Source: Coptis chinensis (lineage: Eukaryota > Streptophyta > Magnoliopsida > Ranunculales > Ranunculaceae). From it: DNA of 64,000 nucleotides. The position numbers were made by a program, and so were the translations under genes. The first letter of the stretch is position 1. Each line of letters starts with the position of its first letter. Of this stretch, positions 1 to 64,000 are shown one piece after another. The stretch spans positions 13,906,001-13,970,000 of the forward strand of contig CM027380.1 in assembly GCA_015680905.1 (NCBI GenBank). The letters run 5' to 3'. The notes beneath the pieces were generated by a model. The model was not told the origin of the DNA and made no database searches. It saw only the letters and a list, made by a program, of their open reading frames with translations.

Positions 1-160
1 GGTAAGCGGTTGAGATTAGATCATCTAATTTATTTTAGATCGTGATCGAGATTAGATCTAACCATTTTGGTAGTCTTCCACACGCGTGCCGCGGCTTGTA
101 CATTGTCGTATATAAACTTTCTACGTTATATAGTGTTGTACACAGCTTTATATAGTGAGG

Positions 161-270
161 TATGAACATTGATTGTTCATACCCCAAATATGTATGAACA
201 ATGAATGTTCATATGAACAATGAGTGTTCATAGCTCATATTGGGGTATGACAGTGATTGTTCATACCCCA
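161..270. repeat. Cluster of TATGAACAAT/ATTGTTCATA palindromic motifs
   Basis: The stretch holds several copies of ATTGTTCATA and its complement TATGAACAAT, arranged as short inverted repeats around CCCCAAATA. The same motifs recur at about 37,206-37,453 and 63,446-63,694. This looks like the end or body of a small foldback (MITE-like) repeat, not a gene. Positions 1-160 before it hold no feature I can name. Confidence 0.6.
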
Positions 271-1073
271 AATAAGAGAGGGTACAATGGTTATTTGACT
301 TTCTATTCACAAAAAAAAAAAATAGATCCACAAAAAATCCACGACCCCATTCTTCTTCCTCCTAACAAAAGCCATCTCTGCATAAAATTTCATAGTTGGG
401 TATTGATTTGTGTATAATTCTTCAATTTGGAGATGGGTTTAATTTACCTTGGAGTTATCCTCATAAATATGAAGTGGGTGATCGGTTATCTGTTGAAGTG
501 AATTCTTTGACTTCCATTGAATCATTGATAAAGAAATACCTTATATAGTTATGACACCTTTTTTTATGTAAACCATTGGAAGGAATTAAAGATATGGATG
601 GTTGAGTTGAGAATCTTGGTGAGTTTTTGTATCTCTTTGATTCTATTGTTGAGCAGGAGGTAATCAATTTTCAAATGAGTTCTTCAAACTTGATTGAGTT
701 GGGTTTCAAGGATTCAACTTTAATTATATTTTCCTTTTGATTCTTAAGATTTGATTGTGGGTTAACCGGTTCCATTGAGTTTCCAGGCAGAGTTTTCATG
801 AAAAAACGTGGTAGTGGGTTTCTCTGAAAACTTGGTGGTGGGTGTCCCTGTAGTGAGGAGAGAGAAAGAGGATGAGGAAGAAGAAAGAGGCGTCAGTTTT
901 TATCCAATTTTCTAAACTAATTTGTGAAAGAAAAATAAAATGACTATTGTACCCTCTCATATTTGCTTTGTGAAATTAGTGCAAGATCTGGACGTTGGAT
1001 CGGGTATAATCGAATGGACGTGATGAGCTGTTAAGATGGGCTGTCATTTTAAGTTTGTCAAGTTAGCTTGACC

Positions 1074-1075
<2 letters not shown>
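271..1075. other. Intergenic, no gene seen
   Basis: Short open frames occur here but none has a recognisable domain, splice structure or homologous partner in the window. The composition is AT-rich and ordinary. I see nothing else in it. Confidence 0.5.

Positions 1076-1133
<58 letters not shown>
1076..1133. repeat. (TA)n microsatellite
   Basis: A pure run of alternating T and A about 58 bases long. Such runs are length-unstable and hard to sequence, so the exact length is uncertain. Confidence 0.95.
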
Positions 1134-1136
<3 letters not shown>

Positions 1137-1344
1137 AGTCGTAGCTCATCAAGACAGGGACTTGAGCTGATAGAGGAAAGGGGGAACAATGTCTGACTTG
1201 ATTCAAGTTCATCACAAAATCTTGATATGTAGGCAGCTCGTCCCAAAGCGAGCTCAGTCAAAACTCAACCCATCACAATCTTCTCCATTATTCACACTTG
1301 TAAGAACTGATCAAATTCAACCTTTATAATGACCACATTTAAAG

Positions 1345-1578
1345 AAAATATAGATATTTGTCGATATTTGTGGATATTTGTCGATATATCCACGATATTT
1401 GCAGTCAGAAATACCCACACATAGTCTGTGGATATTTGTCGATATTTATTAATATATCTCGATATATCCACGATATTTACAGATGCCCAAATGTAATATA
1501 TCCCCACATAGGGGGATATATCCACGATACATATCCATAAATCAGAGGTCGATATTTTGTCATATCCCAATATTTTGT
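1345..1578. repeat. CGATAT-rich quasi-palindromic repeat
   Basis: The segment is built of repeated GATATTTGTCGATATT and TATCCACGATAT motifs readable on both strands. Similar but not identical CGATAT-rich segments lie at 36,748-37,106 and 62,984-63,346, downstream of the other PUP genes. Short frames across it are by-products of the repeat. It probably belongs to a dispersed transposon-derived repeat family; I cannot assign the class. Confidence 0.65.
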
Positions 1579-1586
1579 ACTATGCT

Positions 1587-3593
1587 ACATGGACCCCAAA
1601 CATCGGAATGAACTAATTGAAAAGGATCACTAGAACAATTATTTAAACTAGTTTTGTAAGTAGTACAACGATGTTTAGCTAACTCACAAACTTCACATTG
1701 CAATAACTGGACACTAGAAGGAATACTAGGAATTACACAACGTAGACTCTTCAGAGGTAGATAACCGAGCCGCCTATGCCATAAAGAAGGAGAGATAGAG
1801 ACTATAAGGGCCTGTTTCTATTGATGCTGCCCAAAAGCACTTTGAAAGTAGTAGATGCCACCTCGCTCGTACCCCCCACTAACTAGTTCCTTTTTCTGCA
1901 GATCCTGAAAAACAACACAAATGGAGGAAAACATGAAAGAACAATTAAGTGATTGTGTGAGACTATGAACAGATAAGAGATTAAATGGAAAATTTTGAAC
2001 AAGCAAGACAGAAACAAGAGACACGTGGCGAGTTAATTAGTTGAATGGTGCCTTGACCAAGGATATTAGCCTTAGCACCATTTGCTAATGTAACATATGA
2101 GACTTTACTGGAATAATCAAGAGTAGAAAACAACTGGGGGTTAACTGTCATATGATCAGAAGCTCCTGAGTCAATGACCCAAGAGTTGGTTCCACTAGTA
2201 TGAAAACATATGTTACCTGATTCGGCTAGAGTTGTCGTGGGGCTATTGGATCTAACTTCAAGGAGGGCCGAATAGCTTGTATTCTTTTCATTAGGGCTGC
2301 AAGATCTTCTTGCACCTTTTGGACTGAGTCTGTATCCCTGTGATCATAAACTATGACATTGTTGGCTTTGGACAGTGATGGTCGTCCAAATGCTTCCCAA
2401 CAAAAATTAGAACCATGGTTTGTGCGTCCACAATGATCACATGGTGGCCAACCGCCCATACTACGACCTCTTCCACGTCCACGACTAGTTCTGCCACCTC
2501 TACCTCCACTACCTCGACCAAAGGAGAAATTACTGTTGTTATTACTTGGGGGAACTATTAAGGCTGCACTGTCAATGGTTTTTGAAGGAGAAGTAATACG
2601 AGAAATACGAGAATAAGCTTCAGACAAAGTTGGGAGTTTTGATTCGACTTGTACTTGAGACTTCACATGAGCAAACTCAGGACGTAGACCAGATAGGAAT
2701 TTAGAGACCCGGAATTCTGCTCTTTGTTTCTGCAACTGAGTAATATCTGTAGTCAACGGATGATAAATATTTAATTCTTCCCACTTACTGTGAAGAGAAT
2801 TATAATACTCAGAAATAGACATATCTCCTTGATTCAGATAAAAAATATCTTCATACAACTGAAAGATATACGAGATGTATTTTGAGATTGAGAATACGAT
2901 TCTTATAGATACTCCCAGATTTCCTTAGAAGTCTTAAAAAAACGAACAGTATTGCATACATATTTTTCCATAGTATTCCATAGGAAGTTCTTAACCAAGG
3001 TATCATCTTTTGTCCAAGTCGCCTTCGATTTCTCATCTATGGCGACAGGTGGATCTGTAAGATGTGTTTCCTTACCTTTACCAGTGAGGTATACAGTAAC
3101 TGCTTCTACCCATGGAAGGTAATTGGCAACACCCTCCAATTTCACAGAAGTCATACCAAAAGAGAAAATCGGCGTGTTTCCAAACTCATCGGTCTTTGGA
3201 ACAAAATACTTCAGACATTGTATATCAAACTTGAATACGAAGAGATAGATAATTGTGCGAAAGCGAGACAATGAGTTTAACAAAAAACAAGACTAAAGCT
3301 TTAAGCTTTTAAACTTGATGTACCTCTTAACCATGCTCCGATACCATGTTGTTAGTAGATGGGTTGGAGAAGGTGTTAGTAGATTGGATGAAGATGAAGA
3401 AGGATGGAAGATGGAAAACTAGGGTTAGAGTTCATTACTTACTCTACTCAAAATTCATATATATGTAGCAAAGCCTGATACAATAGAAACACAAAAATAG
3501 GAAACACATTCTGCATCTGTCGTACTGACAAGAGGGTGCGCACACCCTCAATAAGCCCATACACAAAGGGCGCACGCAACTTATGCTTTAACA
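1587..3593 (-). mobile_element. Truncated Copia retrotransposon fossil (LTR, gag, start of integrase)
   Basis: Reading on the minus strand, the piece has one LTR (3347-3593), a primer-binding site next to it (3335-3346, complementary to the initiator-Met tRNA end with one mismatch), a gag region of the UBN2 type at about 2226-2858 with a glycine/arginine-rich tail and a CxxCG...H...C zinc knuckle, and then part of an integrase region that stops near 1587. The protease/integrase portion resembles the Copia elements at 27.5 and 53.6 kb, so it is the same broad lineage. The 3' half and second LTR are absent. It is a broken fossil. It lies directly downstream of PUP gene 1 in the same orientation. 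Confidence 0.85.
3347..3593 (-). repeat. LTR of the truncated Copia fossil
   Basis: On the minus strand it starts TGTTAAAGC and ends in AACA directly beside the primer-binding site, the TG...CA form expected of a Copia LTR. Its length of 247 bases matches the roughly 240-base LTRs of the related elements at 27.5 and 53.6 kb. Its first six bases overlap the last codon and the stop codon of PUP gene 1. No target duplication can be checked because the other end is lost. Confidence 0.75.
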
Positions 3594-5569
3594 GCTTTCA
3601 AGATTAGTACTTCTCTTATCTCTAACTCCATCTTCGGTAAGTTCAACTATACCAATAGTTTTACCAGCCTTTTTATACTCTCCAATAAAATAGGAAGTGA
3701 AACCCCAAAGACATATGGCCAAAGACAAGCCTTTCTCACCAGTGAACTTCTCTTTTAATGTTACAACCGCGGCAATCTCAGTGAACGGAAGTATAACTGA
3801 AGTGAGAATACCCGCAAAAAGAGAGGATGTACAGTTTATAACACCAATTATACCTAGGAACTGAAATTGCCAAACTATGGCACTTACTACTATGATCAAA
3901 TAATATTTTATCTCGCCTATCGCAAATAAACTTGCCTCCCTTGAAATTATCTGCACCACAAAGAGGAAAAGAAAGTATAAATGCTTAAAGATAAATTAAA
4001 TCCACTTATTTGTGGTTTTTACCATAATTAAATTTTATAGTCCAGAAGTGTTAATCATATCGCCAAGCCAACTGCACCAAATTAATGTATATATATCACA
4101 TAGCTTTAATATGCTTTTTCTAGGATTTCGTATCTTCAAAATAAATATGGGCAATTTCATTTTAGGTGTAGTGTGAGTGAGTGTGTGACCTCATGGTGAA
4201 ACATTTTCGTTATGATGAAATAGAGTATATCATTTTTTGAACTCACAACCAACTCCTCCATGTATATCACGATTATCACTTGTGGTAACCATGGGAAAAC
4301 CCAATAAAATCAAATGGGGGTAGTGCAGCACTGCAGCAACCCAACTCGGCTACAATTTTAATTTGAATTTGAAACGGATTGAATGAATGCAAGTTCACTT
4401 GTAGATGAATTTATTCAATCAATTAATCATTCAAATTCTTTCAAATTCAAATTCAAATTCAAACTCGCATGTAGATACATTCAATTAATCATTCCTGAGA
4501 GGCTGACACTAGCCAGATAACCTGATTATAGGCATTTAGGAGGGAATAAAAAATCCAACCTTCTTGCACACGGTTGGTTGTCTCATTAAACTCCATCAAG
4601 GATTTATTGACGATTTGCCCCGCCAATCTTAGGCGAAGCATGTACTTCATTGAAAGTATCCCTTGGTGGTGTAGGTGATCTGCTCTCTCTGAGCCAAGTC
4701 ATACTCAACACTTTTTAAAACAATAAATGATAGATTCGGGATCTAAAGAGTCAATTTTAAAGAGAGAGAAATAGGAATACCTTGAAATCCTTGTTAATAA
4801 GCATCCCAATAGTGCAGACACAGGTAGCAAAAAAGTTCATCACAAATTGGAATTGCAACACCATCAAGTAATCAATGGGTCTACTGCTCTTGCTATAAGC
4901 CTTCTCAACCAAAGGCATAGATAATCCCAACAAAGCTGCTCCACCCAATGTGAAAAAGAATCCAAGCAAGTACTTCTCTTTACTAACACCAGGTGGTCTA
5001 TCACCACTTGTATGAAGAGCCAAAACAACGGCACCAAGAGTCATAACAATAACAGAGTTCAATGAATAAAAGGTGAATTTCTGTTTCACTATAAAGAAAG
5101 CAAACAAAGCTGTGAAAGCAAGTTGGGTTGAGAAGAGCAAGGCAGAGGTTGAAACAGGAATGTAAGACAAACCAGCTGAATACATGTAGTTATCAAGACC
5201 AATCAAGATTCCAATAACAGCACTTGATAGCAAGAGTTTAGGTTCCATGAAGAAGTACACCTTTGAAGTTATGTTTCTTTTGCTAGAAAGCTCTTTTAAA
5301 TAGAGAAATGAGATGGGTATAACTAAGAGAATAAACCCAACACATTGAAGCCAACTTGAGAGCCATTTTCGACTTCCCCCATGCATGTAGTATAGCCGTT
5401 GTAACAAAGGACCTCCTATCGCTCCTACTACTGCAAAGGTGCTGTATAGCAACAAAAGCAACCAATTTATGCTTCTTTTAGCTGGCATGGTTATTGATCT
5501 GCTATCTTCCATACCATAGTTAACCACATCTCCATCTACAACACTTTGATCAACTAATGCCATAGACAT
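3588..5569 (-). CDS. Purine permease (PUP) family transporter, gene 1
   Basis: Two exons: 5569-4781 (263 codons) and 3950-3588 (120 codons plus stop), joined across an 830-base GT-AG intron in phase 0, for a protein of 383 residues, normal for the family. It is a plant PUP-type carrier of the drug/metabolite transporter superfamily with about ten hydrophobic helices. Family members move adenine, cytokinins and other purine-like compounds across membranes; which substrate this one carries is not visible. Family landmarks are GPLLQRLYYMHGG after the first helix, the STSALLFSTQLAFTALFAF helix, and a FTGEKGLSLAICLWGF stretch near the C-terminus. The start codon chosen is the first ATG, giving a short hydrophilic N-terminus before helix 1. 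The splice point (INKDFK/IISREA) matches that of the other PUP genes here. The last codon and stop (Cys-stop) lie within the LTR of the adjoining Copia fossil, so the original C-terminal tail was probably changed. Confidence 0.9.
3951..4780 (-). other. Intron of PUP gene 1, with an AATTTG palindromic stretch
   Basis: On the minus strand the intron starts GTATTC and ends GTGCAG. About 4355-4460 contains AATTTGAATTTGAA followed by multiple TTCAAATTCAAATTC units, which can fold back, and two related copies of a GTAGAT...ATTCAAT...TAATCATTC stretch (about 4400-4490). This looks like the remains of a small MITE. No exon is evident inside. Confidence 0.7.
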
Positions 5570-5682
5570 ATATGTTCTTGTGTGATGCTTGGAGAGATGG
5601 AGAATAATTTGTTCTCGTTTTAATCACAGGTTGAGATAAATAGAAGAAAGTGGGGTTTGCAGGGACCCAGCAGAAAATAGGG

Positions 5683-5688
5683 TTTATA
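5683..5688 (-). promoter_or_regulatory. Candidate TATA box of PUP gene 1
   Basis: On the minus strand the bases read TATAAA within CATATAAACC, about 115 bases upstream of the chosen ATG. That would leave a leader of roughly 80-90 bases, which is plausible. It is a match by motif and distance only. Confidence 0.3.
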
Positions 5689-5799
5689 TGGCTGAATGAG
5701 CAGATTTTGGAAGTCATTTTGAGCAGATTTTGGAAAAAGAAAGTGGGTATGACTTGATTTATTCGCATAAAGTATCTTTTAGATGAAGTCTTTATATTA

Positions 5800-7260
5800 G
5801 TTTCGCACTTTCGCCTTCGCAGTCCGAAGTCGATTTCTCATGAGAAAAAAAATTTTGTATTGCAAATTAAATTTACAATCTGACATGTGACATGTATACG
5901 GACACAAAGTGTTCTTTTGATCAAGTCATCGTTACATTATTTCCTCCTTTTGCACTAGCTTTTGCAGCAATCATGAGATGACATGTGTACGTAAAAATTT
6001 AGAAGCTAGAGCTTTTCTAAAAGTCCTAAAAGTATTTGTTTTTGATAGTTTTTCAATGAAATGAAAGAACTTCAAGATTCGAAATTGCATGGAAGTGAGC
6101 TTTTATCAAAATCTAGAGGATCTATCAATTGATACAAAGATGCATGTCACATAACTTAGTGCTGAAAACATAAGATTTACATCTAAATCACAAGACCTGC
6201 TTGTTACCACGGCAACTCCAAATTCAATATTCAATGATCGATCAAACATATTTTCGATTGAGATAAGATTTTTTATTGAGTTGTTTGCATTTCCGATTCT
6301 TCTATGGCTCATTGATGATCATCATAATGTAAATAATATTGTGTACATACGTTCTTTAATTTTCTTCAAATATCATATTATGAACCGGAAAATGTTGTAT
6401 GTGTGTGCAAATAAAATATTTTAAACATTGTTGAGTATCCGTCTAATTCCAAGCTAGCTCACGTACATGTAGGGAAAAACAAATCATTTCATAGTTTTTG
6501 TTATTGAATATTGATTATTCCTAATTTTCTATCACTATTCAGACATATATACGTAGATTATAGTCCTAATTAAAAATTATTAATTAGAAATGAGCCGCCT
6601 ATCAACTGCTTTGTAATTATTAGTCAATAATTTAACAAAGCTTATGCCATCTAAATCAATTTTGAGCACTAACTTTATAATATATATGTAACTCCTGCAT
6701 CACTAGTATGTTTTTTTTCGATAATCCTGCATCACTAATATTAGTTGCATACTTGCATGCATGTTTTCCTTTCTCGTCATCTCCTTGTTGACAACTTGAT
6801 ATCATCAACAGAAATACGGTGTTGAGAACCCTATCTCGGCATGGAAGAATTAATAATTAAATAGATTCTTATTTATTATCTTTGACACTTTACCAATTAC
6901 CTGAACGTGTAATCCAAACTAATTCAAACTTCAAAGTTTGTTTGTTTTCGCTAACCTAAAATTCAAAACAGAGTCGACCTCACGTGCTGATGTATTTGTT
7001 AACTGAACTTAAGTTAAAAGTTTGTTTTTTTTATAATCAGAGTCAACTGCTCAAGGTCTCACAGACAATGTAATGTCTGACACTAATTTGACCTCACTGG
7101 AAAATAATGACGAGAATAACTGCCAAAAGGTGTTAAAGAATCTCAATCATGCATGTAGTCATATATTTTCTCTGTGCATGCCAATCTGTTTCTACAATTT
7201 TATATTTTGTTGGATTGTATTGTGTCCGCAAGTTGGATTTCCCCGAAAGTACTTAACCCC
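5800..7260. other. Intergenic upstream of PUP gene 1, no gene seen
   Basis: AT-rich sequence without a recognisable coding region or repeat family. A few short open frames (for example near 6106-6312 and 7073-7315) lack any domain or partner. Nothing further can be supported. Confidence 0.5.
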
Positions 7261-7269
7261 GTATGGAGG

Positions 7270-7568
7270 AGTTTTACTAAGCTCGCCTCAACTCGTTTAT
7301 TTAAACGAGCTTTAATATAGGCTCAAGCTTGGCTCATATATTATATGAACGAGTCTGAGCTGAGTTTAAATGAGCCGAGCCTGAGCCAAGCCCGAATAAC
7401 TCGGCTATTTTACACGGTATTTGAGCTTATTGAGCCGAGCTTCACCCTGCTCGTTTATTAAGCGAGCTATAATATAGGCTCAAGCTTGGCTCATTTAGTT
7501 AAATGAACGAGCTTGAGCCAAGCTTAAACGAGCCAAGCCCAAACTACTCGGCTCAAATTCCACCCCTA
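7270..7568. repeat. Two-unit GAGCC/CTCGTTTA tandem repeat ending in TTCCACCCCTA
   Basis: Two units of about 165 bases share TATAGGCTCAAGCTTGGCTC and the flanking CTCGTTTA...CGAGCT and GAGCC...CTCGGCT motifs. Each unit can fold back on itself. The right edge TTCCACCCCTA resembles the end of hAT-like nonautonomous elements such as the one at 33,973-35,007, but a matching left end is not clear. It is a transposon-derived repeat of uncertain class. Confidence 0.55.
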
Positions 7569-7629
7569 CCTGTATGAGTAAATCTAGTTGGATCCAAATG
7601 TTAAAAGCCCATGTTAGAAAGATAGATAC

Positions 7630-8410
7630 TGATGTATACAGATAAAAGAAAACAATAGAAGACAAGGACAGAATAACAGGTAATAACCAAGGCGCGGATT
7701 AGGCTGTCCTTAAGGAAAGATTTCGCCCCTTCCAATGGTGCGAGAAAGGCAACAGAATGGCGTCTTCCTCACGAGGATTCAATGGTTAACAATGATCGAC
7801 TTTGCACTAGAATAGACTACCCTCTGTAACAAAGAATATAACTCTCTCGGCGGCGGCGACAGGGAAGAAGAGAAGAAGAATATGGGTGTGTTACTGTTTT
7901 TGTGAAGTGGGATGATGGGTTTATAATAATCACGATTTCTGTTTCTGTCTTTCTCTTTCTGAAAAGGGTTGAATCTTATTTGGTTTATGGAGGCAGCGGC
8001 GGGGGCGATTTCGGCTCTCTACTTTCGAAGTTATATATCTCTCTGCCAGTATATGATCCCCATAGAACAGCCGTTGTTTATATAGAGGTGTGATCCGGTT
8101 ACCAGATGGGAGAAGGAAACCTCTCAAAGTCGGTTTCACAAAACCAACTTGAAGTAGAACTCTAGATAATCCACTACCCACTAGATAACCCAGCCCAAGC
8201 CCACGACACGGTTCGACTTGGTCGCGCGTGGTGGGCTGTAGGCGATGTGGCTTTGGGTGAGTCCTCCCTCCTAACACAAAAGCCTTTGTACCCTAAGGGC
8301 ACGCCCTTATGTTAGAGGTTCACCTCAAATACCTCACTTCCTAGTGGTGGTTCATCAATGTGGGACTAAACAACACACAAGTATTTGAAATACACATGAA
8401 GATTCCAACA
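7630..8410 (-). repeat. Left LTR (3' LTR) of the 7.6-13.8 kb Copia
   Basis: It begins TGATGTATACAG and ends GATTCCAACA, the same ends as the right LTR. Just inside it are two copies of AATCCCCCACTATTT, the complement of a polypurine tract, which places the 3' end of the minus-strand element here. Confidence 0.9.
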
Positions 8411-11400
8411 ATCCCCCACTATTTCAAAATACTCATAATCCCCCACTATTTTGGAATAGGATATTACAAAAGAAATGGGTTAACAAAATGCCAGAGAGAA
8501 TCGAAAAAACAATGCATAAGATACTGGTGCTTTTTGGGCTTGAACCAGTCATAGGGTAACATGTCTTATAATACGTGAAAGTGGTGGATTAAAAAATCTT
8601 TGAACCAACATTCCCTTGTAGTAAAATAGAGGACATGCACCCACATTGCTCCTTCATTATATGTCTGTTCTGCGGTGTTGCGCTTTTTGGCCCGCTTCCT
8701 GTGTTATGTGAATGCTCTAGAGTATTTGCCTGAATACTCATAAGAACCGACCCAGTTCTACATTCACGTAGGTGGATATCCATCAAGTGTACATAGCAGA
8801 TAAAATACACTATCTCATAAAAATAATGGACTATGGATTCCATTAAGAGTAAAATAACTCATCCTTTTTCTCATTGCTATTCAAGTTATACAAAGTATAC
8901 AATAATGATATCTAGTCATAGGGTGGGACGTCTCAAATAAAGACAATAGCATACCAGAGCGACGAGGTGACTTGTTTTTCCCTTTGAACCTACTTCATGG
9001 GATCTCCAATCACATAGGTGGGGTTGCCGTCAGTGTCGCCCTCTATCTAAGGCAAAAGTCCCATCCCCCTCGACGTATCAACCACTTGTCTCCTGTTAAG
9101 TGGCTTTGTCAGAGGATCGGCCAAATTTAACTCTGACCTCACATAATCTAGAGCCACAACTCCAGATTCCAGCAGCTGCTTTATAGACTGTAGTCTCAGA
9201 CGAATATGCCTGCTTTTCCCATTATACAATTTGCTCTTTGCCTTTTTGCTATTCATACCGACAAATACAATGCATAGGTGCGGTGGAAGGCGGTTTTGTA
9301 CCAATAGGAAGATCGCCAAGAGGTTTCTAAGCCACTTTCAAACCTCAAAGACTTGCTTTATCTAAAGCAATAAGCTCGGACTCCATGGTTGAGCGAGCTA
9401 TCAAGGTCCGCTAGAAGATTTCCAAGCGATCGCACCTCCACCTAGGGTGAAAATATAACCACTAGTGGACTTGATATCATGAGAATCGGATATCCAATTT
9501 GCATCACAATAACCTCTATCACGGGTGGAGTTTGTCTAAACCTTATGCCGTAATTCATTGTTCCTCTCAAGTACTTGGCTAATCTCTCTAACGCGACTCC
9601 AATGTTTCGACTAGGACAATGAGTGTATCTCGCTTAGCCGCGCTAACTGCATAAGCAATGTCAGGTCTAGTGCAATTCATCAAGTACATGAGACTACCAA
9701 TAATTTGGGCATATCTAGACGGAAGTACACCATGTTGAGCATTTTCCTGAAGTTCACTATTTGCCTCATAAAGGTGTCGATTACGGGCTTACTATCATAA
9801 AAGTTAAACTTCTTCAAAACTTCTCAACATAATGCTCTTGTGAAAGCGTATAGCCATCACTGTTTCTGATGATTTTGATTCCAAGAATCACATCAGCTTC
9901 TCCCAAATCCTTCATTTCAAATTGGGAGGATAAAACCATCTTGGTGTTTCTCACAACATCAAGGCTAGGACTCATGATTAACATGTCATCCACATATAGA
10001 CAAATAATCACATATGAATTCACATCAAAAGATTTGAAGTAAATACATTTATCAGCATCATTTATGTGATATCCATTAGACATCATGACACTGTCAAACT
10101 TTTCATGACATTGTTTTGGCGCTTGTTTCAACCCATATAAAGACTTAACTAACTTGCATACTTTATGCTCATTCCCCGGTACTATCGTACCCTCAGGCTG
10201 CATCATATATATTTCTTCATCAAGATCACCATTCAAAAATGCAGTTTTTACATCCATTTGATGAATAAATAAATTATGAATAGCAGCTAGAGCCATTAGA
10301 ACTCTTATAGAAGAAATCCTAGTTACAGGAGCATAAGTATCAAAATAGTCAATGCCTTTCTTCTGGGAGAACCCCTTGACTACAAGTCTAGCCTTGTATT
10401 TCTCAATGGAACCATCTAGTTTCAATTTCTTTTGAAGATCCACTTTGTAATTATAGGTTTAGCCCGTGAGGTAGATCAACTATCTCCCATGTGTGATTAG
10501 CTATAATCGAATCTAGTTACGAGTGTATAGCATCCTTCCGGAAAGGAGCATCTCGAGAACTGATTGCCTCATTATCGTCCGCGGGATCATCATCAAGAAG
10601 AAATGTGTAAAAGTCATCACCAAAATTGGTGGATTTCTGTCTCTTTTACTCTTCGAATTTCTTGTTCGAGAAATTCGGGGATCTGTTGATTGTTGTTCAC
10701 TAGGAGCTACCAACCTCTCAATGCCAATTTTCAAAGGAAACAAATTCTCAAAGAAATCAGCATTTTTACTCTCTATAATAGTGTTAGCATCGACAAGGTT
10801 ATTATCAGATTTTACTACTAAAAATCTATATGCAGCACTATTATGAGCATAACCAATGAACATACAATCAACAGTTCTAGGTCCCAATTTTCTCTTTTTA
10901 GGTTCATTCACAAGAACCTTAGCAAGACACCCCCACATTTTTAAATATGTCAGGTTAGGTACATGACCTTTCCATAACTCATATGGTGTCTTATTCCCTG
11001 TTTTCTTGTTGGGTATCCTATTCTGTATATGGCAAGCAGATAGGATTGCTTCCCCCCACAAGTTCAGGGAAGCTCTAGAACTTACAAGCATAGCATTCAT
11101 CATCTCTTTAAGTGTTCTGTTTTTCCGTTCGGCTACTCCATTTGACTCAGGAGAGTATGGTGGAGTAGTCTCATGAATAATGCCACTCTTGTCACAAAAG
11201 TCCTAGAAGGGGTTAGATTCATATTCTCCACCCCTATCAGACCGAAGTCTCTTAATCTTCTGAGTTAAGTTTGGTTTTCAACTTCGACTTTGTACTTGAG
11301 AAACATCTCACTGCCTCATGCTTGTGTCTAAGTAAATATACCATGGTGTACCTAGAGAAGTCATCTATGAATGTAATATAATAAAACTTCCCCTAGACAT

Positions 11401-13020
11401 GGTACTTCCGAATTCACCCAAACCATTATGAATAAGAGTTAGTAATTCAGTTTTATCTCTAGACACAGTTCTATTGTGGTTTCTTCGTGGCTTTAGTCTC
11501 AAAGACATATCTCACATTTATCATTAGAAAAATCAGAAATATTAGACAATAAACCACATGCTTTCATCCTTTTCATATCTTGAACATTCACATGTCCTAG
11601 TCTACCATGCCATATATTAAAAGAGTCAAGCAAATAAGGTATGAGATTCATTCTTATTAATAATAATGTTGTCAAGTACATTCAACATGAAAAGACCATC
11701 GTTATTACAATAACCTTTACCAACAAAAACCCTCATTCTTTGTCGAACAAACTTGTCACTCTCAAAAGTCACCTTGGCCTGACTTTTCCCAAGTAGGGAC
11801 CGAAATCGATTCGATGAATCTCGGGAACATGAAGAACATTACTAAGTGAAAGGGTTTTCCCTGAAGTTAACTTCAGAAGAACCTTGCCTGTTCCCTCAAC
11901 AGGAACAGACCTAGAGTCACCCATATAGACCTTTTCATCTTTCACTAGTATGTAGTCTGAGAAGGCTTCAACATCACCACAGACGTGGCGGGTGGCACCA
12001 GAATCTAGTACCCAGTTCCTCTTCCCAGTGGCTATGAACACTTGTGACCACGGCGGCGACAACAATATCATCTCCCTCAACTAGATTAGCATTGGGAGGA
12101 TCATCGGTGTCTTTCTTGCATGACCGAAAAGCCCTATGTCGGGTTTACCACAAACATAACAATTTCCATTGCCAGTACCACTCCTTTTAAAAGAAGTGCC
12201 TTTGACCTTGAAATTCTTATTTTTGTTGGACTTCTGCTTCTTAGAGGTTTTGTTAGATTTGCTGGGATTACCTTCAATGATATTGGCTTTAGAATGAAAT
12301 TCCTTAGACAACACCTCATCCCGAAGTCTTGTTCTTTTCCTCTATGTGAATGTGAATGATCACATCCTCAAGAGTCATAAATGCTTACGCTTTATGTTTC
12401 ATACTATTTTTATAGTGTTTCCAAGACTCGGGGAGTTTCTCAATCAAACATCCAAAGAACAAAGGATTCGGGTAAATTAATACCCTCGGTTTTCAAATCA
12501 TTAATCGGCCACATGAAAATCATGGATTTAAGGCGTTACATCTCTATCCTCTCTCATATGGAACTTTAGAAAATTCCCAATAGCATATTTCTGAGTACCA
12601 GCATCCTCTATTATGTATTTCTTGTTCAAACTCTCCCATATATCATGTGCATTCTTATTTGAACAATAAATATCAAAAATCTCATTGGACAAGGTACTCA
12701 AAATAGCATGACGACATACCTTATTCCCATTGAGCCAAGCAGCTTGATTTCTTTCGAAATCATTAGAACCCTCCATAGGTGCTGTATCAGTGAGATACTT
12801 TGCATAGTTGAGTACATCTAGGGCTGTGAACACCCTTTCTCTCCATCTCTTGAAGTGTGAACCGTTGAAGGATTCAATCTTTGACACATTAGGTAAATTG
12901 CGAGCATTCAGTAGAGGTGCAGCATCTCTCATAGACGAAGTTACTTCCATGACTCCAGAATTAGTTTCTTTGATCGGCGTGGTGTCAACAGGTGTAGACA
13001 TCTTGATCTTTCCTTAAGAT

Positions 13021-13770
13021 TGATGTATACAGATAAAAGAAAACAATAGAAGACAAGGACGAGAATAACAGTAATAACCAAGGCGGATTTAGTCGTGTCT
13101 TAAGGAAAGATTTAAGCCCCTTCCAATGGTGAAAAGGCAGCAATTGAATGGCGTCTTCCTCCACAGGATTCAATGGTTAACAGCGATCGACTTTGCACTA
13201 GAAACGGACTACCCTCTAGAACAGCAATATAACTCTCTCTGGCGGCTGACAGGAAGAAGAGAAGAAGAATATGGGTGTGTTACTGTTTTTGTGAAGTGGG
13301 ATGATGGGTTTATAATAATCACGATTTCTGTTTCTGTCTTTCTCTTTCTGAAAAGGGTTGAATACGCTGGTTTATGGAGACAGCAGCAGCAGGACGATTT
13401 CTGGCTCTCTCTACGATGGGAGAAGGAAACCTCTCAAAGTCGGTTTCACAAAACCAACTTGAAGTAGAACTCTAGCAAACCGAAACTTGCTGCAACACCA
13501 AAAAACCAGTTTAGGGAATTGATAATCCACTACCCACTAGATAACCCAGCCCAAGCCCGACCCACCGACTTCGGTTCGGTCGGTTCGTTTATGGGGGGCG
13601 GGCGATGTGGCTTTGGGTGAGTCCTCCCTCCTAACACAAAAGCCTTTGTACCCAAAGGGCACGCCCTTATGTTAGAGGTTCACCTCAAATACCTCACTTC
13701 CTAGTGGTGGTTCATCAATGTGGGACTAAACAATACACAAGTATTTGAAATACACATGAAGATTCCAACA
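13021..13770 (-). repeat. Right LTR (5' LTR) of the 7.6-13.8 kb Copia
   Basis: It is homologous to 7630-8410 over its whole length with several short length differences (750 versus 781 bases). It is followed by the GATAC target duplication. The gag start lies about 20 bases inside its inner edge. Confidence 0.9.
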
Positions 13771-13775
13771 GATAC

Positions 13776-14039
13776 ATGGTACTGGACCACCACAGTAATT
13801 CCCTTCATCCTCTCTCCTGTATTGTACATGTCGTCCTCTCTCTAGACTTCGTAAGATCTGTAAATCCATAACTGTTTTAGAGTTTGAGCTTTCTAACCAA
13901 AGCACAAAAAGAAAACAAATAAAAGAATCCCTTCGTTACACAAATTATTAAGTCTTAACACCTTCACACTCTATAAAACAAACCACAATAATAAACAAAT
14001 AACAACATAAACCCAAAACATAATATCCATATTGTATAC
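13776..14039. other. Short intergenic stretch, nothing seen
   Basis: AT-rich sequence between the Copia target site and the first LTR-like fragment. I see no gene or repeat structure. Confidence 0.4.
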
Positions 14040-14658
14040 TGTGTACATATTTTAATAAATAAATATGTAAGATGTGGCAACATCTTCTTAATTCTCAGGT
14101 ATGGTATTAGTGTGGGTAAGAAGTACTAGAACACACTTTAAAGTCAAAGTCCTAACTAACTCACTTCCCAGGTTCGGAAGTGAAATAAAAAGAGGATCGG
14201 AGATTCGAAATTGTTTGAACAATAGGCTCAGAGAACTGGAGGTTCGAAACTGGTTGGAGTCGTAAGTTTGGAGAACTATTTCTTAACTAGGAACTCCCAA
14301 TCCGGAACTACTTAGTTCGGAACTCCAACTCCCAATCTGAACTATTGAGTTAGGAAACATGAGCTTCTAGAAAAGTCTGGATAAAACTTAACAAGAGATT
14401 ATTTCATAGTTAAACAATAATTACTTATCTCACAAGTAGTTATGGGAAACTTAATCATATCTATTCTTATAAATATGATAGTTGAACTACGCTTTGAGTT
14501 TGATTCCTCTTCAGAGAATACGTAGGCAACCATTAAAGATTGTGGTTCAACTCATCATTTTCTAGATCTCTTCTTCTTCTTAATCCAATACTTCTCATTG
14601 TTCTTTGGTCATCAACAAAATATTTGTCTTTCTAGATTAGGAAAAATCATCACACACT
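14040..14658 (+). repeat. LTR-like fragment, plus orientation
   Basis: It starts TGTGTACATAT and ends near ATCATCACACA. Its full length is found again in inverted orientation at 17,683-18,342. The stretch AATACGTAGGCAACC followed by GGTTCAACTCATC resembles the 3' part of the LTR before the Gypsy remains at 20.1 kb (GATACGTAGGCAGCC, GGTTCAACC), which is the basis for calling it a Gypsy-type LTR. No target duplication is visible. Confidence 0.65.
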
Positions 14659-15708
14659 ATGTATAAGCTAGAATAAAATATAAATCATAGTGATGTGATA
14701 TGATCCTTCGTATATGGTAATAAAGTTTTTGAAGTTTTTAATCAACTTCAACTAATCAAACACCAATTATTCTACAACCTACAAAACACCATATCATATT
14801 TTTTAGTCTCATATACAGTACTTCTTATTGATTCATAAAATACATCATATCGGCACATAGAACCTAAGAATGAAATTTCTGAATTTTATTGTCTTACAAA
14901 TTTTAGCCAAATTATTAATTAAATACATTAACCAAAGTTGAGATTGAGAAAACCTATTATTTAAATAACGTGATAATTAATTTATCACGTATTAATTTAG
15001 GAAGATTATACTGTAACAAAGAATTTAAAAGAGTAATCAAACTGACCCTTTAGCCCGGCCCTCAATTCTCTAACGAGAGAGCTGAGGTGAGGGTTAAGGC
15101 TTCATAATTTTAGCATTGGCCCTCATAAGCCCGCCCCTCACTACATAAGAGAGTTGGGCTGGCCTGACCCGTTTTACATCCCTAACGCAAATGTTGGTAT
15201 TTAGCATATTGACAATTTTACCCTTATAGAGTTTTGTATAAACCCCTCAAATTTGAGGATCGAATTCTATTTAAACCAAATTTGTACAATATCGTCAAAT
15301 TGAGAAGAAAATTACTAATGAGGAAGAATATGTTTCTCCCATACTTTGGTCTTATTGAATTAGCATAAGTTTTGTTGTTAGATCTCCATTTTATGGTGGT
15401 TAAGGAACTTTATAAAAATTCAAAGGTCCTCCTTCCACTAATTGACTTGCAAAGATGCATTGACAACACATAGTCAAACCCACCAGAGTGGGTGGTCGTT
15501 CAGTCGATTTTTTCACATTGTTCTTCCTCCTTCGTCTTCATCTTCTTTGTTTAGACTAAACTTGATAAATTTGGTAATTTCAAATTCAATGTCTAAATTT
15601 GGGGGCTTTATACATTTTATAAGGGCAATATTTACATTATATAAATTGCTAAATTGAAAGAGTTTGGTGTGTGTGTGTGTGTATTATTGGGGAGGGATCA
15701 AATCTTAG
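14659..15708. other. Intergenic, no gene seen
   Basis: AT-rich sequence with a GC-richer patch near 15,045-15,190 that reads like degenerate hAT-type filler (AGCCCGGCCCTCA ... GACCCGTTTTACATCCCTAA), and a short GT run near 15,668-15,682. No coding region can be supported. Confidence 0.4.
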
Positions 15709-15713
15709 CTATA

Positions 15714-17058
15714 TGATAAGAGCCCAAAACTGTAGTTTTAACCTCTTTAACAATATTGCTTTAGACCAATTATGTGATTAATAAGTAAGAGTTAGTATTG
15801 TTATCGTGTTTTTGTGTATTTCAGGCTTCGAAGTTGAATAAATGTCAATTCGTTACTAAGTAGGCGTTAAAAGGAGCTAAAGTGATTGCTATGAAAGTTC
15901 TATGAAGAAATCCCAAGCTTCAAGGAGAAAAAGCCCTTAAAAAGCCAAACTCAAAGCTGTTAAGTGAAAGTCAAACCGAATTAGAAAGCTGAAGAAAAGT
16001 CAATAGAACTTCAAAATGTCATATCTTTGGACTCAGGCCTCAAAATTAGGCCCATTTTATATCAAAATGACCGGCTCAGAAAGCTCTTTCCAATGGTCTA
16101 AGTCTTGACTCGATCAGAGCAGTATAAGTTGGTGAAATCGCGTACTACAGTAACACTACCAGAATTAGAAGTCTTGGATTTACCCAATTGGGTTATGGAC
16201 TTGATTTATGAGTCCATAACCTAGTCTAAAAGCCCATGCATGAAATTGTAACCTAACCCTCTCATATATAAAGAGGGTTAAGGCTAAAACAAAGAAAATG
16301 GCTACTCCCTCTTTAGTTTAGAATAATTTAGGGTTTTCTCTCTCTCTCTCTCCTTTTGTAGTTTAGTTTAGGTTAGAATAATTTAGTTTGTAGCATCCAT
16401 TAAATCCTTCAATAAAAACCCTTAGTTTAATATTCAATTATTGTCTCTTTAATTTAATGTCTTCATCTTATTGTTTTGATATTATTCATCCAATGAAACT
16501 AGGCTAAAAACTCCATTAGAGGAGGTTAAAGAAGTTATGTGAGGATGATTGCTTGTTAGAATAGTTGTTATTTAGAATAGAATTTCAAGTTCATTATTAT
16601 GAGTGTTTAGAGATAAACCTCATAATGATGAACTAGAGTTTAGAGCCACCATCAAAGAGATTTGTGGTGGAGCTAAACTTTCATGCTAGTGGAACCTTGA
16701 TACGAGAGGACTTGGTATTCACTAGGGATCAATATTCGATTCGATGACTAACTAATAGCCAATCGAATTGCGAGGTGGAATTTCCCCTCTCTAATTATTC
16801 TTCTCATCATTATAAACACTGTTTTAGCTTCTTAAAATTATTGTTTTCATATTATTATAATTACTCTCATTATTGTTCCTTTTATTTGATTAGTTGAATT
16901 TTATTTATGTCTTGATAGTTTATGAGTGGAACGAATCCGTACTCTTTATATTACTTCATTATTTGAGAGTAGGAATATTAATTAAACACTTATTTAGTTA
17001 ATTGATTATTTGTGTTTATGCATAGATAGTTAATTTACACGTAAATTTATCTTTATCA
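15714..17058 (+). mobile_element. Solo LTR of a Gypsy (Athila-like) element
   Basis: The segment starts TGATAAG and ends TTTATCA, with a 5-bp target duplication CTATA at 15,709-15,713 and 17,059-17,063. Its opening, TGATAAGAGCCCAAAACTG, is similar in form to the start of the Athila-like LTR at 46,257 (TGATAAGTGCTCAAAAAG). A TATATAAAGAGGG motif near 16,262 and a following CT-rich leader fit an LTR promoter. There is no internal region, so it is a solo LTR left by recombination between two LTRs. Confidence 0.8.
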
Positions 17059-17308
17059 CTATATACTTAAAAAATTCCGGCTCCCACCTACAGTACTACA
17101 ATAGTATTTTAATTTTTTTACGTATGACTCTGAGTCATTTTTTCTGGACCATTTTACCCTTACTATTTGCGTTTAGGGGATCAAATCTTAGCTATATACT
17201 TAAAAAATTCCGTCTCCCACCTACAGTACTACAATAGTATTTTAATTTTTTTACGTATGACTCTAAGTCATTTTTTCTGGACCATTTTACCCCCCATTAT
17301 TTGCGTTT
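17059..17308 (+). repeat. Direct repeat of about 130 bases, first unit split by the solo LTR
   Basis: The stretch CTATATACTTAAAAAATTCC ... GGACCATTTTACCC ... TTTGCGTTT occurs at 17,059-17,175 and again at 17,176-17,308 with very few differences. The head of the first unit (GGGATCAAATCTTAGCTATA) lies at about 15,693-15,713, on the other side of the solo LTR. The LTR therefore landed inside the first unit. Confidence 0.85.
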
Positions 17309-17682
17309 GTTAGATGACTTTGCCCTTGATTTATGCCTGCAAAAGATGTCTATACCCTTTCCCCCATCTTATTTTCTCATTTCACATTTTCACTTTAGAA
17401 ATTCCACTATTCTTCCAATTCTGATTATCGGCTCCTCACCAAAATCTTCTTCAATCGCTTTAAATATCTCTTAACTTTGAATTTTTTTTGCTCTCCATTA
17501 GAAGTTCTTATTTTTCTGTGTCGAGCTTCTATTGTTTTTTGTTTAATGGACAAATTTCACCCAATCTTTTCTTCCAACAAGTTTAGCTTGCCCGGAAATT
17601 TCGATTATCGAATCCGTCATTTCAATCTTCCTCCTTTAATTTTTATTCTGCTTGAAAATAATGGACAATTTTCATTTTGGTA
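17309..17682. other. Intergenic, nothing seen
   Basis: AT-rich sequence with one short open frame (17,477-17,704) that runs into the LTR-like fragment. It has no recognisable domain. Confidence 0.4.
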
Positions 17683-18342
17683 TGTGTGTGATGATTTTTC
17701 CTAATCTAAAAACACAAATATTTTGTTGATGATCAAAGAACAATGAGAAGTATTGGATCAAGAAGAAGAAGAGATCTAGAAGATGATGAGTTGAACCACG
17801 TTCTTTAATGGCGGCCTACGTATCTTGTGAAGAGGAATCAAACTCAAAGCGTAGTTCAACTATTATATTTATAATAATAGATTAAGTTTCCCATAATTAC
17901 TTGTTAATTCAGTAATTAGTGTTTAACTAGGAAACAATCTCTTGTTAAGTCTTATCAAGACTTTTCGATCTAGAAGCTCATGTTTCCCAAGTCAATAAGT
18001 CTCCTTTATTGACTTGAACAACAAGGAAACATGTTCAGGTTCGGATTGGGAGTTGGAGTTCCGAACTTAGTAGTTCCAGATTTGGTGTTCATATATAGTA
18101 AGGAGTTGGTTCTCCGAGCCTACTACTCTAACCAGTTTCGAACCTCCAGTTCTCCGAGCCTACTACTCCAACCAATTTCGAGCCTTCTTTTCTTATTTTA
18201 CTTTTGAACCTAGGAAGTAAGTTAGTCAGGATTTTGACCTAAAATGTGTCCTGGTACTTCCTACCCACACCAAGACCAGATCCGAGTCTTAAGAAGATGT
18301 TGTCACATGTCACGTATCTATTTGTTAAAAATATGTACACAC
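17683..18342 (-). repeat. LTR-like fragment, minus orientation, inverted partner of 14,040-14,658
   Basis: Its reverse complement matches 14,040-14,658 along its length, including the TGTGTACATAT and ATCATCACACA ends. The two arms enclose about 3.0 kb containing the solo LTR and the split direct repeat. Internal GGAGTTCCGAAC-type motifs are the same as those expanded in the minisatellite that follows. Confidence 0.65.
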
Positions 18343-18589
18343 AAATGCCCCTCTTTTTTCTTCATGGGTTGTAACTCAAACCCTTGAGTAAAAAGGGTAA
18401 AAGTGTAGGTACACGTTGCCATACGAAGCTGTGTAAACAATAGTGCAATGTGCCTCTCTTTTCTTTTTGAAATTTATCGGCAAAATTTCACATTACTTCA
18501 GCGCAAGGAATTGTAAATCCGGACCTGCCATAACCATGCCCTGAACCTTGCATATTAGGCCGAACTTTGCATATTATGTACTTGGTGAA

Positions 18590-19260
18590 ATCCAGACCTG
18601 CCATGCCTTGTGATGATCCGGACTTGGACAATTAAGTTACGAACGTGGAATTCATGGCTAGCTAGGAAGTGGAGTTCCGAACTACTTGGACAAGTTCCGA
18701 ACATGGGGTTCCTGCTGACTAGGTTTCAAACGTTGAGTTCCTGACTAGCTAGGAAGTGAAGTTCCGAACTTGGACTTTCCATAGAGGAAGTTGAGTTCTT
18801 TACTAGCTAGAAAGTGGAGCTCCGAACTTGAACTTCTTATAGAGGAAGTTAAGTTCTGAGCTTGGAGTTCCTGACTAGCTAGGAAGTGGAATTTGAACTT
18901 GGAAAAGTTCCGAACTAGAGTTCCAAGTTTGGACAAGTTCCAAACTAGCGAGGAAACTTAGACAAGTTTCGAACGTGGAGTTCATGACTAGCTAGGAAGT
19001 GGAGTTCTGAACTTGGACAAGTTCCGAACATGGAGTTCCGAGTTTGGACAAGTTCCAAACTAGTGAGGAAACTTAGACAAGTTTCGAACGTGGAGTTCAT
19101 GACTAGCTAGGAAGTGCAGTTCCAAACTTGGACAAGTTCCGAAAATGGAGTTCCTCACTAGCTAAGAAGTAGTGGAGTTTCAAACTTGGACAAGTTCCGA
19201 ACGTGTATTTCCGAACTTGGAGTTCCTGACTAAGAAGTGGAGTTTCTGTCCTGCAATACT
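18590..19260 (+). repeat. GTTCCGAAC / CTAGCTAGGAAGTGGAG minisatellite
   Basis: The tract is made of short variants of GGAGTTCCTGACTAGCTAGG and TTCCGAACTTGGACAAG in irregular order. A longer unit of about 115 bases (ACAAGTTTCGAACGTGGAG ... GAGGAAACTTAG) is repeated once, with GTTCATGACTAGCTAGG at about 18,980 and 19,095. The motifs derive from the LTR family next to it. Confidence 0.8.
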
Positions 19261-20097
19261 AGCTAGTCAATTTCGAAGATCTAGCAACTCCTCTTGTAGT
19301 TCCACTTCCATTCCATAGGAAGTGTGTTGATCTGGAAGTGAGCTCAAAGTATGTTCTGGTACTTCTTACCCATACTTACACGTTATCCAATTACTACAGA
19401 AGTGTTGTCACGTGTTATCCAATTTCTCGTCACTAACTAAATGACACGTGGGAGGAAAATGACCCAAAACTATAGATGTCCAGAATGAGACGAGAGCCAT
19501 CAGATCAGTTCCATGAATAAATGATCTCATGTTTATCACGAGCATTTAGTAAGCATGTGTCAGGCACGTGACTAATTGCCTCTACCCACAACAGTTCTCC
19601 AAGTCGTTAGGAACTGATATGGACAGTTCCTAAACAGAAGGAAACTGAAGAAGGCGATCTTTGATGATAAGGAAGGAATCGTAATAACATATCTTAAGAG
19701 TTACCTTTTATAGATATAATCTTCCCATATACGATGGGATATTATGATTAACAAGGAAACCTACCTCTAATAAGATATGGTCTAGATTCAGACTTCCATA
19801 AGAAGAGGATTCCCAATAGGAAGGTAGAGTCTAAAGATAGAAGGGAACTTGCCAGCGGTGAGGTTAACCCTAACCCTAGAACTCTCAAAGCTCTTCCTAT
19901 ATAAACCATAGGAATTCGCTCTTAGGAACTACGCAAAATAGGGTATGATTCTTCTAAATAAACAAAGAGATACGTAGGCAGCCGCCAGGTGGTTCAACCC
20001 TGAACTCAAAATCATCTCATCCCTTCTCTATTAAGAAAGAGGTTCCTAATCACAAGGCACAGAGGAAGATCAGGGGATACTCAAAAAATCCCCTACA
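19261..20097 (+). repeat. LTR-like sequence before the Gypsy remains
   Basis: A patch at about 19,350-19,420 (GTTCTGGTACTTCTTACCCATAC, GTGTTGTCACGTG) resembles the edge of the inverted LTR-like fragment at 18,245-18,310. The right part carries GATACGTAGGCAGCC and GGTTCAACC, as in the fragment at 14,040. It ends TCCCCTACA at 20,097, followed by TTAGTGCCGTCTATGGGGG, which has the form of the primer-binding region seen after plant Gypsy LTRs. The left boundary is not clear. Confidence 0.55.
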
Positions 20098-23000
20098 TCT
20101 TTTAGTGCCGTCTATGGGGGTGATAGTAGGTAGATATTCGTTTCGAACGACTGATTTAGTTTAAAAACCCTTACTGTTGTGATGGCAGGAGCAAAGAAAG
20201 CAAAGGGTGGCGCTACCACCCGCAACATCGCCGTCAGAGAAGAAGAGCATGAGATGCCTTAAAGTGGGGAGAATGTCGATCACCATGATATGAGTAATCC
20301 CCTTCAAGGACTGGTAACCAACACCGACGGACCAGTTGCTCCCGATGTAGGCCCTAGAAATGATGCTCAAGGAGAGCGCCAAAATTATGAGAATGCTTTT
20401 CTTACCAACCCAGAGTCTGTTCAGGCAAGCCAGGCGGTACAGGCTCTGGAACACCAAAGAAGCAACCTTGAGCGAGAGGTATAGCTACTGAGGCATTTGT
20501 ATCAATCTGATACAGGGAAAGAGCCGCTCATCGATCTCGATGGAGACGGTCTTCCAGAGGGCGGTCGAGCTAGGAACCTAGGGTGTAGGGATCTAGTTCG
20601 GCATGAACCATCAGAATCAGAGTATAGTAATTCGGATGAGAACTCGGATACAACATCAAAATCAAAGTCAACTGACCAGGAACGTGATGTCAACCTCCGA
20701 CACCGAAAAAGAATCCAGAATAAGAGACTTACTATCAAAGAAAGCGCATGGGAGACTGAGAAAAACAACCTGATTCGTCAGATGCATAGGATGACCGGTA
20801 AAGGAAGAAAAATGCAAGACTCCCTTGTTCAATCCACTATAATGCGGGCAGGCAAATCTCCTTTCGCATCATAAGTAATGAGAATGCCCTATCCCCGCAG
20901 TTACAGACAACCGAAGTTCAGTATCTTCAGTGGCAAGTCAAATCCGGTGGATCACGTATTCAGATATCATGCCACCATGGGACAATATGAAAGGTATGAC
21001 CACGTCATGTGTCAAGAGTTCAAAGCTTCCATGTCTGGATCTACACGTACTCCAGTGGTATCACAGGTTACCTGAGCGGCAGAACAGGTCCTCAGAAGAA
21101 CTGTTTAGGACCTTCATAGACAGGTACTCATGCAACAAGCACCAACCAAAATGGATCTATGCATTGTTCAACATCAAGAAAAAAGACGGAGAGGCATTGA
21201 GGTCATACATGCAACGGTTTATGGAAATTTCAATCCATATAAAGTCCTGTGATGAACAGACTGCTATAATAGCTTTCAAACAAGGGTTGGATCGGATGAA
21301 AACAACGCCTTATTCGGGCCCCTCTCCAGGAAACCACCCCGTGATTTGGAGGAACTCCTAAACAGGGTTGAAACTCATGCAGGGTGGGAAGAAGATATCC
21401 TGAAAAGATGTCAGGAAGCAAAGAAGACTAATTGGACAACCACTGTGGTCCCCCGAGAGGGGAACGAGAACTTTTCACCTCAAAAGCCAAAAAGGGACCG
21501 TCATCGTGGTCGCCAAAGGGCTGAATCCCCATCTAAGGGACGAATGCCCAGATGGCAGTACCAAAATGTAGCCAGGAATGGAGATGGAAAATCACAAAAG
21601 AAACCACGAATGGAATGAGTTGAAGAAGCTCTTCCCTCGATGGACAGAAACTTCGCCTCTCTGAACAAAATGCCAGACGAGGTCCTAGACTCGATCAAGA
21701 ACCAGAGCTACCTCAAATGGCCAGCTCCACTCAAGCCAGGCTCCCTGGGTACTAGATACCAGAGGACCTACTGCAAGTTCCACAAGAGTAAGGGTAATAA
21801 TACTAGAGCCTGTAGGACCCTAAAGAATGAATTACAGGACCTGATTGAAAGGGTATTTGAAGTAGTTTGTAGCACACGAGCAGGTGAATGCAATACAACC
21901 TGAGGAGATCAGCACATCAGTTCAGGATCCCCCAGGTACTAGACCACTCAATGGCTAGCTCCAGATAAACGTGATTTCAGGAAAGGCAAGCAAACGAAGT
22001 GGGCAGGCCACAAAAAAAGGTGCGCAATACAAAATGCACGTGGCCAACCAAATGAGGATCATGAACAACGAATTAACTATAGATTGTGCTCAACTCAACA
22101 CGTTACCCCACAAAGATCTACTAATCCTTTTCACTGAGGCCGATTGTCTTAGTATCCAAAGTCCACATAAGAATCCACTGGTTCTTACACTTCCTTTCAG
22201 AGATTACGATTTGCATCGCATATTGGTTGATCTAGGAAGTTCAACATATGTGTTATACTATGACGCATTCAAAAAACTGTAGATTCTTGACTCTGAGATG
22301 GTCGCCACCAACTCCAACCTATATGGATTCAGTGGAGACAAAGCTCTAACAAATGGGGAGGTCTAGCTACCCGTAGCTACTGGTCCGATAACCCTCATCA
22401 TAAATTTTATTGTGGTAAAATCTAATACACCCTATCATATGATCTTGGGTAGGATCTGGCTGAACAGACTCCACGCTGTTCCCAACCTATCACCAGCGTC
22501 TAAAATTCCCACATAATGGGAAAATTGAAACAATCAGAGGAGATCAGGTAGCTGCCAACAAATGCTATGCTCTGGCGACAAAGTAGTCCCCACTCCCTTT
22601 TGAACCAATGGAGGTGGGGCAACCCGCCAAATAGCAATTACAGTTGGATACCCCTCTCCCAGACCTGGTCCCAAGAGAGAGGGAGGATCCCCCCTCACTG
22701 GAGCCATTAGAGGAAGTGGAAATTGTGAGAGGAAGCTTGCCCAAAACCACTTTTATCGGCACCTTATTGAGTTTTGAAGAGCGTCAGGCTCTAATACACT
22801 TCCTTCGAGAAAACAAAGACGTGTTTGCTTGGCCATTCGAAGAAATGCCAGGAATTGACCCCCATATGGCATGCCACCGGCTCAATGTCCGCAATGATGC
22901 AGTAGTAGTCAAATAGAAACTGAGAAAAATAAGTGCTGACAGATCCAAAGCAGTAAAAGCCGAAGTTGAAAAGCTAAAGGCAACTAATTTTATTAGGGAA

Positions 23001-23775
23001 ATCAATTTCCCCACCTGAATTTCTAATATTATCCCAGTACGTAAAAAGAATGGGTCATGGAGAATCTGTATCGACTTCACAGATCTGAATCACGTGTGTC
23101 CAAAAGACAGTTACCCTCTACCACGGATTGAAAAATTGGTGGATTCGACAGCTGGACATGAATTGTTATCCTTCACAGATGGGTCCTCTGGCTACGACCA
23201 GATCCCATTACATGAGGAAGACCACAAGCATGCTAGTTTCACAACCGAGGATGGCCTGTACTGTTATCAGGTCATGCCGTTCGAACTGAAAAATACGGGA
23301 GCCACATACCAACGTTTAGTAAACAAAATGTTTGAGGGATTGATAGGCGACATTATGGAGGTGTATTTATATGATCTCTTGATCAAAAGCCTAAGACGAA
23401 GAGATCATCTCTCCCACTTGGAACGTGCATTTGACATTTTCTGAGACTATCGCATGAAACTCAACCCGGCAAAATGTGCTTTTGCTGTCTCATCAGGAAA
23501 GTTTTTAGGGTATATAGTTACTAAGCGAAGAATTGAGGCAAACCCATATCGGATCAGGAAATCATAGAAATGCCTTCACCTAAAAACATGAAAGAGGTTC
23601 AAAAGGTTACAAGCAAGTTAGCGACTCTCGAGCGAGGTTCATCTCCAAGAGTTCGGATAAGTGCAAACCTTTGTTTTAATTACTATGAAAAATACCTCAT
23701 TTGCATGGACAAAAGAATGCCAAAAAGCATTCGATCAACTCAAAACGAACCTAATTTCCCTCCCACGTGTCATTT
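20098..23775 (+). mobile_element. Ty3/Gypsy internal region fossil (gag, protease, reverse transcriptase)
   Basis: Reading plus strand: a gag-like region at about 20,180-21,620 (motifs YPRSYRQPKFSIFSGKSNP and FNIKKKDGEALRSYMQRF), a zinc-knuckle-like CKFHKSKG...C segment near 21,770, an aspartic protease core ILVDLGSS near 22,225, and a reverse transcriptase at about 22,640-23,560 with KDSYPLPRIEKLVD and a worn catalytic loop. RNase H and integrase are absent, so the element is 3'-truncated near 23,775. It is broken in about ten or more places. The part from 21,744 on is repeated from 47,878. Confidence 0.85.
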
Positions 23776-24027
23776 AGTTAGTGACGGAAATCTCCCTACT
23801 GAGATGCCCCCTCTCGTGTCATCTAGCACACGGGCGCAGGCGACACTACTTTTGGTGCGAGAATCTTTTTCTTAAAGCGGTTGTCGAGGCGCTTATGGGC
23901 TCAATTAATTAAGGCTTCTGAAAAGACGGCTCGAACAGATACGCCGTTTCCCGAAAAAGAGAATGATGGCAGTTCTATCCCGAAAAGACGCAATACTTGG
24001 GCTAATCGTAATCGTCCATCTTATCTG

Positions 24028-24035
24028 TATATAAA
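24028..24035 (+). promoter_or_regulatory. TATA box candidate before the gypsy-type transposon domain ORF
   Basis: TATATAAA lies about 118 bases before the ATG at 24,153, with a CT-rich leader following (AGAGAGCCCTCATTATCTCTC). The same motif is at 50,170-50,177 in the second block. The arrangement looks like a retroelement promoter and leader. Confidence 0.45.
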
Positions 24036-24152
24036 GGATCTAGTAAGAGAGCCCTCATTATCTCTCCCGCTATCTTTTCCCTGTATACTGATGACCCCTT
24101 GATCTCCCATTAGGGTTTAACCAAAACTCCAAATTTTCTTTCTTTTCTGATC

Positions 24153-24723
24153 ATGAATCTTAACTGGTCACTTATAAACTTTAGGGATCTTTCCTACCTA
24201 GAACTGATCCAAGAGAAATTTCATATCCCTGCTAATATTGGTCTTAAGTGGGGGAGATTGTCTGATGAGTTGGCCTACAAAGAAGTAGTGCTCATCATAA
24301 TCGATCAACTTAGGGCCGGACTCACTCTTTCCCTCCACCCACTGTTAAGAGAATGTCTGATCCACTTCAATCTTGCTCTTGGTCAAGCGGCACCCCGCTC
24401 CTATTCTGGAGCTGTTATGTACTCTGCCATACTGACAAAGAAACATGGATTCGTTCTAAATCGTTGGGTGTTTGGATATTTTTATGAGGTCCACCGCGAT
24501 TCGGGACCAATCTTACTACTACCTCATGACCCGAGAGACAAGAATTCTCCTATCATAATTTTCGAGGGAAAGCAGAGTGGCGAGGGTTGGTGATCACCAC
24601 CGCCGAAAGTGTTGGGTCTTTGCATGGGATGTTTGTCCTCTAGATGCCGATGGTGAGCCAGTGGGGATTCCTGTTCCCAGAAAATACACTCATGTTCCAA
24701 CCAATAAGTCTATTTTCTCATGA
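24153..24723 (+). mobile_element. Fossil ORF with plant 'putative gypsy-type transposon' domain, first block
   Basis: The reading begins MNLNWSLINFRDLSYLELI and includes the family-like pattern of a proposed N-terminal helix, a loop, and LTLSLHPLLRECLIHFNLA, which resembles the plant domain listed as Transposase_28 / putative gypsy-type transposon (assigned from memory of the family pattern). This domain is found near the gag part of many plant Gypsy elements. The copy here is broken, while its partner at 50,295-50,858 is open along its length. No pol region follows it. Confidence 0.55.
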
Positions 24724-24735
24724 ATTTTACAACCA

Positions 24736-25385
24736 TCATAAGAGTTTTTCGACTAAGTTCCAACTCCCAATCAGGAGGATTATAATTATCCACAACCAAT
24801 AACGGCCTATGCCCCCAATCCTCCTTACCCACCCCCACAATATAATCACAGTAGATTTCCCCTTCACCACCTGCAAACTAAAGTTCATTGCAGACGACCT
24901 CTTCACAAAGAAATGCTCTAGCACATCTGATAAACAGATGTTATTGCCCCTCTCATTCAACAAATCCAACACATGGAAAACCCTCCAACTATTCCCTACA
25001 AACCGACAAGGGCTTTTCCACAAAAAGTTCAAAACTTCCGGCCACAGTAAAGGCGTGAGAACGGCAACCTTATCCCAACCTTCGGTTGACCATAATAAAC
25101 CACAACACCCCCATCCCAGGAACGTAATCCAAGCCAAACACATTCCTCTCTCTCCACCTGTGTCATTATCGGTCGTCGGAGTCCACCCGACCAAACTCCG
25201 CCCTCAAAGCAGTAAGTACAATCTACAAACCTAGGTACAGCCTCCTCAACTATCGTCTCGATGGGGAAGACAATGGCCTCACCTATACCACGAGCCCTAT
25301 CACCATCATCTCCATCACTCACAGATCTCTCTCTCCACTGATCCAAGTCAACTTCCCCACTCAAGCTATCACTAGTAATCGACAT
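24736..25385 (-). mobile_element. Fossil of the same transposon-domain type, minus strand, first block
   Basis: On the minus strand the reading starts MSITSDSLSGEVDLDQW with an acidic N-terminus, then GVVVYYGQ.KVGIRLPFSRL and NSWRVFHVLDLLNE, which are the recognisable parts of the same plant gypsy-type transposon domain. It faces the plus-strand fragment at 24,153. It is broken. The pair looks like remains of two nested or adjacent elements and not like host genes. Confidence 0.55.
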
Positions 25386-26670
25386 GTCAATAGCAAATAC
25401 GAAAACAAAAAGATCAAATTTTTTTAGTTCAAAGAAGATGCACTTGAAGACAAAAGGTTCAAAAGGGTTTTGTTTTTCTTTCTTTCTGCTTTGTCTCTAC
25501 TTTGTGTTGGTAGAATAAACAATGAAAAGTCTTCACATGCAAAAACCCTTCAGCTGCACAAATCTCGAAAACTGACAAAACGTTTTGCCTTCCCCTAAAA
25601 AACAATCATAACCTCGCCCACAAACCGCCGCGATTTGTGCCTATGGACCAAATCCAACAGTTCCTCGTACATTTTCCAAACCCATTCAAACGAACCAGCT
25701 ATATGAACTGTGTTTGAAAGCTTTGTTTTATATTTTATTTTCACACCACAGCTGTCCAAAGAATAAATAAAATAAATAAAGAGGTTGTGTAAGTACCCTC
25801 CATTCTACATTCATATCACTACAGCACACGTGTCCACACACCAGGTCATATCTTCACAGCTCGTACCAAGCCATCAGGACGTAACGACCCAGACTTAGGT
25901 CGTCCCGAACATCATATACAGTCATATATGGAAGCAAATGATCTACTGCGATCCTAGAGCTCAATTAACACACCAATCAAAGAAACATTTACTTTGTAAC
26001 ATTGGACTTAGCCCTGAGCCTCACCAAAGCCTAGATTTAGGCATCGTTATTAAATATTTGATGTCACATTGCTCCCAAGGTTGGGTACCTAGTGGAGTTG
26101 TGACTGTCCCTGACACCAGTAGAGATGCTGTAACTTTGTAATATTTTGTACCCAATGTCCTAGTCAATTGGCTTATATCAAGTCAAGCGAATTCTTTTCC
26201 AACAAAAAAAAAAAGTCAAGCGAATTCTGTTTAAACTTTAAAGGACATGACAAAGTAATGTATGATGCATCAGTGAATCAGTGATCACTCCGTCCAGACT
26301 GCAGAGTCGCACAAAAGTAGTGGATGTGTGAGTCTTTTCTGAAAAAGAGATAGGCAAACAATGTCCTTCAAGCTGAAAGTGCACGAGAACCAGCAGCCCC
26401 TGGCACTTCCATCACGTGGGCACTGGACGCTCCACAACCATAGCCATCCATCAATTGTGGGCCCCAATATATGCACTTTCAAGAAAAATGACCAACTGTT
26501 TCATAAAACTACTGAGGAAAGAGTATGCCGCGTGGTCCTGAAGAGGCCGGGAGTATGCAAATTATCAGTGTGCTTATAATTACGAAGTTTTCATCTACCT
26601 ATATTTACAGAAAGTTTCAAAACAAATTCCACATTTTGAAGAAAAGTTGTAGTTACTGTCAAACCTAGTC
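25386..26670. other. Region upstream of PUP gene 2a
   Basis: No gene with a recognisable product is present. A 67-residue open frame at 25,938-26,141 is nearly the same in the second block (52,072-52,287) but has no known domain. From about 25,960 to the PUP start the two blocks are almost identical, whereas 25,840-25,950 differs more between them. Confidence 0.5.
26413..26418 (+). promoter_or_regulatory. G-box CACGTG upstream of PUP gene 2a
   Basis: The palindrome CACGTG, in the context ATCACGTGGGCAC, lies about 255 bases before the start codon and is conserved at 52,560-52,565. In plants this motif is bound by bZIP and bHLH factors. Whether it works here is not shown. Confidence 0.4.
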
Positions 26671-27472
26671 ATGGATGAAGAAGCCATTGACATAACCGGC
26701 AAAAACAGCAACAGCAGCCCCCATCAAGAAGAACAAATCCATGAAGTTGATACTTCTTCTCTTAAATTGTTCACTTGTCTGTTTTGGACAAATAAGTGGG
26801 CCTTTGCTACTCAGGCTTTACTACATGCATGGAGGCAAACGCATATGGTTAACCAGTTGGTTACAAACAGCAGCTTTCCCACTCCTCCTCATTCCTCCCT
26901 TGCTATCACGAGCTCGTGATCGGGCTCATGACCAATCTCAATCAACTAACCAAGCAATAGCATCCAATTTTCTCCTAAGCCCAAAGCTCCTAATCGCTAG
27001 TGTTTTTATGGGCCTTATAGCTGGATTAGATAGTTATCTATTTGGGCTGGGCTTACGCTATCTCCCTGTGTCAACCTCCTCTATACTCACGTCTACCCAA
27101 CTTGCATTCACTGCTGTCTTTTCACTTCTTCTTGTTAAGCAAAAATTCACTCCCTTCTCAGTAAATTCTGTAGTCCTAATGACCCTTGGTGCGGTCATTT
27201 TAGCATTCCATACGAACAGCGATCGACCTAATGGTGTGTCCAATGGAGAGTACTTCCTGGGCTTCTTCATGACACTTGGTGCAGCTGCATTGTTGGGTTT
27301 TATGCTGCCTTTAGTTGAGCTATCGTATTCCAAGGCTTGCAAAGCTATAACTTATGATCTGGTGTTGCAAGTGCAATTTTTGGTATCTATGGTTGCAACA
27401 ATATTTTGCACCATAGGCATGATTATTAACAAAGACTTTCGTGGTTTATATCTTCTCTCTTTACATCATTGT

Positions 27473-27713
27473 TGTTATTTATGCTAGGAGATACATATGG
27501 TGGTTAGCTTGTTAGGTTAAAGGGATTGAGTGTGTAGAAGAAGAAAAAGAAATGATGGAGGCACAAGAAGAAGGTAGGGTTTAGAGTATATTTACCCTAA
27601 CTTACAATACATATATTTATACTAGAGATGGAATAACCTAAATAGTAACAAGCTAAATAAGGTATGGTCTCACACTTATAGAATGTATGAGACCGACACT
27701 ACATACTTCAACA
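27473..27713 (-). repeat. Left LTR (3' LTR) of the first intronic Copia
   Basis: It begins TGTTATTTATGC and ends CTTCAACA. The polypurine tract complement CCCCCCTTC follows directly. It is almost identical to 53,623-53,863, with one substitution seen by eye. Confidence 0.93.
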
Positions 27714-30700
27714 CCCCCCTTCAAGCTGGAGCATAGATATCGCTCATGCCTAGCTTGTTACCAATATAACTCGAAGGCTGGGCGAATGTTTGGTTTGGTG
27801 AAGATATCGCCTAACCCGATCTCGAGAAGCCACATAAAGTACTTATCTCCTTTGTTTTCAACCTTATGTCCGACATAATGACAATCTACCTCTATGTGCT
27901 TAGTTCTCTCATGAAATCTTTGGATTAGAAGCGATATGAATGGCTACCGATTGTCACAATGAAGAGGGATCGGTGAGTCGTACCGAAAACCTAACTCATG
28001 TAGCATATTGCGGATCCACATTAACTCGCGGTCCCTTTGAGCCATAGCTCTATACTCACCTCTACACTAGACTTTGACACAACCGCTTGCTTTTACTCTT
28101 TCATGTCACCAAATTTCCATAAAGGAAAGTACAATATCCGATGGTGGAGCGTCTATTTGAAGCCCGATCCTGCATGTCGGCGATCGAATATCAACAACAT
28201 CAAAATTTCCATTAGAGCGATAGACCAATCCACGACGGGAGAACCTTTCAAATACCTCAAAATACGAATAAGCGCACGGTAGTGAGGAATGTGGTGCATC
28301 ATTATCTTGAGATACTTACAATCGGACCAAAAAGGAGATATCGAGGCGAGTAATAGTAGCATAAATCGGCTTTCCCACCAATCTACGGTATCCCTCAATA
28401 TCGGCATACATATCTCCAACATCCATTTGGAGTTTGTCGTTCGAATCCATAGGAGTCTCTCTTCGGCGAGCTCTAAATTACATGTCTCGGCGGCGGGTCT
28501 AATACATACTTTCTCTGAGAAATGAATTTCACCGAGGAACCGGTAACTTCAATGCCTAAGAAATACCGGTTCTCCTAGATCTTTGGTCTAGAAGCTGTCT
28601 TGAGATTGACTTTAATTCGATCAATACCCGTTTGTCGACCTGTGACAATGATATCATCAACATACACAACTAAGACAATAATCCTTTCTTTGGGTCTTTT
28701 CGGTAAAACGGAATGATCATATTCACACCTAGTCATTCCATTAGCCATCAAAACGACTAAACCCATGAAACCAAGCTCTAGGAGACTGCTTGAGCCCATA
28801 AAGAGACTTCTTTAATCGGCGGACTTTCCCCTCGAGCAACAAAACCGGGGAGGTTGAACCATATAGATTTCCTCGGAAGATCACCATGTAAAAGGCATTC
28901 TTAACATCCACATGAAATAGAGGCCGGTGATGATGAGCGGCAAGAGAAATCACAATATCTGTAGGCGAGCTTGGCAACCGAGAAAACGTCTCCGAGTAAT
29001 CAATAGCATATGTGCGGGTAAAGCCTTTGCAAACTGACGAGCCTTTAAGCGAGAAATAATACCATCAGTTATGCTTAATAGTGAAAACCCACTTACAAGC
29101 AACCGCTTTCTTCGGAAGGAAGAAGGAAGATCTGTAAGAACCCAAGTGTCATTAGAATACAAGGCACTCAACTCCTCGTCCATTGCTTGCTTCCGGCCGG
29201 GATGAGATAGAGCATCCACAGTAGTTAGGCGGGGACGAGGCGAACAACAAGGGCGTAGCAAAAGACTTGACGGATGGTGGTAAATGATCGGTGGAAACAT
29301 ACTTAAAAATAGAATATTTAGCATACTTACTAGGAAGACGCATACTAGCAGGTGGACGTTCAAGTTTCCGGAGTGCAATCGGAACATCAAGGTTAGATGG
29401 AATGGCAATAGGATCCACAAACCGATTGGGAAGAGGTGAGAGCGTGAGCGATTGAACTTTTCGGCCTCAAACTCGGAATGGCCCGAAAGAACTTGGCGCC
29501 AGCTCTCTGGAAGGCTATCAATGAAGCGCGGTCGCTCGATCGCTGGAACTTCGACCATCGAGGGAGCGCAGTCGGCGCTTCTGGGAAGGCTATTAGTGGC
29601 GCGGGTGGCGCTCCTTCTTCACTCGCTCCCTCATTTTCACCAAGATCATATCCAACACCACCGGATGGCATAACACAATCCTCAAATGGTTGAGAGGACA
29701 TCTTCCGCCGAAGAGTAAAATGGGACATCTTTAAAAAGGTAACATCGGCCTGAGACAAATGATTTGCTTGCGGAGATGAGGACTATAACACTTGTACCCT
29801 TCGCGTAATGCGTGAATACCCAAGAAAAACACACTTAATAGCACGAGAGTCTAACTTATCGCGACACGGCTTAAGATTATGAACAAAGCGGATACCATGA
29901 CCAAAATCCGAGGGGAAGATGGAAAGAAGATTAACCGGGAAAAATAGCGAGTGTGGTGTTTTGCCTCCTAATACCGAAGAGGGCATCACGATTAATCAAG
30001 TATGTGGCGATGGGGATCGCCTCGCCCAATAAAACTTTGGGAGATTTGTTTTGAAACATTAAGTATCGAGGCGACTTCAAGAATGGGTATGTTCTTTTAC
30101 CGGCTGACCCCATTTTGTTGAGGTGTATCCACCGGGGAGGTTTGATGTGTAATGCCATGGTCATCTAAAAACTCGGAATATTGTAGAGATATAGTCTTTG
30201 GCATTACGGTTCGAAAAACATACATGTGTGCGAGAATACCGATTAGTAATCTCGGCATAGAATTTTTGAAAAGCGAGAGAATACTTGAGAACGATTTTCC
30301 ATAATATAGACCCCAACAAACCGCGAGAAAAATCATCTATAAATGTAATAAAATATTTGGCTCCAAAAAGGCCGGTGGTTTACAAGGACCCGGACATATC
30401 CGAATGGACTAAGCGAAAGGAGCACTAGAACACTTATTTAACCTATTTTTGTAAGTATACGACGATGTTTAGCTAACTCACAAACCTCACAACCTAAAGA
30501 CTGAATACTAGAAGAAATCTTGGGAACTAAACTTCGCAAACTAGCGGAGGAAGATGACCAAGACGCCTATGTCATGCCGAGCGGAGATCGAGATTGTAAA
30601 AAGTCGCTTCTAGTGAGAGTGCCCATAATCATCTTGAAAGTAATAGATGCCCCGTGCTCATACCCCCACCAACTAGTGTCTTTGTGCGTAGATCCCGAAA

Positions 30701-32183
30701 CACAACATGAGTGGAAGAAAACATGACATTACTGATTGAAGAAATTGGGTGAGGCGATGAACGAATTAATAGATTAAAGGGGAAATTTTGAATAAGCAAG
30801 ACTGAGACAAGTGATATATTACGAGTTAATTGAATAGTACCCTGACCAAGAATACTAGCCTTTGCCCCATTTGCTAATGTGACATATGATGGTGTGTGAG
30901 TATACGCAAGACTAGAAAACATTTGGGGATTACGTCATATGATCGAAGCTCGAGTCAATAATAACCCAAGAGTTGTTATCACTTGTATGAAGACATGTTT
31001 TACCTAAATCGGCTAGTGGTCCTTGATGGGGTAGTCGGACAAACTCGATGAACTGGGAATAGCTTGTATCCGCTTCATCGGGTACGCAAAGTCTTCTTGA
31101 ACTTCGTTGAAAATCAGTCACTTCGATCAACTACCGTGGCATTGTTGGCTTTGTGCAAAGATGGGCGCGTCTGTTATATCCCAACAAAAATCAAGACTAT
31201 GATTTGTGCGCCCACAATGCTCACAAGGCTCAAAGCGCCAATACCACGACGCCCTCCTCCGAGTACGACCACCCCACGGCCACGACCCCTACCTCCTTCT
31301 TTGCGCCATTACCACGACCCGGAAGAAGGGTTGTTATTTGCTTGGAGGGATCAATAAAGCCCTTGTCATTGTGCCTTGGAGGAGGTGCGATATCTGAGAC
31401 AAACGAGTAAGCCTCGGGCAGTAGGGAGCTTAGATTCAAACTTGAACTTGGGCTTTCACATTAGCAAACTTCGGGGCGTAGCCCGGATAGAATTTGGAGA
31501 CTTCGAAATTCCTCTCTTTGTTTCTTCAAGCGATTTATATGCGTAGTAAGTGGGTGATATATATTGAGTTCTTCCCACTTGCTACGAAGAGAATTGTAAT
31601 ATTGAGAGATAGACATATCTCCTTGAGTGAGATCAAAGATGTTCTCATACTGTTGAAGATCTGAGAAGTATTCGAGATTGAGAGTATGATTCTTGTAGAT
31701 ACTCCCAAATCTCCTTCGAGATTTTAAAAACCATACGATATTACAAACATCTTTCTCCATAGTATTCCCGGAAATTCTTAACCAAGGCGTCATCTTTTGT
31801 CCGGGTTGTCTTTCCTTTATCATCCGGGGGGATCTAGGATGATTTTCCTTACCTTTCGATAAAGATAAGATATGCGCCTCGCGCCCATTGAAGGTAATTG
31901 GCAACACCCTCAATTTGTGAGGTCATACCAACAGAAAAAGCAGGGCGTATTAAGAATTCATCGGATTTTTGGAACAACATCGGTCATTGTAAAGAGAAGA
32001 AAAACTCACTTGATGAAAAAGAATACTAAGCTGCAAAGCTGCTTGAGGAGGGCGTCTCCTCTTTATCAATAATGAGAGAGATTGCGGAGCGAAACAATCT
32101 TAAGACACCAACTAATACTAAAGCTGGAACCTTGGCGGGGATCTCTCTCCCAGCATTCTCTAAGCGAGTAGGCTCCGATACCA

Positions 32184-32422
32184 TGTTATTTATGCTAGGA
32201 GATACATATGGTGGTTAACTTGTTAGGTTAAAGGGATTGAGTGTGTAGAAGAAGAAAAAGAAATGATGGAGGCACAAGAAGAAGGTAGGGTTTAGAATAT
32301 ATTTACCCTAACCTACAACATATATTTATACTGGAGATGGAATAACCTAAATAACAACAAGCTAAATAAGGTACGGTCTCACACTTATAGAATGTGTGAG
32401 ACCGACACTACATACTTCAACA
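32184..32422 (-). repeat. Right LTR (5' LTR) of the first intronic Copia
   Basis: It has the same TGTTATTTATG and CTTCAACA ends as the left LTR. The primer-binding site abuts its inner edge and the ATTGT target repeat abuts its outer edge. Confidence 0.93.
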
Positions 32423-33558
32423 ATTGTTGAAAGCTATCTTTGAAAGAAGTGGCTGGCTTGGCTGTACCGAGTCGAGTCCTAAACAGCTCACATCTTAAAG
32501 AGGAGTACATAACGGGTGGCCCTCTTGTTTTAAATTTAGGCCGTCTTTTGTTTGGTGTTCTTCCGTCGGGTTCAGACTTCAGACCCATTTTACGGGTTAA
32601 AGCCCGATAACCCATGAATGCTCGGCTTGGAAATGTTAGAAGCCCATTAATGACTTAATGACCTGGTTTTCAGACTAACCCAAGGCCCAAGCTGGCTCTG
32701 GCTATGGCAGTGTGGCTAGATGCCCGAACGTCGTTCACGCTTGTGCCGTATCGTTTCCTGTGGTCAAGAGTTTTATGAAATAATTGTTCATCACTTCATC
32801 TGTTTAGGAGTTGAGACTTGAGACCTTTATTTCTCAATTGCTCAATAGCGAGACCCCGAAAAGCAAAAGTCCCCACCTTACTTTGTCCTCCGCGTATAGA
32901 AATATGAGACGATAACAAATTAACATGCTACACGCCTTGTACATGCCATCCACTAAAAGACGCTTCTTGTTTTATGACTCTTAAAATATGGACTCAAAGA
33001 AGTTAGAGCCCCGTGAAGAAAAAATAAATGTGTATTTTATAGTGCAAAACATGCAATACGAGTTTCTTGTAGACGTGATTCGCCTATTGTGCCGTGCGAC
33101 CTAATATGCGCTAATTAACAGGCCAGTATGCCCAAGGTGTATGTCAAATGGCATTGGAAGCTAGATGCCACTGACCTAATTTTGTTTCCTAATCCTAAGT
33201 ATTAACTATTTCCTCTCATTTTCTTGTGAAGGCTATGACAAGAGAAGCTCGAGAGTATGAACTTGGAGAAGGGAAGTATTACATGGTGATAGCATTGGCG
33301 GCAATTGGTATGCAGTGTTTACTAGTAGGAAATCTAGGTGTGGTTTTCTGCTCCACAGCTCTTTTTAGTGGAGTTCTTCTAGCTCTGTTACTGCCTCTTC
33401 AACAAATATTTGCAGTTATTTTCTTCCATGAGAGATTCAACGCAGAGAAAGGAATGTCCTTAGCTTTGTCTCTTTGGGGATTTGTTTCTTACTTCTACGG
33501 GGAATACAACTTGATAAAGAAACAAAAGCAAGCACCACCTATGACCCAAATTCCTTAA

Positions 33559-33972
33559 ATATTCCTTAAATATAACCCAAACAAACCGTATTGGGTGCTT
33601 CAAATTTAAGAGTAAGAAAACAAGTCCTGCTCCCGTGAGCGGTAATGTTACGAACTTACAATTGACATCGTTGGTTGTTGGAATGATTCCCTTAATGCAT
33701 AAATATGTAGTGTGATCTTCACAATAGTGACATTACAGTTGTGGCATTTTGTAGCAATTGATCCACAACAGCATGCGGATTGGAGTGTATATATCTACTT
33801 TTGGCACACAGCAGTGCGTAAAACAAATTTAAGAGCTACAACTTTGAGTGGTATACTTTTTCTCAAATTGATGTGTAGGGTCTTTAGTAGCTGAGGCCGG
33901 ATTGAAAACATTGATTAAACAATGGAATATCAATCAAGTGGCCCCAGATCTATATCACCAATGTGTTCAGGG
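33559..33972 (+). other. 3' flank of PUP gene 2a
   Basis: Probable 3' untranslated region and downstream DNA. It is nearly identical to 59,741-60,178 except just after the stop codon, where the second block has a stretch of about two dozen extra bases (about 59,746-59,775). No other gene is seen. Confidence 0.45.
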
Positions 33973-35007
33973 TAGGGGTGGGCAATGGGCCTGTCAGACT
34001 AGCCTAACTTTAAACATTTAAAACCTTTCAGTTATTAGGGTTGGTAGGGTCATAAGTCTAAATTCCCTCGACTAAACCACAAAGCCTAACTCTTTAACAG
34101 TTTTAGAGCCGAATTCGGGGCGGGCCTATATATTTTCTTTTTTTTGCGTCGGTTTTAAAACTTCGTTTTATATTCTGAAAAATTTCAAAGATTTGCAAAC
34201 TCAAAGTCAGGCCACTTTGAAATTTGAATAACAACCAATCTAGTAATAATTAGCGATAAGTCCAATGATTTAAAATCATATCCACAATCTAATAAACTAA
34301 AAGTCGTGTAGACTTCGTATTTATATTTTAAAATTACAGGTTAAAATCGCCAAAACATATTTTGGAATGAAACTTTCACCCGACATAAATCATGTTATTT
34401 CTGTACTCAAATCTCACCAAAAATTACGTTTAACATTGAAAGAGCAAAAACAAATAAAAGTATGGAATGAGTTTTTCTTGGCGTCGCCACTTTATTTTTA
34501 TTAAAATTTTAGTTTAACATTGAAACACAAAACAAATAAGAGTATGGAATGAGTTTTCTTGACGTCAACCTATTTTTATTAAATTTAGTGCCCAATGCTC
34601 ATTATTGTTAGCGGCATTTAGGTTAGGCGGGGAGTTGTGAGGTGTACGTGAGTTGTGAGATAGAAACAATTAGGTTTCAAAGTTTTTATGATATAAAGCC
34701 GAGTTATTAGAAATCTTCATACGGTAAGTGATAAATTCTGAAAGGATAGTGTTATTTTAATTGAAAATATGTATGAGGGAGTTAGATAGTTTTAGTTGTG
34801 TATTTTATAGTGAAATTATAATTATAGTTAGGGGCTTAGTTAGGGTCGGGCCTATGTTTGAACACGACTCGACCTGCGCTTAGAAGGCATTAGGGCGGGT
34901 GGTACGCCTCTCTTCTGTAAGAACTTGGTTTGTAAAGAACTTTATAGGGCTTAGATTCGGGTCGGTCGAAACGGATTAGGGTCGTTATGGCCAAATTCCC
35001 ACCCCTA
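33973..35007. mobile_element. hAT-like nonautonomous DNA transposon, first block
   Basis: The ends are TAGGGGTGGGCAAT and ATTCCCACCCCTA, the inverted form common to plant hAT nonautonomous elements. The flanks GTTCAGGG (33,965-33,972) and GTTGAGAG (35,008-35,015) agree at 6 of 8 positions, fitting a worn 8-bp target duplication. No transposase frame is present. The interior contains repeated AGTATGGAATGAGTTTT stretches and differs noticeably from the partner at 60,179-61,222. Confidence 0.7.
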
Positions 35008-35466
35008 GTTGAGAGTGTGTCGATTTTACTTCAATATCTAAAACGAAATTCACGTGAACGACGACAATCAATATCACTGGTAAAACTTTCTAGATTTTGA
35101 CTAATGTTGATCGATTTGGTGTGTCTTTGTCTCTTTGAAACGTAGCAAATATTGTTGTCAGTAGGCAAATTAAAGCACGAAATGAAATTAAGATAGAAGT
35201 ACAGAACTGACTTAAGTGGACGGCCCTTTAACTATGATTGGCAATCTGGCATCTCCCCCATCATATCAAAGTTCCCTAGATGCTTCAGCTAATGCGTACA
35301 CGAAAAAAATTACCCAGACGGTATAACATTATTTTCACTAATTTTGCTTTCTATGGGGGAATAAATTATTCTTGGGCCGCGGTATTGACACCTCAATAAA
35401 TGAGATTAGCACTCTTTGACCAATTCAAAGGTACTATCACCTCTCCATTAAATACACAAAAACTAA

Positions 35467-35994
35467 CATGACAGTACTGCTGAGGATCGTACAATCAGCG
35501 GCATCGGGTTGTCGCGAGATCCATATTCCAAGAAGGTGATTTGATTGCCGTGGAGTCTTTTTTTTTTTTTTTTTAATAGCCAGTAAAAAAATTAGTTCTT
35601 GTGAGATGATTTTGTTTATTAAAATAGAGTTTTTGTTTGTGTTAATTATCAAAACTCTTCTTCATTAATTGATCACAAAAATTTTCTTATAAGCGTATAA
35701 AAATATTTCCACAAAATAGCAAAATTATGGTTTGATTATGCGACTTTTTTGTCATGGTTTTAGTGTTGTTTCTTGAGTATATATAAAACTTTAAAAATAA
35801 AATAAGATATCGAATATGTGTGTGTCCAATCGCATAAAATTTGAAGTGAAAAAACAAAAATAAAAAAAAAATATGTTATGACAATTGCCCTACCGTGGAA
35901 TATGAGATCTCGCGGCAACCCGATCTTTGTGGATTTGTGATCCAGGTAACTAAGCTGTCGTGGGATATGAAATATCGCAAGAAGCACTGCCGTA
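35467..35994. mobile_element. Foldback (MITE-like) element, first block
   Basis: The left arm (GCATCGGGTTGTCGCGAGAT with flanks) is the inverse of a right arm near 35,890-35,935 (ATCTCGCGGCAACCCGAT). The right side also carries further diverged copies of the arm motif up to 35,994. The element is about 530 bases with no coding content. A clear target duplication is not visible, so the superfamily is open. Confidence 0.6.
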
Positions 35995-36548
35995 GAACTA
36001 TGGGCATGTGTAGGGGGTGTAAAAGGGACGTATAAAAAATCATTATTGTTTTACTTTTTGTCAAATGAGTGCTAATCCATTTATAAGGGTGCCAATACCA
36101 CACCCCTTATTCAAAGTCATTCGGAACATTGGCACAACCGCACTACTCCATACTTCAGAGTTAAGATTAGTTGTTGATTTCTGTCTAATTTTGTTCTGAT
36201 CTCGGTTCATAAAATCCACAAACATCACGACGGACAGCCTGTCTTTTAAGTGTTAAACTACAAATGGAGCTCTTAAGTCTTAACGTTCATTAAAAAAATA
36301 CATCCTTTGGCCGCAAGCAGCAAGCTAATTTTCAATACAGCTTTTACTGCCTGTCAAATGGTTTATACTTCATACATTTCGAGTGTTCTCTTAAAACTTA
36401 AAAAAATTGATCTAGCTTAATAGCATCTATTTTATTGGACAGACTTTATTGAATGGTCCCCTTATTGAATCGCCACCAACCTTATGGAACAAAATTTTAC
36501 TCTTTTCAAGCAGTGGACCACTTAAAACTTTAAAAGTTTTGGATAATT

Positions 36549-36582
36549 TTTTATTTATTTATTTATTTATTTATTTATAATT
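36549..36582. repeat. (TTTA)n microsatellite, first block
   Basis: A run of TTTA units followed by a T-run; the counterpart is near 62,784-62,812. Confidence 0.85.
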
Positions 36583-36747
36583 TTTTTTTTTCACGTAATA
36601 ACTCTTAAGGACAAATCAGAAAAAAAATATCACTCTCAAATCTCAATACCACCATTTTTTAATCACCACAAAACACCAAATAGATGAAAGGTCAAGTATA
36701 TATCCGGACGAAATAAAAAAGCTCAAGGTAGATGAAAGCAAGGCCAA

Positions 36748-37106
36748 ATATTTCGATGTTGAGCGATATATCGGACCCCAAAAACCGATATATATATCGA
36801 ATATATCAATATATCGGTTGATATATGTCTTTTATTGACGATCAAAATTTTGTTTTGTATGTCGATATATTGAAAAATATCAAAAATATCGTTGATATAT
36901 TAATAAAAATCGGTCAAAGATTGGTCAAAGTCAATGATCTATATTGTATATATTGGTCGATATATATCAATATATTTGAAAATCCAATATATATTAGACA
37001 AAATGTGTTAATATATCCACTTTCGACATATCTTAATATATTCATATCGGATACCTCAAAACCAAGATATATCGGTAATATTTCAAAAATATCGACAATA
37101 TTTAGG
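36748..37106. repeat. CGATAT-rich quasi-palindromic repeat, first block
   Basis: Dense CGATATAT, ATATATCG and AATATCG motifs on both strands, similar in kind to 1345-1578. The longer open frames across it on both strands are products of the repeat. Class unknown. Confidence 0.7.
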
Positions 37107-37205
37107 TCCTTGGATGAAAGGTGAAGTAGGTGAAGTATACCCCTTACACGAAATAATAAGCGGCTCAGCCTTAATAGAAACAACTTGGTGTATATAGTAT
37201 AAAGT

Positions 37206-37453
37206 TATGAATAATCAATGTTAAATACCTAGCTGGCTGTTCAACATTGCCAATTAGTATGAACAATCAATGTTCTATTTATAATATAAGCGTTAAATTT
37301 GTTCATACCTTAACATTTATGAATAATTAATCATTGTTAAATACATTAGCATAATGTATAATTAGTAAGAAGCACTCTTAGAGTATGAACAATCGTTGTT
37401 CAAACATCAATATATTATATGAGGTATGTTAAGCTGGGGTATGAACAATCATC
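37206..37453. repeat. TATGAACAATCA palindromic cluster, first block
   Basis: Several inverted copies of TATGAACAATCATTGTT-type motifs, as at 161-270. Compared with the second block (63,446-63,694), several GTTCATAC copies appear here as GTTAAATAC. Confidence 0.6.
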
Positions 37454-38589
37454 AAATTTCAATCGTTTTATAAATATAACACAAAAGGGTTTAAACCGGT
37501 ATTTTAAAATAATCCATGATTTATATCTATAATAACATAGAGGGATAAAGCGACATTTTAAAAAAAAGAAAAATGTCGGGCCAACTTATTTGTTGTTAGG
37601 GGTTACTAAAATTGAAATGGTGGGTTTAGCGGACATTTAATGCCAAAATTTGTCCATATGAAGTTACTAAAAGAAAACGATGTCCTCTAGAATTGTTTTG
37701 GTTCAAAAATTAGTCGATCATCTAGACTATTTTCTTGTTTTTTTTTTAACCATAGATCAAATGGATTATATTATAATTTACTAGTAGGTACATTTGACTA
37801 CATACTGCTAATCTCAAATTTTAGGCATAGTTCGTAATTTTGAACGAATCTCAAAATATCGAATGAAATCTCAAATTCCACGAATATCTAAAATAACAAT
37901 ATATAGGATTTAGGATAAAAATATAAATTCCAAATTTTATTTGAAATATGTTGGAATTCAACCGAATTACGTTTTAGAAATTTTAGAATTAGACAATTCA
38001 AAATTGTAAACTACGAGTTTAGGAGGCAGGATCATCTACACCGTATAGAAGCACAAACATACACAAACCAGTGGCGCCATCTAACTAGCATAAAAATGTT
38101 TGTTTAGTGATGGAAAGAAGGGGCGGGCATTGAACCTCGACTCAGGGGTGCGAGAAGATCCGACCTCCGGGATCTACTAATATTCTTCAATTAGTCTTTT
38201 AACTTCTTGACATAGAGCATCTTTAAGTGAGACACTATCCAAGATCATGACCAAATTTTCAATTTGGTATTTTTTCATCTCCGGAGAGTCGCGTGTTGAT
38301 GAAACCCGAAGCAAATACCAAAATCAAACCAAATTTGGTGTTTACTTTAGTACATATCAATCTCTCTCGATTTTTGAAAAGTCACGCGGTTTTGAACAAT
38401 ATGAGAACTGGGGCTAGAGTATAGGCTTCAATCAGCGATTTTACTTGAAACCGAAAGAGATTTGAAAAGAGAAGAAAGAAGAAAGTTGATAATGCGACGA
38501 TCATACGGTTTCGCGGAAAACAGCGTGGCTTAGGTTTCTAAAGTAGGCTACTGTGGCGCCCGGTTTTCGCGAAAAGTAAGTAGGGGTAT
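37454..38589. other. Tail of the first block and single-copy stretch
   Basis: Up to 37,760 it matches the end of the window. From 37,761 to 38,589 it is present once in the window and shows no gene; some CG-rich wording near 38,118-38,180 looks transposon-like but cannot be assigned. Confidence 0.4.
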
Positions 38590-41500
38590 ATGGTGCGGTT
38601 TATCAAAACCGCGTCATTTGATGTCAACTATTTGATATTGCTTCTGAAGTTGGTTAGTGTTTTTGGTTTGGTTATGATAAGAGTTAACGCCTCATATTTT
38701 TTCTTTCGAGGACTTTCTACTATGAACGCTGTGATGATACAAATAATGCATCAAGGTAAGTTTACATCATCGATGGAGAGGGAAGCTTACAACTTTCGAG
38801 AATTTAGTCAAGACACTCAACATCGGAGTACTAGCAACCAGGACGAAGCTAGAGGGAGGGGTGCCAAGAAATTTGGCAACCAAATTCAAGAAGACCCAAA
38901 TCAAGCAATGTTATCAATTATGGCAAGCCTATCAACGGACTTGAAAACCGGAACAAGAAGTTTGATGGGCTTCTCCATGAATCCTCCAAAACCAAACAAT
39001 TTCCAAGCTAAACCTCACCATCCAAGCCTTGTTATACCATTTGTGAGCTATGTTCAATGGAAGGCCATACCATCAAGAGTGTTCAGATTATCCGATACTA
39101 ATGCAGAGGCATGTAGTATCAACTCTTTAGGAAGAAATAACCAGTTCAATCAAGGATGTAATTATTGGAAGCCTCAAAATACAAATCACGTGAATTTTCC
39201 TCGATTCCAAAATCAGCCAACCGGCCTGAATAACCAAGACGGGGTTAAAACCGCCAACAACCATACGTAAATCAACAACCATACCGAACCCAAGAATACC
39301 AAGCCAACACAAATAGAGAGTTAGTACCGATCTTATGAGTGGATATATTGCGCTCTATGCCTCCCGAGCAAAGCGCTTACCCCACATCCGGAAGATGCTA
39401 TCACCACCATTGTCAATGAAATAAAACAGACAAATCAAAGAACCCAGAAGTTGGAGAATAACTTTAGTGTCATTCAAGGCCGATAGGGCAAATCACGCCT
39501 TTGACAGAGAGATCAAAAAGGAGCATTACCAAGCCACCGAGCCAAACCAAAAGGAAAAGGTGTCTTGCGGTGGATAACCCGGAGATTACCGGTACCAAAT
39601 GCCCAAGTTAATTCTGTCACCACTCGAGGTCGCAAGAAAGTTGATAACAAGATTGTCTATGAACCAGGAAAAGATTCCGTGGAGCCTAAGGTAACTTATG
39701 TCCCCACCATCCCACCCGCTTCTAACATTAGGATATATCTAGTGTTCAGGCAACCCGTCAAGAAACCGCTGAAGGAACCATCGGGAAGTAAGTAAGAAGA
39801 AGCCATCACAAGTGACTCCGCCCTCGCCACTCCACTATTTGTTACCAAGCCAACCGTTCGAAAGAAGAGAACCGATATTGAAGAATCCCGCAAAGACCGC
39901 TTCTTCAAAACTAGTGAATACCGGAAAGGATGACCAAGATTATAAGGAGATTTTGGCGATGTATTTTAATTTACGTGATTAATATCCCATTTCGCCGCCA
40001 TCAAGCAAGTTCCCCATATGCCAAGTTCCTGGAAAAGATCTAGTAAAGAAGAAGACCAACATTCCGAAAAGAAGCTTTTATCGCCAAAGATGTTCATCGC
40101 ACCTACGTAATCCATCGGTTGTGAAACCGAAAAGATCCCGGAAGTCCAACTGTTACATGCAGAATCGAGATTCTTTTGGAGGAACAAGCTTTATTAGATT
40201 TGGGTGCCGCAGTGTGAATCTTCTACCATATTTCGCTTCACGGTGAAGTTGGGCTTGAAGGATCTAAAACCAACCGATGTTACTTTACCGCGATAGATCG
40301 ATGAAGATACCTAGAGGACTCATTGAAGACGCCATAGTCAAGATCGAAGATTTCTATTATCCGGTTGATTTCATAGTATTCAGACACGTAACCTACATCC
40401 GTAGGCGATACCAATCATTCTAGGCAGACCATTCTTGGCCATCGCGAAATGCACTCATCAACCGGCCGAAACGGTAATATGACGCTATCCTTTGGTAATA
40501 TGAAAGTCGAGACCAATGTTTTCCATATGTTACAAAGAACTACAGGAGGTGTGTAATCGTGGAACCAGGTATGCATGATTGAAAGCGTTAGACAGATTAT
40601 CTAACTTATTCATATCCTGGCCGACGAAGTTATTAAAAGCTCGATGCATTCGGATTGTGGAGGAACTTAGTATTGAGTCAATCAATGCGATTTTGGATTC
40701 ATCAATTGCCTTGGATGACATCAAGTTCAAAGAAAAGCTTGAATCACCTATGCTTGATAAACCACCCAAAGAGCTTTAAGGAGGAGCCCTAAGCTAGAAT
40801 TGAAGCCTTTACCGCCTACACTCAAGTATGTTTTCTTGGGAGATTTGGGGAACCTACCCAAGTAGTCATTGCATCGATCCGACTCACGGAGCAAGAATCC
40901 GTGTTAGTGGCACTTTTAAAGGAACACAAGTCGCCTATAGGTTGGACAATTGATGATATCAAGGGGATCAGCCCTATGATAGTTCAACATAGGATTCATC
41001 CGGGAAGAGGATTCCAAGACTTCTAAGCAAACCACGAGGAGGCTTAATCCAAAATGAAGGAAGTAGTTAGAGAAGAGGTCGCCAAACTCCTTGACGCCGC
41101 ATTATCTACCCTATTTCGATAGTCAATGGGTTAGTCCACCAAGTCGGCCAAAGAAATCCGGAACCACAAAGTTGATCGAGAACGAGAACAATGAATTGAT
41201 ACCAACCGTGATTCGATCGATGGAGAGTTTACATCGATCGACATGTGAAACCGAATAGCGATCAAGGAAAGACCATTTTCCATTGCCATTCATCGATCGA
41301 TGTTAGAAAGATTAATTTGGACAAGCTTACTATCGCTTTCTTTGATGGTTACTCGGGATATTTTCAAATCCATATTCACCTCGGGACCAAGAGAAGACCA
41401 CATTCACATGTCCGTCGAACATTCGCCCACCGTCAGATGCCTTTTGGTCTATGCAATGCACCGCCACTTTTCAACGATGCATGATGAGTATTTTGACGAC

Positions 41501-44500
41501 ATGGTGGAGAAATACATGGAAGTTTTATGGACGATTTTTCAGTTTTGATCATCTTTTGAAGATTGCCTACACCATCTTTCCTTAGTCCTTAAACGTTGTT
41601 ACATACACCAACTTAGTTCGAATCGGGAAAAGTGTCACTTCATGGTAAAGGAAGGATAGTGCTAGGTCACCAAGTTTCAAAGGAAGGAATTCTAGTAGAT
41701 CGAGTTTAAGATTGATATTATAAAGGATCTACCCAAACCAAGAACTCGCCAAAGATATCCGCGGCCTTCCTAGGTCACGCTGGATTCTATCGTCGATTTA
41801 TCAAGGATTTCAAAGAAAATTGCAAGACCGGCCGGTCACATTTGTTAGGAAAAGATATTGTCTTTGATTTTGATACATCCCTGCGTTGAAGCTTTTATGA
41901 AGTTAAAGGAAGCACTACATCAGCCATTCAATCATTCGTATACCTCGATTGGAACCAGCCATTTGAAATCATGTGTGATGCATCCGATTATGCTATAGGA
42001 GCCGTTCTAGGACAAAGAGACAAGAAAGTGCCGTGATGCAATCTACTATGCTAGCAAGACTCTAAATGGAGCTCAGATTAATTATTCTACCATCGAGAAG
42101 GAACTCTTAGCCATTATTCTATTCTCTTGACAAATTCGGACAATATCCGATAGGTTCAAAAGTGATTATCTATATCGACCATGCCGCCTTTAAGGCCATT
42201 TACTCGCTAAGGGATGCTGCTTCCAGGTTGATCCGATGGATACTACTTTTACAAGAATTTGATTTGGAGATACGTGATAAGAAAGGAACAGAGAATGTCG
42301 CTATTTCGATCACCTTTCTAGATTGCTAGTGGAGAATACGGAAGACAATTTACAAATCTGCGGAGACTTTTCCCCGATGAACAAATTGTTCAAGATATCG
42401 GAAGTGCCATGGTACAGCCACACATTGCAAAATTATCTTGTGACCGACAAGGTACCATCACATCGGAGCAAGCAAGCAAAAAAGATTTATTCTACTCAAA
42501 GGCCGATATTATTTTTGGGATGATCCATACTTATTCAAGAAGTGTTAGGATCAAATTGTTCAAGATGCATCCTGTAATTGGAACAGAATCCATTCTATCA
42601 TTCGTCATGATCAAATTCTCATGGAGGACACTTTGGCCCGCAACGCATCAGAGCACAAGGTATTACAAGCTGGATTCTATTGGCCTACTCTTTTAAAGAT
42701 GCAAATATTTATTGCAAAGCATGTCCGAGATGCCAATTTTGGGTAAGATCTCAAAAAGGTTCGAGTGGCCTCAACAACCGATCCTTATCTCGTAAATCTT
42801 TGATGTATGGGGTATAGATTTCATGGGACCATTTCCTCCTTCTTTGGTTACACCTATATTCTACTAGCTGTGGACTATGTTTCAAAATGGATTGAAGCAG
42901 TTCCTACGAAGATCGCCGATCATAAAGTCGCCGTGGACTTTCTCAAGAAGAACATTCTACCAAGATTTGGAACACCGGAGAGCCATCATCGCTGATAACG
43001 GTTCTCACTTCAGAATCGTGTATTTGGGAATCTTATGGCAAAGTATGGAGTAATTCACAAGCTAGTTTTTTACCATATCATCCTCGACTAATGGTCAAGC
43101 GTAAGTTTCAATAGGGAAATCAAGAGTATTCCGGAAAAGACAAGAATCCATCTAGGAAAGATCGGTCTCTTAGACTCCAAGATGCACTATGGGCATACGT
43201 AAGAAAGATTCAAAACACCCATGTGGATGTCACCCTATCGCTTGGTATATGGAAAAGCATGTCATCTACCCGCTGAAGTTAGAACATAAAGCCTATCGGG
43301 CAGTGAAAGAGATGAATTTCAACCTAGATCAAGCAGAGAAAAGAGGAAGCTTCGTGATCGCTGAATTAGAGGAATTGAGAAGTGATGCTTATGATAAGTC
43401 AAGGATTTACAAGGATAAGACTAAAGCATTACATGACGTAAGAATTCAAGAGAGATTTTGAACCCGACGTAAGGTTCGGTCTACAACTCTCGCCTAGAAA
43501 TTTTCCCCGAAAGTCGAGATCTAGATGGGCCGGGACCATTTATAGTAAGACATGTCACACCTTTTGGAGCTATTGAAGTAGAAGACATAAAGAGAAGGAC
43601 TCGCTTCAAAGTCAATGCTCATCGATCAAAGCCTTTTCCGAGTTACCCATCGAGACGGAGGCCATTTTTCTCAAGGATCCGGGTTTATCAAACCATGTTA
43701 AGCTGAAAATTGGGGTAAGTTACCTACACACCTTAAAGATTACATTCTATGTCTTGTGAACCTGTTACTCTGTCTAGTTTAAGTTTTTGCATGAGGAAGC
43801 CAAGCCGCCGTAAGTTTGACTCCTTAGGATCTCATTAGTATAAGTGCAACCGATAGCCGCCCCTCGATTTTCATAACTTTATCATTTATCGGAGGAGTTG
43901 CAAGCCCGAGTCAAAGTCTCATAACTCTAGTAGACCGAAAGTATAAAATGTCTATAGGAAGTAAGCATGTTGTTGAGAGATCAGTTTTGGAATGGGAATT
44001 CTAGTCTTGAGGATCCGACTTTAAAAGACTCACATTACGCCTTAGGGGAACGTAAAAAAGACCTATCATTCTTTTGAAAACTTTCGCTTTAATTATTCTG
44101 ATCACTTCATTTCATACACGAAATTTTGATTAGGAACCCATGCTTTAAGGTCCGGTAGTTTTCAAACTAATGTTAAGATTTCCTTTCCCTTTACATGTAA
44201 TTTTAGTCTTCTCTTAACTAAAAAAAAAAAAAAAAAATTTTGATTATATGGGTTTGGGCCAAATCAGTTCATATTTCGGCCCAACAACTCATTCTCTTCC
44301 CCACATCACCTCAAAACCCTAACAGAGATTCGCCACCTCTATTTTGTAAGCTTAACCTTTATATGACAGAGAAAGATCAAATATTGATATTCGGCATCAA
44401 TGGTAATATCCTACCTTTTTCTCATCCACTTCATTTACTTCTTTATACATTGAGGTCAATGCATGCATAAGTAGGGGGAGGGTGTACTTGAGAAACGAAT

Positions 44501-45332
44501 TTCAAAAATTAGTTTTCAAAAACAAAAACATTTTTGTTTTTATATCAGTAGCATGAGAAAAATGAATTTTAATGATGAGTCTGGGATATATATTCTATAC
44601 TGCTTAGTGTTGAATTTGATAGATAGTTGATATTATTGATTTCATTGCCGCTTAGACTATTTATTATGCTCGGACATAGTTCTTATTGATAGAATTCTTT
44701 ATCAAGGCACCACCATAATACTTAGTCAGTTTTGTGTACTTTTGCTAGAAGAGAGATTTAAACCCCTAGTAAACTGGAAGTAGAATTTTTTAGACTTAGC
44801 CCGTGAGACTTGAGCTTTATACTCATTCTTTGGAGAGTTCTTATTTAAAAATCCGAAGTCTTAGTGACTCATCATCTTTCAGTTCTTTATGTCGTTGTAA
44901 TATAGTCTCATTATTCGTTGATTTGGTTAATCACTTAAGTGACATCAACGGGGAGATAGCCATTAGGTCTTGTAGTCTATTCAAAACGAGTATCATAATC
45001 GATAAGTCAAGTAGTGAACCCATTCAGCCCTTTATCCCACCTAGTAGTAGACCATCATGTTAAACCTTTTTGAGCCTTACAATAAGCCATTTCTTTTCAT
45101 AAAACCCTTGACCCATCACCCAACTCCGCATAAGGAGTATAGCCAAAATCTTTATCACCATACCCATATGTTTTCGAGAATACGAGGGCACAAGGAGGAA
45201 GAAAGACCACAAAAGGAAGATTACAAGGAAATATCAGAGAGATACAATGAAGTCCATCATTTTGTTCAAGTGAAAGAAGCTAGTGGAAAACGAAAGCATA
45301 TCCAAGACTAATCAAGGATATACCAATCGAAG

Positions 45333-45376
<44 letters not shown>

Positions 45377-46256
45377 GTAAGAACGTAATGGATGGAAAAG
45401 CTAAGACAAAGGAAGAATTTTTCTGCAATACAAAATTTGAAGAAATCTTCCAAAGAAATAAGCAAAACCCTTAGTGTTTTCTTAAAACAACCTTAGAATC
45501 CTTTTTACCTTTCCTTCATAAACCAATACCCAAGCCAAGTTACAACCCATGACTTATCACTACAAGATGGTACCTAAGTCTAGAATAGGTGAGAGGATGC
45601 TAAAGTGAAGGACCCCGACACTTCATATGTGATTGACATTCTTTCCATGAGACTACTTTTATTCGTAAGTCCGCTTTTCAAGGTAGATGGATGTTCAGAT
45701 GCATTATTCTTTTCCCCACATACATGAGGTAAAATAGTAGACCATCTTCCGAGAGATTCTTTTCCTCGAGAGTATGACGGTGAGGATTGAAAGTCAAGAT
45801 TATCTACCTATGGTAAACTAGGGATTCCGTTTCTTGGATAGGAGAGTATAGAAAATTGACTAAGTACACACATAAGCCTTGATTGAGAATTTTTGTCAAT
45901 TTTACTATCTCTCATCATAATCTATGAGTCTTTGCAAAGAATGTAATTAGCAATGGAGATTGTCTATCGAGTAAGCACAAAGTGGGTAAGGAATTTCTCT
46001 CTCAAAAATACTATCATTCTTGAACATGCTATTGATTGATTTTGTGGGTATATCAATTAAAACCCTCAACAGACTATAACTCGGCCTTTTTGGGAAACTT
46101 AAAGGTTTAAAGCCTTGTTGCATATGGTAAATGCAATCGCGATGCCCTAAAAAATGAGTTAGGATTTTATTTTTGTTATTAGGATGTGATTTTGATCACT
46201 TTATCTATTTTTTATCTTATTTGCTAAGAGACTAGCAAAAGGCTAGTTGGGAGTTG
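38590..46256 (+). mobile_element. Athila-like Gypsy fossil, internal region, 5'-truncated
   Basis: In order on the plus strand: gag tail at about 38,760-39,270 (SINSLGRNNQFNQGCNYW), a worn protease region to about 40,550, reverse transcriptase at about 41,050-41,560 (FFDGYSGYFQIHI, QMPFGLCNAP), RNase H near 41,960-42,130 and integrase at about 42,700-43,450 (FHGTISSFFGYTYILLAVDY and, further on, AELEELRSDAYDKSRIYKDKT, shortened here to the key part YDKSRIYKDKT). These are features of the Athila branch. A long non-coding or worn ORF3 region follows to 46,256. There is no 5' LTR in the window. The element is broken in many places, more than twenty by eye. Confidence 0.85.
45338..45374 (+). repeat. 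Poly(A) run inside the Athila-like fossil
   Basis: About 37 consecutive A residues. A shorter A-run lies near 44,220-44,237. They do not coincide with the end of a LINE or SINE that I can recognise. Confidence 0.9.
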
Positions 46257-47815
46257 TGATAAGTGCTCAAAAAGTACTATTTAACCCTCGATTATGCCTC
46301 TTGTTTAGCCATCTTAGTGGACTAATAGTGTTTATAAGTTGTGTTTTAAGACTCTACTGTGAAAAAAGAGAGTTTTGTAGAATATTAGAGAAAATGGGGT
46401 AAAACGGGCAATTCGAGCATTAAGGATCACATGGGAGGCCCGTGGACAATCATGGAGAAGGCCAAGGAATTGGAGCTGTTAAAGGTGCGACTTGGACCTA
46501 TATTAAAGTCTATTTGGAAGCCCAAGGCCAAAGGATTCGTTGCTTGGACCAAAGCCCGCAAAAGAGGATAGAAGGATAGAGCGTAAGAGAGAAAATCGGC
46601 TTTACGCTGCCGGGGACGATGGATCGAAAGCGCCCGTGACGCATTGATTGAGTCTGGGACGATAGATCGAGCGCCCGTGACGCATTGATTGAGTCTGAGA
46701 CGCATGGATAATGCTGCCTAGACGCATGAATCGACAATGTAGCCAATTCCTTCTCGGGTTTTGGACATGAAGTTGGACTCGAAAAGAAACCTATTTGTAT
46801 TAGGAAACAAATGACGGTTTGGAATGCTTCTAGAGCTCATTGTAACCCCTATAAATAGAGGACCTAAGTGCCTCATGTAATTTGCCAATTCACTTATATT
46901 CTTGTCTCCTTAACTTGAGGCAGAGAGATTAATAATAAAAGATCGGTTTTAACTAGCCGAAGTCTTAATAAATTAGTCTTTCTAGTCTTATGTTCTTCAA
47001 CTCTTCTTCTTTCGCTCTTCGTGTTCTTCCTTCTATATGGAAGGCTAATCTTCTCCTTCAAGGGAGAAGATGAAGCCCAGTGCTTAAAGTTTAATGATTC
47101 TTCCGGTTCATGGTGTTCTTCAATCAAAGGTTAGTTCTTTATGTTTGTAGTTATTAGTTCCATTGCCCACACCGTGGGATGGAAGTATAGAATAGTATTT
47201 TATGTTTTGCAATATTAATATCATGCTAGTGTTCTTTACTTTTCTTCTAGTAGTATAATTCTTTAGAGTTAGGGAAGTATTCTTTGTGTTGCCTTAGAAG
47301 CGGGTAGCTCAGTGGAGTGGGTTTTTAGGGAAGTATTCTTTGTGTTTGCCTTAGTGGTGATTCATTGAATGGCTGCCCTATTAGGAAGTACTCCTGATGT
47401 TGCTCTTGGTAATACATTGAATGGCTGCCCGAGCTTACATAAAAGGAAAGAAGATATTAATAGCATAAACATAGGAACAACCTTAAGTAGAGTTAATTCT
47501 TAACGATGTTTCGTCCCAAAAAGGGCATCGCACTCGCCGATTGCCTAATTGTAGTCTACTTGTAAGAACAACCATGAAGCGTAAGATCATAGATTAAAAG
47601 TATTGGTGGATTCTAATCTCTTGAATTCCCCTCTTATAAATTCTCAATAGTTTAGTTAGTTTAGCTTAGTTTAGCATTAGAATCTACAATCTCTACAATA
47701 TTAGTTTTAATCCCTCAAACCCCTTTCCAAATTCTCGTTTCTTCACATAACATACACTTAAAAGTGGAACGATACCCTACTCATCCTTTATTTATTGAGG
47801 GATAGTTAGGTTTTG
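46257..47815 (+). repeat. 3' LTR of the Athila-like fossil
   Basis: It begins TGATAAGTGCTCAAAAAGTA after a purine-rich tract (GGGAGTTG). It contains two copies of a unit of about 41 bases starting CGCCCGTGACGCATTGATTG (46,629-46,706) and repeated GGGAAGTATTCTTTGTGTT stretches (47,270-47,345). A cap-type region with TATAAATAGAGG lies near 46,849. The right edge is uncertain: it fades between GTTAGGTTTTGATAC (47,805-47,819) and the duplication junction. Confidence 0.7.
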
Positions 47816-47877
47816 ATACGCTTCTCTTTTGTTCAACGACCATATACCATCTACTTACGCAAAAAGAGAAAGTGTCA
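47816..47877. other. Short filler between the Athila LTR and the duplication junction
   Basis: About 60 bases, GCTTCTCTTTTGTTCAACG and following, that match neither the LTR nor the start of the repeated block. The duplication resumes at 47,878 with CCTGGGTACTAG. Confidence 0.5.
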
Positions 47878-49915
47878 CCTGGGTACTAGATACCAGAGGA
47901 CCTACTGCAAGTTCCACAAGAGTAAGGGTAATAATACTAGAGCCTGTAGGACCCTAAAGAATGAATTACAGGACCTGATTGAAAGGGTATTTGAAGTAGT
48001 TTGTAGCACACGAGAAGGTGAATGCAATACAACCTGAGGAGATCAGCACATCAGTTCAGGATCCCCCAGGTACTAGACCACTCAATGGCTAGCTCCAGAT
48101 AAACGTGATTTCGTGAAAGCAAGCAAGCGAAGTGGGCTGGCAGCCACAAAAAAAGGTGCGCAATACAAAATGCGGGCCAACCAAATGAGGATCATGAACA
48201 ACGAATTAACTATAGATTGTGCTCAACTCAACACGTTACCCCCACAAAGATCTACTAATCCTTTTCACTGAGGCCGATTGTCTTAGTATCCAAAGTCCAC
48301 ATAAGAATCCACTGGTTCTTACACTTCCTTTCAGAGATTACGATTTGCATCGCATATTGGTTGATCTAGGAAGTTCAACATATGTGTTATACTATGACGC
48401 ATTCAAAAAACTGTAGATTCTTGACTCTGAGATGGTCGCCACCAACTCCAACCTATATGGATTCAGTGGAGACAAAGCTCTAACAAATGGGGAGGTCTAG
48501 CTACCCGTAGCTACTGGTCCGATAACCCTCATCATAAATTTTATTGTGGTAAAATCTAATACACCCTATCATATGATCTTGGGTAGGATCTGGCTGAACA
48601 GACTCCACGCTGTTCCCAGCACCTATCACCAGCGTCTAAAATTCCCACATAATGGGAAAATTGAAACAATCAGAGGAGATCAGGTAGCTGCCAACAAATG
48701 CTATGCTCTGGCGACAAAGTAGTCCCCACTCCCTTTTGAACCAATGGAGGTGGGGCAACCCGCCAAATAGCAATTACAGTTGGATACCCCTCTCCCAGAC
48801 CTGGTCCCAAGAGAGAGGGAGGATCCCCCCTCACTGGAGCCATTAGAGGAAGTGGAAATTGTGAGAGGAAGCTTGCCCAAAACCACTTTTATCGGCACCT
48901 TATTGAGTTTTGAAGAGCGTCAGGCTCTAATACACTTCCTTCGAGAAAACAAAGACGTGTTTGCTTGGCCATTCGAAGAAATGCCAGGAATTGACCCCCA
49001 TATGGCATGCCACCGGCTCAATGTCCGCAATGATGCAGTAGTAGTCAAATAGAAACTGAGAAAAAATAAGTACGCATTGCATCCAAAGCAAAGAAAAGCC
49101 GGGTTGAAAAGCTAAAGGCAACTAATTTTATTAGGGAAATCAATTTCCCCACCTGAATTTCTAATATTATCCCAGTACGTAAAAAGAATGGGTCATGGAG
49201 AATCTGTATCGACTTCACAGATCTGAATCACGTGTGTCCAAAAGACAGTTACCCTCTACCACGGATTGAAAAATTGGTGGATTCGACAGCTGGACATGAA
49301 TTGTTATCCTTCACAGATGGGTCCTCTGGCTACGACCAGATCCCATTACATGAGGAAGACCACAAGCATGCTAGTTTCACAACCGAGGATGGCTCAGCAT
49401 CGTTATCGGTCATGCCGTTCGAAGGAAAAAAAATACGGAGCCACATACCAACGTTTAGTAAACAAAATGTTTGAGGGATTGATAGGCGACATTATGGAGG
49501 TGTATTTATATGATCTCTTGATCAAAAGCCTAAGACGAAGAGATCATCTCTCCCACTTGGAACGTGCATTTGACATTTTCTGAGACTATCGCATGAAACT
49601 CAACCCGGCAAAATGTGCTTTTGCTGTCTCATCAGGAAAGTTTTTAGGGTATATAGTTACTAAGCGAAGAATTGAGGCAAACCCATATCAGATCCGGGAA
49701 ATCATAGAAATGCCTTCACCTAAAAACATGAAAGAGGTTCAAAAGGTTACAAGCAAGTTAGCAGCTCTGAACAGGTTCATCTCCAAGAGTTCAGATAAGT
49801 GCAAACCTTTGTTTTAATTACTATGAAAAAATACCTCATTTGCATGGACAAAAGAATGCCAAAAAGCATTCGATCAACTCAAAACGAACCTAATTTCCCT
49901 CCCACGTGTCATTTA
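47878..49915 (+). mobile_element. Gypsy internal fossil, second block (starts inside gag)
   Basis: The counterpart of 21,744-23,775, beginning at the zinc-knuckle-like segment and continuing through protease and reverse transcriptase. Everything 5' of that point (LTR and most of gag) is missing because the duplication begins here. It is broken in about eight or more places. Confidence 0.85.
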
Positions 49916-50169
49916 GTTAGTGACGGGAAATCTCCCCTACAGATGCCCCCTCTCGTGTCATCTAGCACATGGGCGCTTGAAGCGACACTACTTTTGGTGC
50001 GAGAATCTTTTTCTTAAACAGTTGTCAGAACTGCTTATGGGCTCAATTAATTAAGGCTTCTGAAAAGACGGCTCGAACAGATACGCCGTTTCCCGAAAAA
50101 GAGAATGATGGCAGTTCTATCCCGAAAAGACGCAATACTTGGGCTAATCGTAATCGTCCATCTTATCTG

Positions 50170-50177
50170 TATATAAA
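50170..50177 (+). promoter_or_regulatory. TATA box candidate, second-block transposon-domain ORF
   Basis: TATATAAA about 118 bases before the ATG at 50,295, in the same context as 24,028-24,035. Confidence 0.45.
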
Positions 50178-50294
50178 GGATCTAGTAAGAGAGCCCTCAT
50201 TATCTCTCCCGCTATCTTTTCCCTGTATACTGATGACCCCTTGATCTCCCATTAGGGTTTAACCAAAACTCCAAATTTTCTTTCTTTTCTGATC

Positions 50295-50858
50295 ATGAAT
50301 CTTAACTGGTCACTTATAAACTTTAGGGATCTTTCCTACCTAGAACTGATCCAAGAGAAATTTCATATCCCTGCTAATATTGGTCTTAAGTGGGGGAGAT
50401 TGTCTGATGAGTTGGCCTACAAAGAAGTAGTGCTCATCATAATCGATCAACTTAGGGCCGGACTCACTCTTTCCCTCCACCCACTGTTAAGAGAATGTCT
50501 GATCCACTTCAATCTTGCTCTTGGTCAAGCAGCACCCCTGTTCTACAGAACTGTTATGTACTCTGCCATACTGACAAAGAAACATGGATTCGTTCTAAAT
50601 CGTTGGGTGTTTGGATATTTTTATGAGGTCCACCGTATTCGGGACCAATCTTACTACTACCTCATGACCAGAGACAAGAATTCTCCTATCATAATTTTCG
50701 AGGGAAAGCAGAGTGACGAGGGTTCGGCTGATCACCACCTTCGAGTGTTGGGTGCTGCATGGGATGTTTGTCCTCTAGATGCTGATGGTGAGCCAGTGGG
50801 GATTCCTGTTCCCAGAAAATACACTCATGTTCCAACCAATAAGTCTATTTTCTCATGA
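50295..50858 (+). mobile_element. ORF with plant gypsy-type transposon domain, second block, open along its length
   Basis: A 187-residue frame beginning MNLNWSLINFRDLSYLELI and ending VPTNKSIFS. It has the LHPLLRECLIHFNLA segment of the plant gypsy-type transposon domain and a C-terminal ...DADGEPVGIPVPRKYTHV part. It looks whole as a small ORF, but it lacks any neighbouring pol genes, so the element it belonged to is a remnant. Confidence 0.55.
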
Positions 50859-50870
50859 ATTTTACAACCA

Positions 50871-51522
50871 TCATAAGAGTTTTTCGACTAAGTTCCAACT
50901 CCCAATCAGGAGGATTATAATTATCCACAACCAATAACGGCCTATGCCCCCAATCCTCCTTACCCACCCCCACAATATAATCACAGTAGATTTCCCCTTC
51001 ACCACCTGCAAACTAAAGTTCATTGCAGACGACCTCTTCACAAAGAAATGCTCTAGCACATCTGATAAACAGATGTTATTGCCCCTCTCATTCAACAAAT
51101 CCAACACATGGAAAACCCTCCAACTATTCCCTACAAACTGACAAGGGGCTTTTCCACAAAAGTTCAAAACTTCCGGCCACAGTAAGGCGTGAGAACGGCA
51201 ACCTTATCCCAACCTTCAGTTGACCATAATAAACCACAACACCCCCATCCCGAGGAACGTAATCCAAGCCAAACACATTCCTCTCTCCACCCAGGTCGTA
51301 TACAGTCAGGTCGGAGTCCACCCAGCCAAACTCCGCCCTCAAAGCAGTAGTACAATCTACAAACCTAGGTACCGCCTCCTCAACTATCGTCTCCAATGAG
51401 GAAGACAATGACGCCTCACCTATACTACGAGCCCTATCACCATCATCTCCATCACTCACAGATCTCTCTCTCCACTGATCCAAGTCAACTTCCCCACTCA
51501 AGCTATCACTAGTAATCGACAT
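50871..51522 (-). mobile_element. Fossil transposon-domain fragment, minus strand, second block
   Basis: The counterpart of 24,736-25,385, with MSITSDSLSGEVDLDQW at its start and NSWRVFHVLDLLNE later. It is broken. It faces the plus-strand ORF at 50,295. Confidence 0.55.
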
Positions 51523-52817
51523 GTCAATAGCAAATACGAAAACAAAAAGATCAAATTTTTTTAGTTCAAAGAAGATGCACTTGAAGACAAAAGGTTCAAA
51601 AGGGTTTTGTTTTTCTTTCTTTCTGCTTTGTCTCTACTTTGTGTTGGTAGAATAAACAATGAAAAGTCTTCACATGCAAAACCCTTCACCGCACAAATCT
51701 CAAAACCTGACAAAACGCGTTTTGCCTTCCCCTAAAAACAATCATAACCTCGCCCATTAAACCGCGATTTGTGCCTATGGACCAAATCCAACAGTTCCTC
51801 AGACATTTTCCAAACCCATTCAAACGAACCGGCTATATGAACTGTGTTTGAAAGCTTTGTTTTATATTTTATTTTCACACCACAAACCTGCCCAAAGAAT
51901 AAATAAAATAAATAAAGAGGTTGTGTAAGTACCCTCCATTCTACATTCATATCACTACAAAGACACGCGGTCCACACACCAAAGTCATATCTTCACATTT
52001 CGTACCAAGCCATCGACGGGGCTTAACCCGACCGGACTTAGGTCGTCCTTTAACATCATATCTGATCATATATGGAAGCAAATGATCTATCAGCGATCCA
52101 GAGAGCTCAATTAACACACCAATCAAAGAAACATTTACTTTGTAACATTGGACTTAGCCCTGAGCCTCACCAAAGCCTAGATTTAGGCATCGTTATTAAA
52201 TATTTGATGTCACATTGCTCCCAAGGTTGGGTACCTAGTGGAGTTGTGACTGTCCCTGACACCAGTAGAGATGCTGTAACTTTGTAATATTTTGTACCCA
52301 ATGTCCTAGTCAATTGGCTTATATCAAGTCAAGCGAATTCTTTTCCAACAAAAAAAAAAAGTCAAGCGAATTCTGTTTAAACTTTAAAGGACATGACAAA
52401 GTAATGTATGATGCATCAGTGAATCAGTGATCACTCCGTCCAGACTGCAGAGTCGCACAAAAGTAGTGGATGTGTGAGTCTTTTCTGAAAAAGAGATAGG
52501 CAAACAATGTCCTTCAAGCTGAAAGTGCACGAGAACCAGCAGCCCCCTGGCACTTCCATCACGTGGGCACTGGACGCTCCACAACCATAGCCATCCATCA
52601 ATTGTGGGCCCCAATATATGCACTTTCAAGAAAAATGACCAACTGTTTCATAAAACTACTGAGGAAAGAGTATGCCGCGTGGCCCTGAAGAGGCCGGGAG
52701 TATGCAAATTATCAGTGTGCTTATAATTACGAAGTTTTCATCTACCTATATTTACAGAAAGTTTCAAAACAAATTCCACATTTTGAAGAAAAGTTGTAGT
52801 TACTGTCAAACCTAGTC
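51523..52817. other. Region upstream of PUP gene 2b
   Basis: The counterpart of 25,386-26,670. No known product. An open frame at 52,072-52,287 corresponds to 25,938-26,141. About 51,955-52,100 differs clearly from the first block, while the last 700 bases before the PUP start are nearly the same. Confidence 0.5.
52560..52565 (+). promoter_or_regulatory. G-box CACGTG upstream of PUP gene 2b
   Basis: CACGTG in ATCACGTGGGCAC, about 255 bases before the ATG; the same as at 26,413-26,418. Motif only. Confidence 0.4.
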
Positions 52818-55800
52818 ATGGATGAAGAAGCCATTGACATAACCGGCAAAAAACAGCAACAGCAGCCCCCCATCAAGAAGAACAAATCCATGAAGTTGAT
52901 ACTTCTTCTCTTAAATTGTTCACTTGTCTGTTTTGGACAAATAAGTGGGCCTTTGCTACTCAGGCTTTACTACATGCATGGAGGCAAACGCATATGGTTA
53001 ACCAGTTGGTTACAAACAGCAGCTTTCCCACTCCTCCTCATTCCTCCCTTGCTATCACGAGCTCGTGATCGGGCTCATGACCAATCTCAATCAACTAACC
53101 AAGCAATAGCATCCAATTTTCTCCTAAGCCCAAAGCTCCTAATCGCTAGTGTTTTTATGGGCCTTATAGCTGGATTAGATAGTTATCTATTTGGGCTGGG
53201 CTTACGCTATCTCCCTGTGTCAACCTCCTCTATACTCACGTCTACCCAACTTGCATTCACTGCTGTCTTTTCACTTCTTCTTGTTAAGCAAAAATTCACT
53301 CCCTTCTCAGTAAATTCTGTAGTCCTAATGACCCTTGGTGCGGTCATTTTAGCATTCCATACGAACAGCGATCGACCTAATGGTGTGTCCAATGGAGAGT
53401 ACTTCCTGGGCTTCTTCATGACACTTGGTGCAGCTGCATTGTTGGGTTTTATGCTGCCTTTAGTTGAGCTATCGTATTCCAAGGCTTGCAAAGCTATAAC
53501 TTATGATCTGGTGTTGCAAGTGCAATTTTTGGTATCTATGGTTGCAACAATATTTTGCACCATAGGCATGATTATTAACAAAGACTTTCAGGTTTCTATC
53601 CCTTCTCTCTTTACATCATTGTTGTTATTTATGCTAGGAGATACATATGGTGGTTAGCTTGTTAGGTTAAAGGGATTGAGTGTGTAGAAGAAGAAAAAGA
53701 AATGATGGAGGCACAAGAAGAAGGTAGGGTTTAGAGTATATTTACCCTAACTTACAATACATATATTTATACTAGAGATGGAATAACCTAAATAGCAACA
53801 AGCTAAATAAGGTATGGTCTCACACTTATAGAATGTATGAGACCGACACTACATACTTCAACACCCCCCTTCAAGCTGGAGCATAGATATCGCTCATGCC
53901 TAGCTTGTTACCAATATAACTCAGAACTGGACGAATCACTGGTTTGGTGAAGATATCAGCTAACTGATCTCGAGAAGCCACATAAGGAGTACTTATCTCC
54001 TTTGTTTCAACCTTATGTCTGACATAATGACAATCTACCTCTATGTGCTTAGTTCTCTCATGAAATACTGGATTAGAAGCGATATGAATGGCTACCTGAT
54101 TGTCACAATGAAGAGGGATCGGTAGCTGTACCTCGAAACCTAACTCATGTAGCATATTACGGATCCACATTAACTCACCAGTCCCTTGAGCCATAGCTCT
54201 ATACTCAGCCTCTACACTAGACTTTGACACAACTGCTTGCTTTTTACTCTTTCATGTCACCAAATTTCCATAAAGGAAAGTACAATATCCAGTGGTGGAA
54301 CGTCTATTTGAAACTGATCCTGCATAATCAGCATCTGAATATCCAACAACATCAAAATTTCCATTAGAACGATAGACCAATCCACGACCAGGAGAACCTT
54401 TCAAATACCTCAAAATACGAATAACTGCCTGGTAGTGAGGAATCTGTGGTGCATGCGTATACTGAGATACTACACTGACTGCAAAGGAGATATCGGGGCG
54501 AGTAATAGTAGCATAAATCAGCTTTCCCACCAATCTACGGTATCCCTCAATATCGGCATACATATCTCCAACATCCGACTGGAGTTTGTCGTTCGAATCC
54601 ATAGGAGTCTCTACTGGGCGAGCTCCTAAATTACATGTCTCACTGAGAAGGTCTAATACATACTTTCTCTGTGAGAAATGAATTTCACCAGGGAACCTGG
54701 TAACTTCAATGCCTAAGAAATACTTCAGTTCTCCTAGATCTTTGGTCTAGAACTGTCTTGAGAGATTGACTTTAATTCGATCAATACCCTGTTTGTCAGA
54801 CCCTGTGACAATGATATCATCAACATACACAACTAAGACAATAATCCTTTGCTGGGTCTTTCGGTAAAACACGGAATGATCATATTCACACCTAGTCATT
54901 CCATTAGCCATCAAAACCTGACTAAACTTCGCAAACCAAGCTCTAGGAGACTGCTTGAGCCCATAAAGAGACTTCTTTAATCGACAGACTTTCCCCCCTT
55001 GAGCAACAAAACCAGGAGGTTGAACCATATAGATTTCCTCCAGAAGATCACCATGTAAAAAGGCATTCTTAACATCCACATGAAATAGAGGCCAGTGATG
55101 ATGAACGGCAAGAGAAATCACAATACGCACAGAGGCGAGCTTGGTAACCAGAGAAAACGTCTCAGAGTAATCAATACCATATGTCTGGGTAAAGCCTTTT
55201 GCAACCAGACGAGCCTTTAAACGAGAAATAATACCATCCAGATTATGCTTAATAGTGAAAACCCACTTACAAGCAACTGCTTTCTTCGGAAGGAAGAGGA
55301 AGAAGAACCCAAGTGTCATTAGAATACAAAGCACTCAACTCCTCGTCCATTGCTTGCTTCCAGCCAGGATGAGATAGAGCATCCCTGTAGTTAGACGGGA
55401 CAGAGACAGACAACAAGGACGTAGCAAAAGACTTGACAGATGGTGGTAAATGATCAGTGGAAACATACTTAGAAATAGAATATTTAGCATACTTACTAGG
55501 AAGACGCATACTAGCAGGTGGACGTTCAAGTTTCCGGAGTGCAATCGGAACATCAAGGTTAGATGGAATGGCAATAGGATCCACAAACACAGTGGGAAGA
55601 GGTGAGGGCAGCGGAGCAGTTGAACTTTCGGCCTCAAACTCTGGAATGGCAACCGAAAGTTGTATCAGCGCCAGGCATCCCGGAAGCGCTATCAACGGGC
55701 GCAGGTCGCTTCGACGCACTGGAACTCGACCATCAAGGGGCGCAGTCGCCTCGAAGGCTATTAGTGGGCGTGGTAGCCCTTCTTCACTCGCTCCCTCATT

Positions 55801-58800
55801 TTCACCAAGATCATATCCAACACCACCAGATGGCATAACACAATCCTCAAATGGTTCAGAGGACATCTTCCCTTCTGAAGAGTAAAATGGGACATCTTTA
55901 AAAAAGGTAACATCAGCACAGACAAATGATTTGGCGCAGATGAGGACTATAACACTTTGTACCCTTTCGCGGTAATGCGTGAATACCCAAGAAAAACACA
56001 CTTAATAGCACGAGAGTCTAACTTATCACGACCTGGCTTAAGATTATGAACAAAGCAGACACAACCAAAAATCCGAGGGGGAAGATGGAAAGAAGATTAA
56101 CCAGGAAAAATAACAGAGTGTGGTGTTTTGCCTCCTAATACCGAAGAGGGCATACGATTAATCAAGTATGTGGCAGTAAGGACTGCCTCTGCCCAATAAA
56201 ACTTTGGGAGATTTGTTTGAAACATTAAGTATCGGGCGACTTCAAGAATGGGTATGTTCTTTCTCTCAGCAGCCCCATTTTGTTGAGGTGTATCCACACA
56301 GGAGGTTTGATGTGTAATGCCATGGTCATCTAAAAAACTCTGGAATATTGTAGAGATATAGTCTTTGGCATTACCAGTTCGAAAAACATACATGTGTGCA
56401 GAATACCGATTAGTAATCTCAGCATAGAATTTTTGAAAAACAGAGAATACTTGAGAACGATTTTCCATAATATAGACCCAACAAACACGAGAAAAATCAT
56501 CTATAAATGTAATAAAATATTTGGCTCCAAAAAGGCCAGTGGTTTTACAAGGACCCCAGACATCTGAATGGACTAACTGAAAAGGAGGACTAGAACACTT
56601 ATTTAACCTATTTTTGTAAGTAGCACGACGATGTTTAGCTAACTCACAAACCTCACAACCTAAAGACTGAATACTAGAAGAAATACTGGGAACTAAACTT
56701 CGCAAACTAGCCAGAGGAAGATGACCAAGACGTCTATGCCACTGAACAGGAGAGACTGAGATTGTAAGAGTCTGCTTCTAGTGAGAGTGCCCATAATCAT
56801 CTTGAAAGTAATAGATGCCCCCGTGCTCATACCCCCCACCAACTAGTGTCTTTGTCTGTAGATCCTGAAACACAACATGAGTGGAAGAAAACATGACATT
56901 ACAGTGAAGAAATTGGGTGAGACGATGAACGCATAATAGATTAAAGGGAAATTTTGAATAAGCAAGACTGAGACAAGTGATATATTACGAGTTAATTGAA
57001 TAGTACCGACCCAAGAATACTAGCCTTTGCCCCATTTGCTAATGTGACATATGATGGTGTGTGAGTATACGCAAGACTAGAAAACAACTGGGGATTACGT
57101 CATATGATCGAAGCTCCCGAGTCAATAACCCAAGAGTTGTTATCACTTGTATGAAGACATGTTTTACCTAAATCGGCTAGTGGTCGATGGGGTAGTCGGA
57201 CAAACTTCGATGAACGGGAATAGCTTGTATCCGCTTCATCGTATCGCAAAGTCTTCTTGAACTCGTTGAAAATCACCACTTTTCGATCAACCATCGTGGC
57301 ATTGTTGGCTTTGTGCAAAGATGGGCGTCCTGTTATATCCCAACAAAAATCAGCACTATGATTTGTGCGCCCACAATGCTCACAAGGCTCAAAACTGCCA
57401 ATACCACGACCACGGCCACTCCCTTGGGTACGACCACCCCACGGCCACGACCCCCTCTACCTCCTTTACTGCCATTACCACGACCAGAAGAAGGGTTGTT
57501 ATTACTGCTTGGAGGGATCAATAAAGCCACACTGTCATTGTGCCTTGGAGGAGGTCGCGAATCTGAGACAAACGAGTAAGCCTCGCACGTAGTAGGGAGC
57601 TTAGATTCACTTTGAACTTGGGCTTTCACATTAGCAAACTTCGGGACGTAGCCCGGATAGGAATTTGGAGACTCGAAATTCCTCTCTTTGTTTCTTCAAT
57701 CGATTTATGTGCGTAGTAAAGTGGGTGATATATATTGATTCTTCCCACTTGCTACTTAAGAGAATTGTAATATTCGAGGAGATAGACATATCTCCTCGAG
57801 TGAGATCAAAGATGTTCTCATACAACCGAAAGATACGAGAAGTATTCGAGATCGAGAGTATGATTCTTGTAGATACTCCCAAATCTCCTTCGAGATTTTA
57901 AAAAACCGCACGATTATTACAAACATCTTTCTCCATAGTATTCCACAGAAATTCTTAACCAAGCGCCATCTTTTGTCGGGTTGTCTTTCCTTTATCATCC
58001 GGGGGATCCGTCCGGATGATTTTCCTTACCTTTTCCAAGAAGATAAGAATCGCGCCTCGCCCTTGAAGGTAATTGGCAACACCCTCCAATTTGTGAGGTC
58101 ATACCAACAGAGAAAAACAGACGTATTACGAATTCATCGGATTTTGGAACAACATCATCATTGTAAAGAGAAGAAAAACTCACTTGATGAAAAAGAATAC
58201 TAAATCAAGAAAATCATGCGAGACGACGTCTCCCTCTTTATCAATACCGAGAGATCATGAAGTTTAAAACAATACTAAGACACCAACTAATACTAAAACC
58301 GAACCTTGAAATCGAGGATCTCTCTCCCAAGATTCTCTAAACAGAGTGGCTCCGATACCATGTTATTTATCTTTAGGAGATACATATGGTTGGTTAACTT
58401 GTTAAAGGTTAAAGGGATTGAGTGTGTAGAAGAAAAAGAAATGATGGAGGCACAACAAGAAGGTAGGGTTTAGAATATATTTACCCTAACCTACAACATA
58501 TATTTATACTGGAGATGGAATAACCTAAATAACAACAAGCTAAATAAGGTACGGTCTCACACTTATAGAATGTGTGAGACCGACACTACATACTTCAACA
58601 ATTGTTGAAAGCTATCTTTGAAAGAAGTGGCTGGCTTGGCTGTACCGAGTCGAGTCCTAAACAGCTCACATCTTAAAGAGGAGTACATAACGGGTGGCCC
58701 TCTTGTTTTAAATTTAGGCCGTCTTTTGTTTGGTGTTCTTCCGTCGGGTTCAGACTTCAGACCCATTTTACGGGTTAAAGCCCGATAACCCATGAATGCT

Positions 58801-59740
58801 CGGCTTGGAAATGTTAGAAGCCCATTAATGACTTAATGACCTGGTTTTCAGACTAACCCAAGGCCCAAGCTGGCTCTGGCTATGGCAGTGTGGCTAGATG
58901 CCCGAACGTCGTTCACGCTTGTGCCGTATCGTTTCCTGTGGTCAAGAGTTTTATGAAATAATTGTTCATCACTTCATCTGTTTAGGAGTTGAGACTTGAG
59001 ACCTTTATTTCTCAATTGCTCAATAGCGAGACCCCGAAAAGCAAAAAAGTCCCCCACCTTACTTTGTCACTCCGCGTATAGAAATATGAGACGATAACAA
59101 ATTAACATGCTACACGCCTTGTACATGCCATCCACTAAAAGACGCTTCTTGTTTTATGACTCTTAAAATATGGACTCAAAGAAGTTAGAGCCCCGTGAAG
59201 AAAAAATAAATGTGTATTTTATAGTGCAAAACATGCAATACGAGTTTCTTGTAGACGTGATTCGCCTATTGTGCCGTGCGACCTAATATGCGCTAATTAA
59301 CAGGCCAGTATGCCCAAGGTGTATGTCAAATGGCATTGGAAGCTAGATGCCACTGACCTAATTTTGTTTCCTAATCCTAAGTATTAACTATTTCCTCTCA
59401 TTTTCTTGTGAAGGCTATGACAAGAGAAGCTCGAGAGTATGAACTTGGAGAAGGGAAGTATTACATGGTGATAGCATTGGCGGCAATTGGTATGCAGTGT
59501 TTACTAGTAGGAAATCTAGGTGTGGTTTTCTGCTCCACAGCTCTTTTTAGTGGAGTTCTTCTAGCTCTGTTACTGCCTCTTCAACAAATATTTGCAGTTA
59601 TTTTCTTCCATGAGAGATTCAACGCAGAGAAAGGAATGTCCTTAGCTTTGTCTCTTTGGGGATTTGTTTCTTACTTCTACGGGGAATACAACTTGATAAA
59701 GAAACAAAAGCAAGCACCACCTATGACCCAAATTCCTTAA
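52818..59740 (+). CDS. Purine permease (PUP) family transporter, gene 2b (open copy)
   Basis: Exon 1 is 52,818-53,591 (258 codons, ending CAG before GTTTCT) and exon 2 is 59,414-59,740 (108 codons plus stop, after TTCTTGTGAAG), joined in phase 0 to give 366 residues, the usual PUP size. The N-terminus is hydrophilic with a glutamine/proline/lysine run (KKQQQQPPIKKNKS), followed by about ten hydrophobic helices: roughly residues 25-45, 57-77, 101-122, 128-148, 152-170, 179-200 and 210-235 in exon 1 and three more in exon 2. Family landmarks are GPLLLRLYYMHGG, STQLAFTAVFSLLLVKQKF, INKDF at the splice point and FNAEKGMSLALSLWGF. It should sit in the plasma membrane or another membrane and carry purine-type substrates, unspecified here. 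The intron is 5.8 kb because of an antisense Copia element; without it the intron would be about 0.84 kb, like that of gene 1. Confidence 0.92.
53623..53863 (-). repeat. Left LTR (3' LTR) of the second intronic Copia
   Basis: Ends TGTTATTTATG and CTTCAACA, followed by the polypurine-tract complement. Almost identical to 27,473-27,713. Confidence 0.93.
58361..58600 (-). repeat. Right LTR (5' LTR) of the second intronic Copia
   Basis: Same ends as the left LTR. The primer-binding site (GCTCCGATACCA, 58,349-58,360) abuts it and ATTGT follows it. Confidence 0.92.
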
Positions 59741-60178
59741 ATATTCTACAATGTTGTGCTAAATTTCAACTGTTATATAACCCAAACAAACCGTATTGGG
59801 TGCTTCAAATTTAAGAGTAAGAAAACAAGTCCTGCTCCCGTGAGCGGTAATGTTACGAACTTACAATTGACATCGTTGGTTGTTGGAATGATTCCCTTAA
59901 TGCATAAATATGTAGTGTGATCTTCACAATAGTGACATTACAGTTGTGGCATTTTGTAGCAATTGATCCACAACAGCATGCGGATTGGAGTGTATATATC
60001 TACTTTTGGCACACAGCAGTGCGTAAAAACAAATTTAAGAGCTACAACTTTGAGTGGTATACTTTTTCTCAAATTGATGTGTAGGGTCTTTAGTAGCTGA
60101 GGCCGGATTGAAAACATTGATTAAACAATGGAATATCAATCAAGTGGCCCCAGATCTATATCACCAATGTGTTCAGGG
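59741..60178 (+). other. 3' flank of PUP gene 2b
   Basis: Probable 3' untranslated region and downstream DNA, the counterpart of 33,559-33,972. No further gene is seen. Confidence 0.45.
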
Positions 60179-61222
60179 TAGGGGTGGGCAATGGGCCGGG
60201 TCGGGCTAGCCCGGCCTTAAACATTTAAAGCCTTTCAGTTATTAGGGTTGGGCCGGGTCATAAGTCTAAATTTCAAGCCCTAACTCTACCCTAAGCCCTC
60301 TTTAACAGTTTAGAAAGGTCGGTAGGCCGCCTATATATTATTTTCTTTTATCGTGATCGGCTTTAAAACTCATTTATATTACAAAAAATTTCAAAGATTT
60401 GCAAACTCAAAGTCCAACCACTTTGAAATTTGAATAACAACCAATCTAAGAATAATTTCGATAAGTTCAACAATTTAAAACGATATCCACAATCTAATAA
60501 ACTAAAGTACATGTAGACTCATATTTATATTTTAAAATTACAGCTTAAAATGCACAAAACATATTTTGGAATGAGCTTTCAATCGACATAAACTGTTATT
60601 TCTCAGACTCAAATCTCACCAAAATTACATTTAACATTGAAGAACACAAAACAAATAAAAGTATGGAATGAGTTTTACCGACGCCAACCTATTTTTTATT
60701 AAATTTAGTGCCTTTAACATTGAAGAACACAAAACAAATAAGAGTATGGAATGAGTTTTTACCGACGTCAACCTATTTTTATTAAGGCAAGGCCCAACGC
60801 TCATTATTGTTTTTAGGTTAGTTGGGGAGGGGAGTGATGGTGCCAGACGCGGAGTTGTGAGATAAACAATTAGGTTTACAAGTTTTTATGATATAAGACA
60901 AGTTATTGAAATCTTCATACACGGTAAGTGATAAATTCTGAAGCCGATAGTGTTATTTTAATTGAAAATACGTAATGCTGAGTTGCGATAGTTTTAGTTG
61001 TGTACAGATTTTATGAAATTAAATTATAATTGCTTTGGGGGGGGGGTTAATTCGTAGGCTTTATGTTTGAACTCGAACTCGACCGCTTAGAAGGCATTAG
61101 GGGGCGGGTCGGCCCCCGCCTAAACTCGTAAGGCTTTTAGTTGTAAAAGCGCTTTATAGGGGCTTTAGGGTCGGGTCGGTCAGAACCGGATTAGGGTCGT
61201 TATGGCCAAATTCCCACCCCTA
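60179..61222. mobile_element. hAT-like nonautonomous DNA transposon, second block
   Basis: The ends are TAGGGGTGGGCAATGGGCC and GGCCAAATTCCCACCCCTA, with flanks GTTCAGGG (60,171-60,178) and GTTGAGAG (61,223-61,230). It has the richer GGGCCGGGTCGGGC wording typical of these elements at its left end. No transposase. Confidence 0.7.
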
Positions 61223-61685
61223 GTTGAGAGTGTGTCGATTTTACTTCAATATCTAAAACGAAATTCACGTGAACGACGACAATCAATATCACTGGTAAAA
61301 CTTTCTAGATTTTGACTAATGTTGATCGATTTGGTGTGTCTTTGTCTCTTTGAAACGTAGCAAATATTGTTGTCAGTAGGCAAATTAAAGCACGAAATGA
61401 AATTAAGATAGAAGTACAGAACTGACTTAAGTGGACGGCCCTTTAACTATGATTGGCAATCTGGCATCTCCCCCATCATATCAAAGTTCCCTAGATGCTT
61501 CAGCTAATGCGTACACGAAAAAAATTACCCAGACGGTATAACATTATTTTCACTAATTTTGCTTTCTATGGGGGAATAAATTATTCTTGGGCCGCGGTAT
61601 TGACACCTCAATAAATGAGATTAGCACTCTTTTGACCAATTCAAAGGTACTATCACCTCTCCATTAAATACACAAAAAACACTAA

Positions 61686-62224
61686 CGGCAAGCAGCTGCC
61701 GCAGGATCGTACAATCCACGGCATCGGGTTGTCGCGAGATTCCATATTCCACAGAAGGTGATTTGATTGCCGTGGGTCTTTTTTTTTTTTTTTAATAGCC
61801 ACCGTAAAAAAAATTAGTTGCCGCGAGATGATTTTGTTTATTAAAATAGAGTTTTTGTTTGTGTTAATTATCAAAACTCTTCTTCATTAATTTGATCACA
61901 AAATTTTCTTATAGCATATAAAAATATTTGCCACAAAATAGCAAAATTATGGTTTGATTGTACACTTTTTTTGTCATGGTTTTAGTGTTGTTCTTGGAGT
62001 ATATAAAGAAACTTTAAAAAATAAAATAAGATATCAATATGTCGTGTGTGTTCAATACGCAAAATTTGAAGTGAAAAAAAACAAAAAATACTAAAAAAAA
62101 ATATGTTATGACAACTGCCTACCGTGGAATATGAGATCTCGCGGCAACCCGATGCTGTGGATTGTGTGATCTCGCGGTAACTAACTGTCGTGGGATATGA
62201 AATATCGCAGCAACTGCCTGCCGT
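61686..62224. mobile_element. Foldback (MITE-like) element, second block
   Basis: The left arm at about 61,686-61,760 (CGGCAAGCAGCTGCCG, ATCCACGGCATCGGGTTGTC) is the inverse of the right arm at about 62,118-62,190 (GACAACCCGATG-like CGGCAACCCGATGCTGTGG), with a further arm copy to 62,224. It clearly pairs with 35,467-35,994. Confidence 0.65.
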
Positions 62225-62783
62225 AGAACTATGGGCATGTAGGGGGTGTAAAAGGACATATAAGAAATAATCATTATTGTTTTACTTTTTGTCAAATGAG
62301 TGCTAATCCCATTTATAAGGGTGCCAATACCACACCCCTTATTCAAAGTCATTCGGAACATTGGCACAACCGCACTACTCCATACTTCAGAGTTAAGATT
62401 AGTTGTTGATTTCTGTCTAATTTTGTTCTGATCTCGGTTCATAAAATCCACAAACATCACGACGGACAGCCTGTCTTTTAAGTGTTAAACTACAAATGGA
62501 GCTCTTAAGTCTTAACGTTCATTAAAAAAATACATCCTTTGGCCGCAAGCAGCAAGCTAATTTTCAATACAGCTTTTACTGCCTGTCAAATGGTTTATAC
62601 TTCATACATTTCGAGTGTTCTCTTAAAACTTAAAAAAATTGATCTAGCTTAATAGCATCTATTTTATTGGACAGACTTTATTGAATGGTCCCCTTATTGA
62701 ATCGCCACCAACCTTATGGAACAAAATTTTACTCTTTTCAAGCAGTGGACCACTTAAAACTTTAAAAGTTTTGGATAATTTTT

Positions 62784-62812
62784 TTATTTATTTATTTATT
62801 TATTTATTTATA
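62784..62812. repeat. (TTTA)n microsatellite, second block
   Basis: TTTA units between T-runs; counterpart of 36,549-36,582. Confidence 0.85.
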
Positions 62813-62983
62813 ATTTTTTTTTTTCACGTAATAACTCTTAAGGACAAATCAGAAAAAAAATATCACTCTCAAATCTCAATACCACCATTTTTTTTTAATC
62901 ACTCACAAAGACCAAATAGATGAAAGGTCAAGTATATCCTTGACGCGAAATAAAAAAAAGCTCAGGTAGATGAAAGCAAGGCC

Positions 62984-63346
62984 AAATATTTCGATGTTGA
63001 GCGATATATCGGACCCCCAAAAACCGATATATATATCGAATATATCAATATATCAGTTGATATATGTCTTTTTATTGACCCGTCAAAATTTTGTTTTGTA
63101 TGTCGATATATTGAAAAATATCAAAAATATCGTTGATATATTAATAAAAATCGGTCAAAGATTGGTCAAAGTCAATGATCTATATTGTATATATTGGTCG
63201 ATATATATCAATATATTTGAAAATCCAATATATATTAGACAAAATGTGTTAATATATCCACTCGACATATCGCAATATATTCATATCGGATACCTCAAAA
63301 ACCAAGATATATCGGTAATATTTCAAAAATATCGACAATATTTCGG
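62984..63346. repeat. CGATAT-rich quasi-palindromic repeat, second block
   Basis: Nearly the same as 36,748-37,106; repeated CGATATAT and AATATCG motifs on both strands. Confidence 0.7.
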
Positions 63347-63445
63347 TCCTTGGATGAAAGGTGAAGTAGGTGAAGTATACCCCCTTACACGAAATAATAA
63401 ACGGCTCCGCCCAACCGAAACAACTTGGTGTATATAGTATAAAGT

Positions 63446-63694
63446 TATGAATAATCAATGTTCATACCTAACTGCTGTTCATACCTCAACATGAGCTATG
63501 AACAATCAATGTTCTATTTATAATATAAACATTCATTGTTCATACCTTAACATGAGCTATGAATAATTAATCATTGTTCATACATTAACATAATGTATAA
63601 TTAGTAAGAACACCTACTAGAGTATGAACAATCATTGTTCAAACATCAATATATTATATGAGGTATGTTCGCCTATTAGGGTATGAACAATCAT
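63446..63694. repeat. TATGAACAATCA palindromic cluster, second block
   Basis: At least four imperfect inverted units built from TATGAACAATCA and TCATTGTTCATACC, including ATGAGCTATGAA links. It is the cleaner version of 37,206-37,453 and resembles 161-270. Confidence 0.65.
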
Positions 63695-64000
63695 CAAATT
63701 TCACTGTTTTATAAATATAACACAAAAGGGTGAAACTGGTATTTTAAAAATAATCTATGATTTATATCTATAATAACATAGAGGGATAAAACTGACATTT
63801 TAAAAAAAGAAAAAATGTCGGGCCAACTTATTTTGTTCTTAAGGGTTACTAAAATTGAAATCGTGGGTTCATGGATTACTTAATGCTAAAATTTGTCCTT
63901 ATGAGTTACTAAAAGAAAACGATGTCCTCTAGAATTGTTTTGGTTCAAAATTAGTCGATCATCTAGACTATTTTCTTGTTTTTTTTTAACCATAGATCAA

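Follow-up and report, generated by a model that had tools for sequence, protein, structure and literature searches.

The two copies of a 17-kb block found in the 64-kb window (the whole stretch of Coptis chinensis DNA analysed here) represent, with a probability of roughly 0.84, a false duplication by genome assembly, in which two haplotypes of a single locus, with and without an inserted retroelement, have been written consecutively. We refer to the repeated block as X (copy A at 21,744-38,673 and copy B at 47,878-64,937, the latter within the window up to 64,000, both on the forward strand), to the sequence left of X in copy A as P, to the sequence right of X as Q, and to the spacer as S. 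The analysis of the flanks covered the window and 100 kb on each side (264 kb), and both copies of X served for the alignments, the polarisation of differences and the motif counts.

The preliminary description of this region, which proposed a direct tandem duplication of a 26.1-kb unit, was correct as regards the repeat itself. The order and orientation of 21,744-37,760 and 47,878-64,000 agree (93.5% over 16,346 alignment columns); with the flanks added, the match continues to 38,673 and 64,937 (93.2%, 17,299 columns) and stops there. The offset between the copies does grow, from 26,134 to 26,264 once the flank is included (about 26,240 had been given). Since the second longest of the 130 repeat pairs detected at E 1e-20 in the 264 kb has only 1,663 columns, the match between A and B is far above chance. 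Copy A (16,930 bp) comprises part of a Gypsy element, intergenic DNA, a purine permease (PUP) gene with a Copia element nested in its intron, and further repeats; copy B is largely clean, with an intact gene. The Copia element, on the reverse strand, occupies 27,473-32,422 in A (LTRs at 27,473-27,713 and 32,184-32,422) and 53,623-58,600 in B (LTRs at 53,623-53,863 and 58,361-58,600). Its 5-bp target duplication, ATTGT, and its site in the intron are identical between A and B, and the 5' LTR and the flanking intron match near-exactly, in line with the earlier observation that the repeat contains a gene and a nested retroelement. The proposed unit, on the other hand, does not describe the region. 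A and B do not abut head to tail, as 9,204 bp of S lie in between, and nowhere else in the 264 kb does S recur, apart from a 56-bp internal repeat (E 1e-10); the block measures 17 kb in each copy, and the copies are separated by 9.2 kb.

S (38,674-47,877, forward strand) appears to derive from a high-copy retroelement of the Gypsy type, of which it comprises the 3' part. The pol-like remnants in S are broken frames that by eye resemble reverse transcriptase and integrase, and the integrase core scores E 5e-4, below the Pfam cut-off. On the right, S stops at a natural terminus (47,877), where four of five fetched family copies share the terminal TGTCA and then diverge into different flanks. The left end, at 38,674, is a cut within the element, leftwards of which all five copies continue together; LTRs and a target-site duplication of S are not visible because the 5' part of the element is absent. 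In copy A, the counterpart of the right end of S is an empty site at 21,743/21,744, across which the Gypsy sequence leads from P into X, unbroken in all six fetched genomic copies; directly behind it, A and B are identical over runs of 137 and 97 bp. As the Gypsy sequence is unbroken in A and S ends at its natural terminus, S in B sits exactly where A is uninterrupted; with S cut on the left, this makes B the filled site and A the empty site, and leaves one junction to explain. This junction, 38,673/38,674, is the only one that cannot be natural. Its comparison with the family copies (38,670-38,677) reveals a 4-bp microhomology, GGTT, common to X and some of these copies leftwards of the cut. 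The 264 kb contain no N characters, so no marked scaffold gap is present at the junction. We also considered S as a transposon carrying X and discarded the idea, because X is not part of S, which ends at a terminus of its own.

An ordinary tandem duplication of 26.1 kb (X plus S), with subsequent loss of the second S, would account for the order and orientation of the copies; we nevertheless find it scarcely credible, as the 264 kb show no second S, either in front of A or behind B, the S/X junction is a retroelement terminus rather than a duplication joint, and the divergence is bimodal and motif-specific. In its simple form it is already refuted by the terminus of S, the empty site and the lack of a second S. 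A duplication on one S-bearing chromatid would likewise have put S before A, and the lack of S at that position favours the artefact. It is conceivable that a real duplication arose by unequal exchange between homologs, in which a break at the right end of X on the S-less chromosome was joined to a break inside S on its homolog, with the help of the GGTT microhomology, to give P-X-S-X-Q. Such an exchange would yield the same layout with a single unnatural junction, would explain the microhomology and would leave sequence without N; however, it needs a rare event between S-bearing and S-less chromosomes, and we consider it unlikely. A further possibility is that S is fixed and that A, instead of being the other allele, is a read, chimeric or rich in errors, that was put next to the locus. 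This seems very improbable, given that in A the sequence runs from P straight into X, with the long exact runs behind the site; either an S-less molecule exists, or the boundary of P and X is itself chimeric.

The near identity of much of the non-repeat DNA had been taken as a sign of a very recent event, but the difference between A and B is bimodal and one single age cannot fit it. Long exact runs cover almost all coding sequence, and elsewhere the copies differ by about 10%, mostly in repeats and with many short indels. No difference at all is found in 53 of the 173 windows of 100 columns, compared with an expectation of 0.18 for a uniform rate and 4.0 for clustered differences. Flagged bases number 31 in 6,260 of clean versus 1,058 in 10,800 of dirty sequence, a split that is itself defined by the density of differences. 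The divergence along neutral DNA is thus uneven, where a genomic tandem duplication would leave it roughly even, and an ordinary old duplication is ruled out by differences that are both bimodal and motif-specific. The clean stretches checked have four substitutions in 5,445 aligned bases, two of them at a splice donor; together with the long identical runs this would suit a very recent unequal exchange, and so few substitutions would also be expected if A were merely a second reading of the same allele beside a fixed S. The latter is at odds with a net length change of 23 bp in one clean stretch, which looks allelic.

The differences are not distributed equally between the copies. For 2.6 kb of the Copia element they were polarised against five other Copia copies, and in the 377 differing columns the odd sequence was that of A in 286, of B in 43 and of both in 11, with 37 unclear; B is 89.9-93.6% identical to the other copies, more than to A (85.8%). 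B is not flawless either, as it carries the odd sequence at the start of the 3' LTR, over about 95 bp. When a third Copia copy was used as a template, 87 of its 95 CAG/CTG sites were found to be disturbed in A, as opposed to 76 of 339 control trimers (odds ratio 38). The corresponding numbers are 25 of 95 in B and 18, 22, 33 and 26 of 95 in four further copies (odds ratios 1.5-2.7), which is a mild natural bias. The same signature extends over 27,773-32,279 (101/115 versus 93/592 for controls, p 1e-51) and reappears in the last 2 kb of A (36,700-38,674; 17/21), and an old real paralog pair lacks it (7/29 versus 49/212). The changes in A are moreover asymmetric between strands (A>G 121 versus T>C 46, p 3e-7), which is not expected of strand-symmetric mutation. 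We also rejected decay, through methylation, of a real but silenced copy as an explanation: C>T and G>A should then predominate, whereas the commonest private change in A is A>G (64, followed by T>C 33, C>T 31 and G>A 28). A thus contains an excess of erroneous sequence, as judged from the sequence itself rather than from read k-mers.

No such signature is present in the tested stretches of S. CAG/CTG sites are few in S (9 in the 1.5 kb compared), and equally so in three of its four relatives (7, 6, 13 and 20); private changes in S are not in excess over the same 1.5 kb. At its left end (0.6 kb) there is no clear excess either (19 substitutions and 6 indel columns, compared with 4-28 and 4-7 in three relatives). 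We therefore rejected S as a further unpolished stretch. The dip shared with the relatives also indicates that a low count of CAG/CTG is insufficient alone and that relatives must be compared.

Plants methylate CHG in transposons. The loss of CAG/CTG and the strand asymmetry in A would fit nanopore errors at methylated cytosines that escaped polishing. The signature demonstrates bad polishing of A but does not by itself prove that A does not exist. If A had arisen by unequal exchange, it would be real, and badly polished for want of the reads that had gone to B; a real copy should, however, own reads from both strands, contrary to the asymmetric errors, and reads crossing the junction should have polished the adjoining part of A, where the last 2 kb are dirty except for an exact run of 61 bp (38,604-38,664). 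Read-type errors as such would also be expected if A were an error-rich read beside a locus with S fixed.

According to the genome paper, the published C. chinensis assembly (936.6 Mb, with 916.5 Mb in nine pseudomolecules, the smallest above 85 Mb), which is probably the one analysed here, was made with R9.4 nanopore reads, Albacore, Canu, SMARTdenovo, Racon, Pilon and Purge Haplotigs (PMC8172641). Nanopore basecallers with default models, Albacore included, were found to perform poorly at methylated CCAGG/CCTGG in a bacterium (PMC6591954). These Dcm-motif errors resemble ours in falling at a 5-methylcytosine motif, and CCWGG contains CWG; unlike them, the errors in A are in plant repeat DNA and affect CAG/CTG generally (CHG context), with methylation presumed. 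Methylation likely reduces nanopore accuracy in plants as well (PMC9749173), although the text examined of that paper names no motif of the CAG/CTG type. Our literature search, in which not all matches were examined, found no direct description of nanopore errors at plant CHG sites, and no further Coptis genome paper, the match being another species.

The gene itself is intact in B, where exon 1 (52,818-53,591, ending at the donor CAG/GTTTCT) and exon 2 with the stop codon (59,414-59,740), both on the forward strand, encode a predicted PUP protein of 366 aa. The two exons match PF16913 with 245.8 and 109.3 bits, above the curated cut-off of 30.6; no match to a solved structure was found for the protein at E 0.001. 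It belongs to a local PUP cluster, with neighbours at 3.7-5.5 kb and, beyond the window, at 65.3-68.2 kb; the compared neighbours are 50-52% identical to it at the protein level, and as a two-exon PUP within such a cluster it is like other plant PUP clusters; unlike in these, the A/B pair would be no growth step of the cluster if A is false. In A, the equivalent of exon 1 (26,671-27,443, forward strand, from the A/B alignment) lacks a single base at two places around the CAGCAACAGCAG run, and its splice donor is disturbed (CGTGGTTT in place of CAGGTTTC in B); the equivalent of exon 2 (33,232-33,558, forward strand) is identical to B over the 288 bp compared. The claim that a tandem duplication has doubled a transporter gene is not upheld, considering the wrong unit, the lack of abutment, the uneven divergence and the sequencing-error signature in one copy.

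Under the preferred reading, i.e. false duplication by assembly, the plant would possess one locus, P-X-Q, with X of 17 kb and one purine permease gene. In one haplotype P would be directly followed by X, and in the other the Gypsy-type S would have inserted at the left edge of X, within Gypsy sequence, giving P-S-X-Q. The assembler would have followed the first haplotype into X and left it there at an arbitrary point, creating copy A, the right part of which presumably rested on few nanopore reads, and a single false join at 38,673/38,674 would then have led into S of the second haplotype and on to S-X-Q with copy B. Polishing would have mended B, but A only patchily, so that A may retain base-calling errors at methylated CAG/CTG in repeats, and the apparent defects of its gene would be such errors in a second reading of the intact gene of B.

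Several observations count against this reading. The junction carries no N, and the assembler needs a reason for joining there; the GGTT microhomology could equally have been left by end-joining repair. The private substitutions of P (44) slightly exceed those of its six relatives (18-42). The exact run of 61 bp near the junction and the odd sequence of B in part of the 3' LTR also do not favour it. The presence or absence of S is a structural difference that fits two haplotypes, yet the published mean heterozygosity of 0.47% (PMC8172641) predicts some 26 SNPs for the clean sequence checked, as opposed to the four substitutions seen; A and B could have been levelled by polishing with shared reads.

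The marks described for false duplications are a read depth of the copies that is halved (heterotype) or very low (homotype), a gap or read-unsupported stretch between them, excess errors, heterozygous k-mers (heterotype) and discordant or spanning read pairs (PMC9516828). The described cases resemble ours in the neighbouring duplicate on one scaffold, the structural difference at its edge, the excess of read errors and the false gain of a gene; unlike in them, no N gap is present here, and the telltale used is a motif of base-calling errors, CAG/CTG, in place of depth. Of the preliminary description, the repeat in the same order and orientation stands, whereas the 26.1-kb tandem unit and the single recent age do not; its alternative of haplotypes or one locus placed end to end is backed by the retroelement layout and the error pattern.

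A test that needs no reads, combining the loss of CAG/CTG relative to other copies with the imbalance of A>G and T>C, may flag unpolished stretches in nanopore assemblies of plants. If the junction were real, of which we see little chance, the region would represent a very young duplication in this plant, in which microhomology end-joining had linked two homologs, one of them broken inside a heterozygous retroelement, and which had added a second purine-permease-type transporter gene. The main text of the genome paper does not contain the phrase "purine permease" (PMC8172641), and our literature search found no paper on Coptis chinensis and purine permease together; papers that mention Coptis, benzylisoquinoline and purine permease exist, however, and may include an account of such a duplication. 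The relatives of purine permeases include alkaloid importers. A recent PUP duplication with a pseudogene in a medicinal alkaloid plant is thus a tempting but probably false story, as the A/B pair was most probably created by the assembly and not by a duplication in the plant.

Self-comparison of the window (C4:13,906,001-13,970,000, in a genome totalling 935.6 Mb) returned 21,744-37,760 and 47,878-64,000 as one long repeat, in agreement with the paired stretches of the preliminary description. When 100 kb of flank was added at both ends, the match extended to 21,744-38,673 (copy A) versus 47,878-64,937 (copy B), i.e. 17,299 columns at 93.2% identity; the next longest of the 130 repeat pairs in the window and flanks spans 1,663 columns. 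Since the match ends at 38,673 and 64,937, the repeated unit X is 17 kb long, and not 26.1 kb as previously proposed. The copies are separated by S (38,674-47,877; 9,204 bp), apparently part of a Gypsy-type retroelement, and we denote the order as P - X(A) - S - X(B) - Q, P and Q being the left and right neighbours of X. At 18,634-19,232 there is a complex minisatellite, its periods being about 30, 55 and 115 bp.

A genome search that scored 25 out of 13,169 first-look candidates revealed dispersed copies for most of the length of S. Sequence ending in TGTCA is common to four of the five fetched copies, which diverge after it, precisely where S meets X (47,877|47,878); the fifth has a different right end. 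To the left of the point matching 38,674, all five share sequence that is missing from the window, hence S is truncated there. Judging from these alignments, S, probably a retroelement, has one natural end, the right one. A homology switch was found within S at 44,337-44,339, where one set of relatives resembles S leftwards and another rightwards, with differing sequence beyond; it possibly reflects old recombination within the S family. Across 21,743|21,744, copy A is continuous Gypsy sequence, as in all six copies compared (the six best outside the window). Together with the S terminus at 47,877, this shows B to be a site filled by the retroelement and A the same site empty. Three junctions could each be natural (P|X, S|X, X|Q), while X|S (38,673|38,674) could not.

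A duplication of X on the S-bearing chromosome would put S before A too; as A lacks it, the layout requires sequence from an S-free and an S-bearing chromosome, connected by a single join. Writing out one haplotype and then the other during assembly would give P-X-S-X-Q with one join, and false duplications of this kind are well described (PMC9516828). We regard such an allelic (heterotype) false duplication as the best reading (probability roughly 0.84). A rare real exchange between homologs with and without S, the main rival, would yield the same layout with a single join, and the 4 bp shared at the junction (GGTT) are, as microhomology, also compatible with end joining. However, reads crossing a real junction should have cleaned the final 2 kb of A, yet this stretch is dirty: CAG/CTG trimers are disturbed at 17 of 21 sites in 36,700-38,674, although 61 bp within it (38,604-38,664) match exactly. 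We therefore consider such an exchange unlikely. What counts against the false duplication is that no N is present at 38,673|38,674 and that P carries slightly more private substitutions than its relatives (44 vs 18-42).

According to PMC8172641, the published Coptis chinensis assembly comprises 936.6 Mb, of which nine pseudomolecules make up 916.5 Mb, the smallest exceeding 85 Mb; contigs C1-C9 sum to 916.5 Mb, the smallest being 85.2 Mb. The same paper lists R9.4 nanopore reads, Albacore 2.1.3, Canu correction, SMARTdenovo, Racon, Pilon and Purge Haplotigs, gives a heterozygosity of 0.47%, and remarks that heterozygous regions can end up assembled as duplications. Across 5,445 bases from clean stretches, A and B are distinguished by only 4 substitutions, below the expectation from mean heterozygosity and thus also counting against a false duplication, with the caveat that these stretches were selected as clean and that two copies can be made more alike by short reads common to both. 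A net length difference of 23 bp in an otherwise exact clean stretch just past the stop codon of the purine permease gene (PUP) in X (33,564-33,569/59,747-59,774) is a candidate allelic difference.

The divergence between the copies is very uneven. A differs from B at 31 of 6,260 clean bases (a class set in B by local difference density) vs 1,058 in the other 10,800, and 53 of 173 hundred-column windows lack any difference (expected 0.18, or 4.0 if differences are counted as clusters). In PUP, exact runs of up to 723 bp take in most of exon 1, of exon 2 and of the intron apart from its nested Copia element. In 2.6 kb compared of the Copia element (27,473-32,422 in A; 53,623-58,600 in B, target-site duplication ATTGT) identity is 85.8%, gaps counted. 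The target duplication is identical in both copies, so that this is a single insertion, which should be equally old in each. Judged by the five best-scoring Copia copies outside the window, to which B is 89.9-93.6% identical, the 377 differing columns comprise 286 where A is odd, 43 where B is, 11 where both are and 37 unclear. Evolution would not be expected to produce such a pattern of damage in A. Over some 95 bp of the 3' LTR (58,361-58,455) it is B, rather than A, that departs from the three other LTRs, which counts against a false duplication; the cause is either an imperfection of B or polishing of A with 5' LTR reads.

The damage is concentrated in one motif. When a third copy served as template, CAG/CTG was disturbed at 87 of 95 sites in A, 25 in B and 18, 22, 33 and 26 in four other copies; of 339 control trimers, 76 were disturbed in A and 36-67 in the remaining copies; the odds ratio is 38 in A, a very strong bias, versus a mild 1.5-2.7 elsewhere. 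Within 27,773-32,279 the counts are 101 of 115 vs 93 of 592 for controls, the commonest outcome of CAG being CGG (20 of 60 sites). The bias is absent from an old pair of PUP paralogs (7 of 29 vs 49 of 212), and damage of this kind was not found in the 1.5 kb of the right part and 0.6 kb of the left end of S compared. Plants methylate CAG/CTG in transposons. For a bacterium, PMC6591954 reports poor performance at methylated CCAGG/CCTGG by all nanopore basecallers run with their default models, one of those tested being Albacore; about 70% of consensus errors from then-current versions fell at these motifs. In A, 13 of 19 of these sites are disturbed. A>G changes outnumber T>C (121 vs 46) across copy A as a whole, a strand imbalance that suggests few reads under this copy. 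Poor polishing of A, alone, does not prove that A is absent.

Matches to the purine permease family PF16913 form a local cluster at C4:13,805,590-13,974,150 (13 stretches in seven places between 13.8056 and 13.9742 Mb, A and B counted; 3,666-5,458, 26,750-33,513 and 52,899-59,695 in the window, others outside it). Its members are two stop-containing fragments, a pair on the minus strand with 92.8% protein identity, A, B, and a plus-strand gene immediately right of B. Beyond the cluster, C4 has other PUP places near 20.1-20.4 and 22.35-22.41 Mb, and C7 near 13.1-13.6 Mb. Identity between B and the three neighbours compared is 50-52%, vs 99% between A and B. The gene in B is complete, with two exons (52,818-53,591 and 59,414-59,740; 245.8 and 109.3 bits, cut-off 30.6) and a predicted product of 366 aa, and this predicted gene remains open across the Copia element in its intron (53,592-59,413). 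In A, exon 2 equals that of B over the 288 bp compared, whereas exon 1 has lost one base at each of two points around a CAG run, and its splice donor is disturbed (CAGGTTTC in B, CGTGGTTT in A). These defects lie on or beside CAG; their best reading is as base-calling errors and not as the marks of a pseudogene.
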